From the NCBI RefSeq assembly GCF_015155755.1, contig NZ_VWPI01000058.1:1-53867 (forward strand): 53,867 nt of DNA, read 5' to 3'. The notes below the pieces were generated by a model, which was not told where the DNA came from, did no database searches, and saw only the letters and a list, made by a program, of their open reading frames with translations. The translations under genes and the position numbers were made by a program. The stretch is from Komagataeibacter sp. FXV3 (GTDB lineage Bacteria; Pseudomonadota; Alphaproteobacteria; Acetobacterales; Acetobacteraceae). Each line of letters opens with the position of its first letter. Positions within the stretch are counted from its first letter, which is position 1. Of this stretch, positions 1 through 53,867 are shown one piece after another.

Positions 1-1311
1 ATCCCCCCCCGCCCCGAACCCGGTGAACGGGTCGGGCTGGCGCTGTGCTTTGCTTTCCTGCTGTGGGCCAACTGGGTCACGCCGCTATGGGCGGATGATT
101 ACTGCCGCACCATGCCGTTCAACCCCACCACCATCGTGCGGATTGTCTGGGGCAATTACAATTTCTGGACGGGACGGTGGTTCACCACGCTGGTGACCTT
201 TTTCGTGCTGGACCTGCGTCCCTATGGGTCACTTGCGGCCTTTGCGGTGGTGAATGCGGGCATTTTCACCTTTCTGGTCCGTGTCGTGGTGCATATGTGT
301 CGTGCGGCGGCGGGCCAGCCCGCCCCTGCCCGCTGGCGGGACGGGGTAGCGCAGTACCTGCTTGTGTTCCTCATGCTATGGTGGCTGCCGCGCACCATTG
401 GCGAGGTCGCGTTGTGGAAAACCGGGGCCATTGGCTATCTGTGGCCTGTCGCGGGGGAAACGTGGCTGCTGTCGCGCATCCTGTCGCGCCGCACGGACAT
501 GAACATGGCGCAGCATGTCGCCACTTTCCTGATCGCCACGTTCCTTGAACCGCTTTCGCTGCTGCTGACACTGGTGCTGGCAGGGGACGCGGCGCGGGCG
601 TGGAAGCGGGGCCAACGCGCGCCATGGCCACTGCTGTGCAGCCATGGGCTGGGCACGCTGATGCTGGGGATCGCGCCGGGCAACTATGTGCGCATGCGCA
701 CCATGACGCCCAGTCCGGTCATGGACCGGCTGGATGGGCTGCTGGGCAATCTTGGCAGCCTGTTTGACCCGTTCTGGCTGCCATTTGTGGCGGTGATCGG
801 TATCGGCCTGTTCCTGGGCCGGCGGCAGGCGCTGTTTCCCGCCAGCCTGCGCGCGGGGCACGGGATATGGTTTGTCGGGCTGGCGCTGGCCTATATGGCG
901 CTGCTGATCATGTTCCCACGTGAAGCCCTGGCCGCGCGGGTGTCCTTTCCCGCCAGCGTGCTGCTGGTGTGCTACCTGACCTGCCTGCTGTTTACCTGTC
1001 CCGTCGGGCCGGTTTTCAGTCGGGTCGTGGCGTCGGGCTGTGCCGGGCTGGCTGTCATGCATATGGCCATTGTGGTGCCCGATTTTGTGCGTCTGGCGCG
1101 CATAAGCCACGACCGGGTGGCCAGCACCCGCGAACAGGTGGCGCGTGACCAGCCGGTTGTCCTGCCCCGCGTCACGATGGGGCCACGGCACAAACTGCTT
1201 TATGTGCGCAAGGACATTATTTTCGTGGGTATCAACCCCGACCCGCACAACATGCTGACCATGTGTTTCGCGCAGGCCATGGGGGCATCATCCGTCCGGT
1301 CCGTGCCATGA
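1..1311 (+). CDS. DUF6056-like polytopic membrane protein (5' end outside window)
   Basis: The reading frame is open from the first base of the window, so the N-terminus is missing and about 436 codons are visible. The first visible segment is a hydrophobic helix followed by ADDYCR, then a WTGRW motif near the first internal methionine at 112. Some ten hydrophobic segments follow, and the C-terminal ~70 residues are polar. The acidic DDY motif after the first helix and the many helices fit the DUF6056 / glucosyltransferase-GtrII-like membrane families, which are thought to modify surface polysaccharide using lipid-linked sugars. That role is inferred from family resemblance. The gene ends just before a copy of the 3'-end repeat. 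Confidence 0.65.
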   Translation: MPPRPEPGERVGLALCFAFLLWANWVTPLWADDYCRTMPFNPTTIVRIVWGNYNFWTGRWFTTLVTFFVLDLRPYGSLAAFAVVNAGIFTFLVRVVVHMCRAAAGQPAPARWRDGVAQYLLVFLMLWWLPRTIGEVALWKTGAIGYLWPVAGETWLLSRILSRRTDMNMAQHVATFLIATFLEPLSLLLTLVLAGDAARAWKRGQRAPWPLLCSHGLGTLMLGIAPGNYVRMRTMTPSPVMDRLDGLLGNLGSLFDPFWLPFVAVIGIGLFLGRRQALFPASLRAGHGIWFVGLALAYMALLIMFPREALAARVSFPASVLLVCYLTCLLFTCPVGPVFSRVVASGCAGLAVMHMAIVVPDFVRLARISHDRVASTREQVARDQPVVLPRVTMGPRHKLLYVRKDIIFVGINPDPHNMLTMCFAQAMGASSVRSVP

Positions 1312-1327
1312 CGGATGATAAAAGGTG

Positions 1328-1410
1328 ATAAAAGTCTTCGGGTGCCGCCTTTTTTCAAAAAAGGCGGCGTTTGCCAAAGCCTTTGGAAAAAAAGCTTCAC
1401 CAAAAACTTT
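1328..1410 (+). repeat. 3'-end two-palindrome element, copy 1
   Basis: First of the dispersed elements. Read in the direction of the preceding gene it starts AAAAGTCTTCGGGTGCC. It then has a palindrome with arms GCCGCCTTTTTT and AAAAAAGGCGGC, and a second, imperfect palindrome around AAAGCCTTTGG and AAAGCTTCACC, and it ends CAAAAACTTT. It lies 16 nt after the stop of the DUF6056-like gene. The next gene (1423-1719) points back towards it. Confidence 0.85.
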
Positions 1411-1422
1411 TACTTTGACCTC

Positions 1423-1719
1423 TTACTGACCACCGTTACCGGGCGGCGGCGCGGACTGCGCGCCCCCTTCGGGCGGGCCATTTTCGGGCGGCTGCTGCTG
1501 GTTTTCACGCGCTTCCTTGCGCGCATGGTGGCGTCGCGCCATGCCTGCGGCACAACCGGCCGCCGCCCCGCCCTTGCCATGGCCACTGCCAACGAAATGC
1601 CCCGCCACGCCACCGGCGACGGCCCCCTTTACGCAGCCCCCCGGTTCCGCCTGCGCCGCAAGCGGCAGGGCGAGGACAGTCGTGGTGGCAAGGGCCAATG
1701 CGGTACGCCTGAAAAACAT
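1423..1719 (-). CDS. Small exported glycine-rich protein
   Basis: 98 residues. The N-terminus MFFRRTALALATTTVLALPL followed by AQA is a clear Sec signal peptide, with cleavage expected near residue 24. The mature part has a glycine-zipper-like stretch (GAVAGGVAGHFVGSGHGKGG) and a low-complexity, Pro/Asn/Gln-rich tail. Two cysteines (in GGCVKG and AGCAAG) could form a disulfide. Glycine-zipper proteins often associate with the outer membrane, but no specific function can be assigned. The gene is monocistronic and convergent with the preceding membrane-protein gene. Confidence 0.7.
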   Translation of the reverse strand: MFFRRTALALATTTVLALPLAAQAEPGGCVKGAVAGGVAGHFVGSGHGKGGAAAGCAAGMARRHHARKEARENQQQPPENGPPEGGAQSAPPPGNGGQ

Positions 1720-1901
1720 ATCTTATCCCATCAAATTGGTGTTGAAGCCTTTCAACGGTGGATACTGTCCGGGGTTCCCCCGTTTCGTTCCGGCACGGTT
1801 TCAAGGGGTATCAGGGAACGGCAGTCATGCAGGGGCAATGGTTGCCAGCCACCGTGGCATCTTTCATCCTCTGCCCATCAACCCAACGGGAGACTGCCGA
1901 C

Positions 1902-2090
1902 ATGGCCAAAGAACCGACAGACGTCATCCACGCCGCCCTGATCCACGCCGCCGCCACCCTGACGGCCGCGAAAAAGGACGTGATGGAAAAGGCTTCCCCT
2001 GACGAGGTGAAGAAGCATTTCAAGACCTTCCTTCACACGCTGGAAGAAGGCTGGCGCGAGCATGAGGCAGGCGATCACCACCATTCCTGA
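1902..2090 (+). CDS. Small acidic/basic helical protein, unknown function
   Basis: 62 residues starting MAKEPTDVIHAALIHAAATL. The start at 1902 is chosen because a purine-rich CGGGAGA lies about 9 nt upstream and the coding-like sequence begins there. The frame is open further upstream to 1758, but that part looks non-coding. The protein is predicted mostly alpha-helical with alternating charge and a His-rich end (GDHHHS). It has no signal peptide. An intrinsic terminator follows immediately, which supports it being a real transcript. Family not recognised. Confidence 0.65.
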   Translation: MAKEPTDVIHAALIHAAATLTAAKKDVMEKASPDEVKKHFKTFLHTLEEGWREHEAGDHHHS

Positions 2091-2110
2091 TCGCAGGGCA
2101 TGAATGCACG

Positions 2111-2150
2111 AAAGGGGGGCGGTACCATCTGGCACCGCCCCCCTTTTTTT
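2111..2150 (+). terminator. Rho-independent terminator after the 62-residue protein
   Basis: Stem arms AAAGGGGGGCGGT and ACCGCCCCCCTTT surround a short loop and are followed by a run of seven T. It lies 21 nt after the stop of the gene at 1902-2090 and is a textbook intrinsic terminator. Confidence 0.85.
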
Positions 2151-2217
2151 CATGTTTCCCGGACGGACCGGGGCCATGCACGCGCTGGTATCCCCGCAAA
2201 ATGTCCGGCAACCATAT

Positions 2218-2303
2218 GAAAGTTTCTGGTGAAGCTTTTTTCAGGAAGCTTCAGAAAACGCCGCTTTTTTAAAAAAGGCGATACCCAAAAAATTTCCTGT
2301 TTT
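2218..2303 (-). repeat. 3'-end two-palindrome element, copy 2
   Basis: Same element as at 1328-1410 but reversed. The AAGCTTTTTTCAGGAAGCTT palindrome comes first, then a slightly mutated CCGCTTTTTTAAAAAAGGCG palindrome. Its gene-proximal end lies 18 nt from the stop codon of the minus-strand gene at 2322-2618, so the polarity relative to the gene matches copy 1. The sequence has drifted more than the other full copies. Confidence 0.8.
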
Positions 2304-2321
2304 ATCAGTATATTATTCCAA

Positions 2322-2618
2322 TCAGCGATGCCCTGTGAAGAACTGGCTCATGTCGCCCTTGGTATCATGGCCCCACTTGTCCAGCTTCTTGCCGGTCCGG
2401 TTGCCCCAGTCCTTGGCATTGTCGGTCTTTTCCGCCGCCTTTTCGTGTGCTTCATGGGCCTTTTCACGGGTTTCCGCGCTGGTTTCGTGTGACTTCAGGC
2501 GTACTTCACATTCCGCATGATCCGTAACGCCGTCACAGGCATCCGCCAATGCCGGGGCCAGGGTTGCCACGTTCAGTCCGGTTGCGCACAGCCCTGCCAG
2601 AATCAGCGTCTTTTTCAT
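2322..2618 (-). CDS. Small exported charged helical protein
   Basis: 98 residues from the start at 2618, chosen because MKKTLILAGLCATGLNVATL begins a signal peptide ending near ALA|DACDG and an AGGTAAGGT ribosome site precedes it. Mature part: two cysteines near its start, then a long stretch rich in Glu, Lys, Ala and His (ETREKAHEAHEKAAEK) that should form one amphipathic helix. It resembles small periplasmic or envelope stress proteins in composition only. Function unknown. Confidence 0.7.
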   Translation of the reverse strand: MKKTLILAGLCATGLNVATLAPALADACDGVTDHAECEVRLKSHETSAETREKAHEAHEKAAEKTDNAKDWGNRTGKKLDKWGHDTKGDMSQFFTGHR

Positions 2619-2722
2619 GATTACCTTACCTGTCCTAAATGGTTTGTCAGATGCGGGCACGGACGCACCGGACGTCCATGCCGTGTCTGTATGCCAAACG
2701 CACCCGGCAACGCGGAGTTGCC

Positions 2723-3757
2723 TTACGCCCCGTTGCGGAAATCCAGCACCACGCGCCCCTGCACCCGGCCGTGCTCCAGATTGTCGAAAATGGTGTTGAT
2801 GTTTTCCAGCCTGTCGGGGCTGACCACCGTCGTGACCTTGCCATCGGTAAAGAAGGACATGGCTTCGATCATGTCCAGCCGCGTGCCGACAATGGACCCG
2901 CGCACGGTCGTGCCGTTCATGACCATGTCAAAGATGGACAGCGGGAAGTCACCGGGCGGCAGGCCGTTCAGCACCACCGTGCCGCCACGCCGTGCGTACC
3001 CCACCGCCTGGCTGAACGCCTTGTCCGACACGGCGGTGACCAGCACGCCATGCGTGCCGCCCGTCTGTTCACGGATATACGCGACGGGATCCTGCTTCAG
3101 CGCATTGACGGTCACGCGCGCGCCCAGCCTGCGGGCTTCCGCCAGCTTTTCATCGCTGATATCCACCGCCGCAACATTCAGGCCCATGGCCACGGCGTAC
3201 TGGATGGCCATCTGCCCCAGCCCCCCCGCGCCGGAAATGGCGACCCATTCCCCGGCCCGGGTATCGGTCATCTTCAGGCCCTTGTACACCGTCAGCCCCG
3301 CGCACAGCACGGGCGCCGTCTTGATCGGGTCGATGTCCTTGGGCAGGTGGGCGACGTAATTGGGATCGGCCACCACGTATTCGGCAAAGCAGCCATTGAC
3401 GGAATAGCCTGTGTCCTCCTGCTTTTCACACAGGGTCTCCCACCCGCCCAGGCAGTGTTCGCAATGCCCGCAGGCCGAATACAGCCACGGCACGCCTACC
3501 ACGTCGCCGGTCTTGATCCAGTTGACGTTGCTGCCGACCTCGACCACATGGCCGATCCCCTCATGCCCCGGAATGAACGGGGGCCTGGGCTTGGTGGGCC
3601 AGTCGCCACGGGCGGCATGCAGGTCGGTATGGCAGACGCCGCAGGCATCGACCTTGACCAGGATCTGGTTGGCGTTGATCTGCGGAATGTCCAGTTCCTC
3701 GATCGTCAGCGGCTTGCCGAATTCCCGTACAACCGCAGCCTTCATCTTTCCAGCCAT
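2723..3757 (-). CDS. adhP: Zinc-dependent alcohol dehydrogenase (AdhP-like)
   Basis: 344 residues, the usual length for class AdhP (propanol-preferring, NAD(P)-dependent) dehydrogenases, which interconvert primary alcohols and aldehydes in the cytoplasm. Catalytic zinc ligands are visible as C42 and H43 in CGVCHTDLH and H64 in GHEGIG. Structural zinc ligands are C96, C99, C102 and C110. The Rossmann motif GAGGLGQMAIQYA is near residue 175. In acetic acid bacteria most ethanol oxidation is by periplasmic PQQ enzymes, so this enzyme is likely to act on cytoplasmic aldehydes or alcohols (inference). An in-frame ATG four codons downstream (MKAAVV) is an alternative start. Transcribed alone, downstream of the sseA-metC pair. 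Confidence 0.93.
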   Translation of the reverse strand: MAGKMKAAVVREFGKPLTIEELDIPQINANQILVKVDACGVCHTDLHAARGDWPTKPRPPFIPGHEGIGHVVEVGSNVNWIKTGDVVGVPWLYSACGHCEHCLGGWETLCEKQEDTGYSVNGCFAEYVVADPNYVAHLPKDIDPIKTAPVLCAGLTVYKGLKMTDTRAGEWVAISGAGGLGQMAIQYAVAMGLNVAAVDISDEKLAEARRLGARVTVNALKQDPVAYIREQTGGTHGVLVTAVSDKAFSQAVGYARRGGTVVLNGLPPGDFPLSIFDMVMNGTTVRGSIVGTRLDMIEAMSFFTDGKVTTVVSPDRLENINTIFDNLEHGRVQGRVVLDFRNGA

Positions 3758-3811
3758 CTTGCACCTTCCGTTCCGATGTCATGGCCCCGGCCATGGAGCC
3801 ACCATTCCTGC

Positions 3812-3846
3812 GCCCCCCGCCCGGCCGGCATGGCCGGGCGGGGGGC
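3812..3846 (-). terminator. Strong GC hairpin after metC
   Basis: Perfect 15-bp inverted repeat (GCCCCCCGCCCGGCC with its complement, 5-nt loop) between the metC stop and the adh start. There is no T run after it on either strand, so it may be a processing or pausing structure, or an unusual terminator, separating metC from adh. Confidence 0.5.
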
Positions 3847-3899
3847 ATCATGTGTGGGCCAAGTGTCCCATCCCTGCCCCGTCGCAACCTTGATCTACG

Positions 3900-5159
3900 T
3901 CAGCCGGTCCCCCGCCCTGCGCGGGCGGCAGACATGCCATCCAGACCACGCGCCAGATCGGCCACCAGCAATGTGCCCGCCTCCAGCCCCACATGCAGCC
4001 TGCAGGCCGGCCCCGCACCGGTAACCGACGGGCAGGAACGCGAGATCCCGCCCGTGGTGGGCAGCACAAGGCTTTCGTACCCGCCCCATGACGCGCCAAT
4101 GCCGAAATGCTGCAGGCCATCAATCATGGCGGTCAGGTCCGCCTGCGTGAAGCCCGCGTCAAACACCACGCCGAACAGCGAGGACGCGCCACTGAAATCC
4201 CGCGCCCAGTATTCATGCCCCGGGCAGGACGGCAGGGCGGGATGCAGCACGCGATGCACCTCGGGCCGGGACTGCAGCCACAGCGCCACCCCCAGCGCGG
4301 TGGCCGCCTGGCGTTCCAGCCGCGCGCCCATGGTGCGCAGCCCGCGCAGGGTCAGCCAGCAGTCATCCGGCCCCGCCGTCTGCCCCGCCTGTATCGCCGT
4401 GTCGCGCAATGGCCGCCAGTGCGCATCCGACGCCACCGTGACCGCGCCGATGATGGTGTCGGAATGGCCCGCCGCGTATTTGGTCAGCGCCTGCACCGAG
4501 ACATGCGCCCCATGCGCGAACGGGTTGAACAGGCCGATGCCCCATGTGTTGTCCACCACCAGCGTGGCCCCCGCGCGGGCGGCAAGGCGGCCGAGCATGG
4601 GCACATCCTGCACCTCGAACGAATGGCTGCCGGGGCTTTCGGCAAAGATCAGGCGGGTATTGGGCTGCACCAGCGCCTGCAGTTCATCCTCGCCCGCCAT
4701 GGGCGGGAAGTAGGTGACCTCCACGCCAAAGCGCCGCAGCACCCTGTCGGCAAAGCGCCGGGTGGGACCATAGACGGAATCGGACAGCAGGCAGTGATCC
4801 CCCGCCTGCAGGTAGGCCAGCAGCGGCAGCGTGCAGGCCGCAAGCCCCGATGGCACGACCTGCGCCTGGGTGCCGCCCTCGATTTCGGCAATGACCGCTT
4901 CCAGCCTGTGCTGGATGGGCGTGCCCATGGCGCCGTAAATCAGTTCCGGCCCGTAGCGGCCATGCCCGGCGCGGTCCATGGCCTCCAGACTGGAAAACAG
5001 CACGGTGGACCCGCGCCCGGCGGCGGGATTGACGAATACGCCCCTGTCGCCTTCGGGCGCATCACGCCCCATCTGGACAAGCCGCGTGGACATGTCGCGC
5101 CAGCCGCGCACGACGCGTTCAAGCAGGTCAGGCGGCACCAGCGCCATGGGATCGGTCAT
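3900..5159 (-). CDS. metC: Cystathionine beta-lyase
   Basis: 419 residues from the ATG at 5159. PLP-dependent enzyme of the Cys/Met metabolism family that cleaves cystathionine to homocysteine, ammonia and pyruvate, or a close relative acting on cysteine-type substrates. Visible: substrate/PLP region YGAMGTPIQHRLE near residue 75, DNTWGIGLFNP near 203, and the Schiff-base lysine K227 in ALTKYAAGHSD. The start is set at 5159 rather than further upstream because AAGGGCGGA lies just ahead and it places metC 11 nt after the sseA stop. Operon with the upstream sulfurtransferase suggests sulfur amino acid turnover. The C-terminal ~15 residues are Ala/Gly/Arg rich and atypical. Confidence 0.9.
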   Translation of the reverse strand: MTDPMALVPPDLLERVVRGWRDMSTRLVQMGRDAPEGDRGVFVNPAAGRGSTVLFSSLEAMDRAGHGRYGPELIYGAMGTPIQHRLEAVIAEIEGGTQAQVVPSGLAACTLPLLAYLQAGDHCLLSDSVYGPTRRFADRVLRRFGVEVTYFPPMAGEDELQALVQPNTRLIFAESPGSHSFEVQDVPMLGRLAARAGATLVVDNTWGIGLFNPFAHGAHVSVQALTKYAAGHSDTIIGAVTVASDAHWRPLRDTAIQAGQTAGPDDCWLTLRGLRTMGARLERQAATALGVALWLQSRPEVHRVLHPALPSCPGHEYWARDFSGASSLFGVVFDAGFTQADLTAMIDGLQHFGIGASWGGYESLVLPTTGGISRSCPSVTGAGPACRLHVGLEAGTLLVADLARGLDGMSAARAGRGTG

Positions 5160-5170
5160 GTCGTCCGCCC

Positions 5171-6019
5171 TTACGCGCCGCACACGATGGGCGAATCAGG
5201 CGTGGACGCCCATTCCGCCCATGACCCGTCATAGACCGCGGGTTCCCCCGCGCCGGCCCCGATACTGACCAGCGCGAGCGCGATCATGCACGCGGTCATG
5301 CCGCTGCCGCATGAACATGTCACGGCCGTGCCGTCGGTCACGCCAAGGCTGGCGAATTTTTCCTTCAGCGCGTCAACCGGCAGGAAGCGGCCATTGTCAT
5401 CCAGCAGTTCGGTATAGGGCAGGCTGCGCGCGCCGGGCATGTGGCCGGATTCGATCCCGGCGCGGGGTTCGGGGTCGCGGCCTTCGAACCGGCCCCGGCT
5501 GCGCGCATCCAGGATCAGCCCCGGCAGGCGGCCCTGCACGATATCCAGCACGTCGCCCGTCCCATGTAGCCGACCGTAGCGCGGGCGGCTGACAAACGGC
5601 GCGGGGGCGGCAAGGTCCGGGCCGCTTTCCAGTGGCAGGCCAGCACTTTTCCACGCGGCCAGCCCGCCTTCAAGCACCTGCACCCGTTCATGGCCGAACA
5701 GGCGCGTCAGCCACCATGCGCGCGCGGCACATGCCATGCCGTCCTGGTCATAGAAAACGATGTGTTTCGTGTTCGCCATGCCGCGTTCGGTCGCAAGGCG
5801 GGCGAAGCGGGCCTGACCGGGGATGGTGTGCGGCAGGGGGGAATCCGGGTCGGAGAACGTGTCGATGTCAAACCGCACGGCACCGGCGATATGGGCATTG
5901 GCAAAACGCTGCTGCGGGTCGAAGGCCTGTCCCGGCAGCGCCATGGAGGCATCAAGCACAAGGATGTCGCCATGCTGGATGGCCTGTGCCAGGTCGGTGG
6001 CTGAAATCAGCGGATGCAT
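5171..6019 (-). CDS. sseA: 3-mercaptopyruvate / thiosulfate sulfurtransferase
   Basis: 282 residues with two rhodanese domains (about 5-130 and 150-280). The catalytic loop CGSGMTAC places the persulfide cysteine at C237. This six-residue loop form is typical of 3-mercaptopyruvate sulfurtransferases rather than thiosulfate-specific rhodaneses. The enzyme transfers sulfur from 3-mercaptopyruvate to thiols or cyanide. First gene of the sseA-metC pair, with only 11 nt between them. It is divergent from the permease gene at 6138, so their promoters share a 118-nt intergenic region. Confidence 0.9.
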   Translation of the reverse strand: MHPLISATDLAQAIQHGDILVLDASMALPGQAFDPQQRFANAHIAGAVRFDIDTFSDPDSPLPHTIPGQARFARLATERGMANTKHIVFYDQDGMACAARAWWLTRLFGHERVQVLEGGLAAWKSAGLPLESGPDLAAPAPFVSRPRYGRLHGTGDVLDIVQGRLPGLILDARSRGRFEGRDPEPRAGIESGHMPGARSLPYTELLDDNGRFLPVDALKEKFASLGVTDGTAVTCSCGSGMTACMIALALVSIGAGAGEPAVYDGSWAEWASTPDSPIVCGA

Positions 6020-6137
6020 ACCTTCTCCCGGTGTTTAGGAATTGCGTGTCGCACAATAAGGTGCAGCATACGGCAAGGGAACGAAAGTCCTGAACATTTG
6101 TCTTTCGTTTAATGGCAGGAGGGGATAGGCCACCGTT

Positions 6138-7214
6138 ATGGTCGAACGTATCATGATGGGACTGATGCTGGGGGGGATCGCATTCGGCTGCGTCCTGATC
6201 CTGTATCCGTTCATGACCGCCCTGCTGTGGGCTGCGATCCTGACCTTTTCCACGTGGCCGGTGTTCATGCGGCTGCGGCGGCACATGTCGCTGCTGCCCG
6301 CGGCCCTGATCATGACGGTGCTGTGCGCGCTGGTGCTGGTGGTGCCGCTGGCCGCCGTGGTATCCAACGGCATTGCCGATGTCCCGGCGACACTGCAGTA
6401 CATGGTGGACGCGGTGGGTACGCTGCACCTGCCGCCACTGCCCGCGCGCATTGCGCATATTCCGCATTTCGGCCCTGAAATTGTTGAAAAATGGCAGAAA
6501 TGGTCGGTTGATATCGGCAGCATAGACCAGATCGTGCGCCCCTATGCCGGGCGCATCGGGCAATCGATCCTGACCGGCATGATGCAGCTGGCCAGCGGGC
6601 TGGCGCACCTGGCCATGGCGCTGTTCATTTCCTTTTTCTTCTGGCTGGGCGGGGATGCGCTGGGGGATACCTTTGTCGCCGTGGTGCGCAGGATCGCGGG
6701 CGTGTACGCCGACCGGATCCTGCGCATCGTGGGCCGGACCATACGTGGCACGGTGTACGGCATTCTTGGCACCGCCATCATCCAGGGCATCCTGACCAGC
6801 ATCGGTTTCGCCATCGCGGGTATTTCCAGCCCCGTGCTGCTGGGGGCTGTCACCGCCTTTGTCGCGGTGCTGCCGATCGGCGCGCCGCTGATCTGGATTC
6901 CCGCCGCCGTGTTCCTGCTGCTGACCCATCATCCGGGCTGGGGCATTTTCCTGCTGCTGTATGGCACGATCATCGTATCGGGGGCGGACCATGTCATCCG
7001 GCCCATGTTCATCGCGCGCGGGGCGCAGATGCCCTACCTGCTGACGGTGCTGGGCGTGCTGGGGGGCGTGCTGACCTTCGGGGGCCTGGGCATTTTCCTT
7101 GGGCCCGTGCTGATTGGCGTGGGCTATACCCTGACTGCCGAATTCGCTGCCGGTGATCCCCGGTCCAAAGACCCCATTCCTGATGAGATACGCGAGCCGT
7201 TTATCGAACCATGA
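6138..7214 (+). CDS. AI-2E family transporter (PerM/TqsA-like permease)
   Basis: 358 residues with paired hydrophobic helices at the N-terminus (about 10-80), a soluble linker (about 90-150), and a C-terminal bundle with the conserved stretch GAVTAFVAVLPIGAPLIWIP and later GGVLTFGGLGIFLGPVL. This is the layout of the AI-2E exporter/UPF0118 family. Members have been linked to autoinducer or ion efflux, but most have unknown substrates. The end overlaps the start of the next gene by ATGA, so the two are translationally coupled. Confidence 0.88.
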   Translation: MVERIMMGLMLGGIAFGCVLILYPFMTALLWAAILTFSTWPVFMRLRRHMSLLPAALIMTVLCALVLVVPLAAVVSNGIADVPATLQYMVDAVGTLHLPPLPARIAHIPHFGPEIVEKWQKWSVDIGSIDQIVRPYAGRIGQSILTGMMQLASGLAHLAMALFISFFFWLGGDALGDTFVAVVRRIAGVYADRILRIVGRTIRGTVYGILGTAIIQGILTSIGFAIAGISSPVLLGAVTAFVAVLPIGAPLIWIPAAVFLLLTHHPGWGIFLLLYGTIIVSGADHVIRPMFIARGAQMPYLLTVLGVLGGVLTFGGLGIFLGPVLIGVGYTLTAEFAAGDPRSKDPIPDEIREPFIEP

Positions 7215-7909
7215 CCCTAGCGCGCCCCTACCTTCGCCTGCCCTCCATCCAGCCCCGGCACGGCACCCCGCCACAGATGGACCTGACCCCGCCCGAGCGT
7301 GAGGGCGAGGCGATCAAGATCGTCAGCTGGAACCTGCTGCGCCGCATCGGGGCGACGGTGCGCGACGTGATCGACCTGATCCGCACCGAACGGCCCGACC
7401 TCATGCTGATGCAGGAAGCGACGGTGGAAATCGACACCCTGCCCACGCTGATCGGCGGGCATTACGCACGCTCCCCCCTGCCCGGCCGCATACACGGGCT
7501 GGCATGCTGGAGCCCGTGGCCCTACCGCCGCCAGCCGCTGACCTGTACCCTGCCCGCGGGCACGCTGATCCGCCGCGTGGCCCAGATTGTCGATTGCGGA
7601 ACGGTGACGGTGGCCAATGTCCACCTTTCGCACGGGCAGCTGCTCAACCGCAGGCAGTTGCGCCGCGTCGTGCAGATCCTGCCGCATCAGGCCGCCATCC
7701 TGGGCGATTTCAACCAGGTCGGTCCCGCCCTGATCCGGCATTTCCATGACGTGGGGCCACGCGAACCGACGCACCGCATGGCCGACATGCTGCCCATCCG
7801 GCTGGACCGCTGCCTTGTGCGCGGCCTGACCTGTGTCGAACGCCACGTGATCGAGAATTACGCATCCGACCACCGCCCCATTTCCGTCCTGCTCAGACCC
7901 ATGCGCTGA
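7211..7909 (+). CDS. Endonuclease/exonuclease/phosphatase (EEP) family protein
   Basis: 232 residues of the DNase I-like metal-dependent phosphoesterase fold. Visible motifs in order: VSWNLLRR (metal/Asn motif, near 37), MQEA (metal-binding Glu, near 65), GDFNQVGP near 163 and ASDHRPISVLL near the C-terminus with the catalytic Asp-His pair. There is no signal peptide, so it is probably cytoplasmic. The substrate could be nucleic acid, phospholipid or another phosphodiester. It starts inside the stop codon of the upstream permease gene. Confidence 0.87.
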   Translation: MTLARPYLRLPSIQPRHGTPPQMDLTPPEREGEAIKIVSWNLLRRIGATVRDVIDLIRTERPDLMLMQEATVEIDTLPTLIGGHYARSPLPGRIHGLACWSPWPYRRQPLTCTLPAGTLIRRVAQIVDCGTVTVANVHLSHGQLLNRRQLRRVVQILPHQAAILGDFNQVGPALIRHFHDVGPREPTHRMADMLPIRLDRCLVRGLTCVERHVIENYASDHRPISVLLRPMR

Positions 7910-7918
7910 CCCTGCCGG

Positions 7919-8320
7919 TCAGAACAGCCGCCCATGCGCCGGTATGTCGGGCCTGCGGGCATGGCAGTCGCGGCATTCATGCACCGGTCCTGCCTGCCGT
8001 CCCTGCTGCTGCAGGTTCAGGTGGCAGCCTTCGCACAGTTCATGGAACTGGTCACGGATGATGGGGGCCAGTTGCGGCGTTTCCTTGTGGCAGGCAATGC
8101 AGGTGCGGTGTGTTGCCGGCGTTACCACCGGCCTTAGGAAATCATGGTGGCAGGTGACGCAGTTATAGCCACCATGCGCGCGGTGGTGGAACACAAGGGG
8201 AATGTCCTGCCCCGTTGCGACCGTCATCCGGTGCCCTGCCACCAGCAGGGCGAACAGGCCCGCAAGCCCGACAACCGTCAGCACGGGCGCCATCGCGCGC
8301 CGCAGGGTTAATGCCGCCAT
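7919..8320 (-). CDS. Membrane-anchored tetraheme cytochrome c
   Basis: 133 residues. One N-terminal hydrophobic segment (about 10-30) acts as signal anchor, followed by a small periplasmic domain with four heme c sites: CVTCH, CIACH, CEGCH and CRDCH (roughly residues 54, 74, 96 and 116). Additional histidines (FHHRAHGG, HHDF, THRTC, FHELC) could be distal ligands, giving a bis-His cytochrome c3/NapC-NrfH-like electron carrier. The start at 8320 overlaps the end of the upstream cytochrome b-like gene by 13 nt, so the two are very likely co-translated as an electron-transfer module. Confidence 0.85.
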   Translation of the reverse strand: MAALTLRRAMAPVLTVVGLAGLFALLVAGHRMTVATGQDIPLVFHHRAHGGYNCVTCHHDFLRPVVTPATHRTCIACHKETPQLAPIIRDQFHELCEGCHLNLQQQGRQAGPVHECRDCHARRPDIPAHGRLF

Positions 8321-9012
8321 AACACGAACACCACCGTTTCGAACGCACCCACGCACAGCATGATGCCTGCCAGCCTGCGGGCCAGATACGCCGTATGCAG
8401 CCGCCGCCTGCGCCCGTCGTGGCGGGCGGGCATGCGCGCCAGCAGCCAGCGTTCCCCCACCGGCAGCACGCAGGCGACCACGGCAATCCCGATGCACATC
8501 CAGACCTGCCACCACCGGGCCACATGCACCCGCGTCGCCACGACATGAAAGACCGAGGCCCCCAGCACCGCCATCGCCAGCAATGCATGTGACCGGCGGA
8601 ACATCGCCGCCGTCGCATAAAGCCCACGCCGCACGCGCTGCAATGCAAGGCATGGCGTGATGACCGCCAGTAGCGCCGCCGCGGCACCGAACTGCATGCC
8701 GGGTGCGCCCGATGGCCACAGATCGTACAGTGTCTGCGGATCAACCCATATGACCATCCCGGCATGCAGCGCCACACACCCGACAAACAGCCATGCCAGC
8801 CAGCGGTGCAGGGTCAGGAAAAACCGGCCGTCAAAAAAGGGTTCGGGCAGCGGGCGTCCGGTCAGGGCAAACAGCGCAAGCAGGAAAAACAGCGCCGAAA
8901 ACCCGCACAGCATGCTGCCTTCCCACGCGGTGGACAGGTGCATGACGCCGCAGGACCAGAAACACAGCAGGAAAACGCTATAGGCTGCGCATAATGGCAG
9001 GATCAGGAACAT
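8308..9012 (-). CDS. Polytopic b-type cytochrome-like membrane protein
   Basis: 234 residues with about six hydrophobic helices. Histidines sit inside helices at positions suited to heme b: LHRWLAW (near 69), ALHAG (near 82), SHALLAMAVLG (near 141) and VFHVVATRVH (near 154-161). This resembles ferric-reductase-like or cytochrome b561-like quinol:cytochrome subunits. No NAD or flavin domain is present. The partner tetraheme cytochrome starts within its last codons. Together they could pass electrons from quinol to the periplasm (inference). Exact family not certain. Confidence 0.65.
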   Translation of the reverse strand: MFLILPLCAAYSVFLLCFWSCGVMHLSTAWEGSMLCGFSALFFLLALFALTGRPLPEPFFDGRFFLTLHRWLAWLFVGCVALHAGMVIWVDPQTLYDLWPSGAPGMQFGAAAALLAVITPCLALQRVRRGLYATAAMFRRSHALLAMAVLGASVFHVVATRVHVARWWQVWMCIGIAVVACVLPVGERWLLARMPARHDGRRRRLHTAYLARRLAGIMLCVGAFETVVFVLWRH

Positions 9013-9079
9013 GCGACACGCGCCATATGTGGCATGGCCATAAGGGACTGCTTCAGGGAAATCTGTTGATAGAACGTAG

Positions 9080-9163
9080 TAAAGATTTTTGGTGACGCTG
9101 TTTTCAAAAAGCTTCGGAAGACGCTGCCTTTTTGAAAAAAGGTGGCACCCGGAAACTTTTATT
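9080..9163 (-). repeat. 3'-end two-palindrome element, copy 3
   Basis: Contains TTTTCAAAAAGCTTCGGAAG followed by GCTGCCTTTTTG and AAAAAAGGTGGC. Palindromes are slightly mutated. The gene-proximal end is about 54 nt from the stop of the cardiolipin synthase gene at 9217, the largest gap in the set. On the other side lies the start of the cytochrome b-like gene. Confidence 0.82.
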
Positions 9164-9216
9164 GCTTATATGAAATGATAGGCATGCATGCCCACCCCTG
9201 TCAATTTGCCCCTTCC

Positions 9217-10644
9217 CTACAGGTAAGGCAGGAACAGCCGCGCCGCCGCATCACGCATTTTCAGCGGGAAGGACCGGCGGTCCAGGTCATGATGCGTCAG
9301 GCGCACATGGCGGTGGGTGGCGATGAAATCATCAATCATGGTCGCCAGTACCTCGTCATACGCTTCCAGGTTTATTTCAAAGTTCAGCCGCAGACTGCGC
9401 ACGTCCAGATTGGAACTGCCGACAAATGACCAGTGCCGGTCCACCACCATAAGCTTGGAATGGTTGAACGGTGGCCGCGCCAGCCAGATCCGGCAGCCCG
9501 AATCAAGGAAACGCGGCAGGTTGGCCGACCGCGCCCAGTCCAGCAGGATATGGTTGCTGTGCCATGGCACGACGATATCGACCTCGATCCCGCGCATGGA
9601 CGCAAGCGCAAGTGCGGTCAGGAACCGGTCATCGGGCAGGAAATATGGCGTCATGATCCGGATGCTGCGCCGCGCCAGGGTGAAGGCCTGCAGCATGGTG
9701 TATTCGATCTTTTCCAGATCCATGTCCGGACCTGCGGTCACGACGCGGCTCAGGCTGGGGCCATGGCTGTCCTGACGCGGGAAGTAGATGTCCGCCGTCA
9801 GTTCCTCGCCACGGGTAAAGGCCCAGTCACGGGCAAAAGCCTCGCTCAACTGGTGGACGATCGGGCCTTTTACTTCAAAATGCGTATCCGATACCGGGTG
9901 ACGGGGATGGGATGCGGCAATGTTTTCCACGCCGATGTTCAGGCCACCCATGAAACCGGTCAGCCCGTCCACCACCAGTATCTTCTTGTGGTCGCGCATG
10001 TTGATGAACGGCATGCGCCACGGCAGCATGGAATGCATGAACCGCCCCACCGGCACGCCCGCATCATGCAGGATGCGCCCCACGCCACAGTTGAAATACC
10101 CCGACCCCACGCCATCAACCAGCACGCGCACCTGCGCGCCACGCCTGTGGGCTGCGATCAGCGCATCACAGAACTGCCGCCCGATCCGGTCATCACGGAA
10201 AATGTACGAACACATCAGCACGCTGTGCCGCGCGCCGTTGATGGCATCCAGCATGCGGGGATAGACGGTGTCCCCATCATGCAGGGGCATGATCGCGTTA
10301 CCGCCCAGCAGCGGCCGGCCGGTCAGCTTGCCCACCATGGAAGCCAGCGGCGCGAACACCCCGGATTCGTCACGCCGCCATTGCGATGACATGGTGCGGC
10401 TGCGCCACGGGTGCTGTCCCGCCATGCGCCGCGCGCGCCGGTGCACGCGGTTGATGCCGAACATCAGGTACAGCGCCCCGCCCGTCAGCGGCATGAGCAC
10501 GGTCACGCCAATCCAGCCGATGGACGCCCCGACATCGCGCTTGGTCAGCAGCACATGCACCACCACCGCCGTGATAATGGACACGCGCGCCAGCAGCAGG
10601 CAAAGATCCCATATGGTCAGGAAATGAAGAAGCATGTCGCACAT
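9217..10644 (-). CDS. cls: Cardiolipin synthase (phospholipase D superfamily)
   Basis: 475 residues. Two N-terminal transmembrane helices (about 10-32 and 42-63) precede two PLD half-domains with full HKD motifs: H219-K221-D226 in DHKKILVVDG and H395-K397-D402 in NHSKLMVVDRHW, each followed by the GG/GS-N signature. The enzyme condenses phosphatidylglycerol into cardiolipin at the inner membrane. A second ATG at 10635 (MLLHFL) has a better-placed AGGA upstream and may be the true start. Divergent from yraN. Confidence 0.92.
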   Translation of the reverse strand: MCDMLLHFLTIWDLCLLLARVSIITAVVVHVLLTKRDVGASIGWIGVTVLMPLTGGALYLMFGINRVHRRARRMAGQHPWRSRTMSSQWRRDESGVFAPLASMVGKLTGRPLLGGNAIMPLHDGDTVYPRMLDAINGARHSVLMCSYIFRDDRIGRQFCDALIAAHRRGAQVRVLVDGVGSGYFNCGVGRILHDAGVPVGRFMHSMLPWRMPFINMRDHKKILVVDGLTGFMGGLNIGVENIAASHPRHPVSDTHFEVKGPIVHQLSEAFARDWAFTRGEELTADIYFPRQDSHGPSLSRVVTAGPDMDLEKIEYTMLQAFTLARRSIRIMTPYFLPDDRFLTALALASMRGIEVDIVVPWHSNHILLDWARSANLPRFLDSGCRIWLARPPFNHSKLMVVDRHWSFVGSSNLDVRSLRLNFEINLEAYDEVLATMIDDFIATHRHVRLTHHDLDRRSFPLKMRDAAARLFLPYL

Positions 10645-10756
10645 CCTGTCGCGGCCCGCGGCGTTCCCCCATGGCCGGCAAGGCCCGGTCGTGCTGCCTG
10701 CTATATCCTACCAGCCGGGTTTTACACACCCATCTCCGCTGCGGGAAAAACAAAGC

Positions 10757-11155
10757 ATGACAACGCGTAACGCTGCCCCTGTTCCCTTTCACCGCCAACG
10801 GCGCGGCAGGCGGGCCTGCGCGGATGGCATGGCGGCGGAACGGCTGGCGATCGCGGATATTCAGGCCCGTGGCGGACAGGTGCTGCTGCACCGTGCCCGC
10901 ACGCGATGGGGGGAAGTGGATATCGTGGCGCTGCACGACGGCTGCCTGATCTTTGCCGAGGTCAAGGCCCGCCCGTCCCTGCTGGCAGCGGGAGAAGCGA
11001 TCCGCCCGGCGCAGGTGGCGCGCATCACGAACGCCGCGCAGTTTTTATGCGCGGCCAACCCGCACTGGGTTTACGACAGCATCCGCTTCGATCTGTGCGC
11101 GGTGCTGCCAGGCAATGTCGTGGAATGGATACCGGACGCCTTCAGGCAGTACTGA
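10757..11155 (+). CDS. yraN: YraN-family (UPF0102) putative endonuclease
   Basis: 132 residues from the ATG at 10757. Restriction-endonuclease-like fold: GMAAERLAIADIQARGGQVL, then the conserved WGEVDIVALHDG and FAEVKAR, giving the E/D-x-K-type nuclease core. The family is widely conserved and usually sits near lipoprotein or replication genes, but the cellular role is not established. The N-terminal Arg-rich extension (about 20 residues) is longer than usual. Ends 15 nt from the convergent next gene. Confidence 0.88.
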   Translation: MTTRNAAPVPFHRQRRGRRACADGMAAERLAIADIQARGGQVLLHRARTRWGEVDIVALHDGCLIFAEVKARPSLLAAGEAIRPAQVARITNAAQFLCAANPHWVYDSIRFDLCAVLPGNVVEWIPDAFRQY

Positions 11156-11170
11156 GGGCGCTGTCCGGGA

Positions 11171-11503
11171 TCAGGTGCGGTGGCGGGCCGCCGTGGGGTG
11201 AATATGGTGGGCCATCGTGCCATGCGGGTGATAGACGATGGTATGGACCATGGTGTGCCGCGTATGGGCCGCCGTGCTGTGATTGGCCGCCATCAGGACC
11301 GGGGCGCCATGACGACCCGCGCGGCGGGCATAGGCCACATGCCGGACCGGCGGCGGGGCCGCGGTCAGCGCACCCAGTGTCAGCCGGTCGGCTTCCATGT
11401 CCGTCACGGCGTGGGTACGGGCATGGGCGGGGGTTACGATACTGCCAACAAGACCTGCGCCAAGCAGTAACATTGTAGCAAAACGCAAGTCGCTATAGCG
11501 CAT
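11171..11503 (-). CDS. Exported histidine-rich protein
   Basis: 110 residues from the ATG at 11503. N-terminal hydrophobic segment FATMLLLGAGLVGSIV and an AHA-R site mark a signal peptide. The mature part is low in acidic residues and contains about 14 histidines, most within the last 40 residues (HTRHTMVHTIVYHPHG, AHHIHPTAARH). His-rich periplasmic proteins often bind Ni, Zn, Cu or Co, but this is inferred only from composition. There is no cysteine in the mature protein. Transcribed alone. Confidence 0.65.
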   Translation of the reverse strand: MRYSDLRFATMLLLGAGLVGSIVTPAHARTHAVTDMEADRLTLGALTAAPPPVRHVAYARRAGRHGAPVLMAANHSTAAHTRHTMVHTIVYHPHGTMAHHIHPTAARHRT

Positions 11504-11573
11504 CAGGCCCCCTTGTTTTTCAAACCTGCACGAAGCTAGGCGAAAGCACGGGCGCGACGCAAGGGATCTTGTC

Positions 11574-11614
11574 CACAAAACATGAAACGGGCGGAACATT
11601 TCTGTCCCGCCCGT
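11574..11614 (-). terminator. Terminator-like hairpin after grxD
   Basis: Perfect 8-bp stem ACGGGCGG and CCGCCCGT with a 12-nt loop, 31 nt after the grxD stop. On the minus strand it is followed by TTTCATGTTTTG, a broken T tract. Likely the end of the purC-to-grxD transcript. Confidence 0.6.
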
Positions 11615-11645
11615 CCAGATCCACCATGATATGGCGCGTACGCAC

Positions 11646-11981
11646 TCAGGCCGCGGCGGTGGCGATGCCCTTTTCCACCAGCAGCTTTTCCAGCTCGCCG
11701 GTCTGGTACATTTCCGTCACGATATCGCAGCCACCAACGAATTCGCCCTTGATGTAAAGCTGCGGCACCGTCGGCCAGTTGGAGAAATCCTTGATGCCCT
11801 GGCGCAGTTCGGGATCCGCCAGCACGTTTTCGGTCTTGAACGGCACGCCAAGGTGCTTGAGCACCTGCACCACGCGCGCGGAGAAGCCGCACTGCGGGAA
11901 GTTGGCGTCGCCCTTCATGTACAGCATGACGGGATTGGCGTCGATCTGCGCCTGGATGCGCTGTGCGATTGTTTCAGCCAT
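11646..11981 (-). CDS. grxD: Monothiol glutaredoxin (Grx4/GrxD type)
   Basis: 111 residues. The active site is QCGFS, the bacterial variant of the CGFS monothiol motif, preceded by the glutathione-binding lysine in YMKGDANFPQ and followed by WPTVPQLYIKGEFVGGCDI. CGFS glutaredoxins bind a [2Fe-2S] cluster bridged by two glutathiones and deliver it to target proteins. The start at 11981 opens the conserved MAETIAQRI. The bolA gene lies just upstream in the same direction (37 nt), which fits the known Grx-BolA heterocomplex. Confidence 0.95.
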   Translation of the reverse strand: MAETIAQRIQAQIDANPVMLYMKGDANFPQCGFSARVVQVLKHLGVPFKTENVLADPELRQGIKDFSNWPTVPQLYIKGEFVGGCDIVTEMYQTGELEKLLVEKGIATAAA

Positions 11982-12018
11982 TGTTTTCGTTTCCTGCGTT
12001 GGGGGTAAGAATCCGTGG

Positions 12019-12252
12019 TCAGTCCGGGGTCTGCGTCTGCAGGGCCAGGGCGTGCAGCTTGCCGCCCATGTGTCCCTGCAGCGCATTATAGACCAGCTGG
12101 TGCTGCCGCACGCGTGGCAGGCCACGAAAGGCCTCGCTCACGACACGGCAGGCATAGTGGTCCCCGTCGCCCGCCAGATCATCGATCTGGATCTTCGCGT
12201 CAGGCAGGGCTTCGCGGATATAGGTTTCGATTTCCTGTGCCGTCATTGCCAT
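12019..12252 (-). CDS. bolA: BolA family protein
   Basis: 77 residues, short IbaG/BolA-like form. Begins MAMTAQEIETYIREALPDAK and carries the conserved segment GDGDHYACRVVSEAFRGLPR and the RQHQLVYNAL region with the His/Cys residues that coordinate shared iron-sulfur clusters with CGFS glutaredoxins. Lies between purL (19 nt upstream) and grxD. Likely function: iron-sulfur cluster handling or iron signalling with GrxD. Confidence 0.93.
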   Translation of the reverse strand: MAMTAQEIETYIREALPDAKIQIDDLAGDGDHYACRVVSEAFRGLPRVRQHQLVYNALQGHMGGKLHALALQTQTPD

Positions 12253-12271
12253 CTGGCTTAAAACTCCTGCC

Positions 12272-14482
12272 CTATCGGTCCATCAGTCGCGGAAAGAATT
12301 CGGAATGCACCGCGAGCAGACGTGCCTTGGATATTGTGGACCCGCTGGGCAATGTCAAACCCTGCCCGCCCGAACGGCCCAGCCTGCGGCATGGCACATC
12401 CGCCTTTGCCGCAAGGGTGGCCAGCGCCTGCCCGTCGCGCACGGCGACGACATAGCGCGACTGGTCTTCACCAAACCAGAAGGCTTCGGGCCGCATGCCC
12501 GACTGCGGCGCGTCCAGCACGCAGCCCGCCTGCCCCGCCATGACCATTTCGGTCACCGCCACCAGCACGCCACCATCTGCCACGTCATGACAGGCGATGA
12601 CGGTGCCATCAAGGATCAGGCCACGCACGAAGTCACCATTGCGCCGTTCGGCCGCCAGGTCGAGTTCGGGCGGTTCCCCATCCTGCGCGCCAAGGATCTC
12701 ACGCAGCCAGATCGACTGGCCAAGCTGGCCCTTCGTTTCCCCCAGCAGCATGATGTCGCAGCCATCGGGCATTTCCAGCCCGACCGCCTTGCGCACGTCC
12801 TCCAGCACGCCCAGGCCGCCAATGGCGGGGGTGGGCAGGATGGACTGTGACGTGCCATCCGGCGCGCGGGTTTCGTTGTACAGCGAGACATTGCCACTGA
12901 CGACCGGGAAATCCAGCGCGCGGCAGGCGTCGCCCATGCCCGCGATGGCATCGACAAACTGGCCCATCACCTCCGGCTTTTCAGGCGAGCCGAAGTTGAG
13001 GTTGTCGGTCACCGCCAGCGGGCGCGCGCCGGTCGCGGTAATGTTGCGCCATGCCTCGGCCACGGCCTGCGCGCCACCCAGCTTCGCATTGGCGCGGCAG
13101 TAGCGCGGCGTGCAGTCGGTGGTCAGCGCCAGGCCGATTTCCGTGTCCTCGACCTTCACGATCGCCGCATCGGCCGCACCGGGACGGCGCACCGTCTGCC
13201 CGCCCACCGTGCTGTCGTACTGGTTGTACACCCATGCGCGCGATGCCAGATCGGGGCAGCCGATCAGCCGGATCAGCGCCTGTTCCACGCCCACGGGGTC
13301 GATGATCGGCTCCATCGGCTGCGGCTTCAGTGCGGGCGCCGTGGGGCGATGGTAGACCGGGGCCTGATCGGCCAGCGGGGCCAGCGGAATGTCGGCTTCC
13401 ACTTCGCCCTTGTGACGGATCACGATGTTGCCGGTATCGGTCAGGTGGCCGATGACGGCAAAATCCAGTTCCCACTTGTCAAAAATGGCGCGGGCCTGTT
13501 CCGTGCGGTCGGGACGCAGCACGATCAGCATGCGTTCCTGACTTTCGGACAGCATCATTTCATATGCCGTCATGCCGCGTTCGCGCTGCGGCACGTTATC
13601 CAGGTCAAGGTCGATGCCAACCCCGCCCTTGCCCGCCATTTCAACCGACGAGGAGGTCAGGCCGGCAGCCCCCATGTCCTGAATGGCCACGATGGCGTCG
13701 GTCGCCATCAGTTCCAGACAGGCCTCGATCAGCAGCTTTTCGACAAACGGGTCGCCCACCTGCACGGTCGGGCGCTTGGCCAGCGCGTCCTCGTCAAATT
13801 CGGACGATGACATGGTGGCCCCGTGGATGCCGTCGCGCCCGGTCTTGGACCCGACATAGATCACCGGGTTGCCAACGCCTGCGGCCGCTGACAGGAAAAT
13901 ACGGTCCTGCCGTGCCACGCCCACCGTCATGGCGTTGACCAGCGGGTTGCCATCGTATGCGGGGTGGAAGTTGATTTCGCCCCCCACGGTCGGCACGCCC
14001 ACGCAGTTGCCATAGCCGCCCACGCCGCGCACCACGCCATCAACGATACGGCGGGTCTGCGGGTTGTTGGGATCACCAAAACGCAGGGCGTTGAGGTTGG
14101 CTACGGGCCGTGCGCCCATGGTGAACACATCGCGCAGGATACCGCCCACGCCCGTCGCCGCCCCCTGATAGGGTTCGATGAAGGAGGGGTGGTTATGGCT
14201 TTCCATCTTGAAGATGGCTGCCAGCCCATGGCCGATATCGACCACGCCTGCGTTTTCACCGGGGCCGTGGATGACCCACGGGGCCTTGGTCGGCAGGGTT
14301 TTCAGGAACGCGCGTGACGATTTGTACGAGCAGTGTTCCGACCACATGACCGAGAAAATGCCCAGTTCGGTAAACGTGGGCGTGCGGCCCATGATCGACA
14401 GGACATTGCCGTATTCTTCCGCCGTCAGGCCGAATTCGCGCGCCAGTGCCGCATCAACGGGGCGCGGTGACTTTGCACTCAT
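12272..14482 (-). CDS. purL: Phosphoribosylformylglycinamidine synthase subunit PurL
   Basis: 736 residues, the short PurL that needs PurS and PurQ. Converts FGAR to FGAM using ATP and ammonia channelled from PurQ (fourth step of IMP synthesis). Visible: N-terminal [17 protein letters not shown] with the catalytic His, [20 protein letters not shown], and two AIRS-like halves with the glycine-rich [20 protein letters not shown] near residue 520. The start overlaps the purQ stop by ATGA. Followed closely by bolA. Confidence 0.97.
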
Positions 14483-15183
14483 CCGACCAGTGCCTCCACA
14501 AGTCCCGTAAACAGGGGTTTTCCATCCTCGCCGCCCATCAGCGGATCAACCAGATCCTCCGGGTGGGGCATCATGCCGCAGATCCGCAGGTTTTCGCTGA
14601 ACACGCCGGCAATGGCGTTCATGGACCCGTTGGGGTTCAGCTGCGGGTCGCCTTCATCCACGCGGCCATCTTCGGCCACGTAGCGGAAGGCCACGCGGTC
14701 CGTGTCCTCCAGCATGCGGATGGTGTCGGGGCTGGCGATGTAATTGCCATCACCATGCGCCATGGGGGTGCGGAACACATCGCCCTTCGCCCAGTGGCGG
14801 GTGAACGGCGTATCGTTACGTTCCACGCGCAGGAAGCAGTCCTGCGACAAAAAACGCAGCGCCGCGTTGCGCAGCAATGCGCCGGGCAGCAGCTGCGCTT
14901 CGGTCAGGATCTGGAACCCGTTGCACACGCCCAGGATATGCCCGCCCTTTGCCGCGAATTCGCGGATGGCGGCCATGATCGGCGCATGGGCGGCCATGGC
15001 GCCACAGCGCAGGTAATCGCCATAGCTGAAGCCGCCGGGCAGCACCACAAGGTCACAGCCCGCGGGCAGCGCCGCCTCCCGGTGCCACACCATGGCGGGC
15101 GCCCGGCCGGTCACGCCGCGCAGGGCAATGGCCATGTCACGTTCGCGGTTGGTGCCGGGGAAAACTACAATCGCCGCCTTCAT
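14479..15183 (-). CDS. purQ: Phosphoribosylformylglycinamidine synthase subunit PurQ
   Basis: 234 residues from the ATG at 15183 ([16 protein letters not shown]). Class I glutamine amidotransferase: oxyanion region [15 protein letters not shown], nucleophile cysteine in [12 protein letters not shown] near residue 88, and His/Glu of the triad in [11 protein letters not shown] near the C-terminus. Supplies ammonia to PurL. Its ATG is overlapped by the TGA of the upstream Rap1a-like gene and its TGA overlaps the purL ATG. Confidence 0.97.
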
Positions 15184-15563
15184 TTGCTGCCGCCGCACGG
15201 ATAGGATTCATGAAGTGCGGTGAACACGGCCTCCCCCGCCGGGCGGGACAGCGTGTCACGGTGGTCCTTCATCCAGCTTACGACCTTGGTGCGCAGGTCC
15301 GCCGTGGGGGTTGCGGGGGTTATGCAGAAGGCCGAGACGTCCTTGGTGTCCTTTTCGGCATTACGCTCGAACAGGTGGTCAAGGGCTCCGGAATCGGCAA
15401 CGCCGGAAATATAGGCGTCACAGATGCCGGTACCGGCGGGCTTGGTGCAGAGTGAACCAAGCTGCTCGCCCGTCAGGCGCGACAGGCGCTGCGCGGATGC
15501 ATGGGCTGCTGGCAGCCCGACAGCCATGATGCAGCCAAGGGCAAGAAGGCGGGCGATCTTCAT
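15180..15563 (-). CDS. Rap1a/Tai-like small secreted protein inside the pur operon
   Basis: 127 residues. Signal peptide at the N-terminus ([20 protein letters not shown], then HASA). The mature domain has the signature [12 protein letters not shown] with paired cysteines before and within it, and further cysteines in SAFCITP and SYPCGGS. This fits the Rap1a/Tai family, named for immunity proteins of Serratia type VI effectors but widespread as periplasmic proteins of unknown role. Both ends overlap neighbours by ATGA (with purS and purQ), so it must be expressed with purine genes. No type VI gene is visible. Actual role unknown. Confidence 0.75.
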
Positions 15564-15802
15564 CCAACGACCTCCGTTGTGAAGTCCTCGATCACAAGGT
15601 TGGCCAGCAGCGCGCGCGCCATGGCGTCGGCCTGCGCGCGGGCGCGTTCGCGGTCGGTTTCGTCAATGTCCAGTTCGATCACGCGCCCGATGCGGACTTC
15701 GCCCACATTCTTGAAATCCAGCACGTGCAGGGCGTGTTCCACCGCCTTGCCCTGCGGGTCGAGAACGCCTTCCTTCAGCATGACGGTCACACGCACCTTC
15801 AT
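15560..15802 (-). CDS. purS: Phosphoribosylformylglycinamidine synthase subunit PurS
   Basis: 80 residues, normal length. Small structural subunit that bridges PurL and PurQ in the FGAM synthase complex. Shows the expected [20 protein letters not shown] start and the [20 protein letters not shown] core. Its ATG is within the purC stop (ATGA), and its own stop overlaps the start of the secreted Rap1a-like protein gene. Confidence 0.96.
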
Positions 15803-16563
15803 TGCATTACCTCCGGTCCCTTCATGTCGGAATTCGTGGCCTCGGGCAGGATACCCAGGCGCATCGCAACTTCCTGATATGCTTCCTCAACCTTGCCCAT
15901 GTCCTTGCGGAAACGGTCCTTGTCCAGTTTCTCGCTGGTCTTGGCGTCCCACAGGCGGCAGTTATCGGGCGAGATTTCATCCGCCAGCACGATACGCATG
16001 TTGTCGCCCTCGAACAGGCGGCCGAATTCCAGCTTGAAATCGACAAGGATGATGCCGATGCCCATGAACAGGCCGCACAGGAAGTCGTTCACGCGCATGC
16101 TCAGCGCCACGATGTCTTCCATGTCATGCGGGCAGGCCCAGCCGAAGGCGGTGATGTGTTCCTCACTCACCATCGGGTCATTCAGGGCGTCGTTCTTGTA
16201 ATAGAATTCGATGATCGGGCGCGGCAGGCGCGTGCCTTCCTGAATGCCCAGCCGCTTGGACAGCGAACCCGCGGCGACGTTGCGCACCACGACTTCCAGC
16301 GGAATGATCTCGACTTCGCGGATCAGCTGTTCGCGCATGTTCAGGCGACGGATGAAATGGGTGGGGATCCCGATATCATGCAGCCGCAGCATGAGGTGTT
16401 CGCTGATACGGTTGTTCAGCACCCCCTTGCCGGTGATGATGCCCTTTTTCGCGCCGTTGCCGGCGCTGGCGTCATCCTTGAAATACTGCACGAGGGTGCC
16501 CGGTTCGGGCCCCTCGAAAAGGATCTTGGCTTTTCCTTCGTAAAGCTGGCGGCGGCGGCCCAT
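15799..16563 (-). CDS. purC: SAICAR synthetase
   Basis: 254 residues. Joins CAIR and aspartate with ATP to form SAICAR in IMP synthesis. Visible: [20 protein letters not shown], the [15 protein letters not shown] segment, [18 protein letters not shown] and [11 protein letters not shown], then [13 protein letters not shown]. All are hallmarks of bacterial PurC. First gene of the purC-purS-rap1a-like-purQ-purL-bolA-grxD run. A promoter should lie in the 131 nt between it and the NRDE gene stop. Confidence 0.97.
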
Positions 16564-16694
16564 ACTCGTCCTTCACATAACGCTGCGGGGACGGGCCGGG
16601 AGTGGCCCCTCCCCTGATCTGCGGGATCCGTTGTCGGCATGATCCCTGATGATGCGCATGGCATAGCAGCGATCCGGCCCGGAAGATACCATAT

Positions 16695-17438
16695 TTACCC
16701 TGCCTGCGCGCCCGGGGCTGACAGGTTGATGGGCTGGTAGCCCACGCGGTCCGGGGCGCCGGCGGCGAAAAACCATGAATGCCGCCCGTCGCGCGCCACC
16801 CCGATGGCCGACGAACTGCAGGTGCCAAAGCCCGAACGCGGCGGGATGTTCAGCTCGCTGCCCGCGGGCAGCGAACGGTCGGACAGCAGCGTGGTCCATG
16901 CCGTCCATTGCGGCGGCACGGGACGCATGGCCGCGCGGAACCGCGGCAGGTGGCGGGCGATGCGCGGCATGGCCATGTCATCGGGGTCGGTGGTGGCGAC
17001 CATGTGCACGCCGGGCGCCAGTGGCTCGACCTGTGGCTGGCCATAGCCGGGACCACGGATGAAAAAGGCGTCATCACCATCGGCCACGATCATGTTGAAC
17101 GACCGCCATGCGCCCGCGTCGATCGTGGCGATATGCGCCACGGCGTCGCGCGCGGTGGGAAAACGCCCGGCCAGCAGCGGCAGCGCCCCGCGTGAGTTCT
17201 TGCCCGGCATCGGGCCAAGGCTGCCCACGCGGTTCATGATCCCCGCCACAACGCCCGCATCATTCAGCGTCAGCCACGACCCGCCCGCGACCTGGTCCTG
17301 CCCGCCCACGACATCAGGCTGCCCCGGCCAGTGCCGCCCCGGTGGCAGCCATGGCCGGTCAAGGCGTTCATCACGGTTGGCCGCCATCAGCAGCGGCCAT
17401 TCCTGGGCCGGGTCGTGGGAAATGACGACTGTGCACAC
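16695..17438 (-). CDS. NRDE/TANGO2 family protein
   Basis: 247 residues. N-terminal cysteine (MCTVVIS) and the name-giving NRDE in MAANRDERLDRPW, followed by the GGSWLTLNDAGVVAGIMNR core and SFNMIVADGDDAFFI. The NRDE/TANGO2 family has been tied to heme trafficking and lipid homeostasis in other organisms, and the bacterial function is unsettled. The N-terminal Cys after Met removal suggests an Ntn-hydrolase-like fold. Lies between purB and purC on the same strand but with gaps of 50 and 131 nt. Confidence 0.88.
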   Translation of the reverse strand: MCTVVISHDPAQEWPLLMAANRDERLDRPWLPPGRHWPGQPDVVGGQDQVAGGSWLTLNDAGVVAGIMNRVGSLGPMPGKNSRGALPLLAGRFPTARDAVAHIATIDAGAWRSFNMIVADGDDAFFIRGPGYGQPQVEPLAPGVHMVATTDPDDMAMPRIARHLPRFRAAMRPVPPQWTAWTTLLSDRSLPAGSELNIPPRSGFGTCSSSAIGVARDGRHSWFFAAGAPDRVGYQPINLSAPGAQAG

Positions 17439-17488
17439 GCCTTGATATCCTGCTGTTGTTTGCGTCAGGCCACGGGTGGTCCGTGGGG

Positions 17489-18841
17489 TCAGTCCCGCGC
17501 GGGGCCGGGCTCACCAAACACGCGGCTGTAGGTATGGTCGATCTGGCGCAGGTGGGCATTGCTGTCCATGGCCGCGTCCAGCACTTCGGGCGGCACCCGG
17601 CCCGCGACCTCGGGGTCGGCGTCCAGGTTCTCGCGGAAGGTCCTTGCGCCCTTCTGGCCCAGCTTCGTCCATGTCTCCATGGCGTTGCGCTGGACGATGC
17701 GGTACGCATCCTCGCGCAGGATGCCCGCGCGCGCCAGCGCCAGCAGCACCTCGCCCGAATGCACCACCCCGCCCAGGCTGTCGATGTTGGCCTGCATCTG
17801 ATCGGGATAGACCACCAGCTTTTCCATCATGCCCGCAAGCCGCATCAGCGCGAAGTCGAGGCCAATCGTGCCATCGGGGCAGATGTTACGCTCGACCGAG
17901 GAATGGCTGATGTCACGTTCATGCCACAGCGCCACGTTCTCCAGCGCCGGGATGACGTGCGCGCGCACAAGGCGCGCCAGCCCCGTCAGGTTTTCCGACA
18001 GCACCGGGTTGCGCTTGTGCGGCATGGCGGACGAACCCTTCTGCCCCTTGTGGAAGAACTCCTCCGCCTCACGCACTTCCGAACGCTGCAGGTGGCGCAC
18101 TTCGGTCGCCAGACGCTCTATCCCGCTGGCGATCACCGCCAGCGCGCAGAAATACGCCGCATGCCGGTCGCGGGGGATCACCTGCGTGGACACGCCTTCG
18201 GGTTCCAGACCCAGCTTCACGGCCACGTATTCCTCAACGCGCGGGTCGATATGGGCATAGGTGCCCACCGCGCCGGAAATGGCGCAGACGGCGATTTCCG
18301 CACGCGCGCGGACCAGGCGTTCACGGTTGCGGGCGAATTCGGCATAATGCCCCGCGATCTTCAGGCCGAATGAAGTCGGCTCGGCATGGATTGCGTGGCT
18401 GCGGCCGATGGTCAGGGTATGCTTGTGTTCGAACGCCCGGCGCTTCAGCGCCGCCAGCACCGCGTCCAGATCGGCCAGCAGCAGGTCGGTCGCCTGCACC
18501 ATCTGCACCGACAGGCAGGTGTCCAGCACGTCGGACGATGTCATGCCCAGATGCACGAAGCGGCTGTCCGGCCCCACCTTTTCCGCCAGCCACGTCAGGA
18601 ACGCGATCACGTCGTGGCGGGTTTCGGCCTCGATTTCATCAATGCGGTCAAGGTCCGCCTGTGAAAAGGCGGCCATGGCGGCATCGCCCTTCGTGCGGAT
18701 GGTCTTTGCGGCCTCGGCCGGGATCGCGCCATATTCCGCCATGGCTTCACAGGCCAGGGCCTCGATCTCGAACCAGATTCGGTAACGGTTCTCTGGCGAC
18801 CAGATGGCGGCCATGACGGGGCGGGTATAGCGCGGTACCAT
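17489..18841 (-). CDS. purB: Adenylosuccinate lyase
   Basis: 450 residues from the ATG at 18841 (MVPRYTRPVMAAIW). Cleaves SAICAR to AICAR plus fumarate and adenylosuccinate to AMP plus fumarate. Visible: VHLGMTSSDVLDTCLSVQM with catalytic serine/threonine region, TIGRSHAIHAEPTSFGLK with catalytic His, and the fumarase-superfamily signature GSSAMPHKRNP. A longer start at 18862 exists but is not needed. Divergent from terC. Confidence 0.96.
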   Translation of the reverse strand: MVPRYTRPVMAAIWSPENRYRIWFEIEALACEAMAEYGAIPAEAAKTIRTKGDAAMAAFSQADLDRIDEIEAETRHDVIAFLTWLAEKVGPDSRFVHLGMTSSDVLDTCLSVQMVQATDLLLADLDAVLAALKRRAFEHKHTLTIGRSHAIHAEPTSFGLKIAGHYAEFARNRERLVRARAEIAVCAISGAVGTYAHIDPRVEEYVAVKLGLEPEGVSTQVIPRDRHAAYFCALAVIASGIERLATEVRHLQRSEVREAEEFFHKGQKGSSAMPHKRNPVLSENLTGLARLVRAHVIPALENVALWHERDISHSSVERNICPDGTIGLDFALMRLAGMMEKLVVYPDQMQANIDSLGGVVHSGEVLLALARAGILREDAYRIVQRNAMETWTKLGQKGARTFRENLDADPEVAGRVPPEVLDAAMDSNAHLRQIDHTYSRVFGEPGPARD

Positions 18842-18921
18842 GTTCTCGGGCTTCCTTTGCACAGATGGGCGATACGGGATCAGGCGGCCTTCCTAGCCAA
18901 TTCTGCCGCGTGCGTCTCCCT

Positions 18922-18941
18922 TATATTCACCTATATTCACC
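18922..18941. repeat. Tandem 10-nt duplication between purB and terC
   Basis: TATATTCACC is repeated twice head to tail in the 236-nt divergent region. It lies about 80 nt upstream of purB and 137 nt upstream of terC. It could be a paired operator or chance. No known regulator site is recognised. Confidence 0.4.
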
Positions 18942-19077
18942 TGTGATTCATAACGTGGCATATAACACGCGCCGGAACGGGTGTGTTTGCATGATGCGGG
19001 CGGCAAACGGCATAAAGCGATTGTGAAACCCCGCGCCATTCCCGCCGTGGCCCATTGTCCCAGGAACGTATCTGTCC

Positions 19078-19683
19078 ATGTCCGCCATTTTTTCCGCCTC
19101 CTCCCTGTACGCACTGGCGCAGGTTGTCCTGATTGACGTGACGCTGGCGGGGGACAACGCCATCGTGGTGGGGATGGCGGTGCGCAACCTGCCGCATTCC
19201 TCGCGCCGAATCGCCATCCTGTGCGGCGTGCTGGGGGCGGCGGTCATCCGCATCTGCCTGGCGCTGGTGGCGGTCAGGCTGCTGGCCATCATCGGGCTGA
19301 CGCTGGCGGGCGGGCTTCTGCTTTTGTGGGTATGCTGGCGCATGTACCGTGAAATGGGCGGCGACGCCCATGCCGAAGGGGATGCCCCCGCGCCTGCCTC
19401 GCTGCGCAACGCCATCATCCGCATCATCGTGGCCGACCTGTCCATGAGCCTTGATAACGTGCTGGCGGTGGCCGGTGCGGCGGGCGAGCACATGGGCGTG
19501 CTGGTGGCGGGGCTGGTCATATCGGTGGTGCTGATGGCGGTGGCGGCGTCGCTGATCGCGCGCCTGCTGGAACGCTATCGCTGGATTTCGTGGGTCGGGC
19601 TGCTGGTGGTGCTGGCGGTGGCGATCGAACTGATCGTCAAGGGCGGGGGCGAGGTCTGGACCCATGTGGGGAGCGGCGCATAA
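19078..19683 (+). CDS. TerC family membrane protein
   Basis: 201 residues with about six or seven transmembrane helices. The duplicated signature DVTLAGDNAIVVGMA near residue 20 and DLSMSLDNVLAVAGAAGEH near residue 120 identifies the TerC/YjbE family. Members export Mn2+ or load it onto secreted proteins, and some confer tellurite resistance. Starts the terC-slt-pgpA-pncC run. Its TAA stop overlaps the ATG of the next gene by one base. Confidence 0.9.
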   Translation: MSAIFSASSLYALAQVVLIDVTLAGDNAIVVGMAVRNLPHSSRRIAILCGVLGAAVIRICLALVAVRLLAIIGLTLAGGLLLLWVCWRMYREMGGDAHAEGDAPAPASLRNAIIRIIVADLSMSLDNVLAVAGAAGEHMGVLVAGLVISVVLMAVAASLIARLLERYRWISWVGLLVVLAVAIELIVKGGGEVWTHVGSGA

Positions 19684-21653
19684 TGCCGCGCCGGGGCCGC
19701 CCCGGTCGCGTTGCGGCATGGGGCGTTGCGGCGGGACTGGCGCTGCTGGCCACGACCCCGCTGCATGCGGCCCCTGCCGCACCGCAGGGCAACTGGCCCA
19801 CGCCTGGACAGGCCGCGACCGGCAATGCCGATGATGACCCCGTCGCCGCCAAGCTGCTGGTTTACCTGCGCCTGCTGTCGGTCGGCGGCACGGCGGAGGA
19901 ATACGCCACTTTCCTGAACGAAAACCCTTCATGGCCACAGCGTGCGCTACTGCTGGCGCGTTTCCAGCAGAAGCTGGCGGCCGAACCCGATGATACGGTG
20001 GCCGGCGCGTTATGCGACCGCCAGCAGTTGACGGACGTGCATGCGCTGGTGCGCTGTGCGCACGCAACGCCCCGCCCGGCCGCACTGGACAGCTGGGCGC
20101 GGGTTGCGTGGGTCAACCGCGCCGATACGCAGCCTGATGCGCAGGCCATGCTGTCCACCTTCGGCCCCGTGCTGACGCCACAGGACCACTGGCTGCGTTT
20201 CGACCGGCAGGAACGCGCGGGCAGGATTGACGCGGCAACGAAGCAGGTCGTCATGCTGGACACCATCCAGCAGCCCGTCGCCCGCGCCCGCCTGGCCTTC
20301 CGCCGCAATGACCCGGATGCCGAGGACACGCTGGCCACCCTGCCGCCCGAACAGCAGGCCGATGGCGCGCTGGTACTGGACCGCCTGCGCTGGCTGCACC
20401 ATGCGCAGCGGCTGGATGAGGCCCTGGCCCTGTGGCACGAACGCGGGGTGGAAACCGAAAAACAGCAGACCCCGGCGGTTGCCGCGGTTTTCTGGCGCGA
20501 ACGCGACGCGATGGCGCGCGACCTGCTGCTGGCCCACCGCACGGATGATGCGCTGTTCATGGCCGATGACAGCGCCGATACCGGGTCGGCCACCCGGTAC
20601 GACGCCCTGTTCCTGACCGGGTGGATCCGGCTGGAATACCTGCATGATGCCGACCATGCGCTGGCGGATTTCACGCCACTGGCGCAGGCCGTGCCCGTCA
20701 TTACCCGCAGTCGCGGGCTGTACTGGGCCGGGCGCGCGCTCTGGGCGCAGGGACGGCACGGCGCGGCAAGGGCGCAGTGGCAGCAGGCGGCGGCCCTGGC
20801 CAACACGTTTTATGGGCAGATGGCCATTGAACGGCTGGCGGGCGACAGCATGAACCAGCTGATCGTGCCCGATCAGGCGGGGCGGCAGATCCGCGGCTAT
20901 CTGCTGCGCGAACGCGAACCCGCGCCCAGTGTGGCCGATTCCGTGCATTTCGACACAAGTGACCTGGCCCGCGCGGCCGAAATACTGGTGGCGTGGGGCG
21001 ACCGGCACCATGCCCGTGACTTCATCCTGGCCCTTGATGCGCAGGATACCGGCCCGATGAAGCATGTGCTGGCCGCGCGCATGGCCACCCGACTGGGCAT
21101 TCCCGATGCCGCCGTGATGGTGGCGCGCCTGGCGGGCAAGGACGGGCTGACGCTGGTCCATGAAGGCTGGCCGCGTGCCTATGCCCCGCCCACGTCCACC
21201 CTGCCCGCCGATGTGGAACTGGCGGTGGCGCGGCAGGAAAGCGGGTTTGACGCGGGCGTGGTCAGCCCCGCCCACGCGGTGGGACTGATGCAGCTGCTGG
21301 TCCCCACCGCGCGTGAGGTGGCGCGCAAGGCCGGGCTGAACGTGAATGTCAGCGCGGCCAGCCTGACCGACCCGCAGCTGAACATGCGGCTGGGGGCGGC
21401 GTTCCTGGCGGATATCGCGCAGCGTATGGGTGGCGCCGTGCCCTATGTGGCCGCCGCCTACAATGCGGGGCCGCACCGCACGGATACCTGGCTCATGACA
21501 CTGGGCAACCCCGCGCGTGACACGCCCCAGCCGGACGCCATGCTGGACTGGATCGAGAGCATCCCCTTCGGGGAGACGCGCAACTACGTTGAACGGGTGG
21601 AGGAAAACATGGCCATTTACCAGGCAACCGATCCGGCGCTGGGCCACGGCTGA
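19683..21653 (+). CDS. slt: Soluble lytic murein transglycosylase
   Basis: 656 residues from the ATG at 19683, which shares a base with the terC stop. The N-terminal signal peptide (AAWGVAAGLALLATTPLHA) is followed by a long alpha-helical superhelical domain to about residue 490 and a C-terminal SLT domain: ARQESGFDAGVVSPAHAVGL with catalytic Glu at about 519, then VAAAYNAGPHRTDTW and FGETRNYVERV. Cleaves the glycan strands of peptidoglycan with 1,6-anhydro product formation in the periplasm. Coupled to pgpA by TGATG. Confidence 0.93.
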   Translation: MPRRGRPGRVAAWGVAAGLALLATTPLHAAPAAPQGNWPTPGQAATGNADDDPVAAKLLVYLRLLSVGGTAEEYATFLNENPSWPQRALLLARFQQKLAAEPDDTVAGALCDRQQLTDVHALVRCAHATPRPAALDSWARVAWVNRADTQPDAQAMLSTFGPVLTPQDHWLRFDRQERAGRIDAATKQVVMLDTIQQPVARARLAFRRNDPDAEDTLATLPPEQQADGALVLDRLRWLHHAQRLDEALALWHERGVETEKQQTPAVAAVFWRERDAMARDLLLAHRTDDALFMADDSADTGSATRYDALFLTGWIRLEYLHDADHALADFTPLAQAVPVITRSRGLYWAGRALWAQGRHGAARAQWQQAAALANTFYGQMAIERLAGDSMNQLIVPDQAGRQIRGYLLREREPAPSVADSVHFDTSDLARAAEILVAWGDRHHARDFILALDAQDTGPMKHVLAARMATRLGIPDAAVMVARLAGKDGLTLVHEGWPRAYAPPTSTLPADVELAVARQESGFDAGVVSPAHAVGLMQLLVPTAREVARKAGLNVNVSAASLTDPQLNMRLGAAFLADIAQRMGGAVPYVAAAYNAGPHRTDTWLMTLGNPARDTPQPDAMLDWIESIPFGETRNYVERVEENMAIYQATDPALGHG

Positions 21654-22117
21654 TGGCGCGCCCCCTGTCCCACCTGATCGCAAGTTTTGGCGGCACGGGG
21701 TTCGCCCCGCGCGCGCCGGGCACCGTGGGGTCGCTGGCGGCCCTGATCGTGGGGGTGCCGCTGCTGGGCCACTGGATCTGGATGGCGCTGGCGGTGCTGG
21801 TGTGCACGGCGGTGGGATATCGCGCCACGCAGCTTGCCTCCAACGGGAAGGATCACGGCTGGATCGTGATTGATGAGGTCGCGGGCATGTGGCTGGCCAT
21901 GTTCCCGCTCGCCCCCCTGCGCCTGTCCGCCCTGCGGTGGGCGGACGGGCTGTGGCTGCTGCTGGCGTTTGCCCTGTTCCGCCTGTTTGACATTACCAAG
22001 CCCGGCCCGGTGGGCTGGTTCGACCGCAGGCATGACGCCATGGGCATCATGGGGGACGATATCGTGGCGGGAATCATGGCAGGCATCATCCTGACAGGCA
22101 TCCGTTTCCTGGCGTGA
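21653..22117 (+). CDS. pgpA: Phosphatidylglycerophosphatase A
   Basis: 154 residues. Integral membrane phosphatase that makes phosphatidylglycerol from phosphatidylglycerophosphate. Visible family motifs: SFGGTGFAPRAPGTVGSLAA at the N-terminus, IDEVAGMWLAM near residue 75 and RLFDITKPGPVGWFDRR with GIMGDDIVAG near the C-terminus. Coupled to slt through TGATG. Phosphatidylglycerol is the substrate of the cardiolipin synthase at 9.2-10.6 kb. Confidence 0.94.
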   Translation: MARPLSHLIASFGGTGFAPRAPGTVGSLAALIVGVPLLGHWIWMALAVLVCTAVGYRATQLASNGKDHGWIVIDEVAGMWLAMFPLAPLRLSALRWADGLWLLLAFALFRLFDITKPGPVGWFDRRHDAMGIMGDDIVAGIMAGIILTGIRFLA

Positions 22118-22148
22118 TGCGTTAGGACGGGAAAGGAGACCATACCGG

Positions 22149-22652
22149 ATGTTACCTGATACATTCCTTGCCCACATGCCCGACGCGCTGGCCCGCTTCC
22201 GTTCGGCGGGATGCCGGGTCGTCACGGCGGAAAGCTGCACCGGCGGCCTGCTGGCGGCCGCCCTGACCGAGGCCGCCGGGTCGTCGGATGTGGTGTGCGG
22301 CGGATTTGTCACCTATTCCAACAGCATGAAGGCCCATGCGCTGGGCGTGCCCGCAAAGCTGCTGGAACAGTACGGCGCGGTCAGCCGCGAAGTCGCGGCC
22401 GCCATGGCGCAGGGCGCGCTGGCCCATGCGCCGGACGCCAACCTGTCCGTCGCCATTACCGGCATTGCCGGTCCCGGCGGGGCGACAGTGGGCAAGCCGG
22501 TGGGACTGGTCTGGTTTGCCGTGGCCACCAATGGCACGGTGGATACGGTGTCCCATCTTTTCGCGGGGGAACGGTGGGATGTGCGCACGCAGGCCGTGCG
22601 CACGGCGCTGGCCCTGCTGCTGGACCATGCGGGGCGGCTGTCGGCGGAATAG
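22149..22652 (+). CDS. pncC: CinA C-terminal domain protein (NMN amidohydrolase)
   Basis: 167 residues, stand-alone CinA C-terminal domain. Motifs: VVTAESCTGGLLAAALTEAA with the catalytic Ser, GGFVTYSNSMKAHALGVP, and the conserved AITGIAGPGGATVGKPVGLV. Deamidates nicotinamide mononucleotide to NaMN in NAD recycling. 31 nt after pgpA, with a GGAAAGGAG ribosome site upstream. Ends 18 nt from the convergent neighbour. Confidence 0.93.
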   Translation: MLPDTFLAHMPDALARFRSAGCRVVTAESCTGGLLAAALTEAAGSSDVVCGGFVTYSNSMKAHALGVPAKLLEQYGAVSREVAAAMAQGALAHAPDANLSVAITGIAGPGGATVGKPVGLVWFAVATNGTVDTVSHLFAGERWDVRTQAVRTALALLLDHAGRLSAE

Positions 22653-22670
22653 CCGCTGCTTCAGAAAGCG

Positions 22671-22961
22671 TTAGTATCCGGCAACCGTGCTGCCCGTTTC
22701 AGGCACGCGGATGACCGGTGCGGTCTGGCCCGTGCCCTCGGCCTGCACCGGGTGGCCGGAGCTGGCGACGGGAGCGGCAGGCGCGGTCTTGAGTGACGCA
22801 CGGGCCTTCTGCAGGCTCTGGTCATTCAGGTCGGCGGTTTCCGCATCACTGGCGGCAACGGATTCCCGGCTGGCGTGATGGGACGACGCGGGCGCTGCAG
22901 ACGCAGGCTGCGCCATGCACAGCAGCACGCCCCCTGCCATGGCGGTCATAATGATTTTCAT
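22671..22961 (-). CDS. Small exported Ala/Ser/Pro-rich protein
   Basis: 96 residues. Signal peptide MKIIMTAMAGGVLLCMAQPA then SAAPASS. The mature part is low-complexity, rich in Ala, Ser, Pro, Thr and Val, with a short helical stretch (DAETADLNDQSLQKARASLK) and a C-terminus ending TVAGY. No domain recognised. Probably periplasmic or surface associated. It follows the coq10-lipA genes' promoter-distal end on the same strand after 39 nt. Confidence 0.6.
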   Translation of the reverse strand: MKIIMTAMAGGVLLCMAQPASAAPASSHHASRESVAASDAETADLNDQSLQKARASLKTAPAAPVASSGHPVQAEGTGQTAPVIRVPETGSTVAGY

Positions 22962-23000
22962 GATGGGTATTTCCCTGTCCGGTTTTACGTAAGGGGGATG

Positions 23001-23489
23001 TCAGGCGTTCCCGGCCTTGGCCGGGCCAACGGGTTGCGCAGGTGCCGCAACGGCGGGCGGCGGCCCGTAGATGTCACGCGCCCGACGGATGAAGGCCGAA
23101 ACCATAAGCCGCACCGCTTCGTTGAACACCACGCCGATCGCCGCCTGCAGCAGGCGGGAGCGGAATTCGAAATCCACGAAGAAATCAACCAGGCAGCCAC
23201 GCGGTTCCGGGGTGAAGGTCCACACGTTGTTCAGGTAACGGAACGGTCCCTTTTCATAACTGACGCGGATGGTGCCGGGCGCTTCCAGCAGGACACGACT
23301 GGTGAACGTCTCCCGGAAGGGACCAAAGCCAATGGTCAGGTCAGCCACCAGTTCATCCGCCGTGCGGGTACGCACGCGCGCACTGGTGCACCACGGCAGG
23401 AACTGGGGGTATTTCCCGACGTCGGCCACCAGGTCAAAAAGCTGGCTGGGGGTATAGGCGATAAGCCGACGTTCGGCATGGGTGGGCAT
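23001..23489 (-). CDS. COQ10/RatA-like START-domain protein (ubiquinone binding)
   Basis: 162 residues from the ATG at 23489. Polyketide cyclase/START fold as in COQ10 and RatA: YTPSQLFDLVADVGKYPQFL then PWC near the N-terminus, SYEKGPFRYLNNVWTF in the middle and DFEFRSRLLQAAIGVVFNEA near the C-terminus. Alphaproteobacterial members are taken to be coenzyme Q-binding proteins that help respiratory quinone use, although E. coli RatA was described as a toxin. The ATG overlaps the lipA stop (TGATG), so it is translated with lipA. Confidence 0.87.
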   Translation of the reverse strand: MPTHAERRLIAYTPSQLFDLVADVGKYPQFLPWCTSARVRTRTADELVADLTIGFGPFRETFTSRVLLEAPGTIRVSYEKGPFRYLNNVWTFTPEPRGCLVDFFVDFEFRSRLLQAAIGVVFNEAVRLMVSAFIRRARDIYGPPPAVAAPAQPVGPAKAGNA

Positions 23490-24481
23490 CACTTCATCTC
23501 CGTTGCGCCACGTTCTGTCCGCAGGCGTTGTTCACGTGCGGCGCGCAATTCCGCAAAATCAGAATCCGCATGGTACGACGACCGTGTCAGTGGCGAGGAA
23601 CTGACCTGCAGGAACCCCTTTACACGGGCCATGCCTGCATAATCGGCGAATTCATCGGGCGTTACGAACCGGGCCACCGCAGCATGCTTCACTGTTGGTT
23701 GGAGATATTGTCCCAGGGTGATGAAATCAACGTCCGCAATCCGCAGGTCATCCATGACCTGAAGTATTTCGGCCCGTTCTTCCCCCAGCCCCAGCATCAG
23801 CCCCGATTTGGTGAAGATGGACGGGTCCAGCCGCTTCACGTCATCCAGCAGGCGCATCGACTGGTAATACCGCGCGCCGGGCCGGATGGTGGGATACAGC
23901 CGGGGCACGGTCTCCAGGTTATGGTTGAATACATCAGGCCGCGCGGCCACCACCACCTCCAGGCTGCCGGGCTTGCGCAGGAAGTCGGGGGTCAGGATTT
24001 CAATGGTGGTATCCGGGGCGGCCGCGCGTATGGCCGCGATCACGCGCGCGAAGTGATGCGCGCCACCATCGGGCAGGTCGTCACGGTCCACCGATGTTAT
24101 GACAACGTGCCGCAGGCCCAGCTTCGCCACCGCATCGGCCACGCGCTGCGGTTCATCCGCGTCCAGCGCATGCGGCAGGCCCGTGGTGACATTGCAGAAC
24201 GCGCACGCACGGGTGCAGATTTCGCCCATGATCATCATGGTGGCGTGGCGCTGGGACCAGCATTCACCGATATTGGGGCAGGCTGCTTCCTCGCACACCG
24301 TGACCAGCTTGTTGTCGCGCATGAGCTTGCGCGTCTCGTGATAGGTCGGGTGGTTGGGCGCGCGCACGCGGATCCATTCGGGCTTGCGCGCGATGGGGTT
24401 GTCGGGCCGGTGTGCCTTTTCCGGGTGCCGCTGTGCGGCCTCCCCTTTCTTCCGGTGATCGATCATCAAACGCACGGACAT
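23489..24481 (-). CDS. lipA: Lipoyl synthase
   Basis: 330 residues from the ATG at 24481. Radical SAM enzyme inserting two sulfurs into octanoyl groups. The auxiliary cluster motif is [12 protein letters not shown] and the radical SAM motif is CTRACAFC (here after MIMGEI). Later landmarks include [19 protein letters not shown] and the RSSYHA C-terminal serine motif. The product is the lipoyl group used by PdhB and PdhC encoded next door. A still shorter start at MIDHRKK is possible. An element copy separates it from lpd. Confidence 0.96.
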
Positions 24482-24620
24482 GACGCAAAAATTCCCGTAA
24501 ACAGGCAGATAACCAGAAGTGTAACGCCTGCCCCACCACGTCAAGCGTTCTTGCCACCTTCGCCCCGGCCGGGGATCACAACCGCACGATCAGCCCGGCC
24601 ATCCCCTGCGTTTCAGACAA

Positions 24621-24714
24621 CAGAAAGTTTCTGGTGAAGCTTCTTGCAAAAAGCTTCAGGGAACGCCGCCTTTTTGAAAAAAGGCGGCGCCCAAAAAAAA
24701 TTCCCCTTTTTTAT
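24621..24714 (-). repeat. 3'-end two-palindrome element, copy 4
   Basis: Contains GTGAAGCTTCTTGCAAAAAG, then GCCGCCTTTTTG with AAAAAAGGCGGC, then AAAAAAAATTCCCCTTTTTT close to the lpd stop at 24718. Gap to the stop codon is 3 nt. Polarity relative to lpd is the same as in the other copies. Confidence 0.85.
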
Positions 24715-24717
24715 CAA

Positions 24718-26127
24718 TCAGATATGCAGTGCCCCGTCATAGGCCGCCAGCACCGCTTCGTGCATGGTTTCCGATATGGTGGGATGCGGGAAGATGGTTT
24801 CCTTCAGTTCCGCGTCCGTCAGTTCCCCGGTGCGGGCAATGACGTAACCCTGGATCATCTCGGTCACTTCGGCACCGACCATGTGGGCGCCCAGCAATTC
24901 ACCGGTGGCGTCGTCAAATATGGTCTTGACCATGCCCTCCGGCTCCCCCATCGCAATCGCCTTGCCATTGCCGATGAAGGGGAAGCGCCCGATACGCAGC
25001 TTATGACCCGCAGCCTTCGCCTTTTCCTCTGTCATGCCAACCGATGCCACCTGCGGGCGGCAATAGGTGCAGCCGGGAATGTTCAGCGGGTGGATCGGGT
25101 GGACGGTGCGGCCCGCGATCTGTTCGGCCACCATCACGCCTTCATGGCTGGCCTTGTGCGCAAGCCACGGGGCGCCGGCGATGTCGCCAATGGCATACAC
25201 CCCCTTTTCCCCCGTGCGGCAATAGGGATCGACCTTGATATGGGTGCGGTCCACTTCGATCCCGGTGCCCTCCAGGCCGATATTCTCGACATTGCCGACA
25301 ATGCCGACCGCCGAGATCACGCGTTCCACCATGACCTGCTGCACCTTGCCGCCCACGGTCACGTCAATGGTGACGGCATTGTCGCCCTTGCGGATCGCGC
25401 CCAGCTTCGCCCCGGTCAGGATCTTCATCCCCTGCTTTTCCAGCGCCTTGCGGGCAAAGGCGCTGATTTCCGCATCTTCCACCGGCAGGATGCGGTCGGC
25501 GACTTCCACAATCGTCACCTCCGCGCCCATGTTGCGGTAGAAGGAGGCAAATTCGACCCCGATCGCCCCTGACCCGATCACCAGCAGGCTGCGCGGCAGT
25601 TCCCCGGGCACCATCGCCTCACGATAGGACCAGACCAGCTTGCCATCGGGTTCCAGACCCGGCAGCACGCGGGCACGCGCGCCCGTGGCCACGACCACGT
25701 TGGGCGCGGTCAGGGTGGCGGTTTCCTTCCCATCCACGCTGACCGATACCTTGCGCTGTCCGCCCGCAGTACCCGCCAGCCTGCCAAAGCCGTTGATGAC
25801 CGTGACCTTGTGCTTTTTCAGCAGGTGCGCGACACCGGCGGAAAGCTGGGCCGCGACATTGCGTGACCGCTTGATGACCCTGGCGAAGTCAAAGCGCACA
25901 TTGTCCGCCGCAAACCCGAATTCGCCAAGGTTGTGCAGCAGGTGGTTGATTTCGGACGCGCGCAGCAGCGCCTTGGTCGGGATACAGCCCCAGTTGAGGC
26001 AGATGCCCCCAAGCTGGGCGGCCTCGACCACCGCGACCTTCAGCCCAAGCTGGCCCGCGCGGATGGCCGCGACATAACCGCCCGGCCCGCCGCCGATGAT
26101 AATGACATCAAATTGCGTGGTGCTCAT
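24718..26127 (-). CDS. lpdA: Dihydrolipoyl dehydrogenase (PDH E3)
   Basis: 469 residues. FAD-dependent disulfide oxidoreductase that reoxidises dihydrolipoyl groups with NAD+. N-terminal FAD motif DVIIIGGGPGGYVAAIRAGQ; redox cysteines C43 and C48 in GGICLNWGCIPTKALL; NAD motif SLLVIGSGAIGVEFASFY; C-terminal base in FPHPTISETMHEAV. Last gene of pdhA-pdhB-pdhC-lpd, 12 nt after pdhC. Confidence 0.96.
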   Translation of the reverse strand: MSTTQFDVIIIGGGPGGYVAAIRAGQLGLKVAVVEAAQLGGICLNWGCIPTKALLRASEINHLLHNLGEFGFAADNVRFDFARVIKRSRNVAAQLSAGVAHLLKKHKVTVINGFGRLAGTAGGQRKVSVSVDGKETATLTAPNVVVATGARARVLPGLEPDGKLVWSYREAMVPGELPRSLLVIGSGAIGVEFASFYRNMGAEVTIVEVADRILPVEDAEISAFARKALEKQGMKILTGAKLGAIRKGDNAVTIDVTVGGKVQQVMVERVISAVGIVGNVENIGLEGTGIEVDRTHIKVDPYCRTGEKGVYAIGDIAGAPWLAHKASHEGVMVAEQIAGRTVHPIHPLNIPGCTYCRPQVASVGMTEEKAKAAGHKLRIGRFPFIGNGKAIAMGEPEGMVKTIFDDATGELLGAHMVGAEVTEMIQGYVIARTGELTDAELKETIFPHPTISETMHEAVLAAYDGALHI

Positions 26128-26139
26128 CAGACCGTTTCC

Positions 26140-27402
26140 TCAGACCACAAGGCTCATGGGGTTTTCGACCACGTTGCGGAAGGCTGATACCCATTCCGCC
26201 GCCAGCGCGCCGTCCACCACGCGGTGGTCAACCGACAGGGTCACGGTCATGACGGTGGCGATGGTGATTTCATCCCCCTTCACCACCGGCCTGCGCTCAC
26301 CCGCCGCAATGGCCAGGATACCGGCCTGTGGCGGGTTGAGGATGGCGGAAAACGCCTTCACCCCATACATCCCCATGTTGGAGATCGAGAACGTGCCGCC
26401 CTGGAATTCCTCCGGCTTCAGCTTGCCCGCGCGCGCGCGGGTGGCCAGGTCGCGGATTTCGGTGCTGATCTGGCGCAGGCCCTTGGTGTCGGCACGGCGC
26501 ACGATGGGCGTAATCAGCCCGTCGGGGATGGAGACGGCAACAGAAATATCCACGTCGTCATATACCAGCGTCGCATCATCGCTGTACGCCACGTTCACCT
26601 TCGGCACGCGGCGCAGCGTAAGGGCTGCGGCCTTCACCAGCATGTCGTTGACGGAAATCTTGTACGCGCCCGGCCCCTCGGCGGGGGATGCGGCGTTCAG
26701 CTGCCTGCGCAGCGCCATCAGCGCGTCAAGCTGCACATCCATTTCCACATAGAAATGCGGAACGGTGGTCTTGGCTTCCGTCAGCCTGCGCGCGATCACC
26801 TTGCGCATGGTGGAATGCGGCACGCTTTCATACCCGGCACCAGCCTCCACCGGGGCCACCGCCGGGGTTGCGGGTTTCGGCGCGGGGGCCGGGGCCTGCG
26901 GTGCGCTGGCGGCCTGTTCCACGTCCCGGCGCACGATGCGGCCGTTGGGGCCGCTGCCCTTCAGCGTGGACAGGTCAATGCCCTTGCCTGCCGCGATCCG
27001 GCGCGCCAGCGGGGAGGCGAAAACCCGCTTCCCCGTGCCCGCCGGGGCGGCCTGCGGCGCGGGGGCCGCGCTGGCCGCGGCAGGTGCCGCCGTCGCCACG
27101 GGGGCCGGAGCCGCCGCCGGGGTCGCAGGGGCGGACACGGCGGTGTCAGGCACACTTTCGCCTTCGGCCACCAGTATGCCGATGGGGGTGTTGACGGCGA
27201 TGCCTTCCGTCCCTTCCGGGATCAGGATACGGCCCAGCACGCCTTCATCCACGGCCTCGACTTCCATCGTGGCCTTGTCGGTCTCGATTTCCGCAATCAC
27301 GTCGCCTGCGGCAATCGCCTCGCCTTCCGCCTTGACCCAGCGGGCCAGCTTGCCTTCCTTCATGGTGGGCGACAGGGCGGGCATCAGGATGTTGATGGAC
27401 AT
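26140..27402 (-). CDS. pdhC: Dihydrolipoamide acetyltransferase (PDH E2)
   Basis: 420 residues from the ATG at 27402 ([14 protein letters not shown]). One lipoyl domain with lipoyl-lysine K43 in ETDKATMEV, an Ala/Pro-rich linker, a peripheral-subunit binding domain (ASPLARRIAAGKGIDLSTLK), a second linker, and the catalytic domain ending with the active-site SVDHRVVDGALAAEW. Forms the core of the complex and passes acetyl groups to CoA. The lipoyl-domain DNA shares a 66-nt perfect repeat with pdhB. Confidence 0.95.
   Translation of the reverse strand: MSINILMPALSPTMKEGKLARWVKAEGEAIAAGDVIAEIETDKATMEVEAVDEGVLGRILIPEGTEGIAVNTPIGILVAEGESVPDTAVSAPATPAAAPAPVATAAPAAASAAPAPQAAPAGTGKRVFASPLARRIAAGKGIDLSTLKGSGPNGRIVRRDVEQAASAPQAPAPAPKPATPAVAPVEAGAGYESVPHSTMRKVIARRLTEAKTTVPHFYVEMDVQLDALMALRRQLNAASPAEGPGAYKISVNDMLVKAAALTLRRVPKVNVAYSDDATLVYDDVDISVAVSIPDGLITPIVRRADTKGLRQISTEIRDLATRARAGKLKPEEFQGGTFSISNMGMYGVKAFSAILNPPQAGILAIAAGERRPVVKGDEITIATVMTVTLSVDHRVVDGALAAEWVSAFRNVVENPMSLVV
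27241..27306 (-). repeat. 66-nt perfect repeat, pdhC copy
   Basis: Identical base for base to 28626-28691 in pdhB. It encodes the lipoyl-domain segment around [15 protein letters not shown]. Identity includes third codon positions, which protein constraint alone would not preserve. Confidence 0.85.
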
Positions 27403-27416
27403 CGTGCGATCCCCCT

Positions 27417-28787
27417 TCACACAACCTGCCGGACGGCATTGATGATCCAGTCCGGGTTGGGCAGCGCGAGTTTTTCAAGGTTGGCGGCGAACGGCATGGG
27501 CACATCGGCCCCGGCCACGCGCACCGGTGGCGCGTCAAGGTAGTCAAAGGCGTGTTCGATCACCTGCATGGCGATTTCCGCGCCAATGCCCGCGAACGGC
27601 CAGCCTTCTTCCACCGTGACCAGGCGGCTGGTCTTCTTCACGCTGTCCACCACGGTCTGGGTATCCAGCGGGCGGATGGTGCGCAGGTTGATGACCTCGG
27701 CCTCGATCCCCTGCTCCGCCAGTTTCGCCGCCGCTTCCAGCGCCGTGCCCACCATGATGGAGAAGGTGACGATGGTCACGTCCGTGCCCGCGCGCTCGAT
27801 CTTCGCCTTGCCGATCGGCAGGATGAAGTCCTCATCCACCGGACAGGGGAAACGCTGTCCGTACAGGATTTCGTTTTCAAGGAAGATGACCGGGTTGGGA
27901 TCGCGGATGGCGGCGCGCAGCAGGCCCTTGGCGTCCGCTGCCGACCAGGGCGCCACCACCTTCAGCCCCGGCACATGGCCGTACCAGCTTGCGTAACACT
28001 GCGAATGCTGCGCGCCCACGCGGGCAGCCGCGCCATTGGGGCCACGGAACACGATGGGGCACGACATCTGCCCGCCCGACATGTAGCGCGTCTTGGCGGC
28101 GGAATTGATGATCTGGTCAATGGCCTGCATGGCGAAGTTCATGGTCATGAACTCGACAATCGGCTTGAGCCCGGTCAGCGCGGCGCCGATGGCCATGCCG
28201 GTAAAGCCCTGTTCGGTAATGGGGGTGTCGATCACCCGCTTTTCGCCAAACTGGTCCAGCAACCCCTGCGAGACCTTGTACGCGCCCTGGTACTGGGCCA
28301 CTTCCTCACCGATCAGGAACACGTCCCCGTCCCGCGCCAGCTCGGCGGCCATGGCGTCGCGCAGGGCTTCGCGCACGGTAATCTCGGCGGTTTCGCCCCA
28401 GTCCTTTTCCGGCTGGGCGGATACGGGCGGCGCGCTGGGGGCGGCTGGCGTCGGGCCACAGGACGGCGATGCGGCAGGGGCCGCAGCCGCACCGGCAGCC
28501 GCCGCGCCGGGGGCAGCAGTGGCAGGCTGCGCGTCCGCGTCCTCACCTTCGGCCAGCACGATGGCGATGGGCGTGTTGACGGCCACGTTTTCCGTCCCCT
28601 CGGGGATCAGGATGCGACCCATGATGCCTTCATCCACGGCCTCGACTTCCATCGTGGCCTTGTCGGTCTCGATTTCCGCAATCACGTCGCCAGCCGCAAT
28701 GGCCTCGCCCGGCCTGCGCAGCCAGCGTGCCACCTTGCCCTCCTTCATCGTGGGGGACAGGGCGGGCATGAGTATTTCTGTTGCCAT
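27417..28787 (-). CDS. pdhB: Pyruvate dehydrogenase E1 beta subunit with N-terminal lipoyl domain
   Basis: 456 residues. The N-terminal lipoyl domain (about 1-80, lipoyl-lysine K43) is fused through an Ala/Pro-rich linker (80-125) to a standard E1 beta: [20 protein letters not shown], then [40 protein letters not shown], and [20 protein letters not shown]. The lipoyl fusion on E1 beta is a known feature of alphaproteobacterial PDH. Together with PdhA it decarboxylates pyruvate with thiamine diphosphate. 7 nt after pdhA. Confidence 0.96.
28626..28691 (-). repeat. 66-nt perfect repeat, pdhB copy
   Basis: Partner of 27241-27306. The flanking bases differ on both sides, so the identical tract is sharply bounded, as expected for a gene-conversion patch. 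Confidence 0.85.
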
Positions 28788-28794
28788 CTTTAAT

Positions 28795-29805
28795 TCAGCT
28801 TCCTACCAGAATGTCCGTCCACAGTTCCGAGGGATCAGGCTCGGGACTGGTCTGGGCAAACTCCGCCGCGTCAAGCACGACCGCCTTGACCTTGTCATCC
28901 ATCGCCTTCAGGTCGCTTTCGGCAACGCCGCGTTCCAGCAGTTCGCGGCGCACGCGGTCGATGGGGTCATGGTTCTTGCGGATTTCGTCCACTTCCGAAC
29001 GCTGGCGGTATTTCGCCGGGTCGGACATGGAATGGCCACGGTAGCGGTAGGTATCGACCTCCATCAGCACCGGGCCCTTGCCCGCGCGGCAATGCGCCAC
29101 GGCTTCGGCCGCGGCGGCCCGCACGGCCTCGACATCCATGCCATCGACATACATGCCCGGAATGCCCCACGGTTCCCCATTACGCCACAATGCCTTGGAC
29201 GCGGAGGAACGTTCGACACTGGTGCCCATGCCGTAACGGTTGTTTTCCAGCACGAACAGGCAGGGCAGCTTGTGGAGTGCCGCAAGGTTGAAGCTTTCGT
29301 AAACCTGCCCCTGGTTCGATGCGCCTTCACCATAATACGTGACCGAGACTTCGTCCGTGCCGCGGTACTTGTTCGCGAACGCAAGCCCGATCCCCAGCGA
29401 GACCTGCGCGCCGACAATGCCATGCCCGCCATAGAAATGCTTCTCGGAGGAGAACATGTGCATGGACCCGCCCTTGCCGTGGGAATAGCCGCCCTCACGC
29501 CCGGTCAGTTCCGCCATCACCCCGCGCGGGTCCATGCCGGCGGCCAGCATCTGCCCGTGGTCACGGTAGGAGGTGATGATCTTGTCCCCCTGCTTCAGCT
29601 CCATCTGGATCCCGACCACGACCGCTTCCTGCCCGATATACAGATGGCAGAAACCGCCGATCAGCCCCATGCCATACAGCTGGCCCGCGCGTTCTTCAAA
29701 CCGGCGGATCAGCACCATCTGGTAATAGGCTTCCTTCAGGTCGGCCTCGGTCATGGTCCGGCTGTTATGTCCACCGGACAGGCCGGGATCTGTCTCGTTA
29801 CTCAT
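28795..29805 (-). CDS. pdhA: Pyruvate dehydrogenase E1 alpha subunit
   Basis: 336 residues from the ATG at 29805 (a TTG lies one codon upstream). Thiamine diphosphate motif GDGAAN-like is represented by [20 protein letters not shown] near residue 165. Other landmarks: [20 protein letters not shown], the substrate/regulatory loop [15 protein letters not shown] near 270. First gene of the PDH operon. The 82-nt gap to moaC probably holds its promoter. Confidence 0.96.
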
Positions 29806-29887
29806 CAAACGTCCTCAGGTTCATGTTTCCTGCGCCGTGCCGGTGCGGGCACGGCAATCGGGGCCAGCGCCGAAAACCGGCATGCCG

Positions 29888-30379
29888 TCATGGTGTGACG
29901 GCACGGTCATAAGTACCCGACGCCCCGCCGGATTTATGGATCACGTGTATCTGACCGATTTCCATGTCCCGTTCCACCGCCTTGCACATGTCATACAGCG
30001 TCAGAGCCGCGACGGAGGCCGCGGTCAGGGCCTCCATCTCCACCCCGGTCGGCCCGGTGGTGCGCACGCGGGCGGTGATCTCGATCCCCTCGCCCGCCGT
30101 ATCGGGTGTCAGCTCCACCTTTACCGATGATATGGCCAGCGGATGGCACAGCGGGATCAGGTCCGACGTTTTCTTGGCCGCCATGATGCCCGCGATGCGC
30201 GCGGTGGCCAGCACGTCGCCCTTTGGCATCTCCCCCGACAGGATCATGGCCAGCGTCGCGGGGCGCATCCTGATATGCCCGTGCGCCACGGCTTCGCGCC
30301 GCGTATCGGGCTTGGCCGAGACATCGACCATGACCGCATGCCCCGCCGCATCAAGGTGTGACAGGCGCGTGCCCGTCAT
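29888..30379 (-). CDS. moaC: Cyclic pyranopterin monophosphate synthase
   Basis: 163 residues. Converts the MoaA product to cyclic pyranopterin monophosphate in molybdenum cofactor synthesis. Family motifs: [38 protein letters not shown] with the catalytic His region, and [20 protein letters not shown] with [10 protein letters not shown]. Overlaps trpC by ATGA. The trpC-moaC link is common in alphaproteobacteria and appears to be an operon convenience. Confidence 0.96.
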
Positions 30380-31266
30380 GGCGCGGCGCTGTCCGCCGGC
30401 GCGTCCGGCGCGGTGCCCAGCAGGGCATGCACGGCGGCCCCCACGTCCTCATGCCGCAGCAGGCTTTCCCCCACCAGGAAGCCCGATGCGCCAACGGCGT
30501 TCAGCTTCACCACGTCGGCATGGGTGCGGATGCCGCTTTCGGATACGATGATCCGGTCAGGCGGCACCAGCGGGGCCAGGCGGCAGGTGGTTTCAATATC
30601 GGTCTGCAGCGTTTTCAGGTTGCGGTTGTTGATGCCGATCAGCGAGGTATCAAGGGCAAGGGCGCGGTTCAGTTCGCCCTCGTCATGCACTTCCACCAGC
30701 ACGTCCATGTCCAGCCCGCGCGCGATGTCCAGCAGTTCGGCCGCTTCCGCATCGGTCAGGATCGCCATGATCAGCAGGATGCAGTCCGCCCCGATCAGGC
30801 GGCTTTCATGCACCTGCCACGGGTCGATGATGAAATCCTTGCGCAGCAGCGGCAGCTTGCACGCCTCACGCACGCGCGTCAGGTCTTCCGCGCAGCCGTG
30901 GAAGCACGACCCTTCCGTCAGGACCGAAAGGCACGCGGCCCCCGCCTTTTCATATTCCTGCGCGATCACGGTCGGTTCGTAATCGGGGCGCAGGATACCG
31001 GCGGATGGCGACGCCTTCTTGATTTCCGCGATCAGCCCGATCTGGTGATCGGCGGTCTTCTGCTTCAGCGCCTGACCGAAGCCGCGCGGCGGCGTGGTCA
31101 CTTCGCGCGCGCGCGCCGTGATTTCCTTCAGCGGGGTGACCTTGGCACGCTGCGCCACGTCCACCCGGGTCCGTGCACAGATGCGTTCCAGAACATCGGG
31201 AATGCTGTCCACATCCGCCGGCTGGACACTACCTGTCTGGGGGGGGGTCATTGGCGTGTCGTTCAT
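30376..31266 (-). CDS. trpC: Indole-3-glycerol phosphate synthase
   Basis: 296 residues, longer than the ~260 usual because of an N-terminal ~25-residue extension and a C-terminal Ala/Pro tail. TIM-barrel landmarks: [60 protein letters not shown] and [11 protein letters not shown]. Converts CdRP to indole-3-glycerol phosphate. Three nt after trpD and overlapping moaC. Confidence 0.95.
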
Positions 31267-31269
31267 TTT

Positions 31270-32664
31270 CTACCCTGTTACTCTGTTTGGCATGTCCGCC
31301 CGGAAATTCCGGACAGCCTCCAGCACGGCCGCGACCGCACCCTTATCAAGCGCATCGGCCGCAAGGCCGACATTCGCGCGTAGGACGGCATGATCGATTG
31401 CGCCGCCCCGGATAATACTGTCGCCCCGCCCCGCCACGTGCAATGCCACCGCGGCATTCAGCAGCACGGTATCACGATAGGCACCGCGCGCGCCCTGCGC
31501 CAGCGCGCGCAGGGCCGCGGCATTATGCGCGGGCGCGCCACCGGCAATGGCCGAAATCGGCGCGGGCGCAAGCCCCGCCTGCCCTGCATCCACGATCAGG
31601 GACATGACCTGCCCGTCTTCAAGGATGGTGGCATGGTTGGGACCGGCCAGGGTCAGTTCGTCAATGTACCGCCCCGCGCCGCAATCCCCGCATATGGCCC
31701 ATACGCGCGCCGACCCGGTCGCCTGCAGTGTCCGGACCATGGGGGCCAGCCAGTCGGGGGAAAACACGCCCACCATCTGCCGCGCAACCCCCGCGGGGTT
31801 ACACAGCGGGCCAAGCAGGTTGAAAATGGTGCGAAAGCCCAGCGCGCGGCGCACCGCCCCCACATGCCGCATGGCGGGATGGTGATTTGTGGCGGCAAGG
31901 AAGGCCAGCTTATGCTCCGCCACCATGGCACCGATATGCCCGTGGTCCACCGGCAGCGGCACACCCAGTTCCAGCAGCACGTCCGTCGCCCCCGAGCGCG
32001 AGGACAGCGCGCGATTGCCATGCTTGACCACCGGCACCCCCAGGGCGGCCAGCACGAACGCCACGGCGGTGGACACATTCAGCGTGCCCAGCCCGTCGCC
32101 CCCCGTGCCGCATACGTCAATCGCCCCCGGCGGCATGCCGGGCACCGCCACCATGCGCGCGCGCATGGCGCGTACGGCGGCTTCCAGTTCGGTCACGGTT
32201 TCCCCGCGCATGTGCAGCGCGGTCAGGAAGGCCGCCAGCCCGCCCGCGGGCACAAGCCCGTCCATGATCTGGTCAAAGGCCACCTGCGCCATAGCCGCAT
32301 CCAGCGCACGGCCCGCCAGCGTCCAGTCCAGTATTTCGCGGAATTCCGGCGTCATGGCCGCAGCCGCGGGCACAGTGGCGCCCGGCCCGGCTGCCGTCGT
32401 GGCATCGGCGTCCGGCATCCCGCCCGCAGGCGCGCGGTTACGCAGTTCGGCTTCCAGTTCCACCGGGTCGGACAGGATGCGGCCCTGGATGTACAGCCCG
32501 GTCAGGAAGGCGATGGCGGGAATTTCTTCCATCGCGCCCGCCTTGATGGCATCCAGCGCGGCCTTGACCTGTTCAGGCGCCACGACTTCGCCGCCCGCGA
32601 CACGTCCCGGAAGATCGCGGAACGTGGTGCTGGCGGCCGAGGCGCTGTCCCTGCTGCTGGCCAT
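31270..32664 (-). CDS. trpD: Anthranilate phosphoribosyltransferase with duplicated N-terminal segment
   Basis: 464 residues, against about 340 for the usual TrpD. Residues 104-464 are a complete enzyme: helical domain LDWTLAGRALDAAMAQVAFD, then the PRPP loop CGTGGDGLGTLNVST, KHGNRALSSRSGATDVLLEL and FNLLGPLCNPAG. Residues about 19-78 resemble the start of that same helical domain (EQVKAALDAIKAGAMEEIPA then IAFLTGLYIQGR, against AQVAFDQIMDGLVPAGGLAA then FLTALHMRGE). An Ala/Gly/Pro-rich linker (79-103) joins the two. The gene sits 6 nt after trpG. No internal ATG with a good ribosome site was seen that would remove the extension. Confidence 0.92.
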   Translation of the reverse strand: MASSRDSASAASTTFRDLPGRVAGGEVVAPEQVKAALDAIKAGAMEEIPAIAFLTGLYIQGRILSDPVELEAELRNRAPAGGMPDADATTAAGPGATVPAAAAMTPEFREILDWTLAGRALDAAMAQVAFDQIMDGLVPAGGLAAFLTALHMRGETVTELEAAVRAMRARMVAVPGMPPGAIDVCGTGGDGLGTLNVSTAVAFVLAALGVPVVKHGNRALSSRSGATDVLLELGVPLPVDHGHIGAMVAEHKLAFLAATNHHPAMRHVGAVRRALGFRTIFNLLGPLCNPAGVARQMVGVFSPDWLAPMVRTLQATGSARVWAICGDCGAGRYIDELTLAGPNHATILEDGQVMSLIVDAGQAGLAPAPISAIAGGAPAHNAAALRALAQGARGAYRDTVLLNAAVALHVAGRGDSIIRGGAIDHAVLRANVGLAADALDKGAVAAVLEAVRNFRADMPNRVTG

Positions 32665-32670
32665 CGCCGT

Positions 32671-33267
32671 TCAGGCGGCCTTGCGCGGCGTGTTGGTGCC
32701 GCGTGCGATGGACAGGAAATTGGCCATGATTTCGTGGCCGTATTCCGATGCAATGCTTTCGGGGTGGAACTGCACGCCAAAGATCGGCAGCGTCGCGTGC
32801 CGCAGGCCCATGATGACCCCGTCGGACGTATGCGCGGTCGCCACCAGCGTATCGGGCAGGCTGTCGGGATCAACCGTCAGGCTGTGGTAACGGGTGGCGT
32901 TGAACGGGTCGGGCAGGCCGGCAAAGATATCGGTCCCGTCATGGTACACCGGCGAGACCTTGCCATGCATCGGCACGGGCGAACGCACGACCCTGCCGCC
33001 AAAGACCTGACCGATGGCCTGATGGCCAAGGCAGACGCCAAAGACTGGCACCTTTCCCGCCGCCGCCGCGATCAGGTCACAGCAGATCCCGGCCTCGTTC
33101 GGGGAACAGGGGCCGGGTGAAATGACAATCGCTTCCGGCTTCAGCGCCAGCGCGTCGTCCACGCTGATCGCATCGTTGCGGTATACTTCACACGTTTCCC
33201 CCAGATCGCCCAGGTAGTGAACGAGGTTGAACGTGAAGCTGTCATAATTGTCGATCAGAAGGATCAT
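32671..33267 (-). CDS. trpG: Anthranilate synthase glutaminase subunit
   Basis: 198 residues from the ATG at 33267 ([20 protein letters not shown]). Class I glutamine amidotransferase: [12 protein letters not shown], nucleophile cysteine in [15 protein letters not shown] near residue 84, and the His/Glu pair in [14 protein letters not shown]. Feeds ammonia to TrpE. No strong ribosome site immediately upstream; the ATG overlaps the stop of a 31-codon frame with a good one, which suggests coupled translation. Confidence 0.95.
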
Positions 33268-33359
33268 GGGCGTATCATGGCTTTTCCGCTGGGCCGGGTC
33301 AAACCTTCTGGCATGGCCTGGCATGTCTTGCCGTTCCTTACCATGTACGCAGGGGTCAT
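33264..33359 (-). CDS. Possible 31-codon leader frame coupled to trpG
   Basis: Begins [11 protein letters not shown] with AAGGTGATTTC ending just before the ATG, and ends in TGA that overlaps the trpG ATG (ATGA). It contains no tryptophan codon, so it is not a classical trp leader peptide. Could simply supply ribosomes to trpG, or be chance. Lies between the element copy at 33418 and trpG. Confidence 0.3.
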
Positions 33360-33417
33360 GAAATCACCTTGCGAAATGTTTCAGGTCCCTGCCATTGAAA
33401 CGGGCCGCAAACCCGGA

Positions 33418-33500
33418 GATGTTCCTGGTGAAGCTATTTTCAAAACGCTTCAGGAAAGAACGCCGCCTTTTTTGAAAAAAGGCGGCGCCCAAAAACTTTC
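33418..33500 (-). repeat. 3'-end two-palindrome element, copy 5
   Basis: GTGAAGCTATTTTCAAAACG then GCCGCCTTTTTT with AAAAAAGGCGGC and CCCAAAAACTTTC. The gene-proximal end is 8 nt from the trpE stop at 33509. It sits inside what would otherwise be a trpE-trpG operon junction. Confidence 0.85.
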
Positions 33501-33508
33501 GTCCCCGT

Positions 33509-35077
33509 TTACGGGGCATCTCCCGTGGCGAAGCGCACCGCCTCCTCCGCCGCGCGGAACAGGGCGCGGGCCTTCTGGCGGGTTTCCTCATATTCCGCGT
33601 CGGGCACGCTGTCGGCCACGACGCCACAGCCCGCCTGCACGTACATCCGCCCGTCCTTGACCACCGCCATGCGCAGGCCGATGCAGGTATCCATGTCCCC
33701 ATCCGGGCCGAAATAGCCGATGCACCCGGCATAGGTGGCGCGCCGGGTCGGCTCGACCTCGTCAATGATTTCCATGGCGCGGATCTTGGGCGCACCGGTC
33801 AGGGTGCCGGCGGGGAAGCCCGACATCAGCGCGTCCAGTGCCTCAAGGTCGGGGCGCAGCGTTCCCTCCACATTCGACGAGATGTGCATGACATGGCTGA
33901 AACGTTCGATCACGAACTGCTCCGTCACCTTTACCGAACCCAGTTCGCACACCCTGCCCACGTCGTTGCGGCCAAGGTCGATCAGCATCAGGTGCTCGGC
34001 GCGTTCCTTGGGATCGGCCAGCAGTTCGGCCTCCAGCGCCAGATCCTCCACTGTCGTGCGGCCACGCGGGCGGGTACCGGCCAGCGGGCGCACGGTCATG
34101 GTGCCTTCGCGCAGGCGCACCAGGATTTCGGGCGAGGACCCGACAAGACTGAACCCGTCCAGGTCAAGGTAGAACAGGAACGGTGCCGGGTTGATCCGCC
34201 GCAGCGCGCGGTACAGCGCGAATGGCGGCAGGGTGAAGGCCGCGCTGAAACGCTGGCTGGGCACGATCTGGAATGCGTCCCCCGCCGCGATATAGTCCTG
34301 CAGCCTGCGCACCACGTTGCAGAATTCCTCCCGCGTCATGGTGGATTGCGGCACGGGGGCCGCGATCTCGCCCGCTGGCCCGTCAGGCAGTTCAACCGGG
34401 GTGGACAGCGCCGCGCGGGCCTGCTGCAGGCGGTCCTGTGCCGCATCCCACACGGCTTCGGCTGTCTGGCCCGGCATGGGACGCAGGGGGGCGGCCAGCA
34501 GCAGTTCGTCACGCACCGTGTCGAATATCGCGAACAGGCCGGGCCGGATCATGATGCCTTCGGGCAGGTCGAGGTCATCGGCCGGCATGTCGGGCAGGTG
34601 TTCGACCTGCCGGATCATGTCATAGCCGAGGTAGCCGAACACGCCGCCGGTCATGGGCGGCAGCCCTTCGGGCAGGTCCATGCGGCTTGCGTGCAGGATG
34701 CGGCGCAGGGACACCAGCGGCGCGTCTGTTTCAGGTACGAAGGCATGGGTGGCGGCTGCCGGGTCGGTGCATACGCTGGCCCGCCCGTCATGGCAGCGCC
34801 AGATCAGGTCGGGCAGCAGGCCGATGACCGAATATCGCCCGCGCGACGTACCGCCCTCGACACTTTCCAGCAGGAAGGCGTTATGCCCGCCATTGCCGCC
34901 GCCATGGCTGCGCGCAAGGCGTGACAGCCGCAGGAAGGCGGCCACCGGCGTCAGCAGGTCCGCAGGCTCCACCCGCCATGCCACGGTACTCCTGCCCGCG
35001 CGCAGGTCGGCCAGGGCCGCCTCGCGCCGGGCGGCATCAACGGGCCGGAAGGAGGGGCGTGGGGCGTGTGCTGTCAC
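33509..35077 (-). CDS. trpE: Anthranilate synthase component I
   Basis: 522 residues from a GTG at 35077, whose GTGA overlaps the ppiD stop. Chorismate-binding enzyme: feedback-site region LLESVEGGTSRGRYSVIGL near residue 70, then MTREEFCNVVRRLQDYIAAG near 250, and the conserved catalytic stretch TVRPLAGTRPRGRT, LIDLGRNDVGRV and FPAGTLTGAPKIRAMEIID. Makes anthranilate with TrpG. Followed by an element copy instead of trpG directly. Confidence 0.95.
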   Translation of the reverse strand: MTAHAPRPSFRPVDAARREAALADLRAGRSTVAWRVEPADLLTPVAAFLRLSRLARSHGGGNGGHNAFLLESVEGGTSRGRYSVIGLLPDLIWRCHDGRASVCTDPAAATHAFVPETDAPLVSLRRILHASRMDLPEGLPPMTGGVFGYLGYDMIRQVEHLPDMPADDLDLPEGIMIRPGLFAIFDTVRDELLLAAPLRPMPGQTAEAVWDAAQDRLQQARAALSTPVELPDGPAGEIAAPVPQSTMTREEFCNVVRRLQDYIAAGDAFQIVPSQRFSAAFTLPPFALYRALRRINPAPFLFYLDLDGFSLVGSSPEILVRLREGTMTVRPLAGTRPRGRTTVEDLALEAELLADPKERAEHLMLIDLGRNDVGRVCELGSVKVTEQFVIERFSHVMHISSNVEGTLRPDLEALDALMSGFPAGTLTGAPKIRAMEIIDEVEPTRRATYAGCIGYFGPDGDMDTCIGLRMAVVKDGRMYVQAGCGVVADSVPDAEYEETRQKARALFRAAEEAVRFATGDAP

Positions 35078-37008
35078 TGTGCTGTTCCCGTGTTCTGGCT
35101 GCCTGTTACCTCCGCCATGACCGCATGGATGGCGGAATTGTTCGGCCTGGGCTTCACCACGCCTTCCAGCGCGTTGCCGTAGCCCATTTCGATATCATCG
35201 CCCATCGACTGGGTCAGGCCCGCGCGCACGCGGTCATACAGGTTCTTCTGCGTGGCCGGGTCGGGGTGGTTGATGGCCGTAAGCGTCGCGACGACGTAAG
35301 AATCCCCCGCCTCCGTCATCACGCTCTGCCCGGGCTGGGTCAGGCGGAAGATCAGGGCAGCGACCTCACGCGGGATTTCCGGCGCGGGCTGCATGGGGGA
35401 AATCGGCTGGCTGTGTTCCAGCCCGGCAATGGCGGGGCTGACATGGCCCAGACCGCCCTGCCCCTGTGCCTGCGTGTAATACGCGGTGGCCTGCTGGTCG
35501 GCCATGTGGCGGCGGGCATCGGCCATCCAGGCCTGCGCCACGCGTGGACCGGCCTCATCCAGCGTCAGGGCATGGCCCGGGGTCACGCCGTCAACCGATA
35601 CCGCGTACCACATGCCATCCGGCCCCTGCACCAGTTCGGGGTTCGCCCCCTTCGCCTGTGAAAAAATGCGCGCCACGATCGCCTGCCGTGCGGCATCACT
35701 GCCCGGGATTGGGGCGGGCGTGCCGTCATGTGTCAGGCCGGATGCATCCACATCACCCGATACGGCGGCAGCCCCCAGATCGGTCGGGATGGAATCCAGC
35801 CCGCCACCGGCAATGGTGTCCTGCAGCTTCTGCACCCGGTCGGCCAACAGCGCCTGCGCGCGGGAATGGGCGATCTGGTCATGCAGCGCCTGTCGCACCT
35901 CCCCGAACGGGGTGGCGTGGGCGGGGGTGACGCCGGTTACGCGAAAGACGACCCAGCCGCCCTCGCTCCTGATCGGTCCCTGTGTCGCGTTGGCGGGGGC
36001 GGCAAAGATCTGCTTGCCAAGGTCGGCGGAAGGCACGTCGCTGACCTTCATGCCCGGCAGTTCGACCGCGGCCGCGTCCTTGCCCGCGCTTTTCTGAACC
36101 TGCGCCCATGCGCTACCGTCCGTCCACTGCGCGCGCAGGGCCGTGGCGCGGGCTTCGGTCGGCACGGTCACGATCTGCACGTCACGGCGTTCGGGCGCGT
36201 TGAAGGTCTGGGCCTGCGCGTCATACGCCTTGTGCAGGTCATCATCCGAAATGGCGATCTGGCGACCGATCGTATCCGCCGACAGCACGACAATGCGGGC
36301 ATGGCGGAATTCGGGTGCGACGAATTCCCACGGGTGGTTGGCATGGTAGCGCGCAAGCTGGGCTGCCGTGGGGGTGGCCGCGGGCTGCTGGCTGTCAAAC
36401 GGCACGCGCACCAGGTCGATGGTGCGGGTCTGGGCTTCGAAATCGAACAGGCGGCGGGCCATCACGCCGGGCACGGTGGCGCCATCGCGAATCGGCTGCA
36501 GCAGCACGCGCGAGGCCTGTTCCTGCCGCACCAGGTCAACCAGCCGCCCTTCGGACATGCCGGTGCGGCGCAGGCGGTCATTGAACAGCGCACGGTCGAA
36601 CTGCCCGTCACGCCCCTTGAACGCGGGAATGGAGAAGATTTCGTCACGCACCACGGAATCGGGCACGATCAGGCCGTGGCGGTCGGCCGCTTCGGCAATT
36701 TCGGCCTGCAGCACAAGGCGGGTCAGCACCTGCTGGGCGATCTGTTCGCGCGTGGCGGCCGGGATCTGTGACGGATCGGACAGGTGCATGGACTGCGCGA
36801 CCTGCGGCATTTCGGACTGCAGCGCGTTCTGGTACGACTGCACCAGGATGGGGCGGTCACCCACGCGGGCCACGACATCGGCGCGTTCGGTGCCGATGTT
36901 CATCAGCACGTCGCCCACGCCAAACCCGATGAAGGCAAGGAAAAACAGCCCGGCGACGATGCGGCCCACCCATGAATCGACAAACACGCGATACAGAAAA
37001 GATAGCAT
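35074..37008 (-). CDS. ppiD: Membrane-anchored peptidyl-prolyl isomerase / chaperone (PpiD-like)
   Basis: 644 residues from the ATG at 37008 (MLSFLYRVFVDSWVGRIVAG). One N-terminal transmembrane helix anchors a large periplasmic part: a SurA_N-like helical domain (about 40-190) with the LFNDRLRRTGMSEGRLVDLV segment, a parvulin-like domain (about 240-370), and a C-terminal region. Helps fold outer-membrane and exported proteins at the Sec exit. PpiD parvulin domains are often inactive. Its stop overlaps trpE. Divergent from tpiA. Confidence 0.9.
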   Translation of the reverse strand: MLSFLYRVFVDSWVGRIVAGLFFLAFIGFGVGDVLMNIGTERADVVARVGDRPILVQSYQNALQSEMPQVAQSMHLSDPSQIPAATREQIAQQVLTRLVLQAEIAEAADRHGLIVPDSVVRDEIFSIPAFKGRDGQFDRALFNDRLRRTGMSEGRLVDLVRQEQASRVLLQPIRDGATVPGVMARRLFDFEAQTRTIDLVRVPFDSQQPAATPTAAQLARYHANHPWEFVAPEFRHARIVVLSADTIGRQIAISDDDLHKAYDAQAQTFNAPERRDVQIVTVPTEARATALRAQWTDGSAWAQVQKSAGKDAAAVELPGMKVSDVPSADLGKQIFAAPANATQGPIRSEGGWVVFRVTGVTPAHATPFGEVRQALHDQIAHSRAQALLADRVQKLQDTIAGGGLDSIPTDLGAAAVSGDVDASGLTHDGTPAPIPGSDAARQAIVARIFSQAKGANPELVQGPDGMWYAVSVDGVTPGHALTLDEAGPRVAQAWMADARRHMADQQATAYYTQAQGQGGLGHVSPAIAGLEHSQPISPMQPAPEIPREVAALIFRLTQPGQSVMTEAGDSYVVATLTAINHPDPATQKNLYDRVRAGLTQSMGDDIEMGYGNALEGVVKPRPNNSAIHAVMAEVTGSQNTGTAQ

Positions 37009-37272
37009 GAAAAACCCTGCGCCAGCACCAAGACAAAGCCGGATGGAACAGGGCGTGCGCACCATGCGCACCCGTACGGGCGCCCTGTTTTCCGGTCGGG
37101 CACCATACGGTCACGCCAGCGGTTTGACCAGCACAAGGATGCACGCACGCCCGCGATGCGGCGCATGCGGGTTGCAACCGGGGTCACGCCATGGTGTAGG
37201 CTGCACCCCCATGACAACCATGCCACGCGCCGCGCAGGCGGTGCGCCACGGCATGGGCGCAGGAGTGGAAAC

Positions 37273-38016
37273 ATGAAGCAGATAATTGTCGGCAACTGGA
37301 AAATGAATGGCCTGAGCGCGGATGCCGACGCGCTGGTGGACGGGCTGGCTGCGGAACTGGCCACGCTGTCCCCCCGGGCCGATGTCGTGGTCTGCCCGCC
37401 GTTCACGCAGCTGGCCCGCCTTGCGCCAAAGCTGAAGCAGGCCGGGATCAGGCTAGGCGCGCAGGACTGCCACAAGGATAAATCCGGTGCCCATACCGGC
37501 GACATTTCCGCCCCCATGCTGGTGGACCTGGGGGTGGAATACGTCATCCTGGGCCATTCCGAACGCCGGGCCGAACACCATGAGCTGGATGAGACCGTGC
37601 GCGAAAAGACGGTCGCCGCCATGGCGGCGGGCCTGACGCCCATCGTCTGCGTGGGCGAAAACGACGACCAGCGTTCGTCCGGGGATTCGCAGGCCACCGT
37701 GGGCTGGCAGCTTGAGGGGTCCCTGCCGCAGGGGTTCAGGGGGATTGTCGCGTACGAACCGATCTGGGCCATCGGCACGGGACAGGCCGCGTCACAGCAG
37801 GATATTGCCGACATGGCCGCCTTTATCCGCGCCGAACTGGTGCGGCAGTTCGGGGATGGTGGCAAAACGATCCAAATCCTTTATGGTGGCTCCGTCAATG
37901 AACGCAATGTCACCGATATCCTGCCTGTCGAACACGTGGACGGGGCGCTGGTGGGCAGTGCCAGCCTGAAGGCCGACGCCTTCGTGCCGCTTGTCCGCGC
38001 CGCCCGCGCTTCGTGA
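37273..38016 (+). CDS. tpiA: Triose-phosphate isomerase
   Basis: 247 residues from the ATG at 37273, preceded by AGGAGTG. TIM-barrel: MKQIIVGNWKMNGL with the catalytic Asn/Lys, VILGHSERR with catalytic His, AYEPIWAIGTG with catalytic Glu and the phosphate-binding ILYGGSVNERN. Interconverts DHAP and glyceraldehyde 3-phosphate. secG follows 37 nt later, a common arrangement. Confidence 0.97.
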   Translation: MKQIIVGNWKMNGLSADADALVDGLAAELATLSPRADVVVCPPFTQLARLAPKLKQAGIRLGAQDCHKDKSGAHTGDISAPMLVDLGVEYVILGHSERRAEHHELDETVREKTVAAMAAGLTPIVCVGENDDQRSSGDSQATVGWQLEGSLPQGFRGIVAYEPIWAIGTGQAASQQDIADMAAFIRAELVRQFGDGGKTIQILYGGSVNERNVTDILPVEHVDGALVGSASLKADAFVPLVRAARAS

Positions 38017-38053
38017 TTGCCGCCCGGCGGACGGGGATCTACTGGAAAGACGC

Positions 38054-40967
<2,914 letters not shown>

Positions 40968-40974
40968 TCCCCCC

Positions 40975-41003
40975 GTACCCCTTGCCACAATTGGAAGGGG
41001 TAC
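40975..41003. other. GTACCCCTT hairpin directly after kdsA
   Basis: Perfect 9-bp arms GTACCCCTT and AAGGGGTAC, extended inside by CCA/TGG, 8 nt after the kdsA stop. No T run follows, so a terminator role is uncertain. Part of the larger GTACCCC cluster. Confidence 0.6.
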
Positions 41004-41073
41004 ACTTCCCCCCGGTCATGGAATGCCCGAAAACCGCGCTTTCCTGCGGTCTGTAGCGCCATGGGCCGGCGGG

Positions 41074-41189
41074 GTGTACCCCTGTTCCCTCCGTACCCCT
41101 TACTTAACAATTTGTTTGACGAAGCCAGGTAGATCAGGTGCCGTGGGAAGTTTGGGAAAATAGGGGTACGGAGGGAACAGAGGGTACAC
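41074..41189. repeat. Long interrupted palindrome rich in GTACCCC
   Basis: Left arm 41074-41100 (GTGTACCCC, TGTTCCCTCC, GTACCCCT) matches the complement of the right arm 41162-41189 with essentially one inserted base and one change. The 61-nt spacer is AT-richer (TTAACAATTTGTTTGACG). GTACCCC also occurs at 41213 and 41228, the last adjoining the stop of the glycosyltransferase gene. The 267-nt gap 40968-41234 holds no gene. Confidence 0.75.
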
Positions 41190-41234
41190 GCCGCGGTTTT
41201 CCGGGCTTTTTGCGTACCCCTTGGCGTGTACCCC

Positions 41235-42308
41235 TTACCCCGCCATGCGCTGCAGGATCGCGGTGCCGGCGCGGCTGAAGGCCTGTGCGTTGAAACTGCG
41301 CATGATCCATTCACGCGCGGCCTGTCCCATGACGGCCATCTGACCCGGCTGGCGCAGGGTGGCTTCCAGCCTGCGGGCCAGCGCGCCGGGCTGCCGGGGC
41401 GGCAGTTTCCATCCCGTCACCCCGTCCACGATGGACCGGCCCATTTCCCCCACATCGCTGCCCAGTACCGGCAGGCCCATGTTCATGGCTTCGTGGGCGG
41501 CAATGCAGAACCCTTCGTAAAATGATGGCTGCACATACAGGTGGCATTGCCGCAGGAAGGCCGCCGTATCCTCGACATAGCCCGCGAAATGCACGTTATC
41601 CAGCCCGTGGCGCAGGCAGAAGGCACGCAGGCGGTCGTGTTCCGCCCCCTCCCCGCCAATGGTGACGCGGTACGGCGGCAGCCCCGGCACGTCACGCAAC
41701 TGGACCAGCGCGCGACACAGCACATCGTACCCCTTGCTGGCATGCAGCCGCCCGAGCGAGCCGATCCGCACTTCCTCCCCCGGTCGCCACGCCGGCGCAG
41801 GCGTCACATCGGGCCAGGCGCGGAAGATGGGCCAGCACATGACGCGGCTGCCCGGCAGGGCCAGCCTTTTGCGGGTCAGGGCGGTGACATAGGCGGAATC
41901 CCCCACCCAGATCCGGCTGCGTTCCTTCATCATCTGCAACAGCGCAAGGTTGGTGGGCAGGAGGAAGGCATTATGCTGCCAGCTGACCACGGGAATGCGC
42001 CGCCATGCCCCCACCATCTGCCCCAGCAGGGTCGCCCGTGTAAGCGATGTCCAGATATGGGTGGGCCGGACATGGCGCACCCATGCATCCAGATCGGCCA
42101 GGTGCCGGGGTATCGGGGCATCATCCGCGCCCAGCACCACGGGTTCCAGCCCCGCGCGGCGCAGGTGGGGCATGGCCCGCCCGTTGCGCCGCGACAGGGC
42201 TGCTACATGCACATCATGCCCGCACTGACGGAAAACACTGGTAATGGCCGGTATGGGCAGGGCCGCGCCGCCGCCTTCAAATGTATTGATGATATAGGCA
42301 ATGCGCAT
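41235..42308 (-). CDS. Glycosyltransferase family 4
   Basis: 357 residues from the ATG at 42308 (MRIAYIINTFEGGGAALPIP). GT-B fold: glycine-rich N-terminal loop FEGGGAA; acceptor half to about 190; donor half with IGSLGRLHASKGYDVLCRAL, the YVEDTAAFLRQCHLYVQPS motif, and EGFCIAAHEAMNMGLPVLGS, whose Glu residues bind the nucleotide sugar. Adds a sugar to a surface glycan or exopolysaccharide precursor; substrate unknown. The neighbouring CDP-glycerol-transferase-like gene and kdsA hint at envelope polysaccharide. Confidence 0.9.
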   Translation of the reverse strand: MRIAYIINTFEGGGAALPIPAITSVFRQCGHDVHVAALSRRNGRAMPHLRRAGLEPVVLGADDAPIPRHLADLDAWVRHVRPTHIWTSLTRATLLGQMVGAWRRIPVVSWQHNAFLLPTNLALLQMMKERSRIWVGDSAYVTALTRKRLALPGSRVMCWPIFRAWPDVTPAPAWRPGEEVRIGSLGRLHASKGYDVLCRALVQLRDVPGLPPYRVTIGGEGAEHDRLRAFCLRHGLDNVHFAGYVEDTAAFLRQCHLYVQPSFYEGFCIAAHEAMNMGLPVLGSDVGEMGRSIVDGVTGWKLPPRQPGALARRLEATLRQPGQMAVMGQAAREWIMRSFNAQAFSRAGTAILQRMAG

Positions 42309-42368
42309 GGCCTCCCTCATCCATTCCATGGATCCGCGGCGGACCATAGCACCACGCGCATCAGGGGT

Positions 42369-43529
42369 TCAGGGGTTCCGGGCTTTATCCTGTAACAAAA
42401 AGTAAACAATTTCCCGTGCCGCGCGGTGGGCGGCGGTTTCGCCCGTAACCGTATGGAATGTTTCGCTGAATGCGGCCTGCTGGCGCGGGGCGAATTCGCG
42501 CTGGCGCGCATTCGCCACCGCCAGGGCATGGGGCAGTTCGCTGACGCTGTCGATCACCTGCCCCAGGTTCCAGTGCGCGTAGCTGGGATTGCCCTGCCAG
42601 CGCGCGCCGTGGGAATTGAGGAAGATGCACGGCCGGGGGCGCGCGATCCATTCATAGACCTGGCTGCTGGCATCACCCAGATAGATGTCGGCAGCCAGGA
42701 CATAGGTCATGTCCACCGAATTCTGGCTGCCGGTGTCAATGCGGATATGCGACAGGTTGCGCAGGCGTTCGGGGATCAGTCGGCGCAGGCGCACGCGGCG
42801 GTGTTCGACCGATGTATGCAGCCTGCGGCGGAACAGCATGACATGCGGGGCGAAGATCAGGTTGTAGTCGTCCTGCCGCGCGAACCATTCCAGCACGTCC
42901 ATGCCCATGTCCCACCATGATGACAGGACCGGGTCGAAATGCGGGTTGTACAGGACCGTGGGCCGGTCGTTGTCAAACAGGCGCGGGTGGCGCGTCATGT
43001 CCACGGTGTCAAATTTGGGATAACCGACAATGGCGTTGTGGCCGGGGCGGATCAGCTGCCGGTCCAGCATGCGGTCGCGCGTCTTGGTTCCGGGCAGCAG
43101 CACAAGATCGAAAAACCGGGTTACGTCGCGAAACCCGATGGAGCGGTCCCCCGCCCCATGCGGGAAATAGATCAGCCGGATATCAAGGTTGAAATGGCTT
43201 TTCAGCAGGGCCGATGTGGTTTCGGGCACCACCAGCGCATCAAACCCGCGAAACAGGTCCACATTTTCGCGCAGGTTGGCAATGCGGCGGAACGGCACCA
43301 CCGCCTGCGCCACCAGGTTTATGGCCCGCGACACCCGCCCGATATCAATGCGGACAAAGCGCACGCGGTCCACGCAGGGTGCTATGGTCCTGCGCACATG
43401 TGCTTCCTGCGCGGGGGTGGAGGTCACGACCGTCACGTCCTGCCCCAGCGCCACCAGTTCACAGATGATCGGCGCGGTGTGCGAGACCTGATGGATGCAG
43501 TCGTGGTTGAACAGGAAACCGATCTTCAT
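42369..43529 (-). CDS. Putative glycosyl/glycerophosphate transferase-like protein
   Basis: 386 residues from the ATG at 43529 (MKIGFLFNHDCIHQVSHTAP). Looks like a GT-B enzyme: an N-terminal half with IYFPHGAGDRSIGF near residue 140 and a C-terminal half with LYNPHFDPVLSSW, IFAPHVMLFRR and the segment DIYLGDASSQVYEWI followed by RPCIFLN. The 'D-SS-YEW' pattern and 'PH' motifs resemble CDP-glycerol glycerophosphotransferases (TagF-like) and UDP-GlcNAc epimerase-like folds. I treat the exact reaction as unknown. Same strand as the GT4 gene, 60 nt upstream of it. Confidence 0.65.
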   Translation of the reverse strand: MKIGFLFNHDCIHQVSHTAPIICELVALGQDVTVVTSTPAQEAHVRRTIAPCVDRVRFVRIDIGRVSRAINLVAQAVVPFRRIANLRENVDLFRGFDALVVPETTSALLKSHFNLDIRLIYFPHGAGDRSIGFRDVTRFFDLVLLPGTKTRDRMLDRQLIRPGHNAIVGYPKFDTVDMTRHPRLFDNDRPTVLYNPHFDPVLSSWWDMGMDVLEWFARQDDYNLIFAPHVMLFRRRLHTSVEHRRVRLRRLIPERLRNLSHIRIDTGSQNSVDMTYVLAADIYLGDASSQVYEWIARPRPCIFLNSHGARWQGNPSYAHWNLGQVIDSVSELPHALAVANARQREFAPRQQAAFSETFHTVTGETAAHRAAREIVYFLLQDKARNP

Positions 43530-43628
43530 GGGCCGCAATGTCATGATAGGGATGGTGTGGCATACAGCGCGCAGTCAGGGATGGGAACCCTCTGGCTGCA
43601 TGTCCCGGCCATTGCCGCATGCGGGCGG

Positions 43629-44399
43629 TCAGCGCGCCATGCGCCCCGACAGCAGCGCAAAGACCTCCGCCTGCGTGGAAACGCCCAGCTTTTCATAGAT
43701 GTTGCGACGGTGGACCTTGATCGTATGCGGCGAGATCCGCATTGACTGCGCGATGGACTTGGTCGAATGCCCCGCCTGCATCAGCACCATCACATCCATT
43801 TCACGCGCGGTCAGGCGGGGACAGCCAAGGCGTTCCAGCACGGCCTGCAGGTCCTCGCCGGCATTGCCTGCCTGCGCGCCCCCCGTTCCCAGCCGGACCG
43901 CCAGCACCATAAGCGGCAGCACCCACGCAGCATAAAGCTGCAGCACCCCCATATCCGCCGCCGAAAACACCCCGCGTGAGCCAAGGGACAGCGAAATGAC
44001 CCGCCCGCCCCCGATCGGGGCCAGGAACTGCACTTCGTCATGATCGACCATATGGCGGTAATAGGTCTGGTAATACTCGGTCTGGCGGAACAGTTCGGGA
44101 GCGATATCATCTATATGGTACAGCCCCGCTTCGGGACCGGACAGGGCAAAGCGGCAGAACGGGTCCAGCAGGTGAAGCCGCGCCAGATAGTCATGCAGCA
44201 GCGCATCGGCCGCCGCATCATCCGGGCAGTCAGCCAGCACGACCGGCCTGTGCCCGGGCTGGAAAATCATCGCGACCCATGTATCGAACGCCACCTGCCG
44301 ATGCAGGAAGGTGGTCAGCCGCCGCCAGAAATCCGCATTCCCCACATCCCCGACCAGCTTGCCCAGGGCCGCGTGGAACGCCAGGTCGCTTACCTCCAT
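43629..44399 (-). CDS. LuxR-family transcriptional regulator
   Basis: 256 residues. C-terminal helix-turn-helix of the GerE/LuxR class (about 190-250): LTAREMDVMVLMQAGHSTKS, IAQSMRISPHTIKVHRRNIY and EKLGVSTQAEVFALL. The N-terminal ~185 residues form a GAF/autoinducer-like sensory domain without a recognisable receiver aspartate or ligand motif. Divergent from the P1 peptidase gene across 158 nt, so it may regulate that gene (inference). No LuxI-type synthase is seen here. Confidence 0.88.
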   Translation of the reverse strand: MEVSDLAFHAALGKLVGDVGNADFWRRLTTFLHRQVAFDTWVAMIFQPGHRPVVLADCPDDAAADALLHDYLARLHLLDPFCRFALSGPEAGLYHIDDIAPELFRQTEYYQTYYRHMVDHDEVQFLAPIGGGRVISLSLGSRGVFSAADMGVLQLYAAWVLPLMVLAVRLGTGGAQAGNAGEDLQAVLERLGCPRLTAREMDVMVLMQAGHSTKSIAQSMRISPHTIKVHRRNIYEKLGVSTQAEVFALLSGRMAR

Positions 44400-44557
44400 C
44401 CCATACTTCCAAAGCAGTACATGCGCATCCCCCTTCCGCTTGATACCCGGCCGCCATGGCGGATGCTACCAAAGGCTTTCGTTACGGGCCAGCACCATAC
44501 GGCCCCGGCCCGCCGCAACATGCCGCCACCATGCACAACAGCCACAAGGAATGCGTA

Positions 44558-45769
44558 ATGACGGATATCTCGCGCCGCGCCATCATGACCGGAGGCCTTG
44601 GCCTGCTGGGGGCCACCGCCCTGACCACCCACGCCCTGTCCCCCACCGCCGCGCATGCCGCATCGCCCCCGCAGGCTGCGCGCCCGCGTGCCCGCGCGCT
44701 GGGCCTGCCCATGCAGGGGCAGACCGGCCCGGACAATGCCATTACCGATGTCGCGGGCGTGCGGGTCGGGCATACCACCCTTATATCCGGGCATGGGGAC
44801 CATGCGGTGCGCAGCGGGGTCACGGCCATCCTGCCGCGTGCGCCGGGCGCGCTCATGCAGCCGTGCTGGGCCGGGACGTTTTCCATGAACGGGAACGGGG
44901 AAATGACCGGCACCCACTGGATCGAGGAAGCGGGCTGGTTCATGGGGCCGATCGCCATTACCAACACCTGTTCCATCGGCACCGCGCACCAGGCCGTGGC
45001 CCGGTGGATGGTGCGCAGTTTTCCCGACCGCATGGGCGAGGACATCTGGCCCCTGCCGGTCGTGGCCGAAACCTATGACGGATGGCTGAACGATATTGGC
45101 GGGTTCCACGTCACCGAACGCCACGTTCTGGACGCCATCCGAAACGCCCGCACCGGCCCGGTGGCCGAAGGCAACGTGGGCGGCGGCACCGGCATGATCA
45201 CGTATGAATTCAAGGGCGGCATCGGCACGTCATCGCGCCAGGTGGAAACCAGCGCGGGCCAGTACACCGTGGGCGTGCTGGTGCAGGCCAATAACGGCAT
45301 CCGCCCGTGGCTGAAGGTCTGCGGCGCGCCGGTGGGACTGGTGATGAAGGAAGACGAGGTCTGGACGAAGGAAAAAGGCTCCATCATCATCATTGTCGCG
45401 ACCGACGCCCCGCTCATGCCCACGCAGTTGCGCCGCATGGCCAAGCGCGCGGGTATTGGCATGGGGCGCTTGGGCACGCCGTCGGGCAATGATTCGGGTG
45501 ACCTGTACCTGGCCTTCACCACTGCCAATGATCCCGGTGAATACCCGGTAAAGGACCGCGTGCATATCGACGCCCTGAATGATGATGACATGGACGCCAT
45601 GTTCATGGGGGTTGTGCAGGCGGTGGAGGAATCCGCCATCAACGCCCTGCTGGGCGCGCGCACCATGACCGGTCGCCGCAACCGGACGGTCCATGCCATA
45701 GACCCCGAGCGCCTGCGTGACCTGGTGCTGAAGGCGAACGAACCCTTTGCCCATGCCGATCGGGGATAA
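44558..45769 (+). CDS. Tat-exported P1 family peptidase (DmpA/aminopeptidase-esterase type)
   Basis: 403 residues from the ATG at 44558. The N-terminus SRRAIMTGGLGLLGATAL is a Tat signal (twin Arg), cleaved near AHAA. The mature part is a P1/DmpA hydrolase: DNAITDVAGVRVGHTTLISG, the VGGGTGMITYEFKGGIGTSS segment, and the autoprocessing site before the nucleophile S313 in SGNDSGDLYLAFTTAN. Family members self-cleave there and act as D-/beta-aminopeptidases. The residue before Ser is Asp here rather than Gly as in DmpA. Periplasmic location suggests action on D-amino-acid or beta-amino peptides. Confidence 0.88.
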   Translation: MTDISRRAIMTGGLGLLGATALTTHALSPTAAHAASPPQAARPRARALGLPMQGQTGPDNAITDVAGVRVGHTTLISGHGDHAVRSGVTAILPRAPGALMQPCWAGTFSMNGNGEMTGTHWIEEAGWFMGPIAITNTCSIGTAHQAVARWMVRSFPDRMGEDIWPLPVVAETYDGWLNDIGGFHVTERHVLDAIRNARTGPVAEGNVGGGTGMITYEFKGGIGTSSRQVETSAGQYTVGVLVQANNGIRPWLKVCGAPVGLVMKEDEVWTKEKGSIIIIVATDAPLMPTQLRRMAKRAGIGMGRLGTPSGNDSGDLYLAFTTANDPGEYPVKDRVHIDALNDDDMDAMFMGVVQAVEESAINALLGARTMTGRRNRTVHAIDPERLRDLVLKANEPFAHADRG

Positions 45770-45820
45770 GGCGGCGTATTCCGAAGCGTTCTGAAAACAG
45801 CGCCACCGGAGACATCTTCA
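45770..45820 (+). repeat. Decayed half copy of the 3'-end element, copy 8
   Basis: Immediately after the P1 peptidase stop: GCGGCGTATTCCGAAGCG then TTCTGAAAACAGCGCCACCG and GAGACATCTTC. This follows the second half of the element (GGCGGCGTTCCTGAAGCTT, then TTTGAAAAAAGCTTCACCAG) with substitutions and lost palindromy. Polarity relative to the gene matches all full copies. Confidence 0.55.
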
Positions 45821-45999
45821 TGGTTTCCCCGACGCCGTGCGGTATTCAGCACAAAGTGAATTCCGTCGCCCGTCACGTCCCCTACCGTGTTCACGCACGG
45901 GTTCGGGCATCGTGCGCGGCGGCGGGGGAACGCGGGACAGGTTCCGGGTTATTGCGAACAGGTCTTAATTCCGGCACGCTGCCGTAGACAGGGATGCAT

Positions 46000-46030
46000 C
46001 ATGCCGGTGCAGGGAATATCTGCCGGCATG
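46000..46030. other. Inverted repeat upstream of sodC
   Basis: Arms CATGCCGG and CCGGCATG with a 15-nt spacer, 45 nt ahead of the sodC ATG. Could be an operator or a 5' leader hairpin. The rest of the 305-nt gap 45770-46074 shows the decayed element copy and otherwise nothing recognisable. Confidence 0.4.
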
Positions 46031-46074
46031 GTCATGCTGCCCCTTCGCACGAACGGGAATAAGGATAAACGACC

Positions 46075-46602
46075 ATGTTCACACCACGCCTGAAACTGCT
46101 GGCCGTCCTTGCCGGACTGGCCACCCTGCCCACCATGGCCCATGCCGCGGGTACGGCGTCGGGTACGCTGATCGGCAATGATGGCACCGACCACGGCACC
46201 GTGCAGGTCACGGATGCCCCCCGTGGCGTACTGCTGCGCATTACGGCCAAGGGGCTGATCCCAGGCTGGCACGGGATCCATTTCCATGAAAAGGGCGATT
46301 GCGGGCCGCCGAAGTTTACCTCCGCCGGGGCGCATGTCCATGCGGCGACACCCGTTGTGCATGGCCTGCTGAATGCGAACGCCAATGACGCGGGCGACCT
46401 GCCCAACCTGTTTGTCAGTCAGGACGGGACGGCAACGGTGGAGATGTATTCCACGCTGGTTTCCCTCAACGGCGCGGATGGCCGCCCTGCCCTGCTGGAT
46501 GCGGACGGATCGGCGCTGGTGATCCACGCCAACCCCGATGATTACCGCACCCAGCCCATTGGCGGCGCGGGGGATCGCGTGGCCTGCGGGGTCATACACT
46601 GA
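46075..46602 (+). CDS. sodC: Periplasmic Cu/Zn superoxide dismutase (altered zinc site)
   Basis: 175 residues. Signal peptide to about AHA|AGT. Copper ligands H69 and H71 (HGIHFHEKGDC), bridging H87 (SAGAH), zinc ligand H96, D108 in GDLPNL, copper ligand H151 (VIHANPDDY), substrate-guiding R168 and the disulfide pair C76-C171 are all in place. The position of the third zinc histidine (human H80) is D105 in NANANDAGDLP. Converts superoxide to peroxide in the periplasm, and the changed ligand could alter zinc binding or stability. Convergent with the siderophore receptor gene. Confidence 0.9.
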   Translation: MFTPRLKLLAVLAGLATLPTMAHAAGTASGTLIGNDGTDHGTVQVTDAPRGVLLRITAKGLIPGWHGIHFHEKGDCGPPKFTSAGAHVHAATPVVHGLLNANANDAGDLPNLFVSQDGTATVEMYSTLVSLNGADGRPALLDADGSALVIHANPDDYRTQPIGGAGDRVACGVIH

Positions 46603-46662
46603 TATCACGATACGGTTTCCGGTTGCATTCAACGGTTGCGACCGGAAACCATGCTTCAAAAT

Positions 46663-46748
46663 ACAGAAGTTTCTGGTGAAGCTTTTTTCAAAAAGCTTCA
46701 AGGAACGCCGCCTTTTTGAATAAAGGCGGCACCCAGGAACTTTTATTA
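46663..46748 (-). repeat. 3'-end two-palindrome element, copy 6
   Basis: The cleanest copy: AAGCTTTTTTCAAAAAGCTT perfect palindrome, then GCCGCCTTTTTG with AATAAAGGCGGC, then CACCCAGGAACTTTTATTAC. Its gene-proximal end is 15 nt from the receptor stop at 46764. The distal end is 60 nt from the convergent sodC stop. Confidence 0.88.
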
Positions 46749-46763
46749 CTTCCGTACGGCTTT

Positions 46764-49031
46764 TTACAGGTCGGCACTGATCGAGAACTTGAAGGTCTCC
46801 GGGTCCCCCATGACAAGATCGCTCTGGTAAACCGAAGCCCAGTAGCGCTGGTTGCCAATGTTATCGACCTCGAAGCGCGCGGTCAGCGGTTTCTTTGCCG
46901 CAAGGAAAGTATAGCGCGCACCAAGGTCAAAACGTGACCATGCCGGCAGGTGCGTCGAATTGGCATTGTTGAACTGCTGCTTGCCCGTGCTGATGACACG
47001 GCCCACCAGTGTCAGCCCCTTCACGAACGGCACGTCGTATTCAAGGTTGCCGTTGATGGTATAGTTCGGCACGCCAATCACGGTCTTGCCGTTATATTCG
47101 CCGCCCGCCGTATTCATCTGCTTTGCATCAATCAACGTCAGGCCACCGTTGAAGCGCAGCCCGCGCAGGATTTCCCCATTGAAGGTCAGTTCCATGCCCC
47201 GGTTACGCTGCCGGCCATTCTGTGTGTACAGCATCTGCCCGGTATTGCCGTAGGCTTCGGTCATGCCCTGCGGCATGGCGGTCTGGAAAAATGCCACACC
47301 TGCGGCAAAGCGGCCCACGTCATACTTGGCGCCCACTTCGTACTGGGTACTTTGGTACGGGGCAAAGACCTGCCCGGCATTGACGTAGGTCGCCCCCACC
47401 GTCTGCCCCGCCGACAGTCCCTGGATACGGTTGAAATACAGGGCCGCATGTTTGACCGGATGGATGACAAGGCCAATGACGGGCGAGAACGCCGCCGCAT
47501 CGTAATGCGTATCCAGCTTGCCACTGCCATACAGGAAGGAATCCGACAGGATATCCTGGTACCGGAAGCCCCCCGTCAGCGCGATGCGGTCGTGCCAGAA
47601 CGTCATGGTATCCGACAGGAACAGGCTGTACAGCTTGTTCCACGCCACCCGGCCGGGATTGTTCAGGCTGCCGCCGCTATAGGTTTCCTGCGGGGTAAAC
47701 TGCGTGGGGTGATAAATGTTGCCCGCCACCGGGGTCCAGGCCATGGAAAAGGCGGAGTCCGATTCCTCCCATATCGCCGACCCGCCCGCGTTGATTTCGT
47801 GCCTGATCGGGCCGGTGGTGACATGGGCATGGATACCGGCCTGCGTGGCCTCGTTCATGACGTTGTACGCATCCGCCATGGCGCCCACGGTGCCGGCCCC
47901 GGTGCGGGAGTTGGTCAGCGTGGTGGTGGCGTAATTGCCCATTTCATTGCCGCCCTGCGCGCCGAATTTGCCGTAAGCGGTAATGTGGCTGCCAAAATCA
48001 TGTTCGATGTTCAGCGTGCCGAACAGGTAGCTCAGGTCGGTATAGGCCCAGCGCTGCCCCCAGTTTTCCGACGGCGCGGTCGCCTTTGGCGCGGGCATGC
48101 CATCGGCCAGACCGTAGACGATGATCGCGCTGCGCCCGCCATAAACCTGCTGTTTCTGGTAATTCATGTTCATGTCGATGCGCGTGTCGTCATTGTGCCA
48201 GTCAAAGGCCGCGCCAAGGGCCACATCATCGCGCCGTTCGCCCTTGATGGCCGTTTCCCCGTCCATGCCGGCGGCATTGAAGCGGAAGCCGAAGGCATGG
48301 TCGCGGCCGAACCGGCGGCTTATGTCAAACGCGCCACCGCCCTGTCCGCTGCTGGTGTAATCGCCGGTAATGCGCGTGATATCCGTTGCCGCCGCACGCT
48401 TGGGGATCAGGTTGACATTGCCGCCAATGGCCGAACCACCGGGGGCCGCGCCGTTGAGGAAGGCACTGGCACCGTTGAGCACCTGCACTGAATCATAAAG
48501 CTGGGGCGAGACAAGCTGGCGTGGGGTCACGCCATACAGGCCGTCAATGGCCACGTCATCGCCATACAGCGTGAAACCGCGGATCTGGAACAGCTGCGCG
48601 TAATTGCCGTACCCCATTGTCGTACGCACGGTGGGATCGTTCAGCAGCACGTCGCCCAGTGTCTGTGACTGCTGGTTCAGGATCAGGCTGGAATTGTAGC
48701 TGCGGATGTTGAAGGGCACGTCCAGCCCCTTCTTCTTGCCCAATGCGCCCAGATCGCCACCGCTGCTGACATACATGCGGTTCCTGCGCGCGGCGGTGAC
48801 GACCATGTCCTCGTGTCGGGACGCGGGGCTGTCCGGTGTGGCGTCCGCCTGTGCCACCGCACTGTCCGCCGGGGTCCGGTCCGGCTGTGCGCGGGGTGTG
48901 GAGGCGGGCCTGGCCTTCTGTGGCACGGCACTGTCCACGCCAGTTGCGGCGCGGACCGCCACCGGAGCGCCCAAACCCACCAGCAGGCTGGCGGCGCAGA
49001 TGGTGCTCAGGCAAAGCGTACGAAGACTCAT
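46764..49031 (-). CDS. TonB-dependent siderophore receptor
   Basis: 755 residues. Signal peptide (about 1-28), an Ala/Pro-rich N-terminal extension (30-75), plug domain (about 95-215) with TLGDVLLNDPTVRTTMGYGN and LFQIRGFTLYGDDVAIDGLY, then a beta-barrel ending in aromatic-rich strands with a C-terminal FKFSISADL (terminal Leu rather than Phe/Trp). Internal GGSAIGGNVNLIPKRA is typical of ferrisiderophore receptors. Imports an iron-siderophore across the outer membrane with TonB. A Fur-like site lies just upstream. Confidence 0.93.
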   Translation of the reverse strand: MSLRTLCLSTICAASLLVGLGAPVAVRAATGVDSAVPQKARPASTPRAQPDRTPADSAVAQADATPDSPASRHEDMVVTAARRNRMYVSSGGDLGALGKKKGLDVPFNIRSYNSSLILNQQSQTLGDVLLNDPTVRTTMGYGNYAQLFQIRGFTLYGDDVAIDGLYGVTPRQLVSPQLYDSVQVLNGASAFLNGAAPGGSAIGGNVNLIPKRAAATDITRITGDYTSSGQGGGAFDISRRFGRDHAFGFRFNAAGMDGETAIKGERRDDVALGAAFDWHNDDTRIDMNMNYQKQQVYGGRSAIIVYGLADGMPAPKATAPSENWGQRWAYTDLSYLFGTLNIEHDFGSHITAYGKFGAQGGNEMGNYATTTLTNSRTGAGTVGAMADAYNVMNEATQAGIHAHVTTGPIRHEINAGGSAIWEESDSAFSMAWTPVAGNIYHPTQFTPQETYSGGSLNNPGRVAWNKLYSLFLSDTMTFWHDRIALTGGFRYQDILSDSFLYGSGKLDTHYDAAAFSPVIGLVIHPVKHAALYFNRIQGLSAGQTVGATYVNAGQVFAPYQSTQYEVGAKYDVGRFAAGVAFFQTAMPQGMTEAYGNTGQMLYTQNGRQRNRGMELTFNGEILRGLRFNGGLTLIDAKQMNTAGGEYNGKTVIGVPNYTINGNLEYDVPFVKGLTLVGRVISTGKQQFNNANSTHLPAWSRFDLGARYTFLAAKKPLTARFEVDNIGNQRYWASVYQSDLVMGDPETFKFSISADL

Positions 49032-49073
49032 TGATCAAAGCTCACACTGTGACGGTTCCCGGCAGCTTATTTA

Positions 49074-49092
49074 GCAATTGAGAGTGAATTGC
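49074..49092 (-). promoter_or_regulatory. Probable Fur operator upstream of the siderophore receptor
   Basis: 19-nt dyad GCAATTGAGAGTGAATTGC, with GCAATT/AATTGC arms and a TGAGAGTGA centre resembling the core of Fur boxes. It starts 43 nt upstream of the receptor ATG, within or next to the expected promoter. Location and target agree with iron-dependent repression. Confidence 0.6.
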
Positions 49093-50077
49093 AATATCAA
49101 ATATGCACCTTTCCCAACCCGTCCCGGACGGGCGTGCATGTGCTGGCATATCCTGCCCTGCCCCGGCCACACCGCGCCCGTTGCATGGCCTTACTGGAAA
49201 TATATCCGGAAAACCGGGCGCCCGGCCCCGGCCATTGCCAGCGGGCGGCACGGGACGATCCGGGAAATATTGCCCCCCATGCAGGCCCGGCAACGGACAC
49301 AAGCAACCTTTTGTAAATCTTCACACACATCGATACTTCAACCGGTTGTCCCATATCGGGGACAGGACGGTGCCTGTATCGAATATCCTGCAGGCCCCTG
49401 CGTCATGGGGCAAAGCCCGGCCTGCCCTGCCAGCAGCCGGAAACAGGAAACCGGATGCGCGTCATTTAATCTGGACCTGACAGATAACAGCCCGTGGCTG
49501 CGCGATGCGCCTGTCGTTCGGTTCGACATTCCTGATGCATTGCCAATACCAGCAGCATGGCATGGACCGGCATGGTCATGCCTGCCCCAAGGCTATTGGC
49601 AGAACAGGAATGATGCCAAAATTTATGAAAATTCACGACAGTATTTTTATTTCCATTTTGCCATGCAGTATTTCTTTATACCCGGTTTTTCTTAAACTTC
49701 GGGGCATGTCGCTAGTTAGTCCCGATGACTGCCGGTTGTATTCATCAACCGTCCGGCGGATTTCACTGTCCCATGCATTCCACCGGGCTGGGAAACGTCC
49801 GGTCGCATCAATGCCATCCTTCCATTTAGCAAACGGCCATGCGGTTGCCCCCTGAACGACACGATATTTCCTAGCCAGTTCATATCATTCGATTGATGCA
49901 GGCCGCCGTCAGTAGAATGGGGAAATGTGGGCATGCCCTGTATGCTGATCTAAAAATGGATATTCAGCACCATTATTTGGCATGAAATAAAACAGCAATA
50001 CAAAATAGGAAATGCATTGCCAAAACAGAATATCAGAACGCGTTACTGGTTCCGATATGGCGTTCCATATCCACCCA
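49093..50077. other. Gene-poor, partly AT-rich kilobase
   Basis: Between the receptor promoter and the guaA terminator. The first 400 nt are GC-rich without a coding-like frame. The part from about 49600 to 50080 is clearly AT-rich compared with the rest of the window and holds only a start-less open frame (49633-49884). No tRNA, IS end or attachment site was found. Confidence 0.6.
49633..49884 (-). pseudogene. Possible gene relic, 83 codons without a start
   Basis: Open frame bounded upstream by an in-frame TGA at 49885-49887. It reads YELARKYRVVQGATAWPFAK, then WKDGIDATGRFPARWNAWDS and EIRRTVDEYNRQSS, a protein-like composition with aromatic and charged residues evenly spread, quite unlike the other frames. 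There is no usable ATG/GTG near its beginning. Likely the tail of a broken gene. Family not recognised. Confidence 0.35.
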
Positions 50078-50127
50078 CAAAAAATCCCTCAGGACGCATG
50101 CCCAAACGGACATGAATCCTGAAGGAT
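50078..50127 (-). terminator. Rho-independent terminator of guaA
   Basis: On the minus strand: arms ATCCTTCAGGATTCATG and CATGCGTCCTGAGGGAT (three mismatches, 10-nt loop) followed by TTTTTTG. It lies about 59 nt after the guaA stop. Confidence 0.82.
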
Positions 50128-50185
50128 AATAAAAACAGAATGTATTTATAATATAGACGCTTTATTTATTGGAAATAATACTCAC

Positions 50186-51790
50186 TCATTCCCACTCAAT
50201 CGTTCCCGGCGGCTTGGACGTAATGTCATAGGTCACGCGGTTGACGCCACGCACTTCATTGACGATCCGCCCGGCCACGCGGTTGAGGAAGGACATGTCA
50301 AAGGGGTAGATATCCGCCGTCATGCCGTCGGTGCTGGTCACCGCGCGCAGGGCGCAGGCGTAATCATATGTGCGGCCATCGCCCATGACACCCACGGTGC
50401 GGACCGGCAGCAGCACGGCAAAGGCCTGCCAGATGGCGTCATACAGGCCAGCGGCACGGATTTCCTCAAGGAAGATCGAATCAACCCGCCGCAGCAGGTC
50501 CAGCTTTTCGCGCGTGATGGCGCCGGGGATACGGATGGCAAGCCCCGGCCCGGGGAACGGGTGGCGGCCGACGATCGCTTCGGGAATATCCATCTCCCGG
50601 CCCAGTTCGCGCACCTCGTCCTTGAACAGTTCACGCAGCGGCTCGACCAGCTTCATCTTCATCCGTTCCGGCAGGCCGCCCACATTGTGGTGCGACTTGA
50701 TGGTGACGGACGGGCCACCGGTGAAGCTGACACTTTCGATCACGTCGGGGTACAGCGTGCCCTGCGCCAGGAATTCGGCGCCACCCAGCTTGGCGGCTTC
50801 TTCCTCGAACACTTCAATAAACAGGCGGCCAATGGTCTTGCGCTTGATTTCGGGGTCGCTCACCCCTTCCAGCGCGTTCAGGAACAGGTCGGACGCGTCA
50901 CGGTGGATCAGGTGGATGTTGAAGCGGTCACGGAAGGTGCGGATCACTTCATCCGCCTCACCCGCGCGCAGGATGCCGGGATCAACGAAAATGCAGGTCA
51001 GCTGGTCGCCAATGGCCTGATGGATCAGCACGGCGGCGACCGAGGAATCCACCCCGCCCGACAGGCCGCAGATCACGCGCCCCTTGCCCACCTGCTGGCG
51101 GATGCGGGCGATTTCCATTTCACGGAAGCCAGCCATGGTCCACGTGCCCCGGCAGCCCGCGACATCATGGGTGAAATTGCGCAGCAGGGCCGCGCCATGC
51201 GGGGTATGCACCACTTCGGGGTGGAACTGCACGCCATACAGGCGGCGGCCTTCGTCGGCGATGATCGCGAACGGCGCGCCCTCGCTCACGGCCACGGCCT
51301 GGAAACCGGGCGGCAGCTTTGTCACGCGGTCGCCGTGGCTCATCCACACCTGTTCACGCCCGCCGCGCGCCCATGTGCCACGGAACAGGGCACAGTCCTT
51401 TATGATATCGATATGCGCACGGCCGAATTCACGATGTTCGGATGTCTCCACCGTGCCACCCAGCTGGCGGCACATGGCCTGCTGGCCGTAGCATATGCCC
51501 AGCACCGGCACATTCAGGGCGAACACCACCTCGGGGATGGTCGGCGCGTCCCTGTCCAGCACGCTGGCGGGGCTGCCGGACAGGATGATGCCCTTGGGCG
51601 CAAAGGCGCGAATCCGCTCGGCCGTGCTGGAATACGGCCAGATTTCGCAATACACCCCGCTTTCACGCACGCGCCGGGCAATCAGCTGGGTGACCTGGCT
51701 GCCGAAATCCAGGATCAGGATACGATCCTCATGCAGGGATTCATCAAGTCCTTCGACAGGGGCGGCGGTCTTCGCGGTATCGTTCATCAT
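50186..51790 (-). CDS. guaA: GMP synthase (glutamine-hydrolysing)
   Basis: 534 residues. Class I glutaminase domain ([20 protein letters not shown], nucleophile cysteine in [22 protein letters not shown]), then ATP-pyrophosphatase domain ([20 protein letters not shown]) and C-terminal dimerisation domain ([32 protein letters not shown]). Converts XMP to GMP. Two ATG codons in tandem at 51790 and 51787. The ~20-residue N-terminal lead before the glutaminase fold is slightly longer than usual. Divergent from a small secreted-protein gene. Confidence 0.97.
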
Positions 51791-51955
51791 GTATCTTTCG
51801 GTCGCGGCATTATCGATAAACTAGGCTTCCAGCATGAGCCGGGAACATATTGCAAGGGTGGGATAGTCTTTCCCGCGCAGATAGCACAATATACGCATTC
51901 AGGCAGGCCCTGTCTTTCCTGTCGGTTCCGACAAACCGGATCATATGGTTGTTTC

Positions 51956-52345
51956 ATGACTGCACGTTCATTCCTGCTGGCGGCCGCCTGCGTGGCCTGC
52001 CTTTCCCTTGCCGCTTCCCCCGCGCGCGCCGATGCCAAGAATGACCCGCAGGGGTTATGGACGGGGCAACTGGTGCGTGATCAGGGCAACTGCACCACCG
52101 AAACCGGCAATACCTCGACCTTCCAGATCGGCACGAAACGCATGACGTTCACCCCCGCCGATGGCTCCATCGCGCTGACGGGCGTGCCGCAGAAAAATGC
52201 CGACCTGTACCATACCGAAACCGTGGTCAGGCAGGCATCGGGTGCGGCCTTTCCCATGGTGTTCGAAGCCCGCCCCGAAGGCGACACGATGGTCGGCACC
52301 TATGGCACCCCGCGCTGCCGGGCGCATATCGTGCTGAAACGCTAG
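51956..52345 (+). CDS. Small exported protein, unknown function
   Basis: 129 residues. Signal peptide MTARSFLLAAACVACLSLAA then SPARA|DAK. Mature protein about 104 residues with two cysteines (GNCTTETG and RCRAHIVLKR) likely forming a disulfide, and alternating strand-like segments (LWTGQLV, STFQIGTKRMTF, TMVGTYG). Probably a small periplasmic beta-barrel-like domain. The frame is open far upstream through guaA, but the signal peptide fixes the start. Not assigned to a family. Confidence 0.75.
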   Translation: MTARSFLLAAACVACLSLAASPARADAKNDPQGLWTGQLVRDQGNCTTETGNTSTFQIGTKRMTFTPADGSIALTGVPQKNADLYHTETVVRQASGAAFPMVFEARPEGDTMVGTYGTPRCRAHIVLKR

Positions 52346-52441
52346 CGTTTTTCCTGCCTGCCGGGTCGTGTTCACGCAATCGGGAACAAAGTGGTCCGAT
52401 ACAGGCATGGATGCCGGGCCTCGATCCGATATATTCCCTAT

Positions 52442-52948
52442 ATGGCTGATAACATGACACTAGCCGGGGCTGTCCTGTCCATTGTGGTCCGTAACGGGCG
52501 CATGCTGCTGGTCTGCAGGCGCAACCCGCCGGACCAGGGGCTGTGGGGTTTTCCCGGCGGCCGCATCGAATATGGCGAAAGCTATCTGGACGCCGCAGCG
52601 CGCGAACTGCGGGAGGAAACCGGCTTCATCACCCATGCCGAAGGCACGCTGACGGCCTTTGACCTGATCGACCGTGACAGCGCGGGCCGGATCCGCTTCC
52701 ACTACCTGATCGTGGCCGTGCAATGCCATGACAATGGCTGGACCGACATCGCGGCGGGTTATGATGCGTGTGACGTGGGGTGGTTTGACCTGGCGCAGGT
52801 GCGCGCCAGTCCCGCCGCCTTCAGCCCCGGCCTGCTGGAACTGGGTACGCTGGCCCTGTCCCCGCGTGGCATCGCCCCATGGCCGGTAGCCGCACAGATA
52901 CGCACCCCCGCCCCCCATTCCACCCGGACCGAGAGCATTCCGTCATGA
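52442..52948 (+). CDS. Nudix hydrolase
   Basis: 168 residues from MADNMTLAGAVLSIVVRNGR. Complete Nudix box at residues about 40-62: GRIEYGESYLDAAARELREE then TGF. Upstream GLWGFPGG is typical. Closest by feel to ADP-ribose pyrophosphatase / NUDT-type enzymes that remove nucleoside diphosphate derivatives; substrate unknown. Its stop overlaps the start of the receiver gene (ATGA). Confidence 0.9.
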   Translation: MADNMTLAGAVLSIVVRNGRMLLVCRRNPPDQGLWGFPGGRIEYGESYLDAAARELREETGFITHAEGTLTAFDLIDRDSAGRIRFHYLIVAVQCHDNGWTDIAAGYDACDVGWFDLAQVRASPAAFSPGLLELGTLALSPRGIAPWPVAAQIRTPAPHSTRTESIPS

Positions 52949-53292
52949 CCCAGATTTCTGCCCTGATTGTCGAGGATGAGGCGACGATAGCGGAACTGGT
53001 CGCCACCATGCTGGAGGCAAACGGCATCCATGCCACCATAAGCCCCGACGTGGCGGACGCCATGCAGCGGATCGGGACGACGCGCTTTACGCTGGCGCTG
53101 GTGGACCTGACGCTGCCCGATGGCGACCCCGATGCCCTGATCGCCACGGCACAGGCCCAGGGCTGCCATGTGATCGTGATGAGCGGCGACCCCGACCGTC
53201 TGGCCGGTTACGCGCCGCTGCCGCTGCTGGAAAAACCCTTCCGCATGAAGGCATTGCTGGAACAGGTGCGTCAGGTTGCCCCGGCAGCCTGA
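52945..53292 (+). CDS. Stand-alone response-regulator receiver protein
   Basis: 115 residues, a receiver domain only. Acidic pocket ALIVEDEAT, phosphoacceptor Asp in LALVDLTLPDGDPD near residue 54, the Ser in VIVMSGD, and conserved Lys in LLEKPFRMKALLEQV. No output domain, so it probably acts by protein contact (CheY/DivK-like) or as a phosphate sink. Coupled to the Nudix gene. No cognate histidine kinase is in the window. Confidence 0.92.
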   Translation: MTQISALIVEDEATIAELVATMLEANGIHATISPDVADAMQRIGTTRFTLALVDLTLPDGDPDALIATAQAQGCHVIVMSGDPDRLAGYAPLPLLEKPFRMKALLEQVRQVAPAA

Positions 53293-53310
53293 TCCTGAAC
53301 GCTTCAGAAG

Positions 53311-53392
53311 CAAGGGGTTTTGGTTCAGCTTTTTTCAAAAAGCTTCAGGCAACGCCGCCTTTTTGAAAAAAGGCGGCGCCCGGAAACTTTTA
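53311..53392 (-). repeat. 3'-end two-palindrome element, copy 7
   Basis: AGCTTTTTTCAAAAAGCTTC, then GCCGCCTTTTTG with AAAAAAGGCGGC, then CCCGGAAACTTTTAATGC. Gene-proximal end 8 nt from the stop at 53401. The other side faces the receiver gene stop at 53292. Confidence 0.87.
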
Positions 53393-53400
53393 ATGCTGTG

Positions 53401-53867
53401 CTACGGCGTGGGTAGCCTGACGATGGTGCTGCGCTGTGCAGGCGACAGATCCGGACGCAGGCTGACACGATACAGGGTGACACGTTCCGCCACCCTTTTG
53501 CGTCGTCCGCGCGTCAGGGTGGCAACCGGCTGGACCGACGTGAAATCATCCCGGTCAAAATCACGGCGGGGATTACAGACCATGATCCCCTCCCCCGCCA
53601 CGTCATGCGGCAGGTTGAACAGCGCCCAGCGCGGTTCCATCCCCACCACGACCCGGCCGGGCATGACCGTGGCCAGTTCCGCCGCCGTGCCGTAATCACA
53701 CGCGGCAATGAAATCGCCCGGTCCCGCATGGTCCGCAATCCGGGTGGCCAGATCGCGCCAGCCCGCCATCTGCCGCAACGCCACATCCGTATGGGCCGAC
53801 AGCGGCAGCGGGGCAAGCAGCGCCTGCATGTAAACCAGCGCGCCAAACATGACACCGCCCCCAACCG
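53401..53867 (-). CDS. C-terminus of a probable membrane glycosyltransferase (5' end outside window)
   Basis: About 155 codons are visible and the frame stays open to the window edge. It begins with a hydrophobic stretch (MFGALVYMQALLAPLPLSAH) and continues with a soluble periplasmic-type domain: FIAACDYGTAAELATVMPGR, VVVGMEPRWALFNLP, then a basic KRV/TLYRVSLRP tail. This arrangement, last helix then a small alpha/beta domain, is like the ends of GT39/ArnT-type mannosyl- or aminoarabinosyl-transferases. Identification is tentative because the catalytic part is missing. Confidence 0.5.
   Translation of the reverse strand, partial: VGGGVMFGALVYMQALLAPLPLSAHTDVALRQMAGWRDLATRIADHAGPGDFIAACDYGTAAELATVMPGRVVVGMEPRWALFNLPHDVAGEGIMVCNPRRDFDRDDFTSVQPVATLTRGRRKRVAERVTLYRVSLRPDLSPAQRSTIVRLPTP

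What the first reader, a model, noticed from the sequence alone, without database searches (positions are those of the whole stretch)
1328..53392. Family of ~80-bp two-palindrome elements locked to gene 3' ends with fixed polarity
Seven near-identical elements occur in 54 kb (1328, 2218, 9080, 24621, 33418, 46663, 53311). Each has two tandem palindromes with A/T-rich centres: one with GCCGCC/GGCGGC arms, one with GAAGCT/AGCTTC arms, flanked by AAAACTTT-like and GGTGAAGC-like ends. In every case the GCCGCC side faces the 3' end of the adjacent gene, 3-54 nt after the stop codon, whichever strand that gene is on. This strict orientation suggests a function at transcript ends (3' end formation, RNA protection, paired terminators) or an insertion target preference. 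They are not classic terminators since the T runs are inside the stems.
Basis: partly seen in the sequence, partly recalled or inferred. Interest (0 to 1): 0.8.

Follow-up and report, generated by a model that had tools for sequence, protein, structure and literature searches.

The report
Tiny mobile DNA at gene ends
The repeated two-hairpin sequences are hundreds of copies of a small jumping element of acetic acid bacteria that settles just behind genes, mostly between genes that point at each other; they are interesting for where they sit and because one copy's core is flipped in some relatives, but they look like a new family of a known kind and not a proven new gene-ending signal.

Summary
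In detail: seven copies at the stated places, GCCGCC side facing a gene 3' end 4-52 nt away in all seven. Four lie between convergent genes, so only three test polarity. Among 203 copies from 2.05 of 3.61 Mb, 120 are convergent, 74 tandem, 5 divergent. Polarity is not locked: 44 of 74 tandem copies. Near the stop codon (<=54 nt) a real bias remains, 35 of 46; a hold-out declared beforehand gave 16 of 20. The 88-nt unit is the core of a ~162-bp element with 15-bp terminal inverted repeats (GAGACTGTTTGAAAA) and TNA target duplications. It was found in all 19 searched genomes of the genus and 0 of 41 others. Presence varies between species, and behind lpd the core is inverted in place in 3 of 9 carriers. 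Best reading: a genus-specific MITE, probably moved by an IS5-family transposase not yet found; its place reflects TNA targets, including stop codons, and tolerance of 3' gaps. A terminator role is possible, unproven.

The parts
1326..1415 (-). MITE core copy 1; GCCGCC side at the low coordinate, 14 nt after the gene ending at 1311(+); other side 7 nt from the gene ending at 1423(-); convergent gap; same orientation in relative G011
   Evidence: E 9e-22
2214..2300 (+). MITE core copy 2; GCCGCC side 21 nt from the stop of the gene at 2322(-); convergent gap; no core copy detected at this place in relative G011
   Evidence: E 3e-21
9077..9164 (+). MITE core copy 3; tandem gap; GCCGCC side 52 nt from the stop of the phospholipase-D-like gene at 9217(-); same place and orientation in G005, G011, G010
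   Evidence: E 3e-21
24619..24706 (+). MITE core copy 4; tandem gap; GCCGCC side 11 nt from the stop of the dihydrolipoamide-dehydrogenase-like gene (lpd) at 24718(-); core inverted at this site in G016, G009, G002
   Evidence: E 5e-23
33413..33504 (+). MITE core copy 5; tandem gap; GCCGCC side 4 nt from the stop of the trpE-like gene at 33509(-); seen in 4 of 19 genus genomes
   Evidence: E 3e-18
46661..46748 (+). MITE core copy 6; convergent gap between the Cu/Zn superoxide dismutase gene (46602, +) and the TonB receptor gene (46764, -)
   Evidence: E 2e-28
53308..53395 (+). MITE core copy 7; convergent gap between a response-regulator gene (53292, +) and the gene at 53401(-); not compared with relatives
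   Evidence: E 1e-22
45768..45807 (-). degenerate partial copy (about 40 nt)
   Evidence: inverted-repeat pairs I4, I6, I7
22653..22670 (.). unoccupied site: 18-nt convergent gap whose orthologous place holds an element in G005 and G010, in opposite orientations, next to the TTA (= TAA stop) of the gene at 22671(-)

Best explanation
The repeat is the conserved ~88-nt core of a non-autonomous transposable element (MITE) of about 162 bp, found here in one acetic-acid-bacterial genus only. It ends in 15-bp inverted repeats (GAGACTGTTTGAAAA) and duplicates a TNA target. SHOWN: inverted ends, TNA bias outside the ends, identical TNA on both sides of several of the least decayed copies, presence/absence between species, genus restriction in the sample, many intact ends in relative G005, and core inversion at one orthologous site. 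INFERRED: an IS5-family transposase acts in trans. It accumulates after genes because (i) TAA and TGA stop codons and their complements are TNA targets whose duplication leaves the reading frame intact, and (ii) convergent gaps are where an insertion harms neither promoter nor gene. Much of the apparent polarity in the window is small numbers plus convergent geometry; the remaining near-stop bias (about 3:1) is partly tied to arm length, because the GCCGCC-side arm (most often 33 nt, often shortened) is shorter than the other (most often 41 nt), and may partly reflect selection for the GC hairpin close behind the gene.
For: Ends: 57 of 402 flanks match the 15-mer at >=12/15, 0 of 402 shuffled; the three bases outside are TNA in 34 of 57 (intergenic TNA frequency 5.2%). 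Duplications: 5 of 18 full-length copies have identical TNA on both sides, four of them among the six best-scoring. A copy with intact ends in G005 contig C16 is flanked by TTA on both sides, and one in contig C20 by TAA. G005 has 47 exact 15-mers, 8 pairs at one fixed spacing. Distribution at E<=1e-12: 19 of 19 genus genomes including its own, 0 of 17 others in the family, 0 of 24 in the class. Sites, read by eye: trpE occupied in 4 of 19, lpd in 9 of 19; window 22653 empty where G005 has TTA on both sides of an element that lacks its left arm. Stop-codon insertions: 6 of 41 recognised ends facing a 3' end lie within 2 nt of the stop (5 TAA, 1 TGA). Location. Orthologous copies differ at many core positions (by eye), and stem covariation among 33 copies is not above letter shuffles.
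Against: No autonomous element with the same ends was found: of 115 IS5-family (PF13340) matches in 4 genomes, 30 loci were read and one has similar ends (12 of 15). Most copies lack recognisable ends: 173 of 255 profile hits reach neither end, so a core that spreads or is kept without arms is possible. 13 of 18 full-length copies lack an identical TNA pair. Two searches for a clean empty site of well-preserved copies failed because flanks had diverged or lay apart. The near-stop bias in copies with short gene-facing flanks (tandem, d<=25: 26 GC-first, 6 AT-first) is not explained by arm length alone. Some paired changes speak for structure being kept: at two GC-stem pairs 11 of 203 copies have both sides changed, and sodC copies of G011 and G005 have both arms of the AT hairpin changed (by eye); not tested against relatedness, and template-switch correction of palindromes could give the same.
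Confidence: 0.82

Rival explanations
1. A dispersed bidirectional transcription terminator or mRNA 3'-end stabiliser: the branched hairpin with A-rich upstream and U-rich downstream flanks works on both strands, spread as a mobile element and was kept because it ends transcripts, better when the GC hairpin is met first.
For: 44 of 55 convergent gaps of 100-149 nt hold a copy, against 6 of 134 tandem and 0 of 38 divergent gaps (gap length includes the element). With elements masked, genes with a copy within 40 nt have another classical terminator in 9 of 187 cases; genes whose copy is farther have one before it in 37 of 120; a sample of genes without a copy in 57 of 320; shuffled unmasked stretches give 9, 8 and 18. 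With the element unmasked, convergent genes within 40 nt pass the crude rule in 32 of 86 when GC comes first and 15 of 63 when AT comes first. Polarity near stops is 35 of 46. Two GC-stem pairs show 11 of 203 copies with both sides changed.
Against: No long U tract directly after either stem in the consensus; a copy within 40 nt leaves little room for another terminator; no excess of compensatory changes among 33 copies; the G-U asymmetry in 203 copies rests on a few columns (my reading); opposite core orientations occur behind the same gene; absent from many orthologous genes.
Confidence: 0.25
2. A REP/BIME-type repeat spread by a RAYT (Y1) transposase.
For: High copy number, palindromic, extragenic, 3'-end location.
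Against: No Y1_Tnp (PF01797) match in the window's own genome, while 5 of 14 control genomes ring; ~162-bp unit with inverted ends and TNA duplications.
Confidence: 0.03
3. A fixed structural RNA or 3'-UTR element inherited vertically with its genes.
For: Same orientation at sodC in G000, G011, G005, G010, at trpE in 4 of 4 carriers, and behind the phospholipase-D-like gene in its six carriers (by eye).
Against: Patchy presence, no Rfam match at gathering threshold in the window, TNA duplications and many intact ends in G005.
Confidence: 0.03

Closest known systems
Small bacterial MITEs reviewed by Delihas (PMC2229807, passages seen), e.g. the pneumococcal RUP (107 bp, repeated 108 times, ends like IS630-Spn1, TA target)
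   Same: <200 bp, terminal inverted repeats, short target duplication with T and A, high copy, probably moved by an IS transposase in trans
   Different: Different ends, TNA duplication, strong convergent-gap location, inner three-way structure; partner IS not identified
ERIC (PMC2229807, passage seen)
   Same: MITE-like repeat with stem-loop RNA; the review reports an orientation-dependent effect on upstream transcripts
   Different: No transcript data here; orientation is a partial bias only
Caulobacter CIR repeats (PMC2229807, passages seen)
   Same: Alphaproteobacterial intergenic repeat with stem-loops
   Different: The review says CIR only partly resembles MITEs; here inverted ends and duplications are seen
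REP/BIME with RAYT transposases (PMC2817692, search listing and start of abstract only)
   Same: Abundant extragenic palindromes
   Different: No RAYT in this genome; different ends and size
Insertion-sequence inversions by TIR-TIR recombination in Wolbachia (PMC3004938, outline and abstract seen; 9% of loci)
   Same: In-place inversion between inverted repeats of a mobile element
   Different: At lpd only the inner core is inverted, between the short inner repeats; the gene-side flank stays
IS5 family, IS1031 group of Acetobacter xylinum (TNA duplication recalled, not from a call)
   Same: Abundant IS5-family transposases in the genus; TNA target
   Different: No IS5-family element with identical ends among 30 loci read; nearest is 12 of 15

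Membership tests
MITE | Short unit in high copy | tested here: met
   Full copies ~162 bp; 203 deduplicated core copies in 2.05 of 3.61 Mb
MITE | Terminal inverted repeats | tested here: met
   15-bp ends; 57 of 402 flanks at >=12/15, 0 of 402 shuffled; 8 exact pairs at one spacing in G005
MITE | Target-site duplication | tested here: met
   TNA outside 34 of 57 ends; identical TNA on both sides in 5 of 18 full-length copies;
MITE | Insertion polymorphism between related genomes | tested here: met
   lpd 9 of 19, trpE 4 of 19 genomes (by eye); window 22653; no clean empty site in two further searches
MITE | Partner IS with matching ends | tested here: inconclusive
   30 of 115 IS5-family matches of 4 genomes read; best 12 of 15
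MITE | No protein encoded | not tested
   Length alone makes a transposase impossible; small ORFs not examined
REP/BIME with RAYT | Y1 (RAYT) transposase in the genome | tested here: not met
   0 matches of PF01797 in G000
Intrinsic terminator | GC-rich hairpin directly followed by a U tract | tested here: inconclusive
   A minority of copies pass a crude rule; in GC-first reading the GC hairpin is followed by GTTCTTT-like linkers
Intrinsic terminator | RNA 3' ends at the element | not testable with these tools
   No transcript data
Rfam family | Match above gathering score | tested here: not met
   0 matches in the window

The most novel reading that the evidence does not exclude
A transposable element that has become the genus's general-purpose, two-way transcript ender: it can enter at stop codons through TNA duplication without harming the gene, takes the place of lost native terminators at nearly half of convergent gene pairs, and its core can flip in place between its short inner inverted repeats, which would change how strongly each neighbour is terminated.
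Probability: 0.15. Interest if true: 0.75.

Novelty: new member of a known kind. Interest (0 to 1): 0.38.

Why it matters
It gives cellulose- and vinegar-making bacteria a repeat family that probably still moves (relative G005 carries many intact ends), that marks gene 3' ends and could serve for typing. Insertion at stop codons through TNA duplication is a simple, testable account of part of the crowding of small bacterial repeats behind genes. The in-place inversion of the core and the scarcity of classical terminators next to close copies make it testable whether mobile repeats take over transcript ending.

Tried and rejected
Strict polarity: rejected by 74 tandem copies. Selection on RNA pairing: the 33-copy alignment shows no covariation above letter shuffles, though it exceeds the slid versions, as any palindrome would; a G-U asymmetry in 203 copies rests, by my reading, on loop-proximal or variable columns, while two GC-stem pairs do show paired changes; left open. 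RAYT origin: no PF01797 in G000. Rfam: nothing at gathering threshold. A 2.77-kb pair of ends in G005 proved to be separate copies around ordinary genes. An exact 15-mer beside an IS5-like gene in G009 looks like a copy interrupted by another IS. Empty-site searches for two well-preserved copies found no clean junction. Core inversion relative to the arms is rare among paralogues: 65 flanks match the expected arm, 4 the other, of 406; 2 of 406 shuffled flanks are called at all. A gapped arm alignment suggested more ends at stop codons, but its shuffled control was not clean, so I used the ungapped count.

Rows dropped: the 203-copy set comes from alignments holding the best 150 of 241 rows and 150 of 196 rows, with both-strand and overlapping rows removed. 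Sampled contigs were chosen because they had hits, so densities may be too high. Two of the ten seed copies of the full-length profile proved to lack the GC-side arm. Gene calls are home-made. The hold-out hypotheses were written down before the stretches were fetched; the gene caller was remade between discovery and hold-out and both sets were recounted with it. Some hold-out copies had been seen earlier as sequence, without gene context.
Full report
OBSERVATION. The seven stated copies are real. A covariance model of 33 copies finds seven places in the window, with best-strand E-values between 2e-28 and 3e-18 in a 1.18-Mb search. Each has a GAAGCT/AGCTTC hairpin and a GCCGCC/GGCGGC hairpin; an outer stem GTTTTTGG/CCAAAAAC encloses both. 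The GCCGCC side faces a stop codon at 14, 21, 52, 11, 4, 15 and 5 nt. Copies at 1326, 2214, 46661 and 53308 lie between convergent genes, where both sides face a 3' end; only 9077, 24619 and 33413 lie between tandem genes and test polarity.

GENOME-WIDE TEST. The window is contig C163 of a 3.61-Mb genome. Element hits in plasmid records are Komagataeibacter (5) and Novacetimonas (1), which suggests the organism's group; its species was not determined. In the first 1.18 Mb the polarity held in 22 of 38 tandem copies of 45 bits or more; copies close to the stop held it more often. I wrote down the hypotheses, then fetched 0.87 Mb more. With one gene caller for both sets: discovery 22 of 39 tandem, 19 of 26 at d<=54; hold-out 22 of 35 tandem, 16 of 20 at d<=54 (one-sided p 0.006). 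Together: 203 copies, 120 convergent, 74 tandem, 5 divergent, 4 at contig edges, none with its midpoint inside a called gene; 44 of 74 tandem copies have the reported polarity, 35 of 46 at d<=54, 9 of 28 beyond. In convergent gaps the GCCGCC side is nearer in 67 of 118 untied cases. So the polarity is a partial bias near stop codons, not a lock.

LOCATION. Elements per kb: convergent 2.36, tandem 0.44 and 0.53, divergent 0.07; 119 of 264 convergent gaps hold one, and 44 of 55 convergent gaps of 100-149 nt. Gap length includes the element, so the last figure overstates preference. Some of the remaining convergent gaps hold partial copies, seen by eye.

WHAT IT IS. Printing the flanks of tandem copies showed shared sequence beyond the core. 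The unit extends to 15-bp ends, GAGACTGTTTGAAAA and its complement. With <=2 mismatches, 7 of 203 copies have both ends and 24 one; five of the seven are 162-164 bp, the others 154 and 174. A profile of ten seed copies (two of them cut short on the GC side) finds 255 non-overlapping places in 2.05 Mb, of which 18 reach both ends, 28 and 36 only one, and 173 neither; 5 of the 18 have identical TNA on both sides. At >=12/15 ungapped, 57 of 402 flanks carry an end, 0 of 402 shuffled; the bases just outside are TNA in 34 of 57. The distance from core edge to end is most often 33 nt on the GCCGCC side (10 of 25) and 41 on the other (17 of 32). Relative G005 has 47 exact ends, 8 pairs at one spacing, against 1 to 15 exact ends in seven other genomes, which suggests a recent burst; copies there show TTA and TAA duplications.

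COMPARISON BETWEEN SPECIES. At E<=1e-12, all 19 searched genomes of the genus, including its own, have the core (11 to at least 73, capped); 0 of 17 genomes of other genera of the family and 0 of 24 of the class do. Orthologous sites vary (read by eye): trpE 4 of 19, lpd 9 of 19. At lpd six genomes read GC first and three (G016, G009, G002) AT first, with the gene-side flank TTGATAAAAA kept: the core was inverted in place. At the convergent site 22653-22670 this genome is empty, while G005 and G010 carry an element in opposite orientations next to the same TTA stop; there the arms differ too, so independent insertion or whole-element inversion fits better. In G011, G005 or G010 five other window copies (1326, 9077, 24619, 33413, 46661) keep their orientation where compared, copy 2214 was not detected in G011, and 53308 was not compared. 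The attempted alignment of the 2214 site did not align well.

WHY IT SITS BEHIND GENES. TAA and TGA stops are TNA targets. Of 41 recognised ends facing a gene 3' end, 6 lie within 2 nt of the stop (5 TAA, 1 TGA); distances from stop to core on the GCCGCC side peak at 12-15 nt, near the length of the inverted end. This explains part of the association; tolerance of insertions in convergent gaps is my inference for the rest. The near-stop bias is carried mainly by copies with short gene-facing flanks (tandem, d<=25: 26 GC first, 6 AT first). Arm length contributes, but I cannot explain all of it; selection for a GC hairpin near the gene is possible.

TERMINATOR QUESTION. By a crude hairpin-plus-T rule with elements masked, genes with a copy within 40 nt have another terminator in 9 of 187, genes whose copy is farther have one before it in 37 of 120, and a sample of genes without one in 57 of 320; letter-shuffled unmasked stretches give 9, 8 and 18. 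This fits elements replacing terminators, but a close copy leaves little room, so it is not proof. Stem pairing gives mixed signs: no covariation above letter shuffles in 33 copies and orthologous cores that differ at many positions (by eye), but 11 of 203 copies with both sides changed at each of two GC-stem pairs and paired changes in sodC copies of G011 and G005 (by eye). Relatedness was not controlled, and template switching in palindromes can make such pairs without selection (established knowledge, recalled).

PARTNER. The genus is rich in IS5-family transposases (PF13340: 12, 23, 33 and 47 matches in G000, G005, G018 and G009). Of 30 loci read, none has the identical ends around a transposase; one element in G018 with an open 297-codon frame has ends 12 of 15 alike. 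The IS5 assignment is therefore an inference; that TNA is the duplication of the IS1031 group is recalled.

LITERATURE. Searches for Komagataeibacter with repetitive extragenic palindromic, with palindromic, and with miniature inverted listed no paper whose title describes this repeat; passages of PMC6528568 and PMC4686929 do not describe it. The library lacks most subscription papers, so novelty of the family is not proven.

VERDICT. A new family of a known kind (MITE), with an unusually strong convergent-gap location, a partial near-stop polarity, and one clear case of in-place core inversion.

Noticed in passing
L349 (G000:C50 about 18100-19100), L345, L354, L363: An IS5-family element with ends GGGTCTGTTGGGAATTAT (or GGGCCTGTTGGGAATTAT) lies inside or beside MITE-like sequence, in this genome and in relatives.
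   Followed up: partly
L332 (G005:C20:64200-67400): Three MITE copies within 3 kb around ordinary genes in relative G005; G005 has 47 exact MITE ends against 1-15 in seven other genomes.
   Followed up: partly
window 27158-27324 and 28543-28709: Two 167-nt stretches 88% alike in neighbouring genes upstream of the lpd-like gene, perhaps duplicated lipoyl-domain coding sequence (guess, not tested).
   Followed up: no
L292, L295-L298 (downstream of sodC-like genes in relatives): Related single-hairpin sequences (GCCGC...GGCGGC with outer arms) that lack the GAAGCT hairpin; possibly a shorter subfamily.
   Followed up: no
G000:C178:8167-8299 and G000:C53:10940-11053: Short copies (133 and 114 nt) with an end on each side, in which the two hairpins seem merged into one by internal deletion.
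   Followed up: no
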